The notes under the pieces: generated by a model
Told to the model about the DNA's origin: nothing
Seen by the model: only the letters and a program-made list of their open reading frames with translations
Databases searched by the model: none
Part shown: positions 1-64,000 of the stretch, piece by piece
Layout: each line of letters opens with the position of its first letter
Position numbering within the stretch: the first letter of the stretch is position 1
From: Physcia stellaris
Lineage: Eukaryota; Ascomycota; Lecanoromycetes; Caliciales; Physciaceae
Length of the DNA: 64,000 bases
Direction: 5' to 3'
Assembly: GCA_018902385.1 (NCBI GenBank)
Contig: JABSSW010000017.1
Coordinates: 710,504 to 774,503 of the forward strand
Program-made: the position numbers and the translations under genes

Positions 1-2289
1 TTGCATACCTACCAGAGAATTAGTGCGAATTGGTTTTGCACTTGTCACTGCGATGAAACATATCCAACAAAGTCGAAGAAAGCTAATGATAATTCAGCCC
101 ACGCTTGAGCACTGCCTCAATAATCATACTCGAGCTGGACAAGTTGGGCTGGAAATGACGGTTAGCTGCACAGTACTTGCTTCAAGTGCACCTCTTGAAG
201 CAACGTCGGAAGGGTAAATTATTTCGTCAATCCAAGATAGCGTTGGTGTTGTGCAGATACAACCTCCCATATGGAATTGACGGCATCTTCTCAGGTGGGG
301 TGCTTGTTGGTAAAGCATTCTCGGCAGAATCATCATGAAGCCAAGGTGCAAGCCGGAGAAGCAGATTGATGATGAGATAGTGCGAGATGTGAAACGACCA
401 ACAAGCGCCCTGCGTCTGTTGTTAATATATCGGACATTACGGCGAGTCCAACGATCCATGGCTCGACCAATCACCAAAGTCAAGACCAAAGCTGATCTCT
501 CTCTCAGCCTCACTCGTGCTCAACGGCTTGAGCTTCGGGCCTACTCGTAAATGCCGGTAGAGAATGGTATTGTTATACGAGATCGTCTTTCCGATCCACT
601 CAGCCTCACCCCGCATCTTAAGCAGCTCAATAGACTAGGCTTCAGGGTTTTTCTATGCTGAAGAAGCAATTCATTACCCTTTGGAGGTAGAGATATTCCA
701 GAGTAGCAGTGGCTAATTAGCAGCATGTTCCGAAGATTGAACAGAGAAGCCGTGCTGTTAGCCTGTCAGGGTGCTATGTCGGCCTTTGAGAATGCAAAGA
801 TGGCAACAGGGTACCGTGTGAAAGTAGTTGTTGCACGATATGTTAGTTAGGAACCTTATGCAGGTCCAACGCAACCGAGTGGCAGAGCCGCAGAGCTCCA
901 AGCTGAGGGCCTTCTTCAGAATCCGAGTGACACTGCCCGGGTCTTGGTAGGATAATTAGATCAGTGTCATCAGGCGCCCCATCATCTCGAGGAGAGGCAC
1001 TCCGTCAGAATCCCAAGAACGGTAAGTCGTGTTGGCGTGGCATGGCTGAGGTTGAAATTACAAGGTGGCAGTGTTGCCGCTGACGATTCTTGGCATTTCC
1101 GGGCCGCTATTAGCCCGTACTCGTATCCCAACTGCCGAGTCTCCGAGCGAGTGTGCGAAAGAGTTCACCAACACGAAAAAAGAGATGAGATGAAAGCTTG
1201 GCTCTGTTTGAAGTGAAGAAATCCCCTTTTTGCTATTGCGTAACAAGTAGGTATGTAGGCAGCACGATTTTCAACCAACCTCTGTCCTTTCTTGCGCTAT
1301 TTGGGTACACAGGGTTTCAATATCTATGTCTCCCTTCGCCGTGTAGTAGAGGACGTGTACAATCTCTCTACCTCGCGGCATTCGTGTTTCCTTGTATTCG
1401 TACCGCCGTCCATCTCGTCTCTTGGGTTATATCAGACTGTCTGTTTATCAAAATGTCTTATAAGCCTTCCCATCTTAGAGCATTAGGGGCCGCGTAAAGT
1501 ACCAATGAATAAGTTTCTGTCAGGTGGTATTAATATTACCTGGATCTCTCTTGAGTGGGCTTTGAATGGCAAAGATATCCTTCACTTCACTATGTGTCAT
1601 TCGATGAGTCCCTCTGGACACCTTAGCAGCGGACTCTCTTTACTTTCGCGACTTTACGTAAAATTCTGAGTCCCACGGTCTGCTCAAGGATTTCCTTCCG
1701 ATCAGATACACTACAGCGTGTTCACTGCTTTGAGCTCAAAAACCCCTACAATGCCTTATAGACATGAAAATGGTACAAATGCGTACTTTACAATCGCAAC
1801 AAAGGAACCGGGAAGAAGAAAAGCCGACGAGGACTTCAGTCAAAGTCATCAACAAAGAGCGTAAACAGGAGGCGGCCACGCGATCACCACGTGGCTGACG
1901 CTCGATAAAGAAACGAAGAACCGACATTGGAATAGTCCATTGTTCGATCAATTGAATCTAGATATGGCTCACTGGAATGGAGCTCGATAATAGCATCGCG
2001 AAAACCATCCACGCCCACATCTGTAAATTCAAATTCAAATTCTACCTACTTAGGCATATTGACCAAGACTCGTCTTCTGTTCCCAGCTTCTCGTACTCTT
2101 CCCTACCACTGTGCTGAGCACCATCTATAACCATCCTTACACGTCCGCTAACTTTCAGCATCTTCTCCATCTATATACACAAGATCTGCCAGGCGCAGGA
2201 CTCTCCTCACACATCAATCGCACCCAAACTCCCGAAACTCCCCAAGCCTAACAGCACTTCACCACTCCAGCAGCACCACCACGCCCACC
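1..2289. other. Intergenic or unresolved region, no supportable gene
   Basis: Base composition is balanced and like the gene-bearing DNA to the right, so this is not part of the AT-rich repeat block. Open frames on both strands are short (up to about 130 codons), overlap antisense to one another and show no domain or motif I recognise. No splice arrangement gave a convincing protein. I found no tRNA, 5S rRNA or other structured RNA by eye. The last 80 bases before 2,290 are C-rich and CACCA-rich and form the leader of the next gene. The region could hold a lineage-specific gene, a non-coding RNA or long UTRs, none of which can be shown from sequence alone. Confidence 0.5.
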
Positions 2290-2799
2290 ATGTCCCCCAA
2301 AACCTTCACCTCGCGCCTCCAACACCTCCGCACCCCCCTCCGGCCCCTAATCAGCATAACAACCGGCCTCCCGCACCCGCTCTTCCCCCGCAGCCTCCTG
2401 CACTACCACCTCCTGACCGCCTCCGACCTCGACGAACTAGCGCACTACTACCACCAACGCACGCCCTCGGAGTTTTCCTTCGGGTACCCGCTCCCCGTCG
2501 TGCAGCGCTGGCACGTCCCCGCGCCCGCTCCCGCTACTGACGAGGAGATGGTGGCTATTCGGGAGCTTGTTTTCTCGGGGGAGGTGGCTGGCGAGGAGGC
2601 GGCGGAGGTGGAGGCGAAGAGGAGGCGGTTTGGGAGGTTTGTTGGGCTGAGGGGGTGTGAGAGCCCGTGTGCGACGGGGTCGGCGGCTGGGGAGGGGGAG
2701 ATGAGGAGGGAGATGGAGGAGTGGATGGCGAGTGAGATGCGGAGGCGGGAGGAGAGGGATGCGGAGAAGAGGGTTTGGAGGGAGAAGGGGTGTTGGTAG
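2290..2799 (+). CDS. Conserved-looking fungal protein of unknown function, 169 aa
   Basis: A single uninterrupted frame begins at an ATG in a strong context (CACCATGTC) and ends with TAG. The N-terminal 75 residues are rich in Pro, His, Leu and Tyr, with segments such as LRTPLRPLI, TGLPHP and YPLPVVQRW. They look like a conserved fungal module seen in small uncharacterised proteins, but I cannot name the family. The C-terminal half is very charged, dominated by Glu and Arg (EEAAEVEAKRRRF and a final ERDAEKRVWREKG stretch), and probably forms a helix. No membrane segment or clear signal peptide is visible; an arginine-bearing, acid-free start leaves mitochondrial import possible. On the coding strand the first half is extremely C-rich and the second half extremely G-rich, with the switch near 2,545. 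The gene is convergent with the helicase gene ending at 3,150. Confidence 0.7.
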   Translation: MSPKTFTSRLQHLRTPLRPLISITTGLPHPLFPRSLLHYHLLTASDLDELAHYYHQRTPSEFSFGYPLPVVQRWHVPAPAPATDEEMVAIRELVFSGEVAGEEAAEVEAKRRRFGRFVGLRGCESPCATGSAAGEGEMRREMEEWMASEMRRREERDAEKRVWREKGCW

Positions 2800-3149
2800 G
2801 ATGAGGAGTGGGGAGATGCTAGTTGAGGTTTTACAATTGTTATCATTGTTGTTCAAGGTGTTATTATTTCACTAAAGTATTTTATTGGAGGTACAACATG
2901 TTTCGTCCTTCAATTATCTGCTCAACTGGCTATCTCCGTGAATCTATGGCACTATGCACTGTGGATATGATGTTGTCTATCAGTTTATCGCCGACACTGT
3001 TACATTTCTAGGTTTCTATGGAGATTAACATGCATATAACTGCAACCACCCTCTTTCAAGTGGATCGAGGGTCTGCTCGCTTGCTTGGTCCAAGCTCAAG
3101 CAGAATCATGAAACCGATGAAAGGATCGGTATTTTAACAGATACGGGAC
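2800..3149. other. Convergent 3' intergenic region
   Basis: About 350 bases separate the stop codons of two convergent genes. The part near 2,820-2,900 is T-rich, as expected of 3' UTR and polyadenylation DNA. I see no ORF, repeat or structured RNA of note. Confidence 0.5.
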
Positions 3150-5427
3150 TCATCGCTTTGGCTTTCTTGGACCTCCGCGACCTTGCTTCTGCGACACTTG
3201 TGCTGGTCTTACTATCGCGTCATTCGCACCATCGATAGAGCCTGGCATGCCCTGGTGCGCCGTCCGTCTCGTTGGTCGTGCGTCATGGTCCGGTTGCTCT
3301 TCCTCCCAGCCCCGCTTTGGTGCGCTCTTGTTGAGACCTCGACCATTGGCTCCGGAGCGTCCATCTGTGTTCTGAGAAGGCTGTTGGTAACGGAGGCCAG
3401 GCACACCTTTCAAACCCATTTTGCTGTAGAGAAGCCATATTAGCACGTACACTTCACAGCGATCATAGTCTTCAGGAGGAATTACCCAACAGTCTTTTTC
3501 TCCAATGCCGGAGCCTCTGGACAGCCCATACCCTTTATTGCCAGCTCATTCGCCATCTTCACTAACCCTGCACTATTGACCTGGAGTTTTTTCTCAAACG
3601 ACCTCATACAGCCTAAGTAAGCGGAATATGCTTTTCGCTTGATGTCCTCGTCAAGATTCTGCATTTTTGGTGGTACCGCCGCCGCTGCATAAGCGTCGCT
3701 AACGATAGCTTCTGCACCAGGATATGGCTTAATCGGAAATTGAGGATTTACTTTGATGTAAAACGATTCAGCATTGGTGAGTATGATAACGGCACGGCCG
3801 TCTTTGCCAGCTCGGGCAGTGCGGCCAACACGGTGAGTATAGGAGTCAGCATCCGCAGGCAATCCAGCTTGGACAACAAGAGATACATCGGGAAAATCCA
3901 TCCCACGGCCAATCACTAGATTCCAATTAGACTGAACCTAGAATAGGCTCTCTCCTAATGGTTGACTTACCATCCGTGGCAAACATTATACCACTGCTAG
4001 CCTCTTTGAATTGGTCTGTTGTTTTGGTCCTTAGGTTCTGTGATAGTCGGCTGTCTATTCGGGATTTTAAGTCAGCATATTGCACGTGAGTAGGCTTTGA
4101 GCTATGGGACATTATTTCTGTGCATGTTCTGTGCAATAGCATGACATATAGCGCCGATCGACAGTTAGGGGAACTGAAGGGGAGTTCCGAAGAGACATAC
4201 GTAATTCGAAAACCTTCAGTGGGATCAGCTCGCGGTAAAGCTCTGCATACAGCGCTACCATATTTGCCGTGATACCAAAAACGATGATCTTTGGTTCTTC
4301 CTTGCTAACCTCCGTTTCGCGACTAATCAAGGCCAACAGTGTTGTGAAGATATCCTGAGCGTGAGGTATTATGACGGAAAATTGTGGGACCTTTTCCAAA
4401 GTGGGCGGCTCTGATGCGTCGATTGTTGAGATAGATGTGTACTCCTTTGCTAAAACATGGGAAAGAACTTCCTTGACCTTGGGTGGCACGGTTGCCGAGA
4501 AACACATGCCTTGCCATCCAGACTGCTTCTTTGAGGGAAGTGTTCGGAGTATATGAAGAACGTCAGGGAGGAAACCTATCAAAGGGTCAGGATGAGCGTC
4601 AAGAACGCATGAACGGTAGGGTATCGAGGGCATCACGTTCTATTCTTACCGGCGTCAAGCATCCTATCTGCTTCATCTAGGATTAAAGTCTGCATGTTAT
4701 TGAATCTGTGCCTCACATCTTCCTCTTCCAAGTAATCTTTGAGTCTTCCGGGAGTAGCAACGAGGATAGTAGGGTTGCCATTGCAAAACTTGTTCAAATT
4801 GGAGGCTCGAGCAGTACCTCCAAAAGCGGTATGGACCTGGATTTGCCTCTTCTGACTTAAGGGAGACGCGACAAGTCGTTGCGCTTCGGCTGCAATTTGC
4901 AAAGCGAGCTCACGAGTTGGTGATAGAATCAGAATAGCAACTTGCCCATTCTTGATGGTAGTTGACAAGACTTTTTGGATTGCTGGGAGTAGGAAAGCAA
5001 CAGTCTTGCCGGTTCCTGTTTTTGCCTGCACCAAGCTAAATAACACATCTAATCAGTTCTGATCGGCGTCCAAGAGTCTGGAACAAGCCATATACACATC
5101 AACATACCAGTCTGCCTGTAGAGAAGGCATGTTTAGTACTTTGCTCTGCACCGGCGTCATAAACTCCATTCCCATATCACGTAGATTCTTTAACAGCATG
5201 GGATCAAGCTTCCCCTCCATTGTGGCATATGGCTGAGCGCCAGCTGCTTGGAGCGAGGTCGTTGAAAAGAGAGCAGTTGCACTGGCCATCTTGATTGGTC
5301 GCAGTAACGAGTATTTGGGCAAGTTTGATGATGGATGGGAGATCAGGGAACTGGTACGTGATAGAAAGCGGAGAAGGTTTGTTGACTGGTTGGAATTTGG
5401 CAATCGGGACAATGACAAAGGACCCAT
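3150..5427 (-). CDS. MSS116: Mitochondrial DEAD-box ATP-dependent RNA helicase, MSS116-like
   Basis: Six exons on the minus strand: 5427-5108, 5035-4650, 4575-4201, 4054-3971, 3915-3486 and 3423-3150. All five introns are GT-AG (72, 74, 146, 55 and 62 bp), and the spliced length of 1,869 nt is an exact codon multiple (622 aa). Helicase motifs appear in order: TPVQ (Q motif), AKTGTGKT (I), PTRELALQ (Ia), TPGRLKDY (Ib), DEADRML (II), FSATVPP (III), IIVFG (IV), ATDVIGRGMDFP (V) and HRVGRTARAG (VI). The V and VI variants and the tail KMGLKGVPGL match the MSS116 family, which remodels RNA for group I/II intron splicing and translation in mitochondria. The start at 5,427 opens a Ser/Arg/Leu-rich, acid-free presequence; the frame upstream of it has no ATG. 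The last exon encodes a basic Gly/Arg/Lys tail ending GPRKPKR. It is divergent from ORC3. Confidence 0.93.
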
Positions 5428-5786
5428 GCGGTGAACCAGTTTCTGCACGGGTAGTCTGTTTTCATGAGCGTGGTAGCCATATAGGCTCAAGGGTTTACGT
5501 CACTGCTTCAGAAAGGTATCACGGAGTAAGGAAAGAGTCACTCAGATTGTTCTTGATCGGTCTATGATGTAGATTCAATATTAATCTTTTTTCTACAGAT
5601 CTCCGGACCCTGAGGCTCAAGTCAAGCTCATCTAGCTTCGTTCCTGCAGCCGCCGCACGCGACCTATTTTAGTATAAGCCGCTTGAGGGACCAACCACCC
5701 TCAAGCCAATTCTCTGGATTGATACAATCTCAATTCTCCTATTGAGTCTTGAAAGGATCAAAATCATAGAAGGTATATGATACGTA
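5428..5786. promoter_or_regulatory. Shared divergent promoter of MSS116-like and ORC3 genes
   Basis: The 359 bases between the two start codons must contain both 5' UTRs and both core promoters. No canonical TATA box is positioned convincingly for either gene. I cannot assign transcription factor sites by eye. Confidence 0.5.
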
Positions 5787-8194
5787 ATGGCGGAGTACGA
5801 GGTATGGAATCTCCATTCGTCATGTAGACGCCATATTCAGAGCAGGACAGTCATGCTTTGTCTATAGACCCGAAGACGTCAATCAGCACCCACCTTCTGG
5901 AAGACCCAAGAAGCGCAGGAAAATATCGGCTTCAGAAGATGCCACGCTTCATGGCGATGAAGCTCTGTTTTGCCCACTCTTGTCAAGGAAAGAAAGCGCC
6001 GACTTTGCTCACCTACGGTATCAATGCTTCAAAGGTAGTTGGGACTCACTAGAAACATCATTAAACGTATTACATACTCAGGACCTCATCAAAACCTTCC
6101 AGCTCCTGACGGTGAGTAGGATGTATTGACGGAGCATTACACAAGCGCTCTCAATGACATAGCCAGTTTTGTGGAAAAAGCCCATTTTAATGTGTACGTA
6201 GCGTTTCTTCATTAGTAGATCAGACCAATTAACGTGTTCTAATCAGCAACTGTGAGAAGTTGCCCACAGGGCTTATTTCCGGTGCACCAAATGTATCAAT
6301 TCAAGCCGGTTTGACCCACGCCATAGCTCAACGAATTCGGGCGAACGAAGATATTGTATACATTCGTCTTTTATCGACCCAACAGCCCAACCTCAAAGCT
6401 GTACTGAAACACATCAACCGGCAAGCCAAAAGCCAAGTTGGAAACACCGAAAACCAAAACCTAGCCGAACGTGATCATTATCTCAACTATGACTTGCAAA
6501 TGCTTCACGATCATGTACAAAATCGATCGATCCAAAAAGTTGTTCTCTATTTCCAAGATAGCGAAGGCTTCCAGGAGACTTTACTTGCCGACTTAATTGA
6601 GATTTTAAGGTATTGAACATCCCTCGCTGGGTGGATTCTTGCTAAACTATGAAGTTCATGGGTGAATCGTATACCCTTTGTTCTCCTTTTCGGAATATCT
6701 ACATCCGTAGGCTTTTTCCAGGAAAAGCTGTCTCAAGCTACTCTCAAACTCTTGCAAGGTACGCAATTCGAGATCAACCCGTTGAATATAGATGCTCTCT
6801 TCAAGGAAATCACAAGACCAGAGCAGCCATCAAATTTGTGGCTTGGAGCCGGCTTGAGCAGAATAGTTCTTCAGCGGCATCGAGACCACGTGCAGACAGC
6901 TGCTGATTTCATCCTGACAATCAAGGTACTTCCGATTCTTGCGTACTACCGCTGTAGCTGACCCTCGTAGTACATATATATGACATACTTTTACTCCGAT
7001 CCACTCAGTATTTTGGTCGAAAGGCCAGGTGCTCTCGACAAATCAGGCCTCACGTTTCAGCACGAGCACCTTGAAGCAGTTCGTACTCTTCCATCTTTCA
7101 AGAAGTACATATCCCTACGATTTCTAATGATCAAGCCAAAAATTGACTAATGATACACAGGTATGCTAGCGAGAAGCTTGATAATGATGAGATACAATCT
7201 GTTCGAAGTCTCTTGGAGGACGACCAGGAACTTATTGGTACCTTGAAAGCCAGCATCAACGAGACTCAAAAGACTATCCGCAACTTGGTTGCAGGCATTG
7301 AAGTCCTGGAAATCGTACAGTCGTGTCTCAGCCTGAAGAAATGTGCCACATGGCCTGAGCTATACATGCAAGCAATCGCCGGCGAGCTGGGTACTTCGGT
7401 CCTCATGAGAGAGATGCTCCTGTCCGTCAAAAAGATTTCATCAGATAGCATGCTTGAAATGCTTACGCAACTCTCAATTCATCTTCCTGCAATGGAGAAA
7501 CTTCGGAAGGATCTCACGAGACTTCTTTCCGCCACAGCTGGTGACTCTACACCACTGCGTAGCGAACACGATGTGCACCACAAAATCCTGCGCACAACAG
7601 TAGTCGCTCAGAAGGTGGAGCTCAGCAAGCAAACAGCGGCCTTGTCGAAGGAAGATAAGGACTATTCACGAATAGTCGACCGCGTGGATTCCGCGCTACG
7701 AGAGTACTCTCAGCAAACGTTCATCAACCCACAAGACCTCTTCCTGCACGAGCTTTTTATCTACGATGCTAAATCACCTTATCGAGATGTCTTCACACCT
7801 AGACCACGATTCGCTGTAGAACGGGCTCTAAGCTCTCCACACGATTATCTGGGCTGCAGTTGCTGTAGTAGCGCTGAGAATGGACTTTCCTCGACGCAAC
7901 CTGCAACCGCTATCTTATACCAATTGTACCTTGAATCGGGCTCTCAGATCAATGTTGCAGATTTATGGTCGGCATTCAACACCATCGTGGGCGCGGAGGA
8001 CCCCGAGGATGAGGAAGCTGATCAACAGAGGACTTTGTATGTACTATCGAGAGACTGCTGCAGAATTCGAAGCTGACGCAGACTCTAGAGCTTTATTTTC
8101 ACAAGCACTTGCTGAGCTCAAGTACTTGGGTATGATCAAGAGCAGCAGGAAAAAGGCGGATCATCTCGTAAAACTAGCCTGGAAAGGTCTCTGA
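5787..8194 (+). CDS. ORC3: Origin recognition complex subunit 3
   Basis: My model has eight exons: 5787-5801, 5851-6066, 6120-6193, 6247-6609, 6655-6925, 6971-7104, 7161-8036 and 8089-8194. All introns are GT-AG (45-56 bp), and the spliced length of 2,055 nt gives 684 aa, close to the usual ORC3 size. Family hallmarks include LPTGLISGAPN, LLNYDLQMLHDHV-type segments (here YLNYDLQMLHDHV), VVLYFQDSEGF, RIPFVLLFGISTSV with FQEKLSQATLKLLQG, LWLGAGLSR and a C-terminal winged-helix-like ALAELKYLGMIKSSRK ending KLAWKGL. ORC3 is an AAA+-like scaffold subunit of the nuclear six-subunit complex that marks replication origins and loads MCM2-7. A basic patch (GRPKKRRK) near residue 20 may be a nuclear localisation signal. 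The first exon is only 15 nt (MAEYE) and is the least certain part. In the last intron I used the CTAG acceptor, because nearer AGs break the frame or sit too close to the branch site. Confidence 0.9.
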
Positions 8195-8328
8195 TGTGAG
8201 CATACACCTATTCCTGCTACTATTTGTTTCGAATACAGCCAGGGTATCTTAAATCATAAACACAACGCCATAATTAATGCCGAATGATCAATGCAAACTC
8301 ATGGCATGCCCTGCAATTCGGGAGACCG
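8195..8328. other. Short convergent 3' spacer
   Basis: The 134 bases between the ORC3 stop and the stop of the minus-strand gene are AT-rich with ATAAA-like stretches, so the two 3' UTRs probably overlap. No other feature is visible. Confidence 0.5.
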
Positions 8329-9759
8329 CTATTCAACCCCAGCAACAGAAGTAACATCTTCCAAGTCTTCTAGAGCAGTAAATTGCTCGGCTACTGGCTC
8401 CACTCTTTGGGTAGCTAGGTCATCATCTGAGCCGTTCTCAGGATGCTGTATTATGTCGGCCAGAGCAAATGGTCTGCCTTCTCCACCAATGACCATGGCT
8501 TCGCGCCTCTGTCGTCTTAATAGCTGCTGCTCTTCCATACTTTCCTCCCGACCCCGTGGTGGCTGTCTGCCAAACGGTGGAGTAGTTTGATCCGCATCAT
8601 TCTCATGATTAGATCCCTCATTATCGTGTACATGTGTCAGGGGCCCATTCTTATCGTACATAGACCGCAATCGATCGTATTCACGCACAAATTCCTCATC
8701 TACAAGTCCTCTTAGGTACAGTCGATGGAGCCCTGCTTGGGTGTGTTCGTATCTCTCACAGTCGTTGGCAAGTTTTCGAATAATCCATTGCATCACCGCA
8801 TCACCGTTGGCTTCCTCCACCCTGCTTTTGAAGACCTAGTAGTGATCAATGGCTAGTTTATTACCACGACGTTTCGCATCTTACTTTGCGCCTTTTTAGG
8901 GGAGACTTATCCACACCGCCCCATGGGTACTCTGCTAGCCAGCGGTCGATGAGACCCGCGCGCATCGCAGTTGCAAGCCCCTCTCTGGTATCAGACCAGT
9001 CTTTGTTGAATACCGAAATTATCTGGCGAAGCAGCCGAAGCGTGTCGTCGTAATGTTGTGAGCGGTAGAATGTGGTGCCTTTCTGTAGTTCCTCTTCGTA
9101 GCTCATGGCTTCCTCCATCATCCTTCCGGTACAGAGGCAGTCGACGACGGCCCTGAATGTACCGTAGTGTGGCTTCAAGACGTCGCTCGACACTATCCCC
9201 AAAGCTGAGCGGCGCCCCTTCTCTAAAGATGCGAAGGGCACGCTCACCTTTTGTATGAAGATAGAGCAGGCTTGTTAAGGACTTGTTCCGCTTCTCTTCA
9301 TCTTCACCTGTGATGCCACGCAACAGCAGTTCATAGGTAAGACCTCGAGCAGCTCGCTCTGCTACTATCCTTGTAGCTCTGAAAAATCCCGCGATGTAAG
9401 CTTGACATCTATCAGCGTAGAAAGTCTCCCATACGCATTCGCAATTTCTTGGTTCACGTTTGGCAACAGCTTTTCAAGCGAATCAAGCTTGATATCTGTA
9501 GGGTAATCAGCATTGAGACATCTCTTGTAGTGAGCCTGATTAGCTTCAAGTCAGCATACCATCTGCAGAGGGCTGCTTGGGACCCTTCTCTTCACTCGGA
9601 ACCTCCGAGACCTTGCGAACCGCAAGGAGCTGCCGGTGCACGGCAAACGCCGCGAAATAGCCTAGGCCACCTGAACTTGTCAGCAGCTACGCTATAATTC
9701 CACTTTCGGAGCTTACAGAGGGCGATTCCTAGCCATAGATCTTGATATTTGGAGGCCAT
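8329..9759 (-). CDS. Conserved-looking unknown protein with N-terminal hydrophobic segment, 383 aa
   Basis: Six exons: 9759-9717, 9661-9560, 9495-9435, 9378-9248, 9192-8885 and 8835-8329. Introns are 49-64 bp, all GT-AG. The spliced length of 1,152 nt is an exact codon multiple. I do not recognise the family. Residues 8-22 (around WLGIALCYFAAFAV) form one hydrophobic stretch, a possible membrane anchor or signal anchor, followed by basic residues. The middle is mostly helical and charged (for example EDEEKRNKSLTSLLYLHTK, GTFRAVVDCLCTGRMMEEA, RLLRQIISVFNKDW, ATAMRAGLIDRWLAEYPWG), suggesting a helical-repeat-like fold. After about residue 290 the protein becomes low-complexity and polar, with a basic RRQRREAMV patch, and ends acidic. 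It is divergent from NOP14 and convergent with ORC3; neither position implies shared function. Confidence 0.75.
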
Positions 9760-10009
9760 CATTACAGTTTGATTTCATACTTGGCGGAATTCTACGTTCG
9801 AATACTACTGAGGTATTGATGATTCCAGAATGGCAGACCATGAAGTAGCGTCCTTACGAGTAGCTGGGGGTGAATGGGAAACTCGAATTGGCATTTCCGC
9901 GCTAATGCCGGATGAGGAAACTGTCGCCGGTTTTCTCCACCATCTTTTGGCTACCGAAGGGGGAGATCTCAGTGCTATCCCAGCTTTTTCATCGATCCCA
10001 AGCACGTCA
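9760..10009. promoter_or_regulatory. Divergent promoter between unknown gene and NOP14
   Basis: The 250 bases between the start at 9,759 (minus) and the preferred NOP14 start at 10,010 (plus) serve both genes. An in-frame upstream ATG at 9,830 would add 60 residues to NOP14. If that start is used, the true spacer is only 70 bp. Confidence 0.45.
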
Positions 10010-12867
10010 ATGCCTCCATCACAGCTCAAGAAGCTCAAAGCTTCCTTAAGAGAATCCGGAGTTGTCGGTCCCCAAAAATCCAAGAAGCAAAAGAAACAAG
10101 CCAGCAAGAATGGATCACTTCGAGAAGGCCGGATACAGCGCAATGAAGCTTTACAGAGTATCCGTGAAACCTTCGCGCCATTCGAAGTAAAGGCGCCAGT
10201 ACGCAACAAGTTCGATTTCGTGAGCCGCAATGGCGTCGCCGGCAAGGTTTCGAAAGGAGTTGTGGGACGCCCAGGGGTTACCAAAGGGCTGGGGGAAGAG
10301 AACGTTGGTTTATTTTTATGTGCTCAAGGAATCCTAGGCTGATGTGGCTATTTAGCGGCGACGTACCTTACTGCCTGAGATGCAACGGCGAAACAAAACT
10401 GGTGGCATCCGAGATCGACGATTTGGCGAGAGCGATCCCACAATGACCCCAGAGGAGAGGAATTTAGAGCGATTCATGAGGGAAAAGCAACGAGGCGAAA
10501 AGAAGGCATCCCTGTTCAACTTAGAAGACGATGAGCTCACACATTTTGGCCAACCTCTAGCGGCAGACAATGATAGAAGCTTTGAAGATTTTAAAGAAGA
10601 CGATGTTGCGCTTTCTGATGCTGGCGAAAGTGCATTGGACAACGAGGAGCGCCCATCGAAACGTCGAAGATTGTCCGATGATGACCAAGGTTCGAGTGAA
10701 AACGAGTTGGAGTTAAATGGCGTTTCTCAAAAGAGCCGGCATAGAACCAAAAATGAGGTCATGAAAGAAGTAATGGCTAAGTCAAAGCTGCATAAGTATG
10801 AGCGCCAACAAGCTAAAGAGGATGACGACGATCTCCGAGCGGAGCTTGACAAAGGCCTGCCTGATCTGTTTGCACTTATGCGAGGAAAGCCCAAGCAGCC
10901 CCTATCAACTCCATCGAAGGACCTACCGAATGGTGCCATGAACCCTGACCGACTGGCTCTCTTGAATGGCAAAGATCGAGCGCAGGCTGACAAGGAGTAT
11001 GATGAGCGGCTCAAAGAGTACACATTTGATCAAAGGTCACGACCAACAGTAAGGACATTGACGGAGGAGGAGAAACTCGAGCAAGAAGCAACAAAGCTCA
11101 AAGCATTGGAGGAGCAAAGACTTCGAAGAATGAGAGGAGACCCGGAGAGCGAAGATGAAGAAAGAAATGCAGAAGAAGAAGCGATGGCTGATGGAGACCG
11201 AGATCCAGAAGATGTAGATCCCTTCGGCTTAGGCTCTGGTATACAAGAGGATCGTCCGCACAAAGAACTCGATGTTGAGGAAGAAGACGATTTTCTTATC
11301 GAAGATGATCTCGTTGCTAGTGGTTCCGATATTGATGTGTCAGATATTGGGGATTCCTCCGCAGCATCTGATCATGAGGCTAGTGAAGACGAGGATCGTG
11401 AATTCGTCCAGGGCATCCTGTCTAAAGAAGATGCAGGCAGAGAGGAGCTCAACCTTTCGGCTCAAGAAAAAACAGCGACTGTCAAGAAAATAAGCAACGA
11501 CGTTCCATTTACATTTAGCTGTCCACAGACCCATGCTGAGCTTGTTGAGATCACCAAGGGCATCTCGATCACTGACCTCCCTACCGTGGTTCAGCGGATT
11601 CGTGCACTCTACCAGCCGAAATTATCTGCGGAGAACAAGGCAAAACTTGCGGTCTTCTCCGCTGTACTCGTCGACCATATTGCTTACCTCGCCAATCAGC
11701 CCATGCGTCCACATTTCAGTGTTTTGGAGGCTCTGATCCGCCATACCCACTCGCTTGCGAAGACGTATCCAGAGGAAATTGGGCGCATCTTTCGCAAGCA
11801 TCTGAAAGATATGAACGAAGAGCGGCCACTTGCTCCGACTCCAGGAGATCTGATCATTCTGACTGCGATCAGCACAATCTTTCCTACATCAGACCATTTC
11901 CATCAGATCGTGACCCCTGCGATGTTATGCATGACTCGATACTTGGGTCAAAAGGTTCCACAAACCTTGAGCGACCTGGCTACTGGAACGTATGTTGCAG
12001 GCCTAACATTACAATATCAGAGGACGTCGAAGCGTTACATACCAGAATTTGTCAACTATATGTTTACTGCTGTTTACGCCATCATACCATCCAAATCCAA
12101 ACTCTCTAGAGGACCAGCTCCTTATCATGCCCTGTCTACATCGTTACGTATGTCGTCGAGGCGCAACGAATCTATCACCTCTAGTAGACAATTGTCCTTC
12201 TGGGATACTGTTCCTTCGATTGATGCTTCAGAAGACGATAATGAGCTTCTCAAGGAATCATTGCTTAACGCTCAGTTGGTCTTCGTGCCTCTGATAACGC
12301 AAATGTGGCGTTCGAAGTGCGCTTTACTGGAGATCATCGAGCCTATACTTGATTTATTAGCACATGTCAAGTCTAATGTTGTTCCTTTCAAGCTCTCTAC
12401 TGTCACAAAGGTAAGTACAGCCTATATATCTGTCTCAATCAATGCTGACATGAGCTCAGGGGAATCTCCAGAAAGCTCTAATAGCTGCCCGTCAAGCCCG
12501 GAACGATGCTCAAGCCGCTCGCAAGCCCCTCGCACTGCACAATCATCGCCCCCTTGCCATTAAGACCTCCATTCCCAAATTCGAAGAATCTTATAACCCT
12601 ACTTCGCACTACGATCCCGACAGGCAGCGGTCAGAATTGAGCAAGCTCCAGGCTGAGCACAAGAAGGAACGGAAGGGCGCTCTTCGCGAATTGAGAAAGG
12701 ATGCTAACTTTATGGCTCGAGAAGGCTTGAGAGAGAAGCGAGAACGGGACGAAGCGTACGAGAAGAAGATGCGTAGAGTTGTGAGCATGGTGCAAGGGGA
12801 GGAAGGCCATGAAGCGAAAGAGTACGAGCGAGAGAAGAGAATGAGGAAGAACGCAAAGAAGCGCTAG
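10010..12867 (+). CDS. NOP14: Nucleolar protein 14, small-subunit processome / 40S biogenesis factor
   Basis: Three exons, 10010-10303, 10356-12410 and 12460-12867, with GT-AG introns of 52 and 49 bp. The spliced length of 2,757 nt gives 918 aa, within the NOP14 size range. Diagnostic segments are an N-terminal PPSQLKKLKASLRE and GVVGPQKSKKQKK basic region, NKFDFVSRNG, GGIRDRRFGE with MTPEERNLERFMREKQR, KEYDERLKEYTFDQRSRPT, a long Asp/Glu-rich acidic domain near residues 330-450, and a basic C-terminus with repeated Lys/Arg (EKRMRKNAKKR). NOP14 is part of the nucleolar U3 snoRNP processome needed for 18S rRNA maturation and 40S export. I prefer the ATG at 10,010 because family proteins usually begin at this motif. 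The alternative at 9,830 stays open in frame and adds an acidic, unfamiliar 60-residue leader. Confidence 0.92.
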
Positions 12868-13030
12868 GCGTGAAGGGACCCTACCAAATGAGAATTGGAT
12901 AGCATCAATCTTCATAATAAATCAGTCAAAAGACATGCTCAATGGGTATACCCAACTCCGAACACCAATGCCTCTCTCCATACACCTCCTCAAGCCCAAC
13001 CCCTTGAATCACGCCCCATCAAGGACCGAC
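12868..13030. other. Convergent 3' spacer between NOP14 and EAF6
   Basis: These 163 bases lie between two convergent stop codons. They contain AATAAA-like sequence near 12,914 (CATAATAAATC), a plausible NOP14 polyadenylation signal. Nothing else is visible. Confidence 0.5.
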
Positions 13031-13735
13031 TCAATCCACCGCCTTCCCAGGTTTATTACCAGAGAAATTAAACTTAATCCTCTGCGGCCCCTTCTTCTCC
13101 CCCTCCTCCTCCTCCTCAACCCCCTTCTTCCTCTTCTTATCCCCCTTCCTCGCCACCCCTCCCCCTCCACCCCCAGTCGGCGTGCCCCCCTCCCCAAAAC
13201 TCGTCGGCGTAACCCCCTGACTCTCCACCTGCGGACTACTCCCGGGGCTCACCTCCCTCGCAAACGCCGTCGAGCTCCTCGAGAACACCCGATCCTGCTC
13301 AACGACATGACTCTTCCTCCTACTCGCCGTGCCTGCGCTGGTATTCGCGGCGGCGCTGGAAGAGGGCAGCGACGCGCTGGTGGAGGAGGATTTGATGTAG
13401 TTGTCGAAGCCGCGGATGATGTTGCCCGCGGAGGTGTCCTCCAGGTAGGCGGTCTCGTGCCGGTAGATCTGGTCTTCGAGCGCGGCGAGGTTTTTGTCCA
13501 GCAGCGCTTTCTTTTGGAGCGTGTCCCGGAGGTCGCGTTTGAGTTTCTCGTAGTAGGGCACGCCGCGCGTGGAGTCGTTGGTGGGGGGATGTTTTCTGCC
13601 ATTGTTGGGCGGTGCGGACGCGTGGGTTGGGTGATTGAATGGTTCGTGGCTCGTGGTGCAATTGGTCGATGTAGAACTAGGTGGCCAATCAGGGGCCGCC
13701 AAGAGCTTAGTCATTAATACGCACTTCAATGACAT
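13031..13735 (-). CDS. EAF6: Chromatin modification protein EAF6 (NuA4 HAT subunit), 5' end uncertain
   Basis: The conserved EAF6 core is clear: YYEKLKRDLRDTLQKK, LLDKNLAALEDQIYR and TSAGNIIRGFDNYIK form the coiled-coil region that binds other NuA4 subunits in the nucleus. After it comes a Ser/Gly-rich linker, a basic KKRKKG patch, an acidic Glu run and the conserved terminus RIKFNFSGNKPGKAVD. As it stands the open frame runs from an ATG at 13,735 (234 aa) with an unusual Pro/Asn-rich leader. A second ATG at 13,602 gives MAENIPPP, the start expected for filamentous-fungal EAF6, but in the wrong frame. One more C in the six-base C run at 13,583-13,588 (coding strand) would join it to the core. 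The gene abuts the AT-rich block, leaving about 100 bp of ordinary upstream DNA. Coding-strand composition flips from C-rich to G-rich within the gene. Confidence 0.85.
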   Translation of the reverse strand: MSLKCVLMTKLLAAPDWPPSSTSTNCTTSHEPFNHPTHASAPPNNGRKHPPTNDSTRGVPYYEKLKRDLRDTLQKKALLDKNLAALEDQIYRHETAYLEDTSAGNIIRGFDNYIKSSSTSASLPSSSAAANTSAGTASRRKSHVVEQDRVFSRSSTAFAREVSPGSSPQVESQGVTPTSFGEGGTPTGGGGGGVARKGDKKRKKGVEEEEEGEKKGPQRIKFNFSGNKPGKAVD

Positions 13736-13850
13736 TAGATGCTAGAAACGTGTAAATTAGCACTAAATAGAACATCATGCAATCAATGATTTACGACTTC
13801 ATGCAGTCTGACAGTTATGAGCTCGAATCACGTTTATTGTTGCATTCAAT
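13736..13850. other. Compartment boundary: genic DNA to AT-rich repeat block
   Basis: Composition changes within roughly 100 bp, from mixed sequence containing CT, AG and CC steps to DNA almost devoid of them. The visible change lies around 13,840-13,870. This stretch would have to contain the EAF6 promoter, unless that promoter now lies in retroelement sequence. Confidence 0.7.
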
Positions 13851-13939
13851 ACGTGATTTAATTGATTATCGATATTTTCAACATTCGATTGTTTCGACAA
13901 ATTAACGAGAAATCAGAACATCGCGAGAACATTTCTGTG

Positions 13940-14900
13940 TTTACATTTTTTTACAACGAAAAAAACTCTTTTTACTTATTCGCTCGTTCAGCACGATGAC
14001 GAATACGAAGCGAAAACTCAAATTGAATTTTTTCAAAAATTGAAACGCGTGATTTTCGATCGTACGAATCAAAATCACAAAATATTCGATTTGAAATTTC
14101 ATCGATTCATTCAACGATACTAAATCAATAAAAAAATTCAATTTTTAAAATTCAATTTTGACACACAACAAGATGCGAATTTCAGCGAAAAACACGCTCG
14201 ATACAAGATAACGACATCGAAATACAAAAAAATTTCAAAACTGAAATAAACAAAAAAATTTCATGACAAAAATAATCGATCACATTTACGATACAACAAC
14301 GATTACAAATTTCAATTTTATTCAAATCGTTGAAATTCATTCATGAATCGTTTTCGCGTTTTCAAAGACGTTTTGCACTCATCGATTCGATTAAAAACTT
14401 GAAATTGAAACAAAAATACAATCGTTTGATCAAAAGTTCATTCAATCGTCAAAACATCGATGTCTGAATAAACGATTATTTGAAAATGTTGATTTTCGTT
14501 AAATAAACGAAAATTGCTGAAATCATCGATAACAAACAAATTTATCGTGATTTTTACACGCAATCGACAAAATCGCATTTATTTTCGTTAAAATACAATT
14601 ATTTCAATTAAACATTGTAACGAATCACGAAATTCAATTTTTCATTTTCATCGAAATCTTTCGACATCACATGCGCATGAAAAAAATTCAAAAAAAAAAA
14701 ACGATATTCAATTCGACATTCGTTATTGACGAATGCAATTACACAAATCATCGAAATCATTTTGACATTTCGTCATTTCGAAATCAAAATCAATTTCGAA
14801 ATTTTTGCATTTGCGAAAAAAACATTTTTACGACGATTGTTTTTATTTCAACGAGAAAATACGTTCAAATGATTTCAAATTGAAATCAGAAATCGTGATT
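13940..14900 (+). pseudogene. Copia Gag relic with zinc-knuckle remnant
   Basis: A charged, helix-like region (13,980-14,140) is followed near 14,800-14,880 by a Cys/His cluster of knuckle type (residues CICEKN in one frame, GKKHFYDDCFYFN-like in another) and an NEKIRSNDF-like segment. That is how many fungal Copia Gag proteins end. The required residues lie in different frames, so at least one indel is present. Gag would package element RNA in virus-like particles. Confidence 0.55.
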
Positions 14901-14999
14901 AAAATAAACGAAACAAAAAAAAATTCAAAAAAAAAAAAACAAATAAAACAGAACATCAAGCGAATTGACGAAAAACGTCAAAAGAAAAACGATAATAAC

Positions 15000-16860
15000 A
15001 AAAGCACAAAAGTCGAAATAGAATTTTTCGTCGTCATTCACGTCAATGTCATAAAGTCGTTTACAAGCGATTCGTTTTCGTCAAATTATTTTTTTTGTTC
15101 GTTGTGAATTATGAATTACGATTTCGACATTCACGTGATCAACAATACAATAAAACAACGTTTTCAAAAAAAACGAAATTGCACAAACGAATCGAAAATT
15201 ATGTTCGACATGAAATCATTTTTTATTTTGACATATGATCGAATGCGTATTAACGTCGATACGTTCAAAAAAAAAAATCAATGAAATTTTTAAACGTCAA
15301 TTATGTATCAAATTTCATGATTAATATCATCGCGAAAAGCATTTTCGCAAACAAAAAATTGTATTTTGATACAATTGAAATGAACATTTGCACAAAAACG
15401 ATGTATCGATCGTTTTCGTGTCACGAATAAAAACACATTACGTTTTCGAAAATAATAAATTTGAAAAGATGAACATTTTCGCAATTATCGTGCGACAAAA
15501 ATTTATTTTAAAATGACATCAATTTTTCGTTTATGCGAATAATGACGTCATACAACATTTACAAAAAACAATTGAAAAAATGAAATTTATCAACAAAAAT
15601 AAAATGTCATTAATTAACAAATGCGAAAAATGTGCATTTTTCAAAATACATCGAATTGTATTCAAATTTTTTGTAAAATCAAAAATTTCGAACAAATCGT
15701 TTTATCGTATTACATACGATTTCATCGATATGACAACGATTTTGAACAAACACAAATAAATATTACACGTAACATGTTTCGAAACAGATTTTCATGATAT
15801 ACACGCACGAAAACAAAAAACAAATTACGAAAATATTTATTCGAATTATTCACATCATCGAAATCAAATATAACGACAAAATGATATTTGTACGTTTTGA
15901 CGACGAACGTGCGTTAAACATTGTTTGAAATGATTATTGTGCATTCAAAAACATTACATATGAATTTTCGATCGTTGATATTTCAACACAAAACGATCAC
16001 AACGAACGATTAAATGACATATTGTTGATCAAATCACGAACAATGAAATTCGAAACAAATTTATTTGTTTATTTATGATCGTGAATCAATGAAATCGTTG
16101 ATTACATAATGAATCGTATATTTTTCAAAAAACATGAATGAAAAACATCGTTCGAAATGATTATCGACAAAAAATCGAATTTTGTTCACATCGTTCAATA
16201 TGAAACAAAAACATATTTTTTGAATAAAAATATTTCGAAAAAAAAAAATGAAAATCAAAACACACATCGATTTTTTTGTAAAATATGACAACATCAACAT
16301 TTTTTTAATTTGAATTTTTAATCAACGAAAAATTATACGCACACGTGATGTCACATTTAACGAAAATTTACGTTATCGTTTTAACGAAATAAATTTAATT
16401 CAATTCGTCAACGAGATTTTTTTGATTAACGATACGTTTGATATATCGCGAAACGATTTCGCGAAAATAGTGAACATCGAATCAAACAACGACGAAAATG
16501 TATGAAAATTAGCATTTACAAAATCTATTATCGATCGCGATGCAAAAAAATCTCACAAACAAACGATTGAAAACGAATCTGAATCAAAATATTTATTTTC
16601 ATTTGTTTCATTTTCGTCAAAAAATGAGAACACGTCAAATACGTTTGATTTTTCGTATTTTTTGTCATTTGTCGTTACAGAAAATTTCTCGTCATCTGTC
16701 GTTGCAAAAACAATAAAGAAATTATTTTCGTTTGCATCGTCGTTGAAAAAAAAAAATCGAAACATTGAACGAAAATAACGATTAACGAAATCAACATTTA
16801 ATTTGAAAAAATTATTCGCATTCGCAAATCAAATTCGTTTCGAAATTTCAATTATTACAT
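15000..16860 (+). pseudogene. Copia protease-integrase relic
   Basis: A pre-integrase-like Cys pair (NKCEKC then KIHRIV) lies near 15,615-15,660. A long integrase core and C-terminal stretch follows to about 16,480, with recognisable Copia spacing: MNRIFFKKHE, NFVHIVQYETKTYFLNKNI and HIDFFVKYDN, then TRDVTFNEN. The protease part (15,000-15,350) is weakly recognisable. No catalytic triad can be assigned with confidence. Conserved tryptophans read as TGA. Confidence 0.65.
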
Positions 16861-16864
16861 TGTT

Positions 16865-18220
16865 TTGAAAAACGCGTTCGCAAAAAAAATGCATTCATTT
16901 TACGAAACATTTATGATTTCATTAACGATAAAAATGAAATCGCATCGTGACAATTTTTTCGTCGAATTAAGATTTTATTATCAAATATTTAAACATATTG
17001 AAATTGTCGATTTTTTACGAATTATTGACGTGAAAATCAAAACATTACAATCAAAACAAATTTGAAAAAAAATATTATAAAATCATGTCAAACAAACAAA
17101 AAAAATTTTTATATTTATCACATGAATATTCAAATACAAATTCGACAATGAAAAATATTTGATAAAACACAAAATTAAATTGTGTGTTCGAAAAAATTTT
17201 CAACAAATCGAACAAAACGTTTATGCAATTACATTAATTATTAAAATATTTCGAACATTAATGATCATAATTACAATTTTCGATTTGAATATTCGTCAAT
17301 ATAACGCAATCAATGCATTCGCAAATAACGATATCGACGAATTCATTTATTGCAAATCGTTTGACGATTGAAAAAAAACAAACAATGTGTTATTTTTTTT
17401 ATTGAAAACATTATACGAATTGAAACAATTTTCAACATTATGATATCGACATTTTTCGATCATTTTTAACAATTTAAATTTGAAACAAATGTTCGACATC
17501 GAATGTTTATTTATGTGCGATTACATGATTTTATTTTTTTTCGTGAACGATATAACAATCATGTATTATTTTCAATATTTCAAACAAATCGACGTTTTCG
17601 AAAATTATTTTTTCGAAATTTACGAAATGAAAAACATGAACGAAATCGAATGATTTTTCAATATTCGCATTACACGCGATAAAAAACAACAAACAACGTT
17701 ATTTTGTCAAAACAATTATATCGATAAATTCATCAATAAATTCAATATCAATATGAACAAAAAAAGTCAAAATCATTTATAATCAATTATATTTCGATGA
17801 TAAAAAATGAAAATAATGTTATTTCACAAAAATTCACATGTATTAACAGAAAATCGATTCGATCAATTTCGTTGCAACAATCATTCGATCAGATGTGATC
17901 GTTGTTGCATTATTATTATTTGAATATTTTACGAATTCATTTAAACATCATGCGAAACAAACGATTCGAACGTTAAAATATTTGACACACATCAAATATT
18001 ACGTCATTGTTTACAAAAATCAAACAAATCATGAAATTATCATTTTTTTAAATTTTTCAAACGCGTCATTCGCAAACGATTTAAACACTCGTCAAAATTC
18101 AAATGAATATTGTTTCATGTTTTTCGACGATTTCATCGATTGAAAAATCACAAAACAAAAAACAATCACAATTAATTTCATCGAAATCGAATTGTTGATC
18201 ATGTCAATGACGATCAACAT
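16865..18220 (+). pseudogene. Copia reverse transcriptase-RNase H relic
   Basis: 16,865-17,065 matches the linker before Copia RT (HRDN, FKHIEIVDFLRIIDVKIKTLQSK). 17,159-17,371 is the start of RT, with FDLNIRQYNAINAFANNDIDEFIYC in place of the family's FDLE-QYDAVNAF motif. 17,895-18,143 is RNase H, including HHAKQTIRTLKYL and SNASFANDLNTRQNSNEYCFMFF. Several indels and TGA stops separate these. The relic is cut off at 18,220. Confidence 0.85.
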
Positions 18221-18948
18221 TGTTATAACGCAAAATCAAATTAAATGATTTGAATTTAGATCGAATATTTTTGCAAAACATTTGACAAGAATTCTGTCAT
18301 CATTTCATATTAAATGAATGATGATCAGACAATTGACTCGCAATTACTGTACATAAATTGACATTTTGACGTTCATAATTTTTAAATCAATCAATTCAAA
18401 TTTTATTCATAACAATTGATAGCATCATTCAAACGATGATTTGTACGTAAACAAAACGACATCATTTTTTGTTTTTTAACGTATCAATTTTCGAACAGTT
18501 TTGCATTTTGTACGCAAATCATCTGTTCATCAATATTTTTCTCGCTGTCGCAATCGAAAATTTCGCTGTTTTCTCGATTTAGACGATCAATCAACTCATT
18601 TCACTCAATTGAAAATTAAATTTTCAATCAAATCTTTTCAATTTTTTACAATTCTCAGCAGAAACGACTGATTTCTCATTCAAATATTCAAAGCATTTCG
18701 AATTTTCGTTGAAATTCGCATTGTCATCGCTTCAATGACGACGCATTTGAATGTCAATTCATATTTGAATTTTTGTTTGATTCGAACAATTTCAATTTAA
18801 CGATTTCATTTGTCTTTTTCGCAATTACTGTATCAGTTGTCTGATCATCATTCATTTAATATGAAATGACGACAAAATTCTTGTCAAAAATCATGTCAGA
18901 ATATTTGATCTAAATTCATATCATTTAATTTGATTTTGTGTCATAACA
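18221..18948 (-). repeat. Terminal repeat (LTR-like) of element A, 728 bp, with inverted ends
   Basis: The ends are TGTTATAACG and GTCATAACA, as in Gypsy-type LTRs of this window. Unusually for an LTR, the outer roughly 125 bp at each end are imperfect inverted copies of each other (18,221-18,345 against 18,825-18,948). Related sequence recurs at 39,742-40,358 and at 54,851-54,944 plus 57,094-57,552. It separates the Copia relic from A's chromodomain end. Confidence 0.7.
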
Positions 18949-19128
18949 ATCTGTCAATCAAAAAAAAAAAAAATCAATGTTTTCATTGAATTTCATGTTT
19001 TATCATCATGCGTAATCATATCATGCATCAATTTATTTTTTTTTCGTTTTTCGTTTGTCGTTGCGATCATCAAAATTTTGCGAATGATTGAATTCGTATT
19101 GTTCAATGAAATTCTGAAAATTTTGTAA

Positions 19129-20380
19129 TTCGAAAATGAATCGTCATTCGTCATATTTCGATTCATAGTCGATTCATCTGACTAAATATTGAATTACGAG
19201 AATTTTGTTGTACTTTTTAGTTCGCTTTTCGACTAGTTTTTCAATTTTATAAAACTTGTATTGATTCGTATCGTTTTCGATTTCAATGAAATCAAAATAA
19301 TGAAAACGCGAACGATTGTAAAAATCAATTTCGACAAATGTTGATTCGAGCTGTGCTATAAACATAACGAAATGAATTCGTCATGTTGATAACAATTTCA
19401 ATTTGTACGCGAAACGTTCGATGCGTTCAAAAATTCGAAATGATTCGCAACGTTGTTGAAATAATTTCGAATTTGATTTGTTAAACAATTTGTAATTTTT
19501 GTTGAATTGTAAATAAATTTTTTTATTTTGTTTTAATCGAATAAAAATATGACGCGAATCATAATATATTTTGATTTTGACAATCGCAAAATTCGTGATA
19601 TTGACAGTTTTTCGCTAATATTTCATGCGTTGAATTGACAAGTTTTGTACGTTTGCTGTGTTAAATTCGATTAAATTTGATATCGCGTCTTTAACTTTGA
19701 ATTCGTATATGATTTCATTGAATGATAAATCTGTAACGATGTTAAACGTGTTGTTTAACTGAATTTGAATTGCAAAAAAAATTAAAATGTAATCGATGTT
19801 CGAAAATTCGATGACGAAATATTTGATAACAATTTCAACAATTTGATTGATTCGTTTTGACGAATCGTTCGTTTGCGAATGATATGTCATTGACATTAAC
19901 AATTTCGTGTCTAATTTGATGAAAAACATCTGTCAAAAATTCGACATGAATTTGAAATCTCGATTTGAAATTATAATTTCAAACACATTTCAATCGACTA
20001 TTAACAATTTGTTCAATAATGCGTTGATTCATTTTTTCGTTTCATAAGTTTTTTTGTCGAAAATCAATGAGATTCGACGAAAATGTTTACATGTTGCGAA
20101 CATAACAATGTTCATTTCGTCGAACATAATTAAAATGAAATCAATCGCAATAATGTGAAATAAACGCGAAACGAATGTGATAAACATGAATTTTTCATAC
20201 GATCGATGACGTTTGATTTGTGTTAACTGACAAATAAAACAATGTTCGATGTATTTTTTAATTTTTCGCGAAAATCGAAATATGTATAATGTATTGAAAA
20301 TTTTGTTATAACATCGATGAATTTTTGAATGTTGATTTTGATCATGAATTAAACGAAATATTTCGCGTTTCATTGTAATC
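19129..20380 (-). pseudogene. Element A integrase core and chromodomain relic
   Basis: 20,029-20,373 holds the end of the zinc-binding region (HCFICQLTQIKRHR) and the start of the core (FHIIAIDFIL). 19,615-19,929 holds the later core (YHSQTNDSSKRINQIVE). 19,129-19,365 holds a chromodomain: YKFYKIEKLVEKR followed by VIQYLVR-stop-IDYESKYDE-stop, where both stops are TGA at expected Trp positions. The first part of integrase is displaced to beyond 27,842 by element D. Confidence 0.82.
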
Positions 20381-20385
20381 GATAT

Positions 20386-20582
20386 TGTAATGAAACGAAG
20401 TCGATCAAGCGAACGCTAAAACGTTGTGAATCTAACTGTCGCATCTCGTGCTTATATACTCGAAGTTTCACGAACTTCTTTCTGTTTCTTTAGCAATTAA
20501 TTCTATTATGTGTTTAGCATTTATCATAGCAATTCATACTATTATTCGCACATTTTAGTCACGCAATATTTACATTTTTACA
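20386..20582 (+). repeat. 5' LTR of element D
   Basis: 197 bp, starting TGTAATGAAAC and ending TTTTTACA. It differs from the 3' LTR at 21 positions, 20 of them transitions. At 18 of those 20 this copy keeps the C or G, so it is much less mutated than its partner and still shows CT steps such as CTTCTTTCTG. Confidence 0.92.
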
Positions 20583-20618
20583 GTTTTAATTGTTTTACAT
20601 CAAGAACTGTTCGATTAA

Positions 20619-21950
20619 AAATGTTCAGTTCAACAAATGCGTTTCGTCGTCGCGAAATTCGTTCGCAAACTCGTGATCGTGCGATCGTATCGACTGCATC
20701 ACAATCAAACATCATTTTATCAAGCAATTTTTTTATTTTTTTTTTATCAATCGAGTTACTGAATTGCTCGATGATGTTCAGTTCGAAAATTTTGATAAAA
20801 ACAATGATTTTGTCGATTTTGATAATGTCGACGTTTCAATTAAACACATTTCAATTTTCGAATCTTTGATTTCAAATGTTGATCAATTTTTCAATTCAGC
20901 ATTTGTTACGCATTCTAGTCAGAATGAAACACAACGAAAAGATGATTTTGTTTCGTTGTCGTCAGATAGCGATATCGTTGTGTTTGTTGTTGTCGATTCA
21001 AACGTGATTTTCAAGCAAATGAAAATGCGTATCAAAATGTTGAAAACTGAATCAAAATTCAATGATTTTAAGATATTTTTGATCAAAACAAAAACGAAAC
21101 GTGATCGAAATCGTCGTCGTCGTCGCAACAACGATGATCAATATGAAAATTCGTTTTCGCATATCAAAAAACGAATCGCACGATCAAAAATTTCAAACAC
21201 GCAAAAATGTGAAAATTGAAACAATTTGAAAAATTGATTGCGTGATTGCGAAAAATATATCGCTTTCGATTTTGTTAATTTTCAAACAAAAAAAATGAAA
21301 ACAAGTTGATCGACGTCGCTTTTGATGACGACAAAAAAAAATCAATGACGTAATTATGTTGATATTCAATTTGAAAAACAAACATGAAAACAATATAAAA
21401 ATTATTTGTTGACGTTGTTTAGCAATTCGATGATTCGTGTCATGAACACGATTATTGTCATTGAAAATGTCAAGCAATTGTTTCGACAAAGCATTGTTGC
21501 GTTCAGTCAATATTTAATCAAATTGTGAAACAAATTGAAACGTCACGTCTCGAACGAAAAACGACAAAAAAATTGTTGATTAAAATTCATGTTTTCATTC
21601 GCATCAAGTGCGTAAAAATGCGAAATCATAAAATCGATTTTTATTTCAAATTAATCGTCAATTTGTTGATTGCGAAACAATTGTTTGTCGACGATAATAC
21701 GTTAAATAAATCGTCGAACAATGTTACGAAAACAAAATAAAATAATGAAAATAATCAAAAAAATTACGAAAATGACAATAACGACGACAAAAATAAAAAT
21801 AGAAAAATTTCGCGTAACAGATTTGCTGAATTTGACAACGTTCAAAAAAACAATCAAAATCAATTTTCGAAATCGCAGCAAAATCAACAAAATGAAAAAA
21901 AAAATGAAAATCGAAATCAAAATCACAATTTCGCATTTTCAGAATTCGAA
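20619..21950 (+). pseudogene. Element D Gag relic
   Basis: The frame opens at ATG 20,621 (MFSSTNAFRRREIRSQTRDR), about 40 bp after the LTR. It runs through Asp/Ser-rich and Arg-rich segments (RDRNRRRRRNNDDQYENSF near 21,100) and then crosses several frame changes and TGA stops. The N-terminal 30 residues are well preserved. It is not expected to give a functional capsid protein. Confidence 0.65.
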
Positions 21951-22560
21951 AAACGCACATGTTTTTCATGTCATAAATCGAATCACATAGCAAGTGATTT
22001 TGTGTGTGAAAATTGTGCGCAAATTCAAGAAAAACGCAATCAAAATCAAAATCAATCGTCGAAAAAAGAACGAGTTTGATGTTTGTCGCTAAAACATTGA
22101 AAATAAATTTAAAACGAAATAAATTTCGTGTTTTGATAATCACGTTATCAATCAAAACATTTGTTACGCAAACAGACAATACAACAATTATTTGCTTGAT
22201 TGATTTTGATGTCGAAACGAATTTTATATCACAAATTCTTGTCAAACAAATGCAATTGTCTGAATTAAAAAAAAATTGTTAAACAACATGTAAAAACTGT
22301 TGACGATCGTGTGATTCAAATGTATGAACATTATAAAAACGTGCATATCATGACACGAGATAATGAAAAACATGTAAAAAAACAAAATGTTGATTTTTGA
22401 ACGATTGACATGCGTGAATACGACATGATTTTTGAATATTCATGATTGAATGTTGTCGATTTTGACATTCGTTGACATGATCGTCGTTGACTATATCGTG
22501 ATGATAATTATGAAAAATTCAAGCAAATTTCAGTCAGTCTCTGCTTTGCGAAAAAATTCG
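21950..22560 (+). pseudogene. Element D zinc knuckle and protease relic
   Basis: A knuckle-like CFSCHKSNHIASD sits near 21,960-22,000, followed by an Asn/Gln-rich spacer. The protease core CLIDFDVETNFISQILV near 22,190-22,250 corresponds to the aspartic protease active-site segment, with the usual Ser-Gly after Asp replaced. Confidence 0.7.
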
Positions 22561-22569
22561 TTGATTTAA

Positions 22570-24090
22570 TTATGATTGTCATTGCGAATCGCGATCGTGT
22601 TTATGTCGCAATGTCATATCAAATGCTTTTTTTAGCACAAAACTATCAATATCGAAAGCGAAATGTTGTTCGTTGTGATGCGTTACAAGTGAATCGCAAC
22701 GATCACATTTTTGATGCTATCAAAAAAGTAATCGAAATATTTTTCAAAACGCTGTCGAACAGTTTGAATACGCATGATCAAATCGAGCATGCTATTGATT
22801 TACAATCAAACAAAAAATCGCGTTTTGAATTTATATACAATATGTCACATGACGAGTTTATTGTTATACGCGTGATTATTTCGAAAACGCGTTGACGAAA
22901 AAATGAATTCGTTTTTTCAACGCATTTGCGAAAATATCTGTGTTGTTTGTCAAGAAATCAAATAACAATTTGCGTTTATGTGTGAATTATCGAAAATTCA
23001 ATGAAATCACGATCAAGAACAATTATTCATTGTCGTTGTTATTTGAAACGTTAAAACGTTTCGCGAATGTTAAACATTTTATCAAAATAAACATTCGAAA
23101 TACGTATTATAAAATTCGTATTCGTCAAAAAAATGAATGAAAAATTGTTTTTCGTATTCGTTATGAACAATACGAATATCAAATTATGTTTTTCGATTTT
23201 GTTAACGTTTTTGCTATTTTTCAATTTTATGTTAATGAAACATTAAAATTATACATTGACGTTTTTTGCGTGATGTATTTGAATGATGTGTTGATTTATT
23301 TTGAAAATGAACAACAATATTGAAAACATGTTCGTTTGATGTTTAAAACGTTGTTACGTTATCGCTTATATGTCAAATTGAAAAATGCGAATTCAAAAAA
23401 AAAAAAAAATCAATTTTTTAAATTTCGTTGTTGAACGCAATGATATTCAAATGAAACGTTCGCGTATAAACGCAATCGTCGATTGATTTAAATTCGAAAA
23501 TGCGAAAAATATCATGATTTTTTTAGATTTTGCTGAATTTTATAAACGTTTTGTTAAGAAATTTTCGCAAATCGTAACATCATTTACGAATTTGACGCGT
23601 GATACGAAAAAAAAAAATCGTTTTTCATTTGTTATGACAAAAAAAATTAAAATTGCGTTCAACGAATTCAAAATTAAATTCACGATTGTTTTTATTTTTA
23701 CGCATTATGATTGAAAAACGAAATTACGCATGAAAATTGATGTTTTTGATCGCGAAACAAATAATGTGTTCAATCAAAAAAACAAAAACGATTAATGACA
23801 TTTCATTGCGTTTTTCAATTACAAATTCAAAAAAACAAAAATTAATTGAAATACGCATAACAAAAAATTGTATGCGATAATGTTTGATTTCAAAAATTGA
23901 AAACATTATTTGCAAAATAACAAACATTTCATTCGCGTTATTTTTGATTACAACAATTTTCGATATTTTATGACAATCAAAAAATTAAATGCGAAACAAA
24001 TTTGTTGAATTGAAAAATTAATTGCGTTTGATTTTAATATAAAATATCGCAAAAACAAATTGAATTTTGCGAACGCGTCGTCGAAAAATT
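22570..24090 (+). pseudogene. Element D reverse transcriptase-RNase H relic
   Basis: RT is recognisable from LFVKKSNNNLRLCVNYRKFNEI (22,943 on) through YLNDVLIYF near 23,278-23,304 (normally YLDD). RNase H follows with FLDFAEFYKRFVKKFSQI (about 23,517 on). TGA stops occur where Trp is expected, for instance just after IRIRQKNE. Confidence 0.85.
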
Positions 24091-24599
24091 TGATTTTATG
24101 AAATCGAACAATAACGACAAAAACAACGATAAATTTTTATTTTGTTTATTTTGCGAAACAAATTTCGCAATCAAAATTATCAATTTGATTTGCAAAACGA
24201 TCAACGTGTGTTTGTTTCAATCAAATTTGCAACATCGACAACGCGATTGCGTAACATTGTTACGACAAATATTCGAAATATTGTTTCGAATGAGAAAGTT
24301 TTCGATAAAAATGTTTGCAAAATTCTAAACATTGTCGCATTTCGATTTTTAATTCATCAAATTATGAAATCGAAAAATTTTATTTAAAATTGCGAAAATC
24401 AATGATTGCGTGATTATTTCAAATTACAACAAAAAAACGTTTTTGTTGTTGAGAAATAATGACGTCAAAAATACGCAAACAAGCAAAACGAATTTTCGAA
24501 ATGAAATGTTGAAAAAAATGAATTGTTTCGTCGTGATTTCGCAATCTATGTGTTTGAAAATTTCGTTACAAAACAAAAAAAATTTTTCGTATGAATCAT

Positions 24600-25995
24600 G
24601 ACGATTCAAATGTTAAACATTTTGCGCAAACAAAAATCGAAAATGTTGTGCGACGCAAATATTTTTGATTTGACATAATTAAAAAATAACAAATTATGTA
24701 CGCATTTGTTCAAATTGTTAACGAATGCAAATTCATCGACATAAATTTTATGACGATATGATAACAATTTCATCAAATGAAAAACAATCATTTGATACAG
24801 TTATTATGAACTTCATCACAAATATGTTTTTTGCTAGAAATTTTTATACGAAAAAAATTAGCGATTCAATATTAATATTGATAAACAAATTGACGAAATA
24901 CGCAACGTACATAACAATCACAAAAACGTTAAACGCAATAAATTTTGCGAATTTGTTATGACGAGAATTCGTATGTCGTCATAAACGAAATGATGCGTAA
25001 CATTATTTCGAATCGAAAATTTTTTCACAAACAATTTTGATTTATTTTGTGCTGAAATTTGAAAGCGAAACGTAAATTTAATATTGTTTTTCATTCACAA
25101 ACAAATGAACAAACAAAAAAACAAAATGTTGTGCTCGAACATTATTTGCGTGTGTATTGCAATTTCAAACAGAATAATTGATCAAAATTGTTATTCATGA
25201 CACAATTTGTTTACAATAATAGCAAACATTCAAACATTGATCAAATTTTTCATGAATTTTTGTTTGAATACGTTGCGACTTTAAACAACGATTTTGTGAA
25301 CAATTTTCAAAAAAAAAAACAACATTTGCAACAAACAAAGCAAAAACGTTGCGAAACAATCGAGCGCATTTAATGAAATTGTGAAAAACGATTTTCGAAC
25401 AACAAATCAAATATTATAATGAAAATCATATAATGAAAAATTTTGAATTTGAAAAAAAATGTTGTTGCGTGAAATCAATATACGCACATTGCGTTTCAAA
25501 AAGAAAATTGATCATAAACAGTTGAATTTTTTTGAAATTGTCAAGAAAATAAATACGCAAATTTACGAGCTTGATTTGTTTAAACAATATAAATTCATAC
25601 ATTTTGTGTTTCATGTTTTTTTATTCGAATTTTGATATAGTCGTGACGACGCAAATTCAAAATCGCAATCAATATTAATAAAAAACGAAAAAAAATGAAA
25701 GATATCGCAAATGTTAAACAAGCGCATTAGAAAAAATCAATTTGAATATTTTATTGCATGAATAAATTTATCGTCATATGAGAATTCGTGAAAGTCAATG
25801 AAACATCTCGAAAATGCGAAAAACGCAATTGTCAAATTCGAAAATGCGCGCGAATTACGCAAATCTGAAAAAGTTGCGAAACGTCGAAAAACAAACAAAT
25901 TCAAAACGAAATCGAGCGAGAAATTTTCAACAAAAAAGCAAACACGTCAATTTTTAAAATTGAAAAAACGTGAACGATTCAAAAAGCAAAAATAA
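24600..25995 (+). pseudogene. Element D integrase and chromodomain relic
   Basis: Integrase core fragments include LTKYATYITITKTLNAINFANLL, then RNIISNRKFF, then the HSQTNEQT segment near 25,100 and FVYNNSKHSNIDQIFHEFLF at 25,206 on. A chromodomain follows at about 25,738-25,850: EYFIA-stop-INLSSYENS-stop, then MKHLENAKNAIVKFENAR, again with TGA at Trp positions. The tail is Lys-rich (RKSEKVAKRRKTNKFK). Confidence 0.75.
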
Positions 25996-26041
25996 CAATA
26001 ATTGCGACGCAAAAACACAGACAATAAAATGATATTGTGAA

Positions 26042-27350
26042 TTGTTCTTGATTACATGCGCAATTTGCATACAACAAACAAACAACAAAACAACACGTCA
26101 CAACAAAAAGCAAAACTCAACATTCAACGAAAAAAACACAACAACAAACAAAATCGTACGATCATTAAATCGAAAAAAACACGAAAATGTAAATCAACGC
26201 GTCAATAAATTCATCAATCAAAATTCACATCACAACAATCAAATCGATTTCGATTGCGTCATGTTAATTGTTGTCACGTTTAATGAAATTTTGTTTATTA
26301 TTGATTACGCGATTTTGTTGAATCGAAATCGACGCAAAAACAAACGCGATAACAAACGAATTTGTTTGCGATACAAACGCAACGAAATCAACAAACGAAA
26401 CAAACGCAAACGAGACGAAAACGAAAAAAAAAACGACGCGAAAGTCGAGAAACGAAACAGAAAAAATTCGAATTTTTTTTCGAACAAGAACAAAAGCAAA
26501 AAAAAAAAAAAACGACAAACAAAAAAATTTTTTTTTCAACGAATTTTGACGTGACAATCAACGCAACTTTGCGAAAAAAATCTTGATAAAAAACAACGAA
26601 TTTTTTTTTATGTCATTTTGTTTGTTTCATGTTAATCACGTTATGCATCAAAAATCGTATGCTATTATTTTTTCAATGTTGAAAAATCAATTTCAAATTG
26701 TCGTTATTTTTGACAACGAAAATGCGAACGTTGTTTTGCAACTTGTAAAAAACATTGTTTTTTTCACAATAATGAGAATTTTTGTTGCAAAGTTCGCATT
26801 TGTTTCGCTTGCTGTCGTCAAAAAAAACGCAAACGTGCTTTGAATCAAAACGAAACTTTCGAACGCAACGTTGACATCACATATGAATTGATTTTGTTAC
26901 GCGTCAAATTGATATGAAACAACTGTGTGTGTTTATTTATTGAATTTGATTACAATGCGATCGCGAACATCGCGATTCGAATACATGTTTATCGTATTGA
27001 TTGTATTCAACAATTCGAACGTAAAAAGTTTATCAATTTAATACGCGTCAACAACGTCATCGCTATTTACAATACATTTACAACAAAAACAGCAAATTGC
27101 GTGTTTTTGCGAAACGTAACAAGCAACGACGAAAAAAAAATGAAATTATGATTTGTTGCATCGTTAACACACGCATTGCATTGTCGACGTTCGAAAATCA
27201 ATTTCGTCGTTATTGAAACATCATTGCGACAACATCATCATTTGCAAAAGCGATGTGATAATTGTACAAACAACAATATATCATGTTGACATCATTGTCG
27301 CAATAATTGTTGTTATCGCAAAAACAAAAAAATCAAATGAAATATTTATT
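26042..27350 (+). pseudogene. Element D extra Cys-rich reading frame downstream of pol
   Basis: One frame stays mostly open across about 1.3 kb between the chromodomain and the 3' LTR, interrupted by a few TGA stops and one TAA. It starts Asn/Lys/Arg-rich, then shows three Cys clusters: KCERCFATCKKHC (about 26,723-26,761), CCKVRICFACCRQKKRKR (about 26,786-26,840) and KRCDNCTNNNISC followed by HHCRNNCCYRK (about 27,248-27,320). The spacing resembles zinc-coordinating domains with adjacent basic patches, so nucleic-acid binding is plausible. I do not recognise the family. It is not part of a standard gag-pol. Confidence 0.5.
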
Positions 27351-27645
27351 ATGCTATGAAATAAAAATGTTAAAAAAAAAAATTCAAAAAATGAATTGAA
27401 AAATTGAAATAAACATTCATTAATACACGACGCGATTCATTTCGACTCGATTTCACAACACGAACGCGATATTTGAAATTGCATTACATTGTTATTGTTA
27501 TTTCTATTTATTGAATTACAATGTTTCAAAATTACACGTCGAAAGCACAAAGTTATTTACAAAACAACATTGTTGCGATACATTTTTGATATGTTATAAA
27601 AACATTGATAGCTGACGCGAAAAATCGATCATTCAAAAAAACAAT

Positions 27646-27842
27646 TGTAATGAGACGAAATCGATCAAACGAACGTTAAAACGTTGCGAATTTAATTGTC
27701 GCATTTCGTGCTTATATATTCGAAATTTCACGAATTTTTTTTTGTTTTTTTAACAATTAATTTTATTATGTGTTTAACATTTATCATAACAATTAATATT
27801 ATTATTCGCACATTTTAATCACGCAATATTTACATTTTTACA
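27646..27842 (+). repeat. 3' LTR of element D
   Basis: 197 bp, the partner of the 5' LTR. It has lost 11 CpT and 7 ApG-context bases that the 5' LTR partly or fully retains, and now carries long T runs such as TTTTTTTTTGTTTTTTT. It is directly followed by AATAT, the target duplication. Confidence 0.92.
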
Positions 27843-30060
27843 AATATACACGATCGACGCGAATCAATGTCAACGTGATATATAATATTATTCGTATTTA
27901 TCGCGAAATTGATTTTTGTTTTGAATTTTTTTGATATAAATTTTGTATCGTCATTTTTTTGTTCATTGACGTTTCGTTTCGTTACGTTGTTTTCGAACGA
28001 CGATGAAATTTGAAAATTTCGAATCGACAAATTTTTTTTTTTCGTGCATTCGAATCGTCAACGATTTTAATATCGTGATCATGTTTCGTCACGTTTTTTC
28101 GTTCTGATATTCGTTTTTGATTTTTTTTTCTTTAGATTTTTCGACATGACAATAAAAATGTTTTGAAAAACGTAACAGTCGAAATTATTCGAAAAATCGA
28201 TTATTTCGTCATGATATGTGTTCAAATCAAATTTATTTTTTGAATTTTTGTCGATTTGTTCATTTTCAAACGTTAATTTTGATAACGCATTCGAAACAAC
28301 ATGATTTTTTTTTGATTTATATTTCATTTTCAATTTAAATTGTGACAAATAAACTGAAACACGAACAAAACGAAAATTGAATTTATCGATGTTGTTCGAA
28401 TTCATCGTGATTTGTTTAACGATAAAAATATTGACGACATGATTCGTGAACACAACAATGATATTTTTGATTGTTTTTATCATATGTCGAATTTTTTTGA
28501 CAATTCATATTAAATCACACATTTCGAATTCGATGAATCAATATTTGATTTCGATTTCGTTCAACATTCGATTTAAAAATAGAATAAATTCGATGTCGTT
28601 ACGTTTGAATTTGTCTGAATTATTGTTTGTTTTGAAATGATAAATCATCGCGTCGAATTCGCGTCGTTTAAACGCGTCGATGTCGATGTACAATTGTTGA
28701 TCGAAATTGAAATGTATCAAAAATGAAATTTTGTTAAAAATTTTTTGCAATAATCGATATGATTTTAATTTCTCAATTGAAAAATTGTTCATTACGATTT
28801 TTTGCGAATAAATTTTGCGAATGATGTTTTTGTTGAAAAATGATTGACGTAAAAATAAAATTTTGCGACGTTGTAACGCGTTCGTTTTTTGAACATAAAA
28901 CGCGACGAATTTTCGTAATCATTTTGTTAAATTTAAATAAATTTTCAAATTTTTCAAAATATAAAAAAAATTCAATTTGATTATTGTTTTCAATTTATCG
29001 ATTGCGATAATGAAATCAAAAACGTCAATTTTTTGATCAAGAAATGCGATCGTAAAATAGTCGAAAAATGATTTTTCGACGACAGATTAATTTCATAAAT
29101 ATTCAATCGTTCGAATATCGAATGTAAATGAATCATATGTTTTTCAAAAATATTGAAAAAAACGATAATGTCGTTTACGTAAACACGAACAAATTCGCGA
29201 AAATTTCGAAAAATGAAATCGATTCGTCGCTGTACGTATAATAATGAATTTTTGAAATTCATCACGACAACGTTAAATTGTTTTTGTTTTTTATGTGAAA
29301 CGACGATAAATTTATGTTTGTTTGCAAACTTTATCAATCATTGATAAAAAAAATTCGCAACGTCAAAAACGAATATGAATTTGCATTCGACGACAATTGA
29401 AATAATGTTTGATTAAAAAAACATAAAATAAAAATCGATTAAAATGATTTTGTTTAAATCACGTATATTCACAACGACGCGTTTTTTGCGTTTTGATTCA
29501 TTTGATTCAAACACGATTCGTCAAATTGCGAATATTGAATAATCGTGCGACGTAAATTGAATAATGTATTTCATACGTTTTTGTGCATGTAATTTGTCAA
29601 AAATTTCGTTTACAAATTTTTTGTTTGCGAAATCAAACGAATATATTTTTGTTGTTTCGATTTTGACGTCAAATTTCAATTCGATTGACATTCATTCATT
29701 TTTCGAAATTTTCATCGTAAATTCATTGTCGTTTCACAATTTTGAATAGTTCAACGCAACGTTTGCAAACTTAATTCGAGCGTTAACGTCATCGTAAACA
29801 ATAATTTCAGCAAACAACATTTTTTTCGCATTAATATTAAAATTTACAGCAATAAAATCGTTAAAATTGCGTGCAAAATTGAACGCAAAATCGATATTTG
29901 CATCGACGAAATTAATCGCGATCGCATCGTGCAAATTTTCATAATTAATCGTCATAATCGCGTCAATTGTTATGATCGAAACATCAAATTTCAACGTTTG
30001 TTTGAATCAATTTTAGAAACAAATTTATAAACATTAGCAATTAAATGAACGTATTTCGAG
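27843..30060 (-). pseudogene. Element A integrase N-terminus, RNase H and reverse transcriptase relic
   Basis: In minus-strand order: pre-RT linker at 29,734-29,994; RT at about 29,000-29,620 with YVQRRIDFIFRNFREFVRVYVNDI (normally YVDD); RNase H at 28,538-28,792 (KLKSYRLLQKIFNKISF, YIDIDAFKRREFDAMIY) and 28,079-28,483 (FVRVSVYLSQFKLKMKYKSK, VVSNALSKL); and the start of integrase at 27,843-28,030. Frames are broken throughout. Confidence 0.85.
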
Positions 30061-30131
30061 TTAACTAAATAGCATTTTTTTCGTATTTTTGTACGAACTC
30101 AAGACGCGTATTTTTGAAAATGTAAACATTT

Positions 30132-30760
30132 TCAACGTTGATGTTGTGAATTTGAACGATTTTTGTATGTCATCGATAATATGAAAAATACGTTTTCATT
30201 TTGATTTAATCGTTCAATTCGTGAAAACGTGAACATAAAATCGCGTTCAGTAAATAAATTATTCTTTTCACGTAATTTGAAAAGAATTGTAAAAATTGAT
30301 TTAATTAAAATTTTAATAATTTCGTTGACACGAACAACGCGTTTGACTTGTGATTCAACATTAATGACATTTAATTTAATTCGTATATTTTTGCAACTTT
30401 TTATAGTGACGACTTGTTTGTTTACATTTATATTCATTTGTTTGAATTCAATATATCATTGTCTAAAAGAATTTTTGTTTTCAATTTTTTCATTATGTAA
30501 ATCTGTCGCGTAAATGTGACGATCGCATCGTCGTCATCAATCGAAATTTCAAAAACACGAAAAATTAATGAAATATGATCAATTGTTGTGACGACGACGT
30601 TTTCGATATCGCGAATTTTGAAAAATTTCATGATTTGTCGCGCATGTGTTTTGTAATCAAATATTTTTTGCATCAGAAATTTACGATCGATTAAAAATGC
30701 ATCGCATTCGATATCGACGCACATATCAATAAAAAATTGTTTTATGTTTGTTTTCATCGT
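30132..30760 (-). pseudogene. Element A protease relic
   Basis: The aspartic protease segment MCVDIECDAFLIDRKFLMQ (about 30,660-30,722) corresponds to the retropepsin active-site region, with the usual DTG altered to DIE. Downstream residues (FFKIRDIENVVVTTIDHISLIFRVFEI, LLDNDIL) match the same region in copies B and C. Confidence 0.75.
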
Positions 30761-30769
30761 GACGTAACG

Positions 30770-32338
30770 TCACGAACGAAATTCGAAATTGAATCGTGTA
30801 TTTGTTTTGACATTTGATTGTATGATAAATATTTGATAATTATGAGCATTTTTCGTCGATGATGTGTCAAATTTAATCGAAATTGTTTGACACGAACGCA
30901 AATGTCGATGAAATTTGTTATTAAAATAAAATTTTGATTGATAACGTTTGCATGCATAAATTTTTGTTTGTTTGATTGAAATATTCACAAAATATTCGAA
31001 TAATTCATGAATCACATAATTTTCATTAAATTTTTGAATTTCGAAATATTTTTCGTTATGATATTCATCATTTATCATAAGTATTTTTGACGCGTTCTCA
31101 ATATTCATGCTGTGATCATTTTGATAATTTTTTTCATCGTTTGAATAATTGTTTTTTGTTTTTTTTTTCGCAAAATACGTTCGTCGATATGATGTTTCAT
31201 TTTGATTAAACGTTTCATTTTGATTAAAATAAATATTTTGCTTAAACGAAAACGAAAATGAATTTGAAAAATCAACAAAATATTGATTAAAACGTAAAAA
31301 TTGCGAATATTGAAATCGCGAATCGAACGTGTTTCGATTTTTTTGAGTTTCGTCTTGTTGCGTTTGTTGAAATCGATATTGTTGATTTGCGTATGAACGT
31401 TTTTGCATATTTTGTGTCGATTGTTGTCGATTTGAATAATCTGATTGATACGAACGTTATTGTTGTTGAAAAACGTAAACGTTATTTTGTTTGTCAAATT
31501 GATATGAAATTGAATATTGCGTTTGTCGTGATTGCGAAAAAAATTCATTGAAATTTTCGTAATCATTACGTTCATTGATGAAAAAAAAAATATTATACGA
31601 ATCGAATGAAACTGAAATTTGAAAACGATAAATGAATTGAAAACGACGATCGTTTTCGAATGAATGATAAAAACGATATCGATTTTCAATGTTTCATTAT
31701 ATTTTTTTATCATCAAGTTGTTGAAAAAATTCATTCATGATAATTTTTTTTGTCGATTTAATTAAGTTTCGTCGAAATTCTAATTTCAACTCATTGTAAA
31801 TAAAATAAAGTTGTGAATAAATTGACATCATAATCGATTTAACATTTCTGATTATTATTTCAACGAAATCGAATGATTTTTATGTTTGCGAACATTTTTC
31901 ATAATGTATTTTTTTTGATAAATCGTCAACGTCGTGAACGACGATTTTTTATAACGTTTTAACAACAAACGTTTTCATTTTTTACGTTTTTTTTTAATTT
32001 GATCAATTTTTTTTGATCGTCATTGACGATTTCAATATATTATCGTAATGCATAATCACGCATGCAATTATAAAAATTTGTTCGAATCACATCAACATCT
32101 TTGAGCAATGTCATATTTTTAATTTTTTCAATATAGAAATGAACATTTCGAAAATATGTATTTTTGCTCGAACGCTTTCGATCGAATTGTCGATAATAAC
32201 GTTTTTTTTTTCGTATCACGAATCGAAAAATTTTGTTTTTGAACATTTCATTTGACGTCATCGTCATTGTCAAAAAATTCGATTGAATTTGATGATTCGA
32301 CAAAATTTTGAAATTTTGTTTGAAATCGTTTCGAACAT
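30770..32338 (-). pseudogene. Element A Gag relic with C2HC-type finger (3' part)
   Basis: Minus-strand Gag has a Gln/Asn/Tyr/Arg/Phe-rich low-complexity region (QQYRFQQTQQDETQKNR and neighbours, 31,200-31,400). It ends in a zinc-finger-like motif at 30,890-30,952, CKRYQSKFYFNNKFHRHLRSC, where the second Cys has become Tyr. The 5' part of gag lies at 39,045-39,741 beyond the nested element E. Confidence 0.7.
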
Positions 32339-32562
32339 TGTTACGAACATGTTTGACAGATAAATCTGACAAATAGATAATTGATATGATATGTAATCGA
32401 ACAACGAATTATGCTTTAATTTTACGTTGAGATTAACGTGATTTGAAACTTGACGTCGCACATTGTTTGCAATTTCAACATTTTGTATTTATTTGTTTTT
32501 GCAGACTTATTGTTTTCGTTTAATTAATCAATAATACGTTTATTCAAACACGATTCATGATA
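32339..32562 (+). repeat. 5' LTR of element E
   Basis: 224 bp. It differs from the 3' LTR at 16 positions, all transitions: 13 in CpT/ApG and 3 in CpA/TpG context. Both copies have lost bases that the other keeps. Confidence 0.92.
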
Positions 32563-32733
32563 TTACAATAAATTTTCAATTTTATCGCTCGTCGTGATAC
32601 GCGAACGTTCAAAAATAAAACTTCAAATCGATCAAATTTTTTGACGAAACAAACGACGAAAAATTCTGTTGATCAAACAAACGATCAAAAGTTTTTTTGA
32701 CGAAACATTTGACGAAAATCGTGAAATAACAAA

Positions 32734-34250
32734 TTGAATTTTCACGCAAACGACGATATTTTCGACGATAAAAAAAAAACTGATTCGATTAATTTTTTTC
32801 TTTTATCATTTTTCAACTTTTCATTTCCAATTATGATTCGAAATCATCACGAAACAACTTTTTTCGAATTTTTTACTTCGATGAAACAACGTTTCAAAAC
32901 GCTACGTTTCAATGTAAATCGTATGTTACAAAAATCAATGACAATTTTTTCGACGAAAATTTCGTCGAACAATTCAAACGTCGTCGATTTGTTTCAACGA
33001 TCGAATTTCATAAAAATGAAAAATAACGAAATTATTCATTTTTTGAACATCGTCATCATCGATCAATTGAAATGATGAATCAATCAAAAAATCATCGATT
33101 TTTTGAAAAAAATTTGATCGATTACGCATTGATCGTGACAACTATTTGAACGTCTTGATTCAATATCAGAATTTGTACAATATCGTCAACGTCGATCGTG
33201 ACGAATTGATCAATACAAACGTTGAATTCGATAAAATTCGCAAAAAAATGAATACATTGAAAACTAATTACGAACAAACGCGTGATCGATTTTTAATCAA
33301 ACAACACGATTACATTTTTTTCAAGAAAAATCATAACGTTTTGTTAATCACGACTCGCGATCGTACACGAAATTCTGATGACGAAAATGAAAACAACGAC
33401 GACGAAATCAACGTAATTAATTTTTTCAATAAAACAAACGACGTTCAAAAATTCATTCAAATTTTCTTAAATTCATCGACGAAGTGAAATCTATTTGACG
33501 TGTTTGAAAAACAAAAATGCATGATAAAATGACGATCAATGTTGATCATTACGACACGAACATGATCGCAATCATTATTGTGATTAATTGAATTGAAAAT
33601 GATGTCGATAATCACATACAATCGATACGTAATATCGACATGAATCATTTCAAAAATTGACATATGATGTTGAAATTTTTGAATTTCATTTTCGAAAATT
33701 TTGATTTCAAACGCAATATGCGTATTCAATTCCGAACATTGATAATGAATATTCAGAATTTTCAATTTTTTTATTTCATTTTTTTCGTTTTAACAATTCA
33801 ATCGATTATAACGAAATCATCAAAATCGAAAAATTGATAAACAAAATTTTTTGAAATTTGAAAAAGACGATGAATGTATATTCACGTAAATTCATCACGT
33901 TCGATGAAATTCGAATCATTTTGCAACAAATTTACAATCGACAATCGAATTTTCGAAAAAAAAAAATCGCGACACGTCAACAACGATTTGAATTGTTTTA
34001 ATTCAAATCAATTTTTGTCGTTTCGATTTCGATGTTCTTTACGAAATCTGTTATTTCGATTTTTTCGTGAAATTTGTCGTTCATTTTCATTTCAACGCTG
34101 AAATCAAAATTCATGATTCGATAACAAACAAATTAATCGTCACGAACAAATGTTTCACATGCGATAAAATCGATCACGTAAAAAAAAATGTTCGAACGTT
34201 CACAAACATCAAAAACGTCATTGACACAAAATGCAAATGTTTTACATGAA
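32734..34250 (+). pseudogene. Element E Gag relic with zinc knuckle
   Basis: An acidic and helical Gag-like region (32,734-33,487, with Asp/Asn-rich DRTRNSDDENENNDDEINV) is followed by Arg/Phe-rich stretches. A CCHC-type knuckle remnant CFTCDKIDHVKKNV lies at about 34,152-34,193; the final Cys position is lost. This is the usual retroelement knuckle, unlike the finger in A/B/C and N. Confidence 0.65.
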
Positions 34251-34259
34251 ATTTAATCA

Positions 34260-34920
34260 ACGAATCGAACGAATTTGATTCGAAAAATTGATAATTCACA
34301 TCAAAAACGCGATTGATGAATGTTTAAAAATTTTTTTATTATCAACGACGAATTGTTTGATTTTTTTTGTCAAACGATTTTTAATCATCAATTGTACGTT
34401 GTCATTCAACGATAATAAACATAAATTAGAAACTTTAATAAACATTGATGCAATTGATTATGCTTTCATTGATAAAGAAATTGCGCAATTTGTATGCAAC
34501 ATGCTGAACATGAATTTCGTATTTTTATTAAAATCGAAATTCATTATCGAATTCGACGATCGTCAATTTTTTCAATAATTCACGTCATTTATTTTAAGTT
34601 AACAATTGATTTGCATTTCGAATTGACAATTTTTTTGTTAATCATCGATTTGAACAATCATTCGATAATTTTAGAAAAATCGTGAATGAACAAACATGAA
34701 ATTATTTTGAATATAATTTACGATAAATTGATTTTCAAATCGTTCAAATGTAATTATTATGACAATATATTCATCAAAACAATTGCAAATTCGACGTTTG
34801 AAAATTTTGATTCAAATCGTCGATGAAACGTATTTAATTGACGTCGCGATATTTTTTTATCGAAAACAAATAACGCGAAACATATTGTTGCAATAAAATC
34901 TCGATATACGATTTTATTTT
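34260..34920 (+). pseudogene. Element E protease relic
   Basis: The segment LETLINIDAIDYAFIDKEIAQFVC near 34,426-34,500 matches the retropepsin active-site region, where TLIDTGAT is usual; here the Asp-Thr-Gly is lost. Later parts lie in shifted frames to about 34,700. Confidence 0.7.
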
Positions 34921-35211
34921 GTTCAAAATCAAATTTAGTTTTTCAACGTTTTATGTACAGAACGAATCAAACGTATTCGATTCAAAATGTTTCGATTGTT
35001 TTATTTATTCGAAAGTCGATCAAAATGACGAATCGTTCGTCGCAAAATCAAATCATTCAAAAATTGATATCACAACGATTACGAAAACGACATTCGTCAA
35101 AAAAAAAATTTGAAAAAACAACGCAACAAGCGTTGAAAAATCAAAAACAACAATTCGAAATTTTTTCATTTTCGAAATTGAATTCAAACGATTCAATGAA
35201 TATCGCGATAA

Positions 35212-36770
35212 TTGATGCAATTTTTTTGTTTATTTGTTGATTTCAAAAATCGAAAACAAAAAATGCAATGTTTTTTCATTACAATTAATCAAATCGATTT
35301 CGCATTCAAAACATTGCGAACAAATTTTGAATCGTTGAAAATTGTTGTCATGATCAAAGAAATTTTGAAACATGAACAAATCAAATCGATTTTTGAACGT
35401 ATAATGAAAAAAATATTCAAATATTTCAAACATTTATCAAAAATATTCGATTTTCAAAAAACAATTGAATTGTCATCGTATCGATTTTACGATCACAAAA
35501 TCGAATTTTTAAACGATAACAATACGTTGTTTCGAAATCGAATATATTTTCTGTTCGAATTCAAATTTCAAAAACTCAAAAAATATTTGAAAAATAATTT
35601 TCAAAAAAGTTTCATCGTATTCAATCAAACAACGTACGTTTCGTTCGTTTTATTTGCAATCAAATCAAATGATCAATTACGTTTGTGTGTGAATTATCGA
35701 CGATTTAATCACATCACGAAACGCAATCGATATTTCATTTTTTTGATTGAAAAAATTTTAATTAAAATGCAAAATTGCAAATATTTGATCAAGCTGAATA
35801 TCATATCGATTTTCAACAAATTTCGAATGAGTGAAAAAAATAAAAAATTCATTACATTCGTTATTTTCATGAAATCGTACAAATATCGAATATTATTTTT
35901 CGAATTGATCAACGAATTCGCGAATTGACAACATTACATAAACGATTTATTGTTCAATTTTTGAACGATTTTTGTCAAATTTATTTAAATGATATTTTCA
36001 TTTACAACAAATTCAAAAAAAAAAACACATCGTTCACGTTCGTAAAATGTTGAAAAAATTCAAAAAAATCGAATTACAAATGAATATTGAAAAATGCGAA
36101 TTTTTCAAAAAAAAATGACATTTTTGAACGTCATATTATCGATAAATGATTTTCGCATGAATTCGAAAAAAATAAAAATCATTGTCAATTGAAAACGTTT
36201 TACAAATTGAAAAAAATGCAAATTTTCGTGAATTTCGTCAATTTTTACAAACGATTCATTCGTGATTTTCGAAAAAAATTCGAATTTTCATTCGAATGAT
36301 CAAAAAATTCGTGAATTTCGAATGAATTGTTGAAATCGAAAAATTTTCAATTTTTTCAAAAAAACGATGATCGAAATTTTCATATTACGACATTACGATC
36401 GAATCAAACAAATCATTTTGAAAATTGATTTTTTTGATTACGTCAATGCGAAAATATTATTTCAATACGACGACGAAAAATTCTGCATTTCGTTGTTTTT
36501 TATAATCGCAACATGATTTCAATCGAATGCAATTACGAAATTTATGACAAAAAATTGTTGATCATTATTTGTTGTTTAAAACATTGACGTTTTGAATTCG
36601 AAAATATTGAAAAATCGATCAAAATTTTCATCGATCACAAAAAATTGAAAATTTTCATGACGTCAAAAAAATTTATTTTTCGTCAAATTCGTTGAACAAA
36701 AATTTTTTCGAAATTCAATATTGTTATTCAATTTCAATTCGAAATTCAAAACGTTAAAACAAATATTTTG
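35212..36770 (+). pseudogene. Element E reverse transcriptase-RNase H relic
   Basis: A 238-codon open stretch (35,212-35,928) covers the RT N-terminus: YRFYDHKIEF, QLRLCVNYRRFNHITKRNRYF, KYLIKLNIISIFNKFRMSE and YKYRILFFELINEFAN, ending at a TGA where Trp is expected. RT continues to the YLNDIF-like catalytic segment near 35,980-36,010, and RNase H to about 36,760. Confidence 0.88.
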
Positions 36771-38430
36771 ATTCGTATGTTTGATTCACGATTCAAAAAA
36801 AACGATATTGACGAACGATATCAATATCGAAAACAAATATTGTTTATTTCAAAACGATTCGAAATTCACGCGATAAAAATTGACGAATTTATTTATGAAC
36901 GAATTTTTGTTGTCAACAAATTGACGATAATTGTACGATTTATCGTGAAATCATCGAACAAAATTTCATTTCAATGAATGAAATTGATTTACGAAATTGC
37001 ATTGAAAAAAACGACGTTTTGTATCGAAAAATCGATTTTGAATGTTCGTCGATGTTTTTTATTCGTTGATTTTTTCAAAAAAATTCATGAATTTTTGTTT
37101 CGAAACATTCAAATTTTAATCGCATGAAAAATTTTATACGTCGCGATTATTATTGATTCAACATGCGCAAAACGATTCGTCGATACGTACGTAATTGTTA
37201 TGAATGTCAACGTACGAAAATTTTCAAAAATCGCAAAAACGATTTATTTATTTTTTTGATTATATTTTTGCAACGTTGAATCGACATATTCAAATGAATT
37301 TTATTATCGAATTGTTCGACGTTCACGATCATAACGTCATATGCACGATAATTGACAAATTTAACAAAAACGTTATTACGTGTTTTGTATCGTCGACGAC
37401 GAAAATATCAAATGTTGAAATCACGATCAAAATATTCATCAATTACGTATTTCGTACACATGAATTATTTTTCTCGATAACGTTTGATCGAAATTTTCAA
37501 TTCATATCGTTCGTTTGACAAACATTTTGTCGAATTTTCGACATCAAATGTAAATTTTTTATCGTTTTTCATTCAAAAATCGATGAACAAATCGAAAAAA
37601 TCAATCAAAATATCGAAAAACAATTGCGACAATATTGCAATTACATGCAAAACGATTGAAACGTTTGATTGTTCATGATCGAATTTGCAAACAACAACGC
37701 AATATTTGCAACAACAAAATTATTTTCATTTTTCATCAATAAAGATTTTCATTTTCGTATGAATTTTTCATCAAATTTTATTTCGTATGTTACAACGAAA
37801 AAACGATTTTTAATCGTCAAAACAAAAAATATTATCGACACGATGCAAAATATTTTCAACTACGTACGAAATCATGCAAAAATAATTCAAAAACGTATGA
37901 CGATTCAAATCAACAAATATCGAAAAATCGTAAAATACGTCGAAAAAATTTCGTTTTTTTCGATCGACGAAACATCAAAACGATCAAATCGTTTGACAAA
38001 CTCGATGACAAAAAATTAAATTTTTACAAAATATTACAACGTATGAACAATTCATATCGATTCGAATTGTTTGAAATTATGCATATTTACGATATGTTTC
38101 ATTGTTGATTTTTGCGCAAAAATTTTCGTGATTCGTTCGAAAATCAAATCAATAAATTTTTTGATTTTGTCATAATCAACGAAAATTCGAATGAAAAATG
38201 AACGATATTTTGAAATTTCGATATCATTACAATCGTTTTCAATATCGTGTCAATTGATCGAATTGATCGCATGATCGAACATAATATTATGTCGACAACG
38301 AAAAATTTGATAATGTTCGCGACGTGATGAACGATTTTCATCGCATTCATTTCACGATTGCAAATTCAAAATCGTTCAAAACGTTGATTTCAATATTTCA
38401 AAACGTCGTCAACGAATCAAATTTCTCAAC
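36770..38430 (+). pseudogene. Element E integrase and chromodomain-like relic
   Basis: Integrase zinc-binding remnants (CYECQRTK near 37,198-37,221), core pieces (FITELFDVHDHNVICTIIDKF, HELFFSITFDRNFQFIS) and the C-terminal part at 37,669-38,019 (EFANNNAIFATTKLFSFFINK, RMTIQINKYRKIVKYVE) occur in order. Around 38,150-38,400 lies a segment resembling a chromodomain (EN SNEK-stop-TI then RYHYNRFQYRVN in mixed frames). Confidence 0.75.
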
Positions 38431-38815
38431 GAATCGTCGTCGTTTTCGAAAAAAAATCGTCATGTTGACATTAATCGAAATTACATTCGATTAAAATTTG
38501 AAAATTTCGAATTCAATACATTCATTTCGATTTCATTTTCGCAACATTTTCGCAATTTCTAGTTTTCGTTATCGTTTCGATGTTATTTACAATCAAAATT
38601 TACGTCGCATGAAAAACTGAATCGTGTCAAAAACATTTTCAAAAATTGTTGTCAAATTTTATCGAATTTTGAAACAATAACGAAACATCTGAAAATAAAA
38701 AATGATGATCGTGAAATTTTTGAATTTTGCAAACATTCAAATCAATCAACAAAATTTTTCAATTTCGAAACAACGACGAATCGTCGAAACGACGCTCGCG
38801 AAAAAGAAAAAATAA

Positions 38816-39039
38816 TGTTACGAACATGTTTGACAAATAGATTTGACAAATAAATAGTTGATATGATATGTGATCGAACAACGAATTATGTTTTAATTTT
38901 ACGTTGAAATTAGCGTGATTTGAAATTTGACGTCGCATATTGTTTGCAATTTTAACATTTTGTATTTATTTGTTTTTGCAGACTTATTGTTTTCGTCTAG
39001 TTAGTCAATAATACGTCTATTCAAACACGATTCATGATA
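38816..39039 (+). repeat. 3' LTR of element E
   Basis: 224 bp, same ends as the 5' LTR, followed directly by the target duplication AACAT. Confidence 0.92.
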
Positions 39040-39044
39040 AACAT

Positions 39045-39741
39045 CTGTAATCAATGTTTGAAAAATTTGTATTGTTGTTGCGTAAATTTCGTGTTTTGTC
39101 AATTGTTATTTTCTTCGTCATATTTGAATTGAATGCGAAAATAAATTCGATATTTTCTGTGTTTCGAAAAATGATATTCAACGAAATTATGATGCTGTTT
39201 CGTCGTTGAAAAAACGACGTCGACGAAATGATTTGAAATTTACGACGTAAATTTTTCGAAAAATGAACGTAAAAAATATCAAAAAAAATATTTGCAATCG
39301 TCGATTTTAAATCAAAAATGAATGACGTAATTCGATCATTAATTCAATTGAAAAATGATTGATTGTTTCGATACGTTTCGATGACGATTACGAAAACTTT
39401 AAAATTTTTGCGAAAACGAATTTTGTCGACGATTCATTCTGCTGAATAAACAATGTTTGTCGAAATTGAATGACTAATAATTGACAACGATGTTGATTTA
39501 AAACAATTAATTACGATATTGTTCACAATAATTTTTGCAAATGTATTGACAAAATAAATTGAATCAATTGTATCGATGTAATCGAATAATTCAAACGCAA
39601 TGCGAATGACTTGTGATGTGAAAACAATCAAAATGACTTAAATGAAAATGATGTGTCGTATTGAAATTTGAAATAAAATGATAATAAAAAAAAAAAAAAA
39701 AACGAATTGAAATTTTCAAAACTTGTTGAACAAATTATCTG
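39045..39741 (-). pseudogene. Element A gag 5' segment
   Basis: This is the continuation of A's gag and leader beyond element E. It is an inverted, diverged copy of 40,359-41,050 in copy B and of 63,500-64,000 in copy C. A long A run at about 39,687-39,703 interrupts it. No usable start codon frame remains. Confidence 0.7.
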
Positions 39742-40358
39742 TTGATGAAAAAACAAATAAAATCGTTAAATTGAATTGTTCGAATCAGACAAAAACTCGA
39801 TGATAAATTGACGTTCAAGTGTGTCGTCATTGAGCGATGACAACACGAATTCAAACGAAAATTTGAAATGTTCAACTATTTAAAAGAAAAATCAATCGCT
39901 TTTATTGAAAATTGTAAAAAATCGAAAAAACGTGACTGAATGATTCATTTTCAAGTGAATACTGATTGTTGATGAAGATGAATAGTTGATTTCGATCGAC
40001 ACGTCAAATCGAAAAAACAACGAAATTTTCGATTGCGACAGCGACGTCAATGATGAGTAATTGACACTTTAAAATCGTGTGCTATCTCGAGAACTGATAC
40101 GTCAAAAACAATTGATGATGTCGATTTGTTTACGTACAAATCATCGCTTGAATGATGTTATCAATTGTTATGCGTAATGTGTGAATTGATTGATTTAAAA
40201 ATTATAAACGACAAAATGTCAATTTATGTACAGTAATTGCGAATCAATTGCTTGATCATTTTCGATTTTTCATTTAATATGAAATGATGACAGAATTTTT
40301 GTCAAAAATCATGTCAGAATATTTGATTTTTAAATTTATATCATTTAATTTGATTTTG
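39742..40358. repeat. Truncated terminal repeat shared head-to-head by elements A and B
   Basis: The plus strand here is homologous to the reverse complement of 18,221-18,948, with the first about 125 bp missing at its A side and the terminal TGTCATAACA missing at its B side. It lies between the 5' ends of A (minus) and B (plus). It still contains moderately preserved CT and AG steps. Confidence 0.65.
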
Positions 40359-41001
40359 TTCATTTTTTCAACAACAAAAAACTTGTTCAATTATTTTGAA
40401 AATTTCAATTCGTTTTTTTTTTGTTTTGTTTATCATCATTTTATTTCAAATTTCAATATGACACATCATTTTCATTTAAATCACGTTGATTGTTTTCATA
40501 TCAAAAATCATTCGCATTGCGTTTGAATTATTCGATTACATCGATTCAATTAATCGAATTTATTTTGTCAATATTTCGACAAAAATTACGATAAACAATA
40601 TCGTAATCAATTTTTTTAAATCATCATCGTTATTTGTCATTGTTCATTCGATTTCGACAAACATTGTTTATTCATCAAAATGAATCGTCGACAAAATTCG
40701 TTTTCGCAAAAATTTTAAAAATTTCGTGATCGTCACAGAAATTTATCGAAACAATCAACAATTTTTCGATTGAATTAATGATCGAATTACGTCATTTATT
40801 TTTGATTTAAAATCGACGATTGTAAATATTTTTTTTGATATTTTTTACGTTCATTTTTCAAAAAATTTACGTCGTAAATTTCAAGTCATTTCGTCGATTT
40901 CGTTTTTTCAACAACGAAACAACATCATAATTTCGTTAAATATTATTTTTGAAACACAAAAAATATCGAATTTATTTTTGCATTCAATTCAAACATAACG
41001 A

Positions 41002-42650
41002 ATGAAAATAACAATTGACAAAACATTGAATTTATTCAACAACAATGACAAACATTGCAAATTTTGTTCGAAAATATCAAAAACAATATTCAAACAAAAT
41101 TTCAAAAATTCGTCGAATCATCAAATTCAATCGAATTTTTTGACAATGATGATAATGTCAAATGAAATATTCAAAAAACGAATTTTTTTGATTCGTGATA
41201 CGAAAAAAAAAACGTTATTACAAACAATTCGATCGAACATTCGAACAAAAATACATATTTTCGAAATGTTCATTTTTATATTGAAAAAATCAAAAATATA
41301 ACGTTGTTCAAAAATGTCGACGTGATTCGAACAAATTTTTATAATTGCATGCGTGATCACGCGTTACGTTAATACACAAAAATAATCAACGATAATCAAA
41401 AACGATTAATCAAATTCGAAAACGACGTAAAAAAATGAAAACGTTTGTTGTTGAAACGATAAAAAAAATCGTTATCGACAACGTTGACGATCATCACGAA
41501 AAAAAAATACACGATAAAAAATGTTCGTCGACATCGCGAATTATTCTATTTCGTTAAAATTATAATCAAAAAAATTAAATCGACAATGATGTCAATTTAT
41601 TCGCAATTGTATTTAATTTACAATGAATTGAAATTGAACTTTCGACGAAACTTGATCAAATCGATAAAAAAATTACAATAAATGAATTTTTTAACAATTT
41701 GATGATAAAAAAATATGATGAAATATCGAAAATCGATATCGATTTTATCATTCGTTCGAAAACGAACGTCGTTTTCAATTCATTTATTGTTTTCAATTAT
41801 CAATTTTGTCAACATTATTCGATTCGTATAATATTTTTTTTTGTTATCAATGAACGTGTAAATTACGAGAATTTCAATGAATTTTTTCGCAATTTCGTCA
41901 AATTTAATATTCGACATCGTATCAATTTGAAAAACAAAATAACGTTTATATTTTTCAACAACGTTCATATCAATCAAATTATTCAAATCGACAACAATCG
42001 ACACAAAATATGCAAAAACGTTTATACGAAAATCAACAATATCGATTTCAACAAACGCAACAAAACGAAATTCAAAAAAATCGAAACACGTTCGATTCGC
42101 GATTTCAATATTCGCACTTTTTACGTTTTAATCAATATTTTGTTGATTTTTCAAATTCATTTTCGTTTTCGTTTAAATAAAATATTTATTTCAATCAAAA
42201 TAAAACGTTTAATCAAAATGAAACATTATATCGACGAACGTATTTTGCGAATGAAAAAACAAAAAACAATTATTCGAACGACGAAAAAAATTATCAAAAT
42301 GATCACAACATGAATATTGAAAACGCGTCGAAAATATTTGTGATAAATAATGAATATCATGACGAAAAACATTTCGAAATTCAAAAATTTAACGAAAATT
42401 TTGTGAATCATGAATTATTCGAATATTTTGTGAATATTTTTGCAAAACAAACGAAAATTTATTCGTGCAAACGTTGTCAATCGAAATTTTATTTCAATAA
42501 CAAATTTTATCGACATTTGTGTTCGTGTCAAATTGTTTCGATTAAATTTGACATATCGTTGACAAAAAACATTCACGATTATCAAACATTTATTATACAA
42601 TCAAACGTCAAAACAAATATTAAATTCAATTTTGAATTTCGTTCGTGACG
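41002..42650 (+). pseudogene. Element B Gag relic with C2HC-type finger
   Basis: The frames at 41,002-41,301 and 41,699-42,313 correspond to A's gag. 42,310-42,648 ends in a well-kept finger at 42,466-42,528: CKRCQSKFYFNNKFYRHLCSC (Cys-x2-Cys-x12-His-x3-Cys). The Gln/Asn/Tyr-rich segment near 42,000-42,120 is present but frame-shifted. Confidence 0.72.
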
Positions 42651-42693
42651 TTACGTCACGATAAAAATCAACATTGAACAATGTTTTACGAAT

Positions 42694-43171
42694 ATGTGCG
42701 TCGATATCGAATGCGATACGTCATTAATCGATCGCAAATTTTTGATGCAAAAAATATTTAATTATCGAATTCATGCGCGACAAAATATAAAATTTTTCAA
42801 AATTCGCGATATTGAAAACGTCGTTGTAATCACGACGAATTATATTTCATTAATTTTTCGAATTTTCGAAATTTCAATTAATGACGAAAATGCGATTGTC
42901 ACGTTCATTCGACAAATTTACATAATGAAAAAATTGAAAACAAAATTTTTTTGACAATAATATATTGAATTCAAAACGAATGAATATAAATGTAAACAAA
43001 CAAATGATTATCATTGAAAATTGCAAAAACATTAAAATTCAATTAAATGTCATTAATGTTGAATCGTCGATTAAACGCGTGATTCGTGTCAACGAAATTA
43101 TTAAAATTTCAATTAAATCAATTTTTACGATTTTTTTCAAATTACGTGAAAAAAATAATTTATTTATTGAA
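42694..43171 (+). pseudogene. Element B protease relic, cut by element N
   Basis: It begins MCVDIECDTSLIDRKFLMQ, the aspartic protease active-site region, and continues through an ERMNINVNKQMIIIENCKNI-like stretch to FKLREKNNLFIE. There the TTGAA target duplication and element N interrupt the codons. The sequence resumes at 51,019 with ERDFMFTFSRIERLN. Confidence 0.8.
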
Positions 43172-43314
43172 TGTTATGATACAGAATTGTATGATGTAGA
43201 AAGAATGAATTGATTAGTTAAAAGAGACTGCTGACTAAATACTACACGTGTCAAGACATTATGACTTCGTGACAATCATCTAATTAACTATGTCAATATG
43301 TCAATGTCATAACA
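43172..43314 (-). repeat. 3' LTR of element N
   Basis: 143 bp. There are 13 transitions against the other LTR: 10 in CpT/ApG context, 1 CpC, 1 CpA/TpG and 1 CpG. This copy has lost most of the differing C/G bases. Confidence 0.93.
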
Positions 43315-43499
43315 AATGCACAGCAACAAGAAAAAGCTCAATATTCTCATTGACACATCTAATTTATACATATAATTATGTCATGATTCATATATCACAT
43401 ATCAATCATTTATTCGCGCCTAACTTCTCGAGATTTATCTTTAAAACGATCTCTATCACGTTCTTCGCGTTTTTCTCGTTTCGTTTTTTTGTCAACTTG

Positions 43500-44900
43500 A
43501 ACAATGAAATGTTGTAAATCGTAAACATCAACAAAATTCTTGAACGTATCGAGAGCGTGCAAGAGATACCAAACATTGTGCTTCGAATCGTAATCTTTTC
43601 ACTTGATTAAATAATTAATGCGATTTGTAAAGATGATACGCCGATTCAACAAACGTTCGATTTCGTACAACGAAACTTGCTCGATTAATGCAATAGACTG
43701 TTTTTCGTGAATTGATGACGAATTTCTATCGACAATTCTATCATACGAATTCGTGTCACGCGTAGTTGATTTTAGCTGTGCAATTGATACAACAGAATGT
43801 ATTTTCATGACAGAAAATAGTTGTAATCGAAACGCTAAATTGTCGATCTTTTCAATAATAAAAAAGAATTTTACGCGCTGTTTCGACAGCTTGTGATTAA
43901 ATAAACCGAATATAATGTAGTCATGATGTAAACGTAAATACATTTTGTCGTCAATCTTGAATTTCTAACGTTTTTATTGCATCGTAGCGAGCTTTGCTCA
44001 AAGCGTTAACGAATGCCATAGCAACTTCGACGTTCTCGCGCTTGATCTGACGCAATTGACTGTAATTTTCAAATGATAAATTCGTTAACATGTTTAGCGT
44101 ATCATTGACTTTGAATTCGTAAACAAGTTCGTTCGAAACGTATCCTGTAATGACGTGAACAACGTTGTTGTTTTCAACTTGTATGAACGATAAAGCACGT
44201 CAATTCACTCGTCGTCGAAATGTGCAATGACGTGAAAACGCAAAACGATTTCGATGAATTGATTGATTCGTTTCGACTGATCATCTGTTTGCGAATGATA
44301 AACTGTGAACGTGAATATAATTGTTTTAAATTTATTGAACACAACTTGTCAGAAATCTGACATGAATTTGCTATCTCTATTTGATACAGTAGCATGCGAA
44401 ATGTTTCAATCGTTTTCATAAACGCTACAATGACTACATTAATCCAATCGATTGCAAATCAGATATCGTGATCCGAAATCAACAAAATTTTTTTGAAGAA
44501 TTTGCACGTAATCGTAAACAATACGTTCATGTCACGATTAAACGATAATTTCACGATGAAATTCATAGTTATTGTATGAAAAAATATCGCTGATGATATT
44601 ATAAATGTGAATTCGTCGTAAGCAAAATGACGTTTGATCTGATTAATTGACATTTCGAACAATGAATTATGTAAATCTTAAAATGCTTAATCATTGAGTG
44701 TACGTAAATAAAATTGCGTAATCTATCGTATGTACGCATGAAATCGTCGTGATGTGTAAAATCGTGAACTTGCTGAAATATTTCAGTTTTCATGACTGCG
44801 AATATGCACAAACGCTTCGAACCGAAATCAAAAATGTAATACAATAAGTCATTTCTGTAGCGAAAACGTACATCACGAGAATCAGAAAGCTCGTAAACCT
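43500..44900 (-). pseudogene. Element N integrase and chromodomain relic
   Basis: On the minus strand: zinc-binding remnant VHDFTHHDDFMRTYDRL then CSKCQLIR (44,640-44,800), core start FHTITMNFIVKLSFNRDMNVL (44,459-44,662), later core (44,100-44,420), and a C-terminal region with HHDYIIFGLFNHKL at 43,870-43,940. A chromodomain closes the protein: LYEIERLLNRRI then INYLIK-stop-KDYDSKHNVWY near 43,565-43,680. The stop is TGA at a Trp position; the later Trp is intact. Confidence 0.85.
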
Positions 44901-45297
44901 TCAATGAAATGTTAACAGACGTGACTACAAATGCAAATGTAATCTCAATAGTAAATACAGCTGCGCTAATAGATGTAACTTCGTTCGTAGTCGTAACTGA
45001 CGTAGAGACAGCTTCGTGCGAAACGATAATTTTCGTTCGTAAGCAACGATTTCGTGCGAAAATGTAACTGAAATAGCTGATGCAACTACGACGACAGCAA
45101 ACCGTACAATAACGAATATTTGAATCAATGCTCGTCATTTCTGATACGCTTGTCTAAATCGAATTTTGAAATCGTTTTGACATTTTCATCAACGCCACAT
45201 GATGAAAATACAAAAATGTTTTCAAAATCAAATCTGTTTTTGAACTTCAAAATATGTTCGTACAATGATTCGAGTACGTCGATTTTGTCAATAATAA

Positions 45298-46700
45298 TCA
45301 CGTCAACTTGTAATCTTGATAAAACGTTGATATTACGTTAACTTTGTCAGCTTTGTGTTTAACAAACAGATTGAAATCAAATAAATATTGCGAAACTCGC
45401 ACAAACCGTAAATTCAACTTGTCATTACTGAAAGTAATGAAAATGATTTGTCGACTAATGAATACAGCAACAGAATGATCAATGTAAATGATAATTGAAA
45501 ACATTTCAATTGATTTTATCATATGTTTGATCTTACGAACTATTCACACAATGTCGACGATTTTCAACTCTGTTGATCAATAGTTTTTTCGACGTCGTTC
45601 AAACATCGATTAAAAAACATAATTGATTGAATGACTGTACGCGAATACGTGACATCGCTGAATGAATTATTCAACACGTGATACACTATTGTTGCAAAAT
45701 CTCATTGTTTGAAAACATTCAAATCAATGTAAAATCGACGTTTTTTGTCGAAATGAATCAAGAACGTCAATAAAACGAATGCAACTTGTAAATTTCGAAA
45801 AGCGACACGTTTTTCGTGCGTAAAGTCGTACAATTGTGTCTTGATTGTTTGTTTTTTTCGTGCAAATTCACTGACAATAACGCTTTTCGTAAACGTAATT
45901 TTTCGTTTTTGTAACGACTGTACGCGTTGTGCGTAACGAGATATTGACGAACGTAATCAATTTGTAAATTTCATGAAAATTTCGAAATCACGCAAATTGA
46001 AAAAAAAACGTAATGAAATGATAACGATTATTTTTTCGACAATGATAAACATATTCAAATTATCGATTCGCTGATTTAACAATGTAACAAAAAAATACGC
46101 TAAAAACGACTTCGTGACAATTAAATTAATGCGTTTCGTGCGAAACATTTGAAAAAACGTGCGTAAATGTTTCAAATGCTTTTGTAAAATTTTGAAATGA
46201 ATTATAATGTCATTTACATACGTTTTAGCGAACTGTTTGTACGAACGTAATAGTTTGTTCGTTTGTCGCTGCACGTAAAAAAATGAATTTTTGTAATTCA
46301 TAAAAATTACATTGAATTTTTCTTGTTCACGATGAATCACAATAATAAATTTGTGACGATTTTTACGTTGTACATTGAATTGATGAAATCAATTCACGAC
46401 GTCAATGATAAAAATGAAAAGCGAATCAACAATTTTTGCTATAATATCCGATTGCAATGATAACGAATAACTGTCGTTTTCAATGATGTCGTTTAAATTT
46501 TTTATGTTTATCACTACACGTCTTTTTTGATCTGTGAAAGTGTCACGTCAAACAACGAAAACTGAATAACTGAACGAAATAAATTGAATCGTTCAACGCA
46601 GTTTGTTTTGTTGATGTAATTTGTCGAATGTAACGTCAATAAAACTGCGATTCTTGACTTCTAAAAATACACTTTGTTGAGTTTAAATACAACTTCAAAC
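45298..46700 (-). pseudogene. Element N reverse transcriptase-RNase H relic
   Basis: RT at 45,957-46,340 contains HREQEKFNVIFMNYKNSFFYVQ and KTYVNDIIIHF (normally YVDD). The earlier RT is in broken frames to about 46,700. RNase H ends at 45,298-45,522 with LNLRFVRVSQYLFDFNLFVKHKADKVNVI. Confidence 0.83.
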
Positions 46701-47464
46701 TTGAAATTGATAAACATTCATTCGTTTTCAAATATATTTACGATAAAGTCAAAATCACGAAATATGTTCTGATAACTGTTCATTAGATTAGCTAACCCGA
46801 ACATTTTTGCTCGTACATCGTAACGCCACTAAATAGCACGTGCTTCAGAGTAGAATCGATTTGTGACACAATAAATACAACGAATACAGTAAATTCGTTC
46901 AACGAGATAATCGATTCGTGCGAAACGTGCGAAACGATGCCTAATGTAACGTACGTTGCAGCAAGCGTAACGAAACTGACGATCAATTGCTTTTTCATGA
47001 ACGCTCATTCATTCAGTCACTAATTGCTTTGTATGATTTTTCTGACATAGTCAAATAACATTCAGCTTGATTATATTCAGTAATCATATTTAGTCGTGCA
47101 CGTTTCGCTAACGTAATAGACTGAAATGTAACGTTGCGAACGAACATCTTGAATAAATTGCTATTCACACACGTGTGCATACACGTCGTCATCGTATTCT
47201 AAATCATACTGACAATGAAATTCGAACAAAAAGTCTCTATCGTCAGAAAGAAGCCGTGATACGTAACGAATATCTTCGCAAAATCATCAAACTGTAAAAT
47301 GTATGTCTGACGAGAACGAATGATACGCTTGACGTGCGAAATAACTCGACTAAACACATCAATTGACACACGAAAACTCTCACATTTAGCTATAATAAGA
47401 CGACGCTTCTCGGAATTTATTTTGATGTCTTGTGAATAAATAATATCATTAACGAAGCAGCTGT

Positions 47465-48075
47465 TTATTTGATTGCAAAATCGTCAATAAAATGCATTTC
47501 GACTTCAATAACGTCAATAGTTTCGCGCTTTGATTTGAACACTTCATCAAACGTCATGCTAACAAGCATGAACTCGTCTGACTTGACAACCTTGCCATTT
47601 ACGTCTCGCACAAATATAAATGAGACTAATTTTTGAACAAATACATCAGATAGCAATTGAATGAAAAATTTGCGATCAATCATAGTAACAAAACAATCAA
47701 TATCGATACATATTTTAATATTTTCTGTGCTATTATTTAATTTAACAATAGCTTGATCGTATTGATATTCGCGAAAAGCGTAATCAGAATTAATTTCATC
47801 AAAACGTACAATAAATTGAATAACGCGACGATTGACTGAAGAAAAAGCGTGTGAAAACTCGTAAATCTTCTTACGAAACGAAAATGATAACTTTATTATC
47901 GATACAGCGTCAACGTGATCAGCGTGCGATACAGTGAAATCATCGTGCGATATTGTGTCATCGTGCACTGTTGCGTGACTGACGTGCTCAAACGTGTCAG
48001 AAAATCAACACGCATTGCGTAAATGTTTGAATAATTGATTTTTAAACACGAAAATGTTATTACAGTGAATACAAT
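47465..48075 (-). pseudogene. Element N protease relic and C2HC-type finger
   Basis: The protease at 47,465-47,968 is the best preserved gene segment of N (167 codons) and includes NIKICIDIDCFVTMIDRKFF, the altered active-site region, and VRDVNGKVVKSDEFMLVSM. Upstream at 48,008-48,073 is a finger CIHCNNIFVFKNQLFKHLRNAC (Cys-x2-Cys-x12-His-x4-Cys), the same type as in A/B/C. Confidence 0.8.
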
Positions 48076-48237
48076 TGTGTGTAAAAATTTCTGTAACAGA
48101 CGTCAAAAAATTGACATCTTGTGCAATTTCAACGTGCTGACTGTAATCATCGAACAAATCAAACTGATTTTCGTACGAGAACACGCTATCGTCAATATTT
48201 TGATATTCAGATAGTCAATGAGCATCGCTAATCTCAT

Positions 48238-50250
48238 TTATGTAGTTATTCTCGTTCGTTTCGTCGAACACGTTAGTTTGATATGCTGCTTGAAAGCGCT
48301 GTGCGTATTCATAGTCATCATAATCATTTCGTTGATTATTGTTGAGTGATCTAAAAGACTGTCGTGATGACGTAAATTGCTGTTGATTCGAATTTGACGC
48401 GTTGACGTTTGCTGAATCGACGATAATTTGTAGTCGATTCGACGACGTAAATAACGTGCGAACGTTTGAATATTGATCTTGATTGTTTGAATAGTCGACT
48501 TGATAATCAACTGACTTGTAAACTTGATAGTCTGTTTGCTGATAACTCTGACGAGACTGCTGCTGAAAAGACTGATTCTGATAAACATTGTTCGTATAAC
48601 GAGATTGAAAAGACTGAAAAAATTGACGCTGAAATTGAAACGATTGTCGTTGAAATTGCGATTGACGATTGCTATTGTTATATTGATCGAATTGTTGAAA
48701 ACGAACATTTTGTCTAAATAACTGATTGCGATTATTCTGAGTATTGATATTGATATTGCTGCGTAGTTTGGCAACTTTAATTCATCAATCGTGCTTGAAT
48801 TCGTTCATATCGCTAAGCATTTCGTTGATAATAATATTATTTTGAAACGACGTAGCGTATCAACTCGTACATCAATGTCGATGTCATTGTAAATGAAATC
48901 GAGTTGATTGAATACGCTGATCATGTCAACATTCTTGATTAATCGAATGATCTTTTGTGCGTATTCACGAAATTCACGCTGTACAACGACATTTTTCAAG
49001 TGTGTAACGTTGTTGACTAAACTATTCATGACAACGTTAATAGATTGTTTGAATCTATTGTGCAACAAACTAATTCATTCAGACAATTCTTTTTGTTCAA
49101 TCATAATCATTCTAATCATTCGACGCTCGACGTCAAACAACTCATCTGTTCATCATTTCAACGCAATATTCTTTAAACTAAATCACAAGTTGTTTCTAAT
49201 TAGTTGTTCGTCACGTGTAAAAATCATTTTTTTGCTCGTACAATGAATAAATGTACGTCTCGAAAATATATATTTTTGTCAATGTTAACGATAGAACTTG
49301 TTTCATTAACAAGCGATTTGTCATCGTAATAAAAATCGAAAAAATCGAAATTTGCAAAATTTCATTTGATATTGTTGTCAATATTATCATCATTTTGATT
49401 TGATGATTTTGAAAAATCAAATGAATCAAATGATTCAACGTCATCATCGTCATCATCACGTTCACGAGATATAGTCTGAATAGTTTCGCGTACAATGACT
49501 GCAATAATACGTTGCTGTTTCACAATGAAATCGATCATATTGCGTGCTGATTGTGATTCAATAAACTCGTGATGAATAATCTCGTCAACAAACGTAACGC
49601 TTGTAACACGTCGAAAAAATGAATTAATCACAAACGAATAACTTGATGCTTGTGACGAAACAAAACGTAAATCGAAACGAATAAAAGCGTTTTTCGTGCT
49701 GATCATTGATTTGCTTCGACGTGATATTCGTGAAACTCTGACAAAAAAATTCTGTGATTCTTGTGACAACTTTGACTTGAGTGATGTGTCATTGAACGAG
49801 TTATGCGAAAACGTCACAGAGTTGTTAAACGTTGAGCGTTGACGTTCTTTAGTTAATTTTTGAAAATATTTCGAGTTACGATAAATTGTAGTAACGTTGC
49901 AAAAGTTTCGAACGACTCTAACAAACACACGAAATTGCTTTCAATCCGTAAATCAATCAAATGATTTCTTGAAATCGAATTTAAATCGAAAAAATTGAAA
50001 TCGTAAATCAATTGATCTAACTGAATTGAATACAATGCTTAAAACAGTAGTTTTTGCTTCGAATGCTTCGAGTAATCACGATACGCTTGCAAAAATCTTG
50101 AAGTCGTACAATCTGAACGCTCTGCTGACTATATCCGAATTTACTGAAAAAAATGTCAACTTGAACTAAGATACGCTGAACAAAAGCACAAGCAAATAAA
50201 GCGTACAATTGATAATGAACTGAAACAAACGAGTGTACAATAATCAACGA
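48238..50250 (-). pseudogene. Element N Gag relic
   Basis: Broken frames cover the presumed Gag. 49,362-49,928 holds a Ser/Arg-rich N-terminal part ending in an Asp-rich run (REDDDDDVESFDS-like), and 48,810-49,070 a helical part. 48,360-48,770 is Gln/Tyr/Asn-rich low complexity in one frame, comparable with A and B. The exact start is not determinable. Confidence 0.55.
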
Positions 50251-50875
50251 ACTGATGTCAACGTGCAGACAAGCGTGCGAATTGCAAGAAAAAAATCAAC
50301 AAATACAACAAGTAACGAATGACGAAATTGCGAATGAAATGAAAAACTGAAAAAGAAAAAAATAAAGAAAAAAATGCTTTGAATCATTCACTTTGCCACT
50401 GTCTGTGCTACACAGTGAGACAAATGCGTGTGCAAATGCGAAATTTTCTGATCAATAACCGAAAGATACGCACGCTGAAAATGACGAATTCAGTTTGACG
50501 CATTTTCACAGAGCAAAAAAACATCCAATTGATGAATAGTCATTCACTTTTTGAGCAGAATTCGATGCTTGATGAAATAAATAAATCAAGCTGTTAATAC
50601 TGCTGAACGACGACGATTTGACTAGTCAATGTAAATAGCTCGTAAGTCACTTGCATGCGAATATCGTGCAGACCAGATTGCAATGCGAAGCCGAATATCG
50701 AGAAATTGCAACAAAGCGAGCGAGCGAGCGAACTGATGATTGACTGATCGAATGTGTCGAATCGTTTGATGTTGATTTTGATGCTGATGTTCTAACAAGC
50801 AAATGCTAAAAGAACATCTGATCGATCTGTCAGCAATCAATGATGCAAAAAGCAAAACCTGATGATGCTATCATA
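50251..50875 (-). other. Element N leader between 5' LTR and Gag
   Basis: About 600 bp next to the 5' LTR with no recognisable coding domain. It is one of the least AT-shifted parts of the block, keeping sequence such as GAGCGAGCGAGCGAACTGATG near 50,715. I could not identify the primer-binding site. Confidence 0.45.
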
Positions 50876-51018
50876 TGTTATGATACAGAATTGTATAATG
50901 TAAAAAGAATGAATTGACTAGCTAGAAGAAACTGCTGACTAAATATTACACGTGTCAAGACACTATGACTTCGTGACAATCATCTAGCTAACTATGCCAG
51001 TATGTCAACGTCATAACA
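50876..51018 (-). repeat. 5' LTR of element N
   Basis: 143 bp, the partner of 43,172-43,314. It keeps 9 of the 13 differing C/G bases and is followed on the plus strand by the TTGAA duplication. Confidence 0.93.
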
Positions 51019-53370
51019 TTGAACGCGATTTTATGTTCACGTTTTCGCGAATTGAACGATTAAATTCAAATGAAAACGTATTTTTTCATATTATCGATGT
51101 TCATACAGAAATGATTCAAATTAACATCAATTTTGAAAATGTTTACATTTTCAAAAATACGCGTTTGAAATTCGTACAAAAATACGAAAAAAAAAATGTT
51201 ATTTAATTGATTCGAAATACGTTCATTTAATTGTTAATGTTCATAAATTTGTTTCACGCAATTGATTCAAACAAATTATGAAATTTGATGTTTCGATTTT
51301 GATCGTTGACGCGATTATCGCGATTAATTATGAAAATTTGCACGATGCGATCGCGATTAATTTCGTCGATGCAAATTTCAATTTTGCGATCAATTTTGCA
51401 CGCAATTTTAACGATTTTACTGCTGTAAATTCTAGTATTAGTGCAAAAGAAATGTTGCTTATTGAAATTATCGTTTACGATGACGTTAACGCTCGAATTA
51501 AGTTTGCAAACGTTGCGTTGAATTATTCAAAATTGTGAAACGACAACGAGTTTACAGTGAAAATTTCGAAAAACGAATGAATGTCAATTGAGTTCAAATT
51601 CGACGCGAAAATCGAAACAACAAAAATCTATTTTCTCGATTTCGCAAATCGAAAATTTGTTGATAAAACTTTCGATAAATTGCACGCTCAAAATCGCATG
51701 AAATACACTAATCAATTCATTTCGCATGATTATTTTGTTTTCGCAATATGAAAAACAATATTTGAATCAAATGATTCAAAACGCAAAAATCGAATCGTCG
51801 TGAATATACGAGAATTAAACAAAATCATTTTCATCGATTTTTATTCAATGTTTTTTCAATTTGACATTATTTCAATCGTAATCGATTGCAAATTTATATT
51901 TGTTTTTGACGTTACGAATTTTTTCATCAATGATTAATAAAATTTGCAAACAAACATAAATTTATCGTCGTTTCACATAAAAACAAAAACAATTTAACGT
52001 TGTCGTGATAAATTTCAAAATTCATCATTATACGTACAACGACGAATCGATTTCATTTTTCGAAATTTTCGCGAATTTGTTCGTGTTTACGTAAACGACA
52101 TTGTCGTTTTTTTCAATATTTTTGAAAAACATATGATTCATTTACATTCGATATTCGAACGATTAAATATTTATGAAATTAATTTGTCGTCGAAAAATCA
52201 TTTTTCGACTATTTTACGATTGCATTTCTTGATCAAAAAATTGACGTTTTTGATTTCATTATCGCAATCGATAAATTGAAAACAATAATCAAATTGAATT
52301 TTTTTATATTTTCAAAAATTTGAAAATTTTTTAAATTTTACAAAATGATTACGAAATTTCGTCGCGTTTTATGTTCAAAAACGAACGCGTTACAACGTCG
52401 CAAAATTTTATTTTTACGTCAATTTTCAAACAACAAAAAAACGATTTGCAAAATTTATTCGCAAAAAAATTGTAATAAACAATTTTTCAATTGAGAAATT
52501 AAAATCATATCGATTATTGCAAAATTTTTTTAATAAAATTTCATTTTTAATACATTTCAATTTCGATTGAAAATTGTATATCGACATCGACGCGTTTAAA
52601 CGACGCGAATTCGACGCGATGATTTATCATTTCAAAACAAACAATAATTCAAACAAATTCAAACGTAACGACATCGAATTCATTTTATTTTTAAATCGAA
52701 TGTTGAACGAAATCGAAATCAAATATTGATTTATCGAATTCGAAATGTGTGATTTAATATGAATTGTCAAAAAATTTGACATATGATAAAAACAATCAAA
52801 AATATCATTGTTGTGTTCACGAATCATGTCGTCAATATTTTTATCGTTAAACAAATCACGATAAATTCGAACAACATCGATAAATTCAATTTTCGTTTTG
52901 TTCGTGTTTCAATTTATTTGTCATAATTTAAATTGAAAATAAAATATAAATCAAAAAAAAAAATCATGTTGTTTCGAATGCGTTATCAAAATCAACGTTT
53001 GAAAATGAACAAATCGACAAAAATTCAAAAAAATAAATTTGATTTGAACACATATCATGATAAAATAATCGATTTTTCGAATAATTTCGATTGTTACGTT
53101 TTTCAAAACATTTTTATTGTCATGTCGAAAAATCAAAAAAAAAATCAAAAACGAATATCAAAACGAAAAAACGTGACGAAACATAATCACGATATTAAAA
53201 TCGTTGACGATTCGAATGCAAAAAAAAAACAAAATTTGTCGATTCGAAATTTTCAAATTTCGTTGTCGTTCGAAAACAACGTAAAAAATCAAAACGTCAA
53301 TGAACAAAAAATGACGATACGAAATTTATATCAAAAAAATTCAAAACAAAAATCAATTTCGCGATAAATA
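51019..53370 (+). pseudogene. Element B protease tail, reverse transcriptase and RNase H relic
   Basis: It resumes with RDFMFTFSRIERLN and the NVYIFKNTRLKFVQKYE segment. Next come the pre-RT linker (51,278-51,538), RT with RVYVNDIVVFF-like catalytic residues near 52,075-52,110, and RNase H at 52,500-52,930 ending in LSKL-like and Asn/Lys-rich sequence at 52,933-53,367. It is collinear with A (27.8-30.4 kb) and C (58.9-61.4 kb) in opposite orientation. Confidence 0.83.
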
Positions 53371-53379
53371 CGAATGACA

Positions 53380-54850
53380 TTATATATTACGTTGACATTG
53401 ATTCGCGTCGATCGTGTATATTTGTCACAATAAAACGCGAAATATTTCGTTTAATTCACGATTAAAATCATCATTCGAAAATTCATCGATATTATGACAA
53501 AATTTTCAATACATTATACATATTTCGATTTTCGCGAAAAATCAAAAAATACATCGAACATTGTTTCATTTGTCAATTAACACAAATCAAACGTCATCGA
53601 TCGTATGAAAAATTCATGTTTATTATATTCGTTTCGCGTTCATTTTACATCATTGCGATTGATTTCATTTTAACGATGTTCGACGAAATGAACACGATTA
53701 TGTTCGCAACATGCAAACATTTTTGTCGAATTTCATTGATTTTCGACAAAAACATTTATGAAACGAAAAAATGAATTAACGCATTATTGAACAAATTATT
53801 AATCGTCGATTGAAAAATGTTTGAAATTATAATTTTCGATCGCGATTCAAAATTCATGTCGAATTTTTGACAAATATTTTTCATCAAATTAAACACGAAA
53901 TTGTTGATTTCAATGACATATCATTCGCAAATTGATAATTTATCAAAACGAATTAATCAAATTGTTGAAATTGTTATCAAATATTTCGTCATCGAATTTT
54001 CAAACATCGAATACATTTTAATTTTTTCGACAATTCAATTTCAATTAAACAACACGTTTAATATCGTTACAAATTTATTATTCAACGAAATCATATACGA
54101 ATTCAAAATCAAAAACGCGATATCAAATTTAATCGCATTTAACACAACAAATGTACAAAATTTGTCAATTCAACGCATGAAATATCAGCGAAAAATTGTT
54201 GATATCACGAATTTCGCAATTGTCAAAATCAAAATTTATTATGATTCGCGTCATATTTCGATTCGATTAAAACAAAACGAAAAAATTTATTTACAATTCA
54301 ACAAAAATTACAAATTGTTTAACAAATTAAATTCGAAATTATTTCAATAACGTTGCGAATAATTTCGAATTTTTGAACGCATCGAACGTTTTGCGTATAA
54401 ATTGAAATTGTCATCAACATGACGAATTTATTTCGTTGTGTTTATTGCACAATTCGAATCAACATTTATTGACGTTGATTTTTACAATCGTTTTCGTTTT
54501 CATTATTTTGATTTCATTGAAATTGAAAACGATACGAATCAATATAAATTTTATGAAATCGAAAAATTAATCGACAAACGTATCAAAAAATACAACAAAA
54601 TTTTCGTAATTCAATATTTAATCAAATAAATCGATTATGAATCGAAATATGACGAATGACGATTCATTTTCGAATTACAAAATTTTCAAAATTTCATAGA
54701 ACAATACGAACATAATCATTCGCAAAATTTTGATAATCGAAACGACAAAAAAAACGAAAAAAAAAATAAATTGATGCATGATATGATTACGCATGATAAT
54801 AAAACATAAAATTCAATGAAAACATTGATTTTTTTTTTTGATTGACAAAT
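53380..54850 (+). pseudogene. Element B integrase and chromodomain relic
   Basis: Integrase zinc-binding remnant (HCFICQLTQIKRHR-like near 53,555-53,600), core with YHSQIDNLSKRINQIVEIV (53,901-54,350) and a chromodomain at 54,540-54,665: YKFYEIEKLIDKRI then VIQYLIK-stop-IDYESKYDE. The C-terminus is Asn/Lys-rich. This copy holds the uninterrupted site into which D inserted in copy A (TATATTTGTCAC region near 53,415). Confidence 0.85.
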
Positions 54851-54944
54851 TGTTATGACGCAAAATCAAATTAAATGATTTGAATTTAAATCGAATATTT
54901 TTGCAAAATATTTGACAAAAATTCTGTCATCATTTCATATTAAA
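54851..54944. repeat. B/C terminal repeat, left part
   Basis: Starts TGTTATGACGC and matches one end of the 18,221-18,948 repeat, then is interrupted by insertion F after TTCATATTAAA. It resumes at 57,094 with TGAATGATGATC. Confidence 0.7.
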
Positions 54945-55059
54945 CAAGTAGACTCGAAAGTTTTTTAAAAAAAAACTTTGTCGAGAACTCTCAGAGTTAG
55001 AATCAAATCTGATAAGATTGCAGAATTCGAAGCGAACATCGATTTGACAACGACGTAAT

Positions 55060-55215
55060 ATTCGAAATTTCATAACTATTGCGATAATGAATCGATTTTT
55101 GTTATTTTTGAAACGTTTAAATGCGCTCATTCTGCTTTACAATTTTGACTAAATAAGTGAAAATCATATGTGATTGTTGATTGAAATGCAAGATGCGAAA
55201 CAACTGTATGACGCA
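55060..55215 (+). repeat. F internal module, copy 1
   Basis: Contains ATAATGAATCGATTTTTGTT, an AAATGCGCT core and a downstream CAACTGTATGA. It is imperfectly repeated at 56,518-56,660 and, in part, at 56,860-56,960. Confidence 0.6.
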
Positions 55216-55401
55216 ATAAGTTCGATGATCGAACGTCAAACAGATTTTGAGCTAGTCAAATCGAAAAAGAATGTCGCAAATTTGCAATAACTTGAAAAGT
55301 CTCAATGTCAAACATGAAATCTGAATTGCAAAAATTGCAATCATTTGATCACATTTTCGAAACATATCATGATTTTCGTTTGAATATAGCGCAATAGAAT
55401 T

Positions 55402-56334
55402 TCAGAATGTATTTGTTCTGATATCGATCATTCTGAATACTATGTACATATGTTGACATCTAGAGATTGCAATATGATTTTCTTTTTCGCAAATTTTCAA
55501 CAACGCTAATAAGTTGAAATTATTTAACTGTTTTCGCTCAAGACGAAGACGAAAAACGTTGATATTGATCAAATACGATCGTATTCTGTTCAGAACAGTC
55601 GAATTGACTGAAGACGTCTTCAATAATTTCGACTCATACACGAATGATTTTCTGAGAAAGTCAGTCATGATTCACTCTTTGCGTTTCTTGAAACGCTCTA
55701 GAAACACTCAATTCGAGTCAAAATTCTGCATCTTTTTGTTGTTTTCTGATTCGACTTCAATAGCTCGTCGATGATATTCAATATGAAAGCGAATTGCGAT
55801 TTCAATCTTCTCGTCGTCGACATCGTGAAAGATTTGTCTGTAGAACTCATCACAACGTTTCGAATCGATGATGACTCTGAGTAGATTCTCTCTTATATCG
55901 TTGTATCGAGATTTGAGAATTCGATCGAAATTCATGAATTCGAAAACATCATCAACTGTAGTGATTAATCATGCAGTCTTCGCGTGTCTAGTGTCGATCT
56001 GAATCTGTTTAATCAATCGTTTTGAATGATTTTTCAGTTCTTCATTCAATGAGAATACATCGAAAATGAAACGACGAGTTGAAAACGATATATCAAACGC
56101 GTTGTCAACGTCGTTCATATTGCGAATGTATTGTTCGATTTTGTGTTCAACAAAAAATTGTTTATTGATTGAAACATTCATTTTTCGAGCAGAAAATCTC
56201 AATCGTCGATAGAAAAGAAGAAAAAAAAAAGTAAAAAATAAATCGAGTGCGAGAATGTGACAATTGTTTTTGTTGTTTCTCGCGCGTTTTTCGCATTTTG
56301 ACGTGTCTAAAAATTTGTTTTCGCGAATATGCAT
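55402..56334 (-). pseudogene. Unknown ORF inside insertion F, one frame with three TGA stops
   Basis: A single minus-strand frame is continuous for 933 nt (310 codons plus stop from the ATG at 56,334, or 259 from the ATG at 56,181). Only three internal stops break it, all TGA, which fits mutated Trp codons. The predicted protein is polar and helical, with segments such as EHKIEQYIRNMNDVDNAF, NEELKNHSKRLIKQIQID, LKSRYNDIRENLLRVIID and CDEFYRQIFHDVDDEKIE. I do not recognise any domain. A hydrophobic Phe/Leu run (FFTFFFLLFY) in the 56,182-56,334 extension argues for the shorter start. Confidence 0.55.
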
Positions 56335-56390
56335 TGATACACAGATCGAAATCGAGAAGATCTTTCATAACGAACGTGCAGATGTTGAAG

Positions 56391-56463
56391 AAATAAATAG
56401 AAAAAATAAATAAATAAATAGATAAATAGATAAATAAATAGATAAATAAATAGATAAACAAAT
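56391..56463 (+). repeat. AAAT/GATA-type microsatellite
   Basis: About 70 bp of interspersed AAAT and GATAAATA units, reading as Tyr-Leu-Phe-Ile repeats on the minus strand. It lies within insertion F, upstream of its ORF. Confidence 0.85.
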
Positions 56464-56517
56464 CAAATTCTGCGAAAAGCTGATCATTTCGCGAACTTTT
56501 CAGCAAGACATATAATT

Positions 56518-56660
56518 TACATCGATCATAACTTTGACGATAATGAATCGATTTTCGTTATTTTTGATTCATTGAAATGCGCTTAATTTGTTTTATAATT
56601 GAATGTCAACAGATCAAAGCTTCATGTGATTGATAATTGATGTGCAAACTGCACAGCAAC
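56518..56660 (+). repeat. F internal module, copy 2
   Basis: Shares ATAATGAATCGATTTTCGTT, GAAATGCGCTTAATTTG and CAGCAACTGTATGA with copy 1 in the same order and orientation. Confidence 0.6.
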
Positions 56661-56859
56661 TGTATGAATTCGAGTTGTTTTGATGTTCGTGCTAGTTTCA
56701 AAGTGCAATGATATACTTTCTGATTGAAAATCTGAATTAAATATTGATGAAAACATCGAATTTAACAAAAGATTCTGAAATGAGTCGAAATCAAATTTTG
56801 ATTTGCGAACAAGCTTGACGAACTCGAAAATTTCGATATTTCTGAACCTCACAACATTC

Positions 56860-56960
56860 TTGATATATATTCGTTTTTAATGATTGTTGATGCGTTGAAA
56901 TGCGCTGAATTAGTTTTACAATTTGATGATTTCATGAATTCAAGTGCATTTCATCAAATA
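56860..56960 (+). repeat. F internal module, partial copy 3
   Basis: Shares the GAAATGCGCTGAATTAGTTT core and flanking T-rich sequence with copies 1 and 2. Its right part has diverged. Confidence 0.5.
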
Positions 56961-57093
56961 ATCGCATTGTGATTGATTGTGAGTGAAAATGCGATGAAAG
57001 TTGATGTTTCTGAATCTCTACAACTGATGCTTCGATCGAAATAATATTTTCTCATAAAAAAAAACTGAACATTTTTTTATAAAAAGTGTACTA

Positions 57094-57552
57094 TGAATGA
57101 TGATCAGATAATTGATTCGCAATTATTGTACATAAATTGACATTTTGATGTTTGAAATAATTTTTAAATCAATCAATTCAGATTTTATTCATAACAAACA
57201 TCAAAATGTGATGAAATCATTTTTTTGAATCAATACAAATGAATATAAAAAAATTAATTAATTCACATTCAATGCGATAATCGTCAAATTATACGAACGT
57301 TTATTATGTCAACGATTAAATTAATCATTAAATTACGTCATGTCGATATACATCGTCATTGTTATGCGTAATGTGTGAATTGATTGATTTAAAAATTATG
57401 AAAAACAAAATGTCAATTTATGTACAGTAATTGCGAATCAATTGTCTGATCATCATTCATTTAATATGAAATGATGACAGAATTTTGTCAAATGTTTTGC
57501 AAAAATATTCGATTTAAATTCAAATTATTTAATTTGATTTTGCGTCATAACA
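57094..57552. repeat. B/C terminal repeat, right part, forming a near-palindrome with the left part
   Basis: Ends GCGTCATAACA. With F removed, the left arm (54,851-54,944 plus 57,094-57,190) and right arm (about 57,365-57,552) are inverted copies of the same terminal-repeat end, including TGTACAGTAATTGCG-like and AATTTTTAAATCAATCAATTCA-like blocks, around a spacer of about 170 bp. It sits between the 3' ends of B (plus) and C (minus). Confidence 0.68.
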
Positions 57553-57739
57553 ATTTGTCAATCAAAAAAGAAAAAAATCAATGTTTTCATTGAATTTCAA
57601 TTTTTATTATCATGCGTAATCATATCAAGCATCAATTTATTCATTTTTCGTTTTTTTTTGTCGTTTTTATCATCAAAATTTTGCGAATGATTATGTTCGT
57701 ATTGTTCTATTAAATTTTGAAAATTTTGTAATTCGAAAA

Positions 57740-58995
57740 TAAATCGTCATTCGTCATATTTCGATTCATAATCGATTCATTTGATTAAATATTGAATTAC
57801 GAAAATTTTGTTGTATTTTTTGATACGTTTGTCGATTAATTTTTCGATTTCATAAAATTTGTATTGATTCGTATCGTTTTCAATTTCAATGAAATCAAAA
57901 TAATGAAAACGAAAACGATTGTAAAAATCAACGTTAACAAATGTTAATTCGAATTGTACAATAAATACAACGAAATGAATTCGTCATGTTGATGACAATT
58001 TCAATCTATACGCAAAACGTTCGATGCGTTCAAAAATTCGAAATGATTCGCAACGTTATTGAAATAATTTCGAATTTGATTTGTCAAACAATTTGTAATT
58101 TTTGTTAAATTGTAAATAAATTTTTTCGTTTTGTTTTAATCGAATCGAAATATAACGCGAATCATAATATATTTTGATTTTAACAATCGCGAAATTCGTG
58201 ATATCGACAATTTTTCGCTGATATTTTATGCGTTAAATTGACAAATTTTGTACATTTGTTGTGTTAAATGCAATTAAATTTAATATCGCGTTTTTGATTT
58301 TAAATTCGTATATGATTTCATTGAATGATAAATTTGTAACGATGTTAAACGTGTTATTTAATTGAGTTTGAATTGCAAAAAAAAATTAAAATGTAATCGA
58401 TGTTCGAAAATTCGATGACGAAATATTTGATAACAATTTCAACAATTTGATTGATTCGTTTTGACAAATCGTTCGTTTACGAATGATATGTCATTGAAAT
58501 TAACAATTTCGTGTTTAATTTGATGAAAAATATTTGTCAAAAATTCGACATGAATTTTGAATCACGATCGAAAATTATAATTTCAAACATTTTTCAATCG
58601 ACGATTAATAATTTGTTCAATAATGCGTTAATTCATTTTTTCGTTTCATAAATGTTTTTGTCGAAAATCAATGAAATTCGACGAAAATGTTTGCATGTTG
58701 CGAACATGACAATGTTCATTTCGTCGAACATAATTAGAATAAAATCAATGACAATGATATGAAACGAACGCGAAACGAATATAATAAACATAAATTTTTC
58801 GTACAATCGATGACGTTTGATTTGTGTCAATTGACAAATAAAACAATGTTCGATGTATTTTTAATTTTTCGCGAAAATCGAAATATGTATAACGTATTGA
58901 AAATTTTGTCATAACATCGATGAACTTTTCGAATGCTAATTCGTATCGTGAATTAAACGAAATATTTCGCGTTTCACAACGACAAATATACACGA
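57740..58995 (-). pseudogene. Element C integrase and chromodomain relic
   Basis: Zinc-binding and early core remnants lie at 58,633-58,993 (FHIIVIDFILIMFDEMN at 58,700-58,790) and the later core at 58,240-58,520. The chromodomain at 57,740-57,900 reads in line with copies A and B. It contains the empty target site for D (ACAAATATACACGATC near 58,982). Confidence 0.82.
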
Positions 58996-61460
58996 TCGAC
59001 GCGTGTCAATGTCAACATGATATATAATGTCATTCGTATTCAACGCGAAATTGATTTTTGTTTTGAATTTTTTTGATATAAATTTCGTATCGTCATTTTT
59101 TTGTTTATTGTCGTTTCGTTTCGTTACGTTGTTTTCGAACGACGATGAAATTTGAAAATTTCGAATCGACAATTTTTGTTTTTTTGCATTCGAATCGTCA
59201 ACGATTTTAACATTTCGATCATGTTTCGTCACGTTTTTTTTTTTTTGATATTCGTTTTTGATTTTTTTTTTTAAATTTTTCGACATTGCGATGAATGTGT
59301 TTTGAAAAACGTAACAATCGAAATTATTCGAAAAATCGATTATTTTTTCATGATATGTGTTCAAATCAAATTTATTTTTTGAATTTACGTCGATTTGTTT
59401 ATTGTCAAACGTTAATTTTGATAACGCATTCGAAACAATATAATTTTTTTTATTTGTATTTCATTTTCAATTTGAATTGCAACAAATAAACGAAAACACG
59501 AACGAAACGAAAATTGAATTTATTGTGTTGTTCGAATTCATCGTGATTTGTTTAACGATGAAAATATTGACGACATAATTCGTGAAAACGACAATGATAT
59601 TTTTGATTATTTTTATCATATATCGAATTTTTTTGACAATTCATATTAAATCACACATTTCGAATTCGATGAATCAATATTTGATTTCGATTTCGTTCAA
59701 CATTCGATTTAAAAATAAAATGAATTCGATATCGTTTTTTTTGAATTTGTCGAAATTGTTGTTTGTTTTAAAATGATATATTATCGCGTCGAATTCGCGT
59801 CGTTTAAACGCGTCAATGTCGATGTACAATTGTCGATCGAAATTGAAATGTATCAAAAATGAAATTTTGTTAAAAGTTTTTTGCAATAATCGATATGATT
59901 TTAATTTTTCAATTGAAAAATTGTTCATTACGATTTTTTGCGAATAAATTTTGCGAATGATGTTTTTGTTGAAAAATGATTGTCGTAAAAATAAAATTTT
60001 GCGACGTTGTAACGCGTTCGTTTTTTGAACGTAAAACGCGACGAATTTTCGTAATCAATTTGTTAAATTTAAATAAATTTTCAAATTTTTCAAAATGTAA
60101 AAAAAATTCAATTTGATTATCGTTTTTAATTTGTCAATTGCGATAATTAAATCGAAAACGTCGATTTTTTGATCAAAAAATGCGATCGTAAAATAGTCGA
60201 AAAAAAATTTTTTGAACGAAAAATTAATTTCATAAATATTCAATCGTTCGAATATCGAATGTAAATGAACGATATGTTTTTCAAAAATATTGAAAAAAAC
60301 AACAATATCATTTACGTAAACGCGAACAAATTCGCGAAAATTTCGAAAAATAAAATCGATTCGTCGTTGTACGTATGACGAAAAATTTTTGAATTTTATC
60401 ATTGCGACGTTAAATTGTTTTTGTTTTTATGTGAAACGACGATAAATTTATGTTTGTTTGCAAATTTTATCAATCATTGATGAAAAAAATTCGTTGCGTC
60501 GAAAACAAAAATGAATTTGCATTCGACGACAATTGAAATAATGTTTGATTGAAAAAACATAAAATAAAAATCGATTAAAATGATTTTGTTTAATTCGCGT
60601 ATATTCACGACGATTCGATTTTTGCGTTTTGAATCATTTGATTCAAATATTGTTTTTCATATTGCGAAAACAAAATAATCATGCGAAATGAATTGATTGA
60701 TGTATTTCATGCGATTTTGAACGTGCAATTTATCGAAAATTTTATCAACGAATTTTCGATTTGCGAAATCGAAAAAAATAAATTTTCGTTGTTTCGATTT
60801 TCGCGTCGAATTTGAATTCAATTGACATTCATTTTTCAAACGAAATTCGCACGATAAATTCGTTATCGTTTCACAATTTTGAATAATTTTCGATTACGTT
60901 TGCAAACTTAATTCGTGCGTTAATATCATCGTAAATCGTGATATTTGCGAACAAAATTTTTTCAACATTAATGTTAAAATTTGAAACAGAATTGTTAAAA
61001 TTCTCGCACGAATTAATTGCAAAATTGATCGTAAAATTGAAATTTGAAACGACGAAATTAAACGCGATCGCATCGTGCAAATTTTCATAATTAGTCGCGA
61101 TAATCGCGTCAACGATCAAAATCGAAATATCAAATTTCATAATTTGTTTGAATCAATTTTAAAAACAAATTTATGAACATTAACAATTAAATGCGCGTAT
61201 TTCGAATTAACTAAATAATATTTTTTTTTTCGTATTTTTGTACGAATTTCAAACGTATTTTGAAAATGTAAACATTTTCAAAATTGACGTTGTTCGTTTG
61301 AATCATTTTTGTATGAATCGATGATATGAAAAATACGTTTTCATTTTGATTTAAACGTTGATTCGCGAAAACATGAACATAAAATCGCGTTCAATAAATA
61401 GATTATTTTTTCACGTAATTTGAAAAAAATCGTAAATGTTGATTGATTGATATTTTAATA
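58996..61460 (-). pseudogene. Element C RNase H, reverse transcriptase and linker relic
   Basis: RNase H at 59,674-59,928 (KLKSYRLLQKTFNKISF, YIDIDAFKRREFDAIIY) and 58,996-59,364. RT at 60,055-60,402 with FREFVRVYVNDIVVFFNIF, and linker frames at 60,657-60,839 and 60,871-61,140. Collinear with A and B. Confidence 0.83.
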
Positions 61461-64000
61461 ATTTCGTTGACACGAGTCGCGCGTTTGATTTGTGAATTTG
61501 CATTGATAACATTGAATTGTATTTTAATGTTTTGCAATTTTCGATGATAACAATTTGTTTATTTACATTTATATTCATTCGTTTTGAATTCAGTATATCA
61601 TTGTCGAAAAAAAATTTTTGTTTTCAATTTTTTCATTATGTAAATTTGTCGAGTGAACGTGACAATCGCATTTTCGTCATTAATCGAAATTTCGAAAATT
61701 CGAAAAATTAATGAAATATAATTCGTCGTGATTACAACGACGTTTTCAATGTCGCGAATTTTGAAAAATTTCATAATTTGTCGTGCATGAATTTGATAAT
61801 CAAATATTTTTGCATCAAAAATTTACGATCGATTAATGACGTATCGTATTCGATATCGACGCATATATTCGTGAAACATTGTTTATGTTTGTTTTAAATC
61901 GTGACGTAACGTTACGAACGAAATTCAAAATTGAATCGCGTATTTGTTTTGACGTTTGATTGTATAATAAATATTTGATGATCATGAACATTTTTCGTTA
62001 ATAATGTGTCAAATTTAATCGAAATTGCTTGATACGAACGCAAATATCGATGAAATTTGTTATTAAAATAAAATTTCGATTGACAACGTTTGCATGAATA
62101 AATTTTCGTTTATTTTGCAAAAATATTCACAAAATATTCGAATAATTCATGATTCACAAAATTCTCGTTAAATTTTTGAATTTCGAAATGTTTTTCGTCA
62201 TGATATTAAATCATTTATCGCAAATATTTTCGACGCGTTTTCAATATTCATGTTGTGATCGTTTTGATAATTTTTTCGTCGTTCGAATAATTGTTTTTTT
62301 TTTTTTCATTCGCAAAATACGTTCGTCGATATAATGTTTCATTTTGATTAAACGTTTCATTTGATTGAAATAAATATTTTGTTTTGACAAAAACGAAAAT
62401 GATGTTGAAAAATCGACAAAATAATTATTGAACGTAAAAATTGCGAATATTGAAATCGCGAATCGAACGTGTTTCGATTTTTTTGAATTTCGTTTTGTTG
62501 CGTTTGTTGAAATCGATATTGTTGATTTTCGTATGAACGTTTTTGCATATTTTGTGTCGATTGTTGTCGATTTGAATAATTTGATTGATATGAACGTTGT
62601 TGAAAAATATAAACGTTATTTTGTTTTTCAAATTGATACGATGTCGAATATTGAATTTGACGAAATTGCGAAAAAAATTCATTGAAATTTTCGTAATTTA
62701 CACGCTCATTGATAACAAAAAAAATATTATACGAATCGAATGATGTTGACAACGTTAATAATTGAAAACGATAAATAAATTGAAAACGATGTTTTTTTCG
62801 AACGAATGATAAAATCGATATCGATTTTCGATATTTCATCGTATTTTTTTTTATCGTCAAATTGTTGAAAAAATTCATTCATTGTAATTTTTTTTTGTCG
62901 ATTTGATCAAGTTTCGTCGAAATTTCAATTTCAATTCATTGTAAATTAAATACAATTGCGAATAAATTGACATCATTGTCGATTTAATTTTTTTTTTGAT
63001 TATAATTTTAACGAAATCGAATAATTCGCGATATCGACGAACATTTTTTATCGTGTATTTTTTTCGTGATAATCGTCAACGTTGTCGATGACAATTTTTT
63101 CATCGTTTCAACAACAAACGTTTTCGTTTTTACGTCATTTTCGAATTTAATCAATCGTTTTTAATTATCGTTGATTATTTTTGTATATCAACGTAACGCG
63201 TGATCACGCATGCAATTATAAAAATTTGTTCGAATCACATCGACATTTTTTGAACAATGTCATATTTTTAATTTTTTGATGTAAAAATGAACATTTCGAA
63301 AATAAATGTTTTTGTTCGAATGTTCGATCGAATTGTCGATAATAACGTTTTTTTTTCGTATCACGAATCAAAAAATTTTGTTTTTTGAACATTTCATTTA
63401 ACGTCGTCGTCATTGTCAAAAAATTCGATTGAATTTGATGATTCGACGAATTTTGAAAATTTTGTTTGAATGTTGTTTTTGATATTTTCGAACAAAATCT
63501 GAAATGTTTGTCATTGTTGTTGAATGAATTCAATGTTTTGTCAATTGTTATTTTCATTCGTCATGTTTGTATTAAATGCGAAAATAAATTCGATATTTTT
63601 GTGTTTCGAAAAATAATATTCAGCGAAATTATGATGTTATTTCGTCGTTAAAAAAACGAAATCGACGAAATGATTTGAAATTTACGACGTAAATTTTTCG
63701 AAATATGAATGTAAAAAATATCAAAAAAATATTTGCAATCGTCGATTTTAAATCAAAAATGAATGACGTAACACGATCATTGATTCAATCGAAAAATGAT
63801 TGATTATTTCGATAAATTTTTGTGACGATCACGAAAATTTTAAAATTTTTGCGAAAACGAGTTTTGTCGACGATTCATTTTGCTGAATAAACAATGTTTG
63901 TCGAAATTGAATGATTAATAATTGACAACGATGTTGATTTAAAACAATTAATTACGATGTTGTTACAGTAATTTCTGTCGATGTATTGACAAAATAAATT
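61461..64000 (-). pseudogene. Element C protease and Gag relic
   Basis: Protease remnants lie near 61,500-61,900. The finger at 62,030-62,098 reads CKRCQSKFYFNNKFHRYLRS with its last Cys lost. Gag frames follow at 62,357-62,878 (with QQRSYQSNYSNRQQS and NQQYRFQQTQQNEIQKNRN) and 63,216-63,557. The Gln/Asn/Tyr-rich segment is strikingly free of TAA stops at Gln codons. Confidence 0.75.

Follow-up and report, generated by a model that had tools for sequence, protein, structure and literature searches.

In Neurospora crassa, repeat-induced point mutation (RIP) changes C to T in the dinucleotide order CpA > CpT > CpG > CpC, and in Trichoderma reesei CpA and CpG are used about equally, followed by CpT and then CpC (both as given in the available portion of PMC5496416). 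CpT is described as predominant or secondary in the mutation of transposable elements of Magnaporthe oryzae and Botrytis cinerea T4, where CpA is mutated too (PMC4352252, in part), and basidiomycetes display hypermutation of CpG or TpCpG (PMC4014442, in part). A 2025 survey concludes that RIP-like defences share a preference for CpA (PMC12543289, section 9). For lichen fungi, the accessible parts of published accounts give Endocarpon pusillum repeats that are positive by the classical CpA indices (1.47 and 0.70), 5–9% RIP by classical indices in C. metacorallifera and G. flavorubescens, and a GC peak near 16% for the repeats of C. rangiformis.

The genome of Physcia stellaris (43,974,083 bases in 147 contigs), the one genome from which our evidence comes, contradicts this shared CpA preference (PMC12543289). 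The order of targets is CpC > CpT >> CpA > CpG, which inverts the CpA > CpT > CpG > CpC of N. crassa, whereas the C-to-T change on both strands, the confinement to repeats, the saturating density and the presence of a RID-type gene are as in the RID-dependent RIP of that fungus. T. reesei similarly has a shifted preference, but its two best sites, CpA and CpG, are the ones spared here. M. oryzae and B. cinerea share the CpT bias and a RID-type gene, but they mutate CpA, and the available portion of PMC4352252 does not list CpC among the targets. Basidiomycete hypermutation is also repeat-associated and C-to-T, but its target is the CpG that is nearly immune here, and AT-rich repeat compartments are shared with Endocarpon pusillum, Cladonia and Gyalolechia. 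No report of RIP in which CpC is the best site and CpA is spared was found in the openly available journal papers surveyed.

The window, by which we mean the whole 64,000-bp stretch analyzed (C17:710504–774503, a contig end), consists of gene-bearing DNA followed by a repeat block (Table 1). Nop14, DEAD helicase and ORC-type domains were detected in the gene-bearing part, and the best named relative of the Nop14 is from Heterodermia aff. obscurata (Lecanoromycetes, Caliciales, Physciaceae; 72%). The block is probably a graveyard of LTR retrotransposons left by a RIP-type process that acts on both strands and targets C before a pyrimidine (CpY), with CpC preferred to CpT, CpA a weak target and CpG nearly immune.

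Table 1. Features of the P. stellaris window (positions within the window)
Feature	Position	Strand	Remarks
Unmutated control, gene-bearing DNA	1..13669		GC ~0.44-0.56 per kb; CpN ratios near 1
CpC/CpT-depleted repeat block, both strands, up to contig end	13670..64000		From dinucleotide counts and repeat edge
Repeat	14300..16300	+	At least 46 further genome matches, many at 90-95% identity
LTR of nested element	20384..20582	+	Partner 27,644-27,842; 21 differences, 19 at CpT
Second LTR of nested-element pair	27644..27842	+	Partner 20,384-20,582
Old repeat	27840..32349		Partner 58,982-63,494; CpY exhausted in both; residual differences mostly CpA, CpG and transversions
LTR	32334..32562	+	Partner 38,811-39,039; 18 differences, 13 at CpT
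Mutated reverse-transcriptase stretch, holding hand-counted region 35,281-35,640	35185..36640	-	Relative of unmutated L034
Second LTR of pair	38811..39039	+	Partner 32,334-32,562
Younger nested element, less depleted	43171..51018		GC ~0.30-0.36; LTRs 43,171-43,314 and 50,875-51,018

Repeat DNA from ~13,670 onward has a GC content of 23–36%. Between 13,700 and 64,000 (50,301 bases) there are 35 CpC+GpG, 1223 CpT+ApG and 6552 CpA+TpG dinucleotides, and 3061 CpG on the plus strand. In 25 2-kb steps from 14,001, the strand-symmetric observed/expected ratios are 0.00–0.08 for CpC, 0.02–0.57 for CpT, 1.14–1.44 for CpA and 2.2–4.25 for CpG; the corresponding ranges for the seven steps before 14,001 are 0.81–1.08, 1.08–1.19, 0.96–1.14 and 0.76–1.00. 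A preliminary description of this DNA, made from the letters alone, contained a hand count for 35,281–35,640 (29 CpA, 19 CpG, 2 CpT, 0 CpC, 2 ApG and 0 GpG) that is exact, and placed the start of the block at 13,850, which is too late, as the alignments of 33 of 42 matching copies elsewhere in the genome begin at window positions 13,668–13,670. In successive 50-base bins across this edge, CpY and CpR number 14 and 14 (13,651–13,700), 8 and 10, and 4 and 10, so that mutation sets in within ~100 bases of the repeat edge.

Three LTR pairs in the window differ at 52 positions, of which 42 are CpT, one is CpC, five are CpA, two are CpG and two are transversions. The preliminary description had counted 50 differences; its CpT dominance and its CpT, CpC and CpG values are reproduced, and its four CpA changes and single other change become five CpA changes and two transversions. 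The CpT dominance arises because CpC had already been exhausted in both repeats of each pair. Comparison of two mutated copies is still more distorted in four old pairs (including 27840–32349/58982–63494), whose 1196 differences comprise 419 at CpA, 353 transversions, 301 at CpG and 123 at CpT; taken alone, these pairs would point to CpA as the target. Their CpA excess probably reflects background or slow CpA change once CpY is exhausted; a slow CpA component is possible. CpG, nearly immune in young copies, is also frequently changed in these old pairs.

Comparison of mutated copies with unmutated relatives is more direct. A reverse-transcriptase search of the genome gave 150 scored matches among 527 candidates, and 10 of them lack an internal stop; four such stop-free matches have a GC content of 0.48–0.52. 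Two unmutated copies served as references, L034 (family A; 10 mutated copies from at least 39 further matches) and L036 (family B; 10 from 19), with the mutated copies chosen near the top of each match list, a few rows being skipped, and with L035 excluded from the totals. In family A, 1482 of 1596 CpC, 1475 of 2076 CpT, 101 of 1907 CpA and 41 of 1652 CpG sites are mutated, and in family B the values are 1832/1866, 1759/2033, 86/1891 and 64/1707. CpC is the most mutated and CpT the second in all 20 copies, with CpA and CpG at 0–12%. The 7.3-kb pair L059/L060 (unmutated and mutated, respectively), of which L036 and L054 are pieces, so that the L054 result among the 20 comparisons is not independent of it, has 941 of 946 CpC and 915 of 959 CpT sites mutated, which is near saturation, with 57 of 931 CpA and 4 of 916 CpG sites. 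Its 1940 substitutions are 1917 C>T/G>A, nine T>C and 14 transversions, accompanied by 31 gap columns, and the near absence of any other substitutions means that this is not slow drift. The window's own reverse-transcriptase stretch (35185..36640) gives the same picture when compared with L034, which has RVT_1 and RNase H domains and at least 39 other copies: 155/157 CpC, 194/202 CpT, 13/191 CpA and 11/165 CpG sites are mutated (373 C>T, nine T>C and six transversions). A 10-copy alignment of window positions 44,500–46,500, which has no unmutated reference and is noisier, agrees in its order; its variable columns are 243/243 CpT, 8/8 CpC, 139/297 CpA, 85/269 CpG and 104 others, with 17% of CpA cells and 13% of CpG cells mutated.

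The two least mutated copies, L038 and L039, have 81–89% of CpC and 47–54% of CpT sites mutated, which corresponds to a CpC:CpT rate ratio of ~2.7–2.8 (1.683 to 0.632 and 2.223 to 0.785, respectively). In these two copies together the effect of the 5′ neighbor is mild (GCT 32/100, ACT 49/92, TCT 53/112 and CCT 74/107 mutated), and CCC (32/45) lies below the other CCN. Which C is mutated is set by its 3′ base. L038 also contains a strand-specific patch at reference positions 1000–1299, where 3 of 43 CpY sites are mutated on the plus strand and 30 of 39 on the minus strand; this hints that the strands are perhaps treated one at a time.

These comparisons bear out the central proposal of the preliminary description, a RIP-like C-to-T process that is limited to repeats, leaves most CpA and CpG unchanged and does not alter unique DNA; the multi-copy alignments place the changes at CpC and CpT and not at CpA, which is 4.5–6.1% mutated relative to unmutated copies, and CpT depletion is absent from the gene region of the window and from other sampled stretches of unique DNA. 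Its choice of CpT as the main target does not hold, since every one of the 20 copies has a larger share of its CpC than of its CpT sites mutated, and CpC is the more depleted in the block. Nor is a CpT-dominated signature as unusual as had been thought, as counts of that kind have been published for ordinary RIP fungi as well (in the available parts of PMC7882544 and PMC2621366).

The target choice has consequences for coding sequence. If only CpY is mutated, TGG can become TGA, and CAA, CAG and CGA are kept. Among the stops of the 140 degenerate reverse-transcriptase matches there are 250 TGA, 33 TAA and three TAG, an excess of TGA that CpC mutation of TGG would produce. Removal of every CpY from L036 gives a predicted GC content of 24.1%, and 23.8% is observed in the mutated copy. 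The ~16% peak of C. rangiformis would lie below the ~24% floor expected for mutation of CpY alone.

Genome-wide scope was judged from 17 ten-kb stretches at round-number coordinates picked by the analyst rather than drawn randomly. The CpY signature is present in 38 of 170 one-kb windows, in five stretches on different contigs; all 38 have a GC content below 38%, as do 41 of the 170 in total, and the other sampled stretches have normal dinucleotide ratios. The classical RIP index is passed by one of the 170, a normal-GC window. In the C17 window, none of 99 block windows and none of 26 gene windows is flagged by the classical indices, and a CpY index, whose cut-offs were fixed by the analyst after the block had been inspected, flags 98/99 and 0/26, respectively. 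Assembly error is an unlikely source of the pattern, given its recurrence in 5 of 17 stretches on different contigs. An effect of AT-rich composition was also considered and rejected: CpA/CpG density is ~110–130 per 500 bases whether a stretch is intact or mutated (one bin has 174), and CpY drops from ~115–170 to mostly 0–20 per 500 bases in the mutated ones.

In the stretches inspected, the changes are restricted to repeats, and most of the copies inspected are mutated. The reverse-transcriptase copies L034 (C5:1166000–1167500) and L035 (C12:59800–61300), which are 96% identical and have long open frames, are unmutated, as are L036 and a GC-rich repeat that adjoins mutated DNA (L060:7446–8200; 40 further genome matches, many at 73–89% identity); thus, not all repeats are mutated. 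Against the heavy mutation of such repeats elsewhere in the genome, L034 and L035 suggest recent activity; the GC-rich repeat next to L060 represents a family that is either exempt from mutation or very recent. Unmutated elements also lie within mutated surroundings, namely L058 (mutated DNA on both sides) and L059 (on the left, which is the side covered), with LTR-like ends that are 89.9% and 99.3% identical, respectively. Such intact young elements next to mutated ones fit an episodic action. The mutation edge is sharp in L010 and gradual over several hundred bases in L020, and at the L060 junction a second repeat starts ~150 bases further out.

A PF00145 search of the genome gave four matches in three genes, on contigs C3, C5 and C6, the models of which are predicted and were spliced by eye. 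The C5 and C6 genes have a C5-methyltransferase domain and a PCQ motif and group with RID-type proteins; the motif EQT in the former is EET in the latter, as it is in 80 of 237 matches, so EET is not peculiar to C6. The C3 gene has an ENV motif and Pfam matches that do not include BAH, and from its motif and length we take it to be DIM-2-like. Inspection of the methyltransferases, which the preliminary description had recommended, thus yields two RID-type genes and one DIM-2-like gene. Heterodermia aff. obscurata supplies the best named relative (72%) of the extra RID-type gene (L005, C6:791557–792528). A tree of 32 rows unites this gene with its relatives from lichens (five rows, which include the query and Heterodermia; 100/100) and places them with Eurotiomycetes in a group of 14 rows (100/99); the C5 gene groups with Letrouitia and two further rows (95/88). 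No named Teloschistales row was found in the C6 group among the best 120 matches listed. Constraining all Lecanoromycete-side rows to a single group gives a tree that is rejected (71.6 log units, p-AU 7e-05); the grouping was defined after the first tree had been inspected, and C6 is on a long stem, so that long-branch effects may bear on its placement with Eurotiomycetes. Horizontal transfer of the C6 gene, which stands apart from the other lichen RIDs, is possible on this tree.

By analogy with Neurospora, the repeats would be recognized by homology in the sexual cycle, and a RID-type C5-methyltransferase would do the mutating, as the decisive base is 3′ of the target. That position argues against editing by a cytidine deaminase unrelated to RID, which would account for C-to-T changes and for the one-stranded patch in L038 (3/43 plus, 30/39 minus). 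AID/APOBEC enzymes read the 5′ neighbor of the target C, which has only a mild effect here, and we regard a deaminase as very improbable. Ordinary CpA RIP, misread because its CpA sites are exhausted, gains some color from the bias that exhausted sites do introduce when mutated copies are compared with each other; it is refuted by the 94–96% survival of CpA relative to unmutated copies and by block CpA ratios above 1, and can virtually be dismissed.

Among methyltransferases, a DIM-2-like enzyme could methylate CpC and CpT in silenced repeats, with later deamination of the methylated bases. The C3 gene, with its ENV motif and DIM-2-like length, would be available for this, and the available part of a review gives CpT as the preference of Neurospora DIM-2 methylation (PMC13297926). 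However, the best site here is CpC and not CpT, one pair with 1917 C>T, nine T>C and 14 transversions calls for a burst and not a slow decay, and mutation begins within ~100 bases of the repeat at one well-placed edge (13,670); this route is improbable. It is less far-fetched, if still unlikely, that the same RIP process is run by the ordinary RID of contig C5 with an altered preference and that the C6 protein does something else. The C5 protein possesses the methyltransferase domain together with PCQ and EQT, its group includes the RID-type proteins of Letrouitia and others, and the evidence is compatible with either gene, but the retention of an extra RID is then left unexplained. The C6 gene is the likeliest agent, a candidate to which we give about an even chance, and the different methyltransferase specificity proposed in the preliminary description is still a suggestion, made plausible by this extra, divergent gene. 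The fuller account, in which a lineage of lichen fungi owes a second RID to transfer from Eurotiomycetes or to an ancestor shared with them, and this enzyme reads a pyrimidine instead of a purine after the target C, is tentative and stands at somewhat below even chances.

As to whether a RIP-type process that strikes CpC and CpT should be called RIP, C-to-T change in repeats on both strands with unique DNA spared is present in P. stellaris, and CpA preference and positive classical indices are absent; we treat the missing CpA preference as a variant feature, since preference differs among RIP fungi. The classical index signals of other lichen fungi suggest that the CpY pattern is a derived one and not a general property of lichen fungi. 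Purified RID has no in vitro activity according to the available part of a review (PMC13297926). How the dinucleotide preference of RIP is determined can be approached through this natural reversal, for which there are a candidate enzyme and clean before/after pairs. Reports of RIP absence that rest on CpA-based indices may need to be re-checked with CpC/CpT indices. If the C6 RID is indeed the agent, stops would be almost only TGA derived from TGG, GC content would have a floor of ~24%, the process would be invisible to CpA-based surveys, and RIP may be under-counted in fungi.
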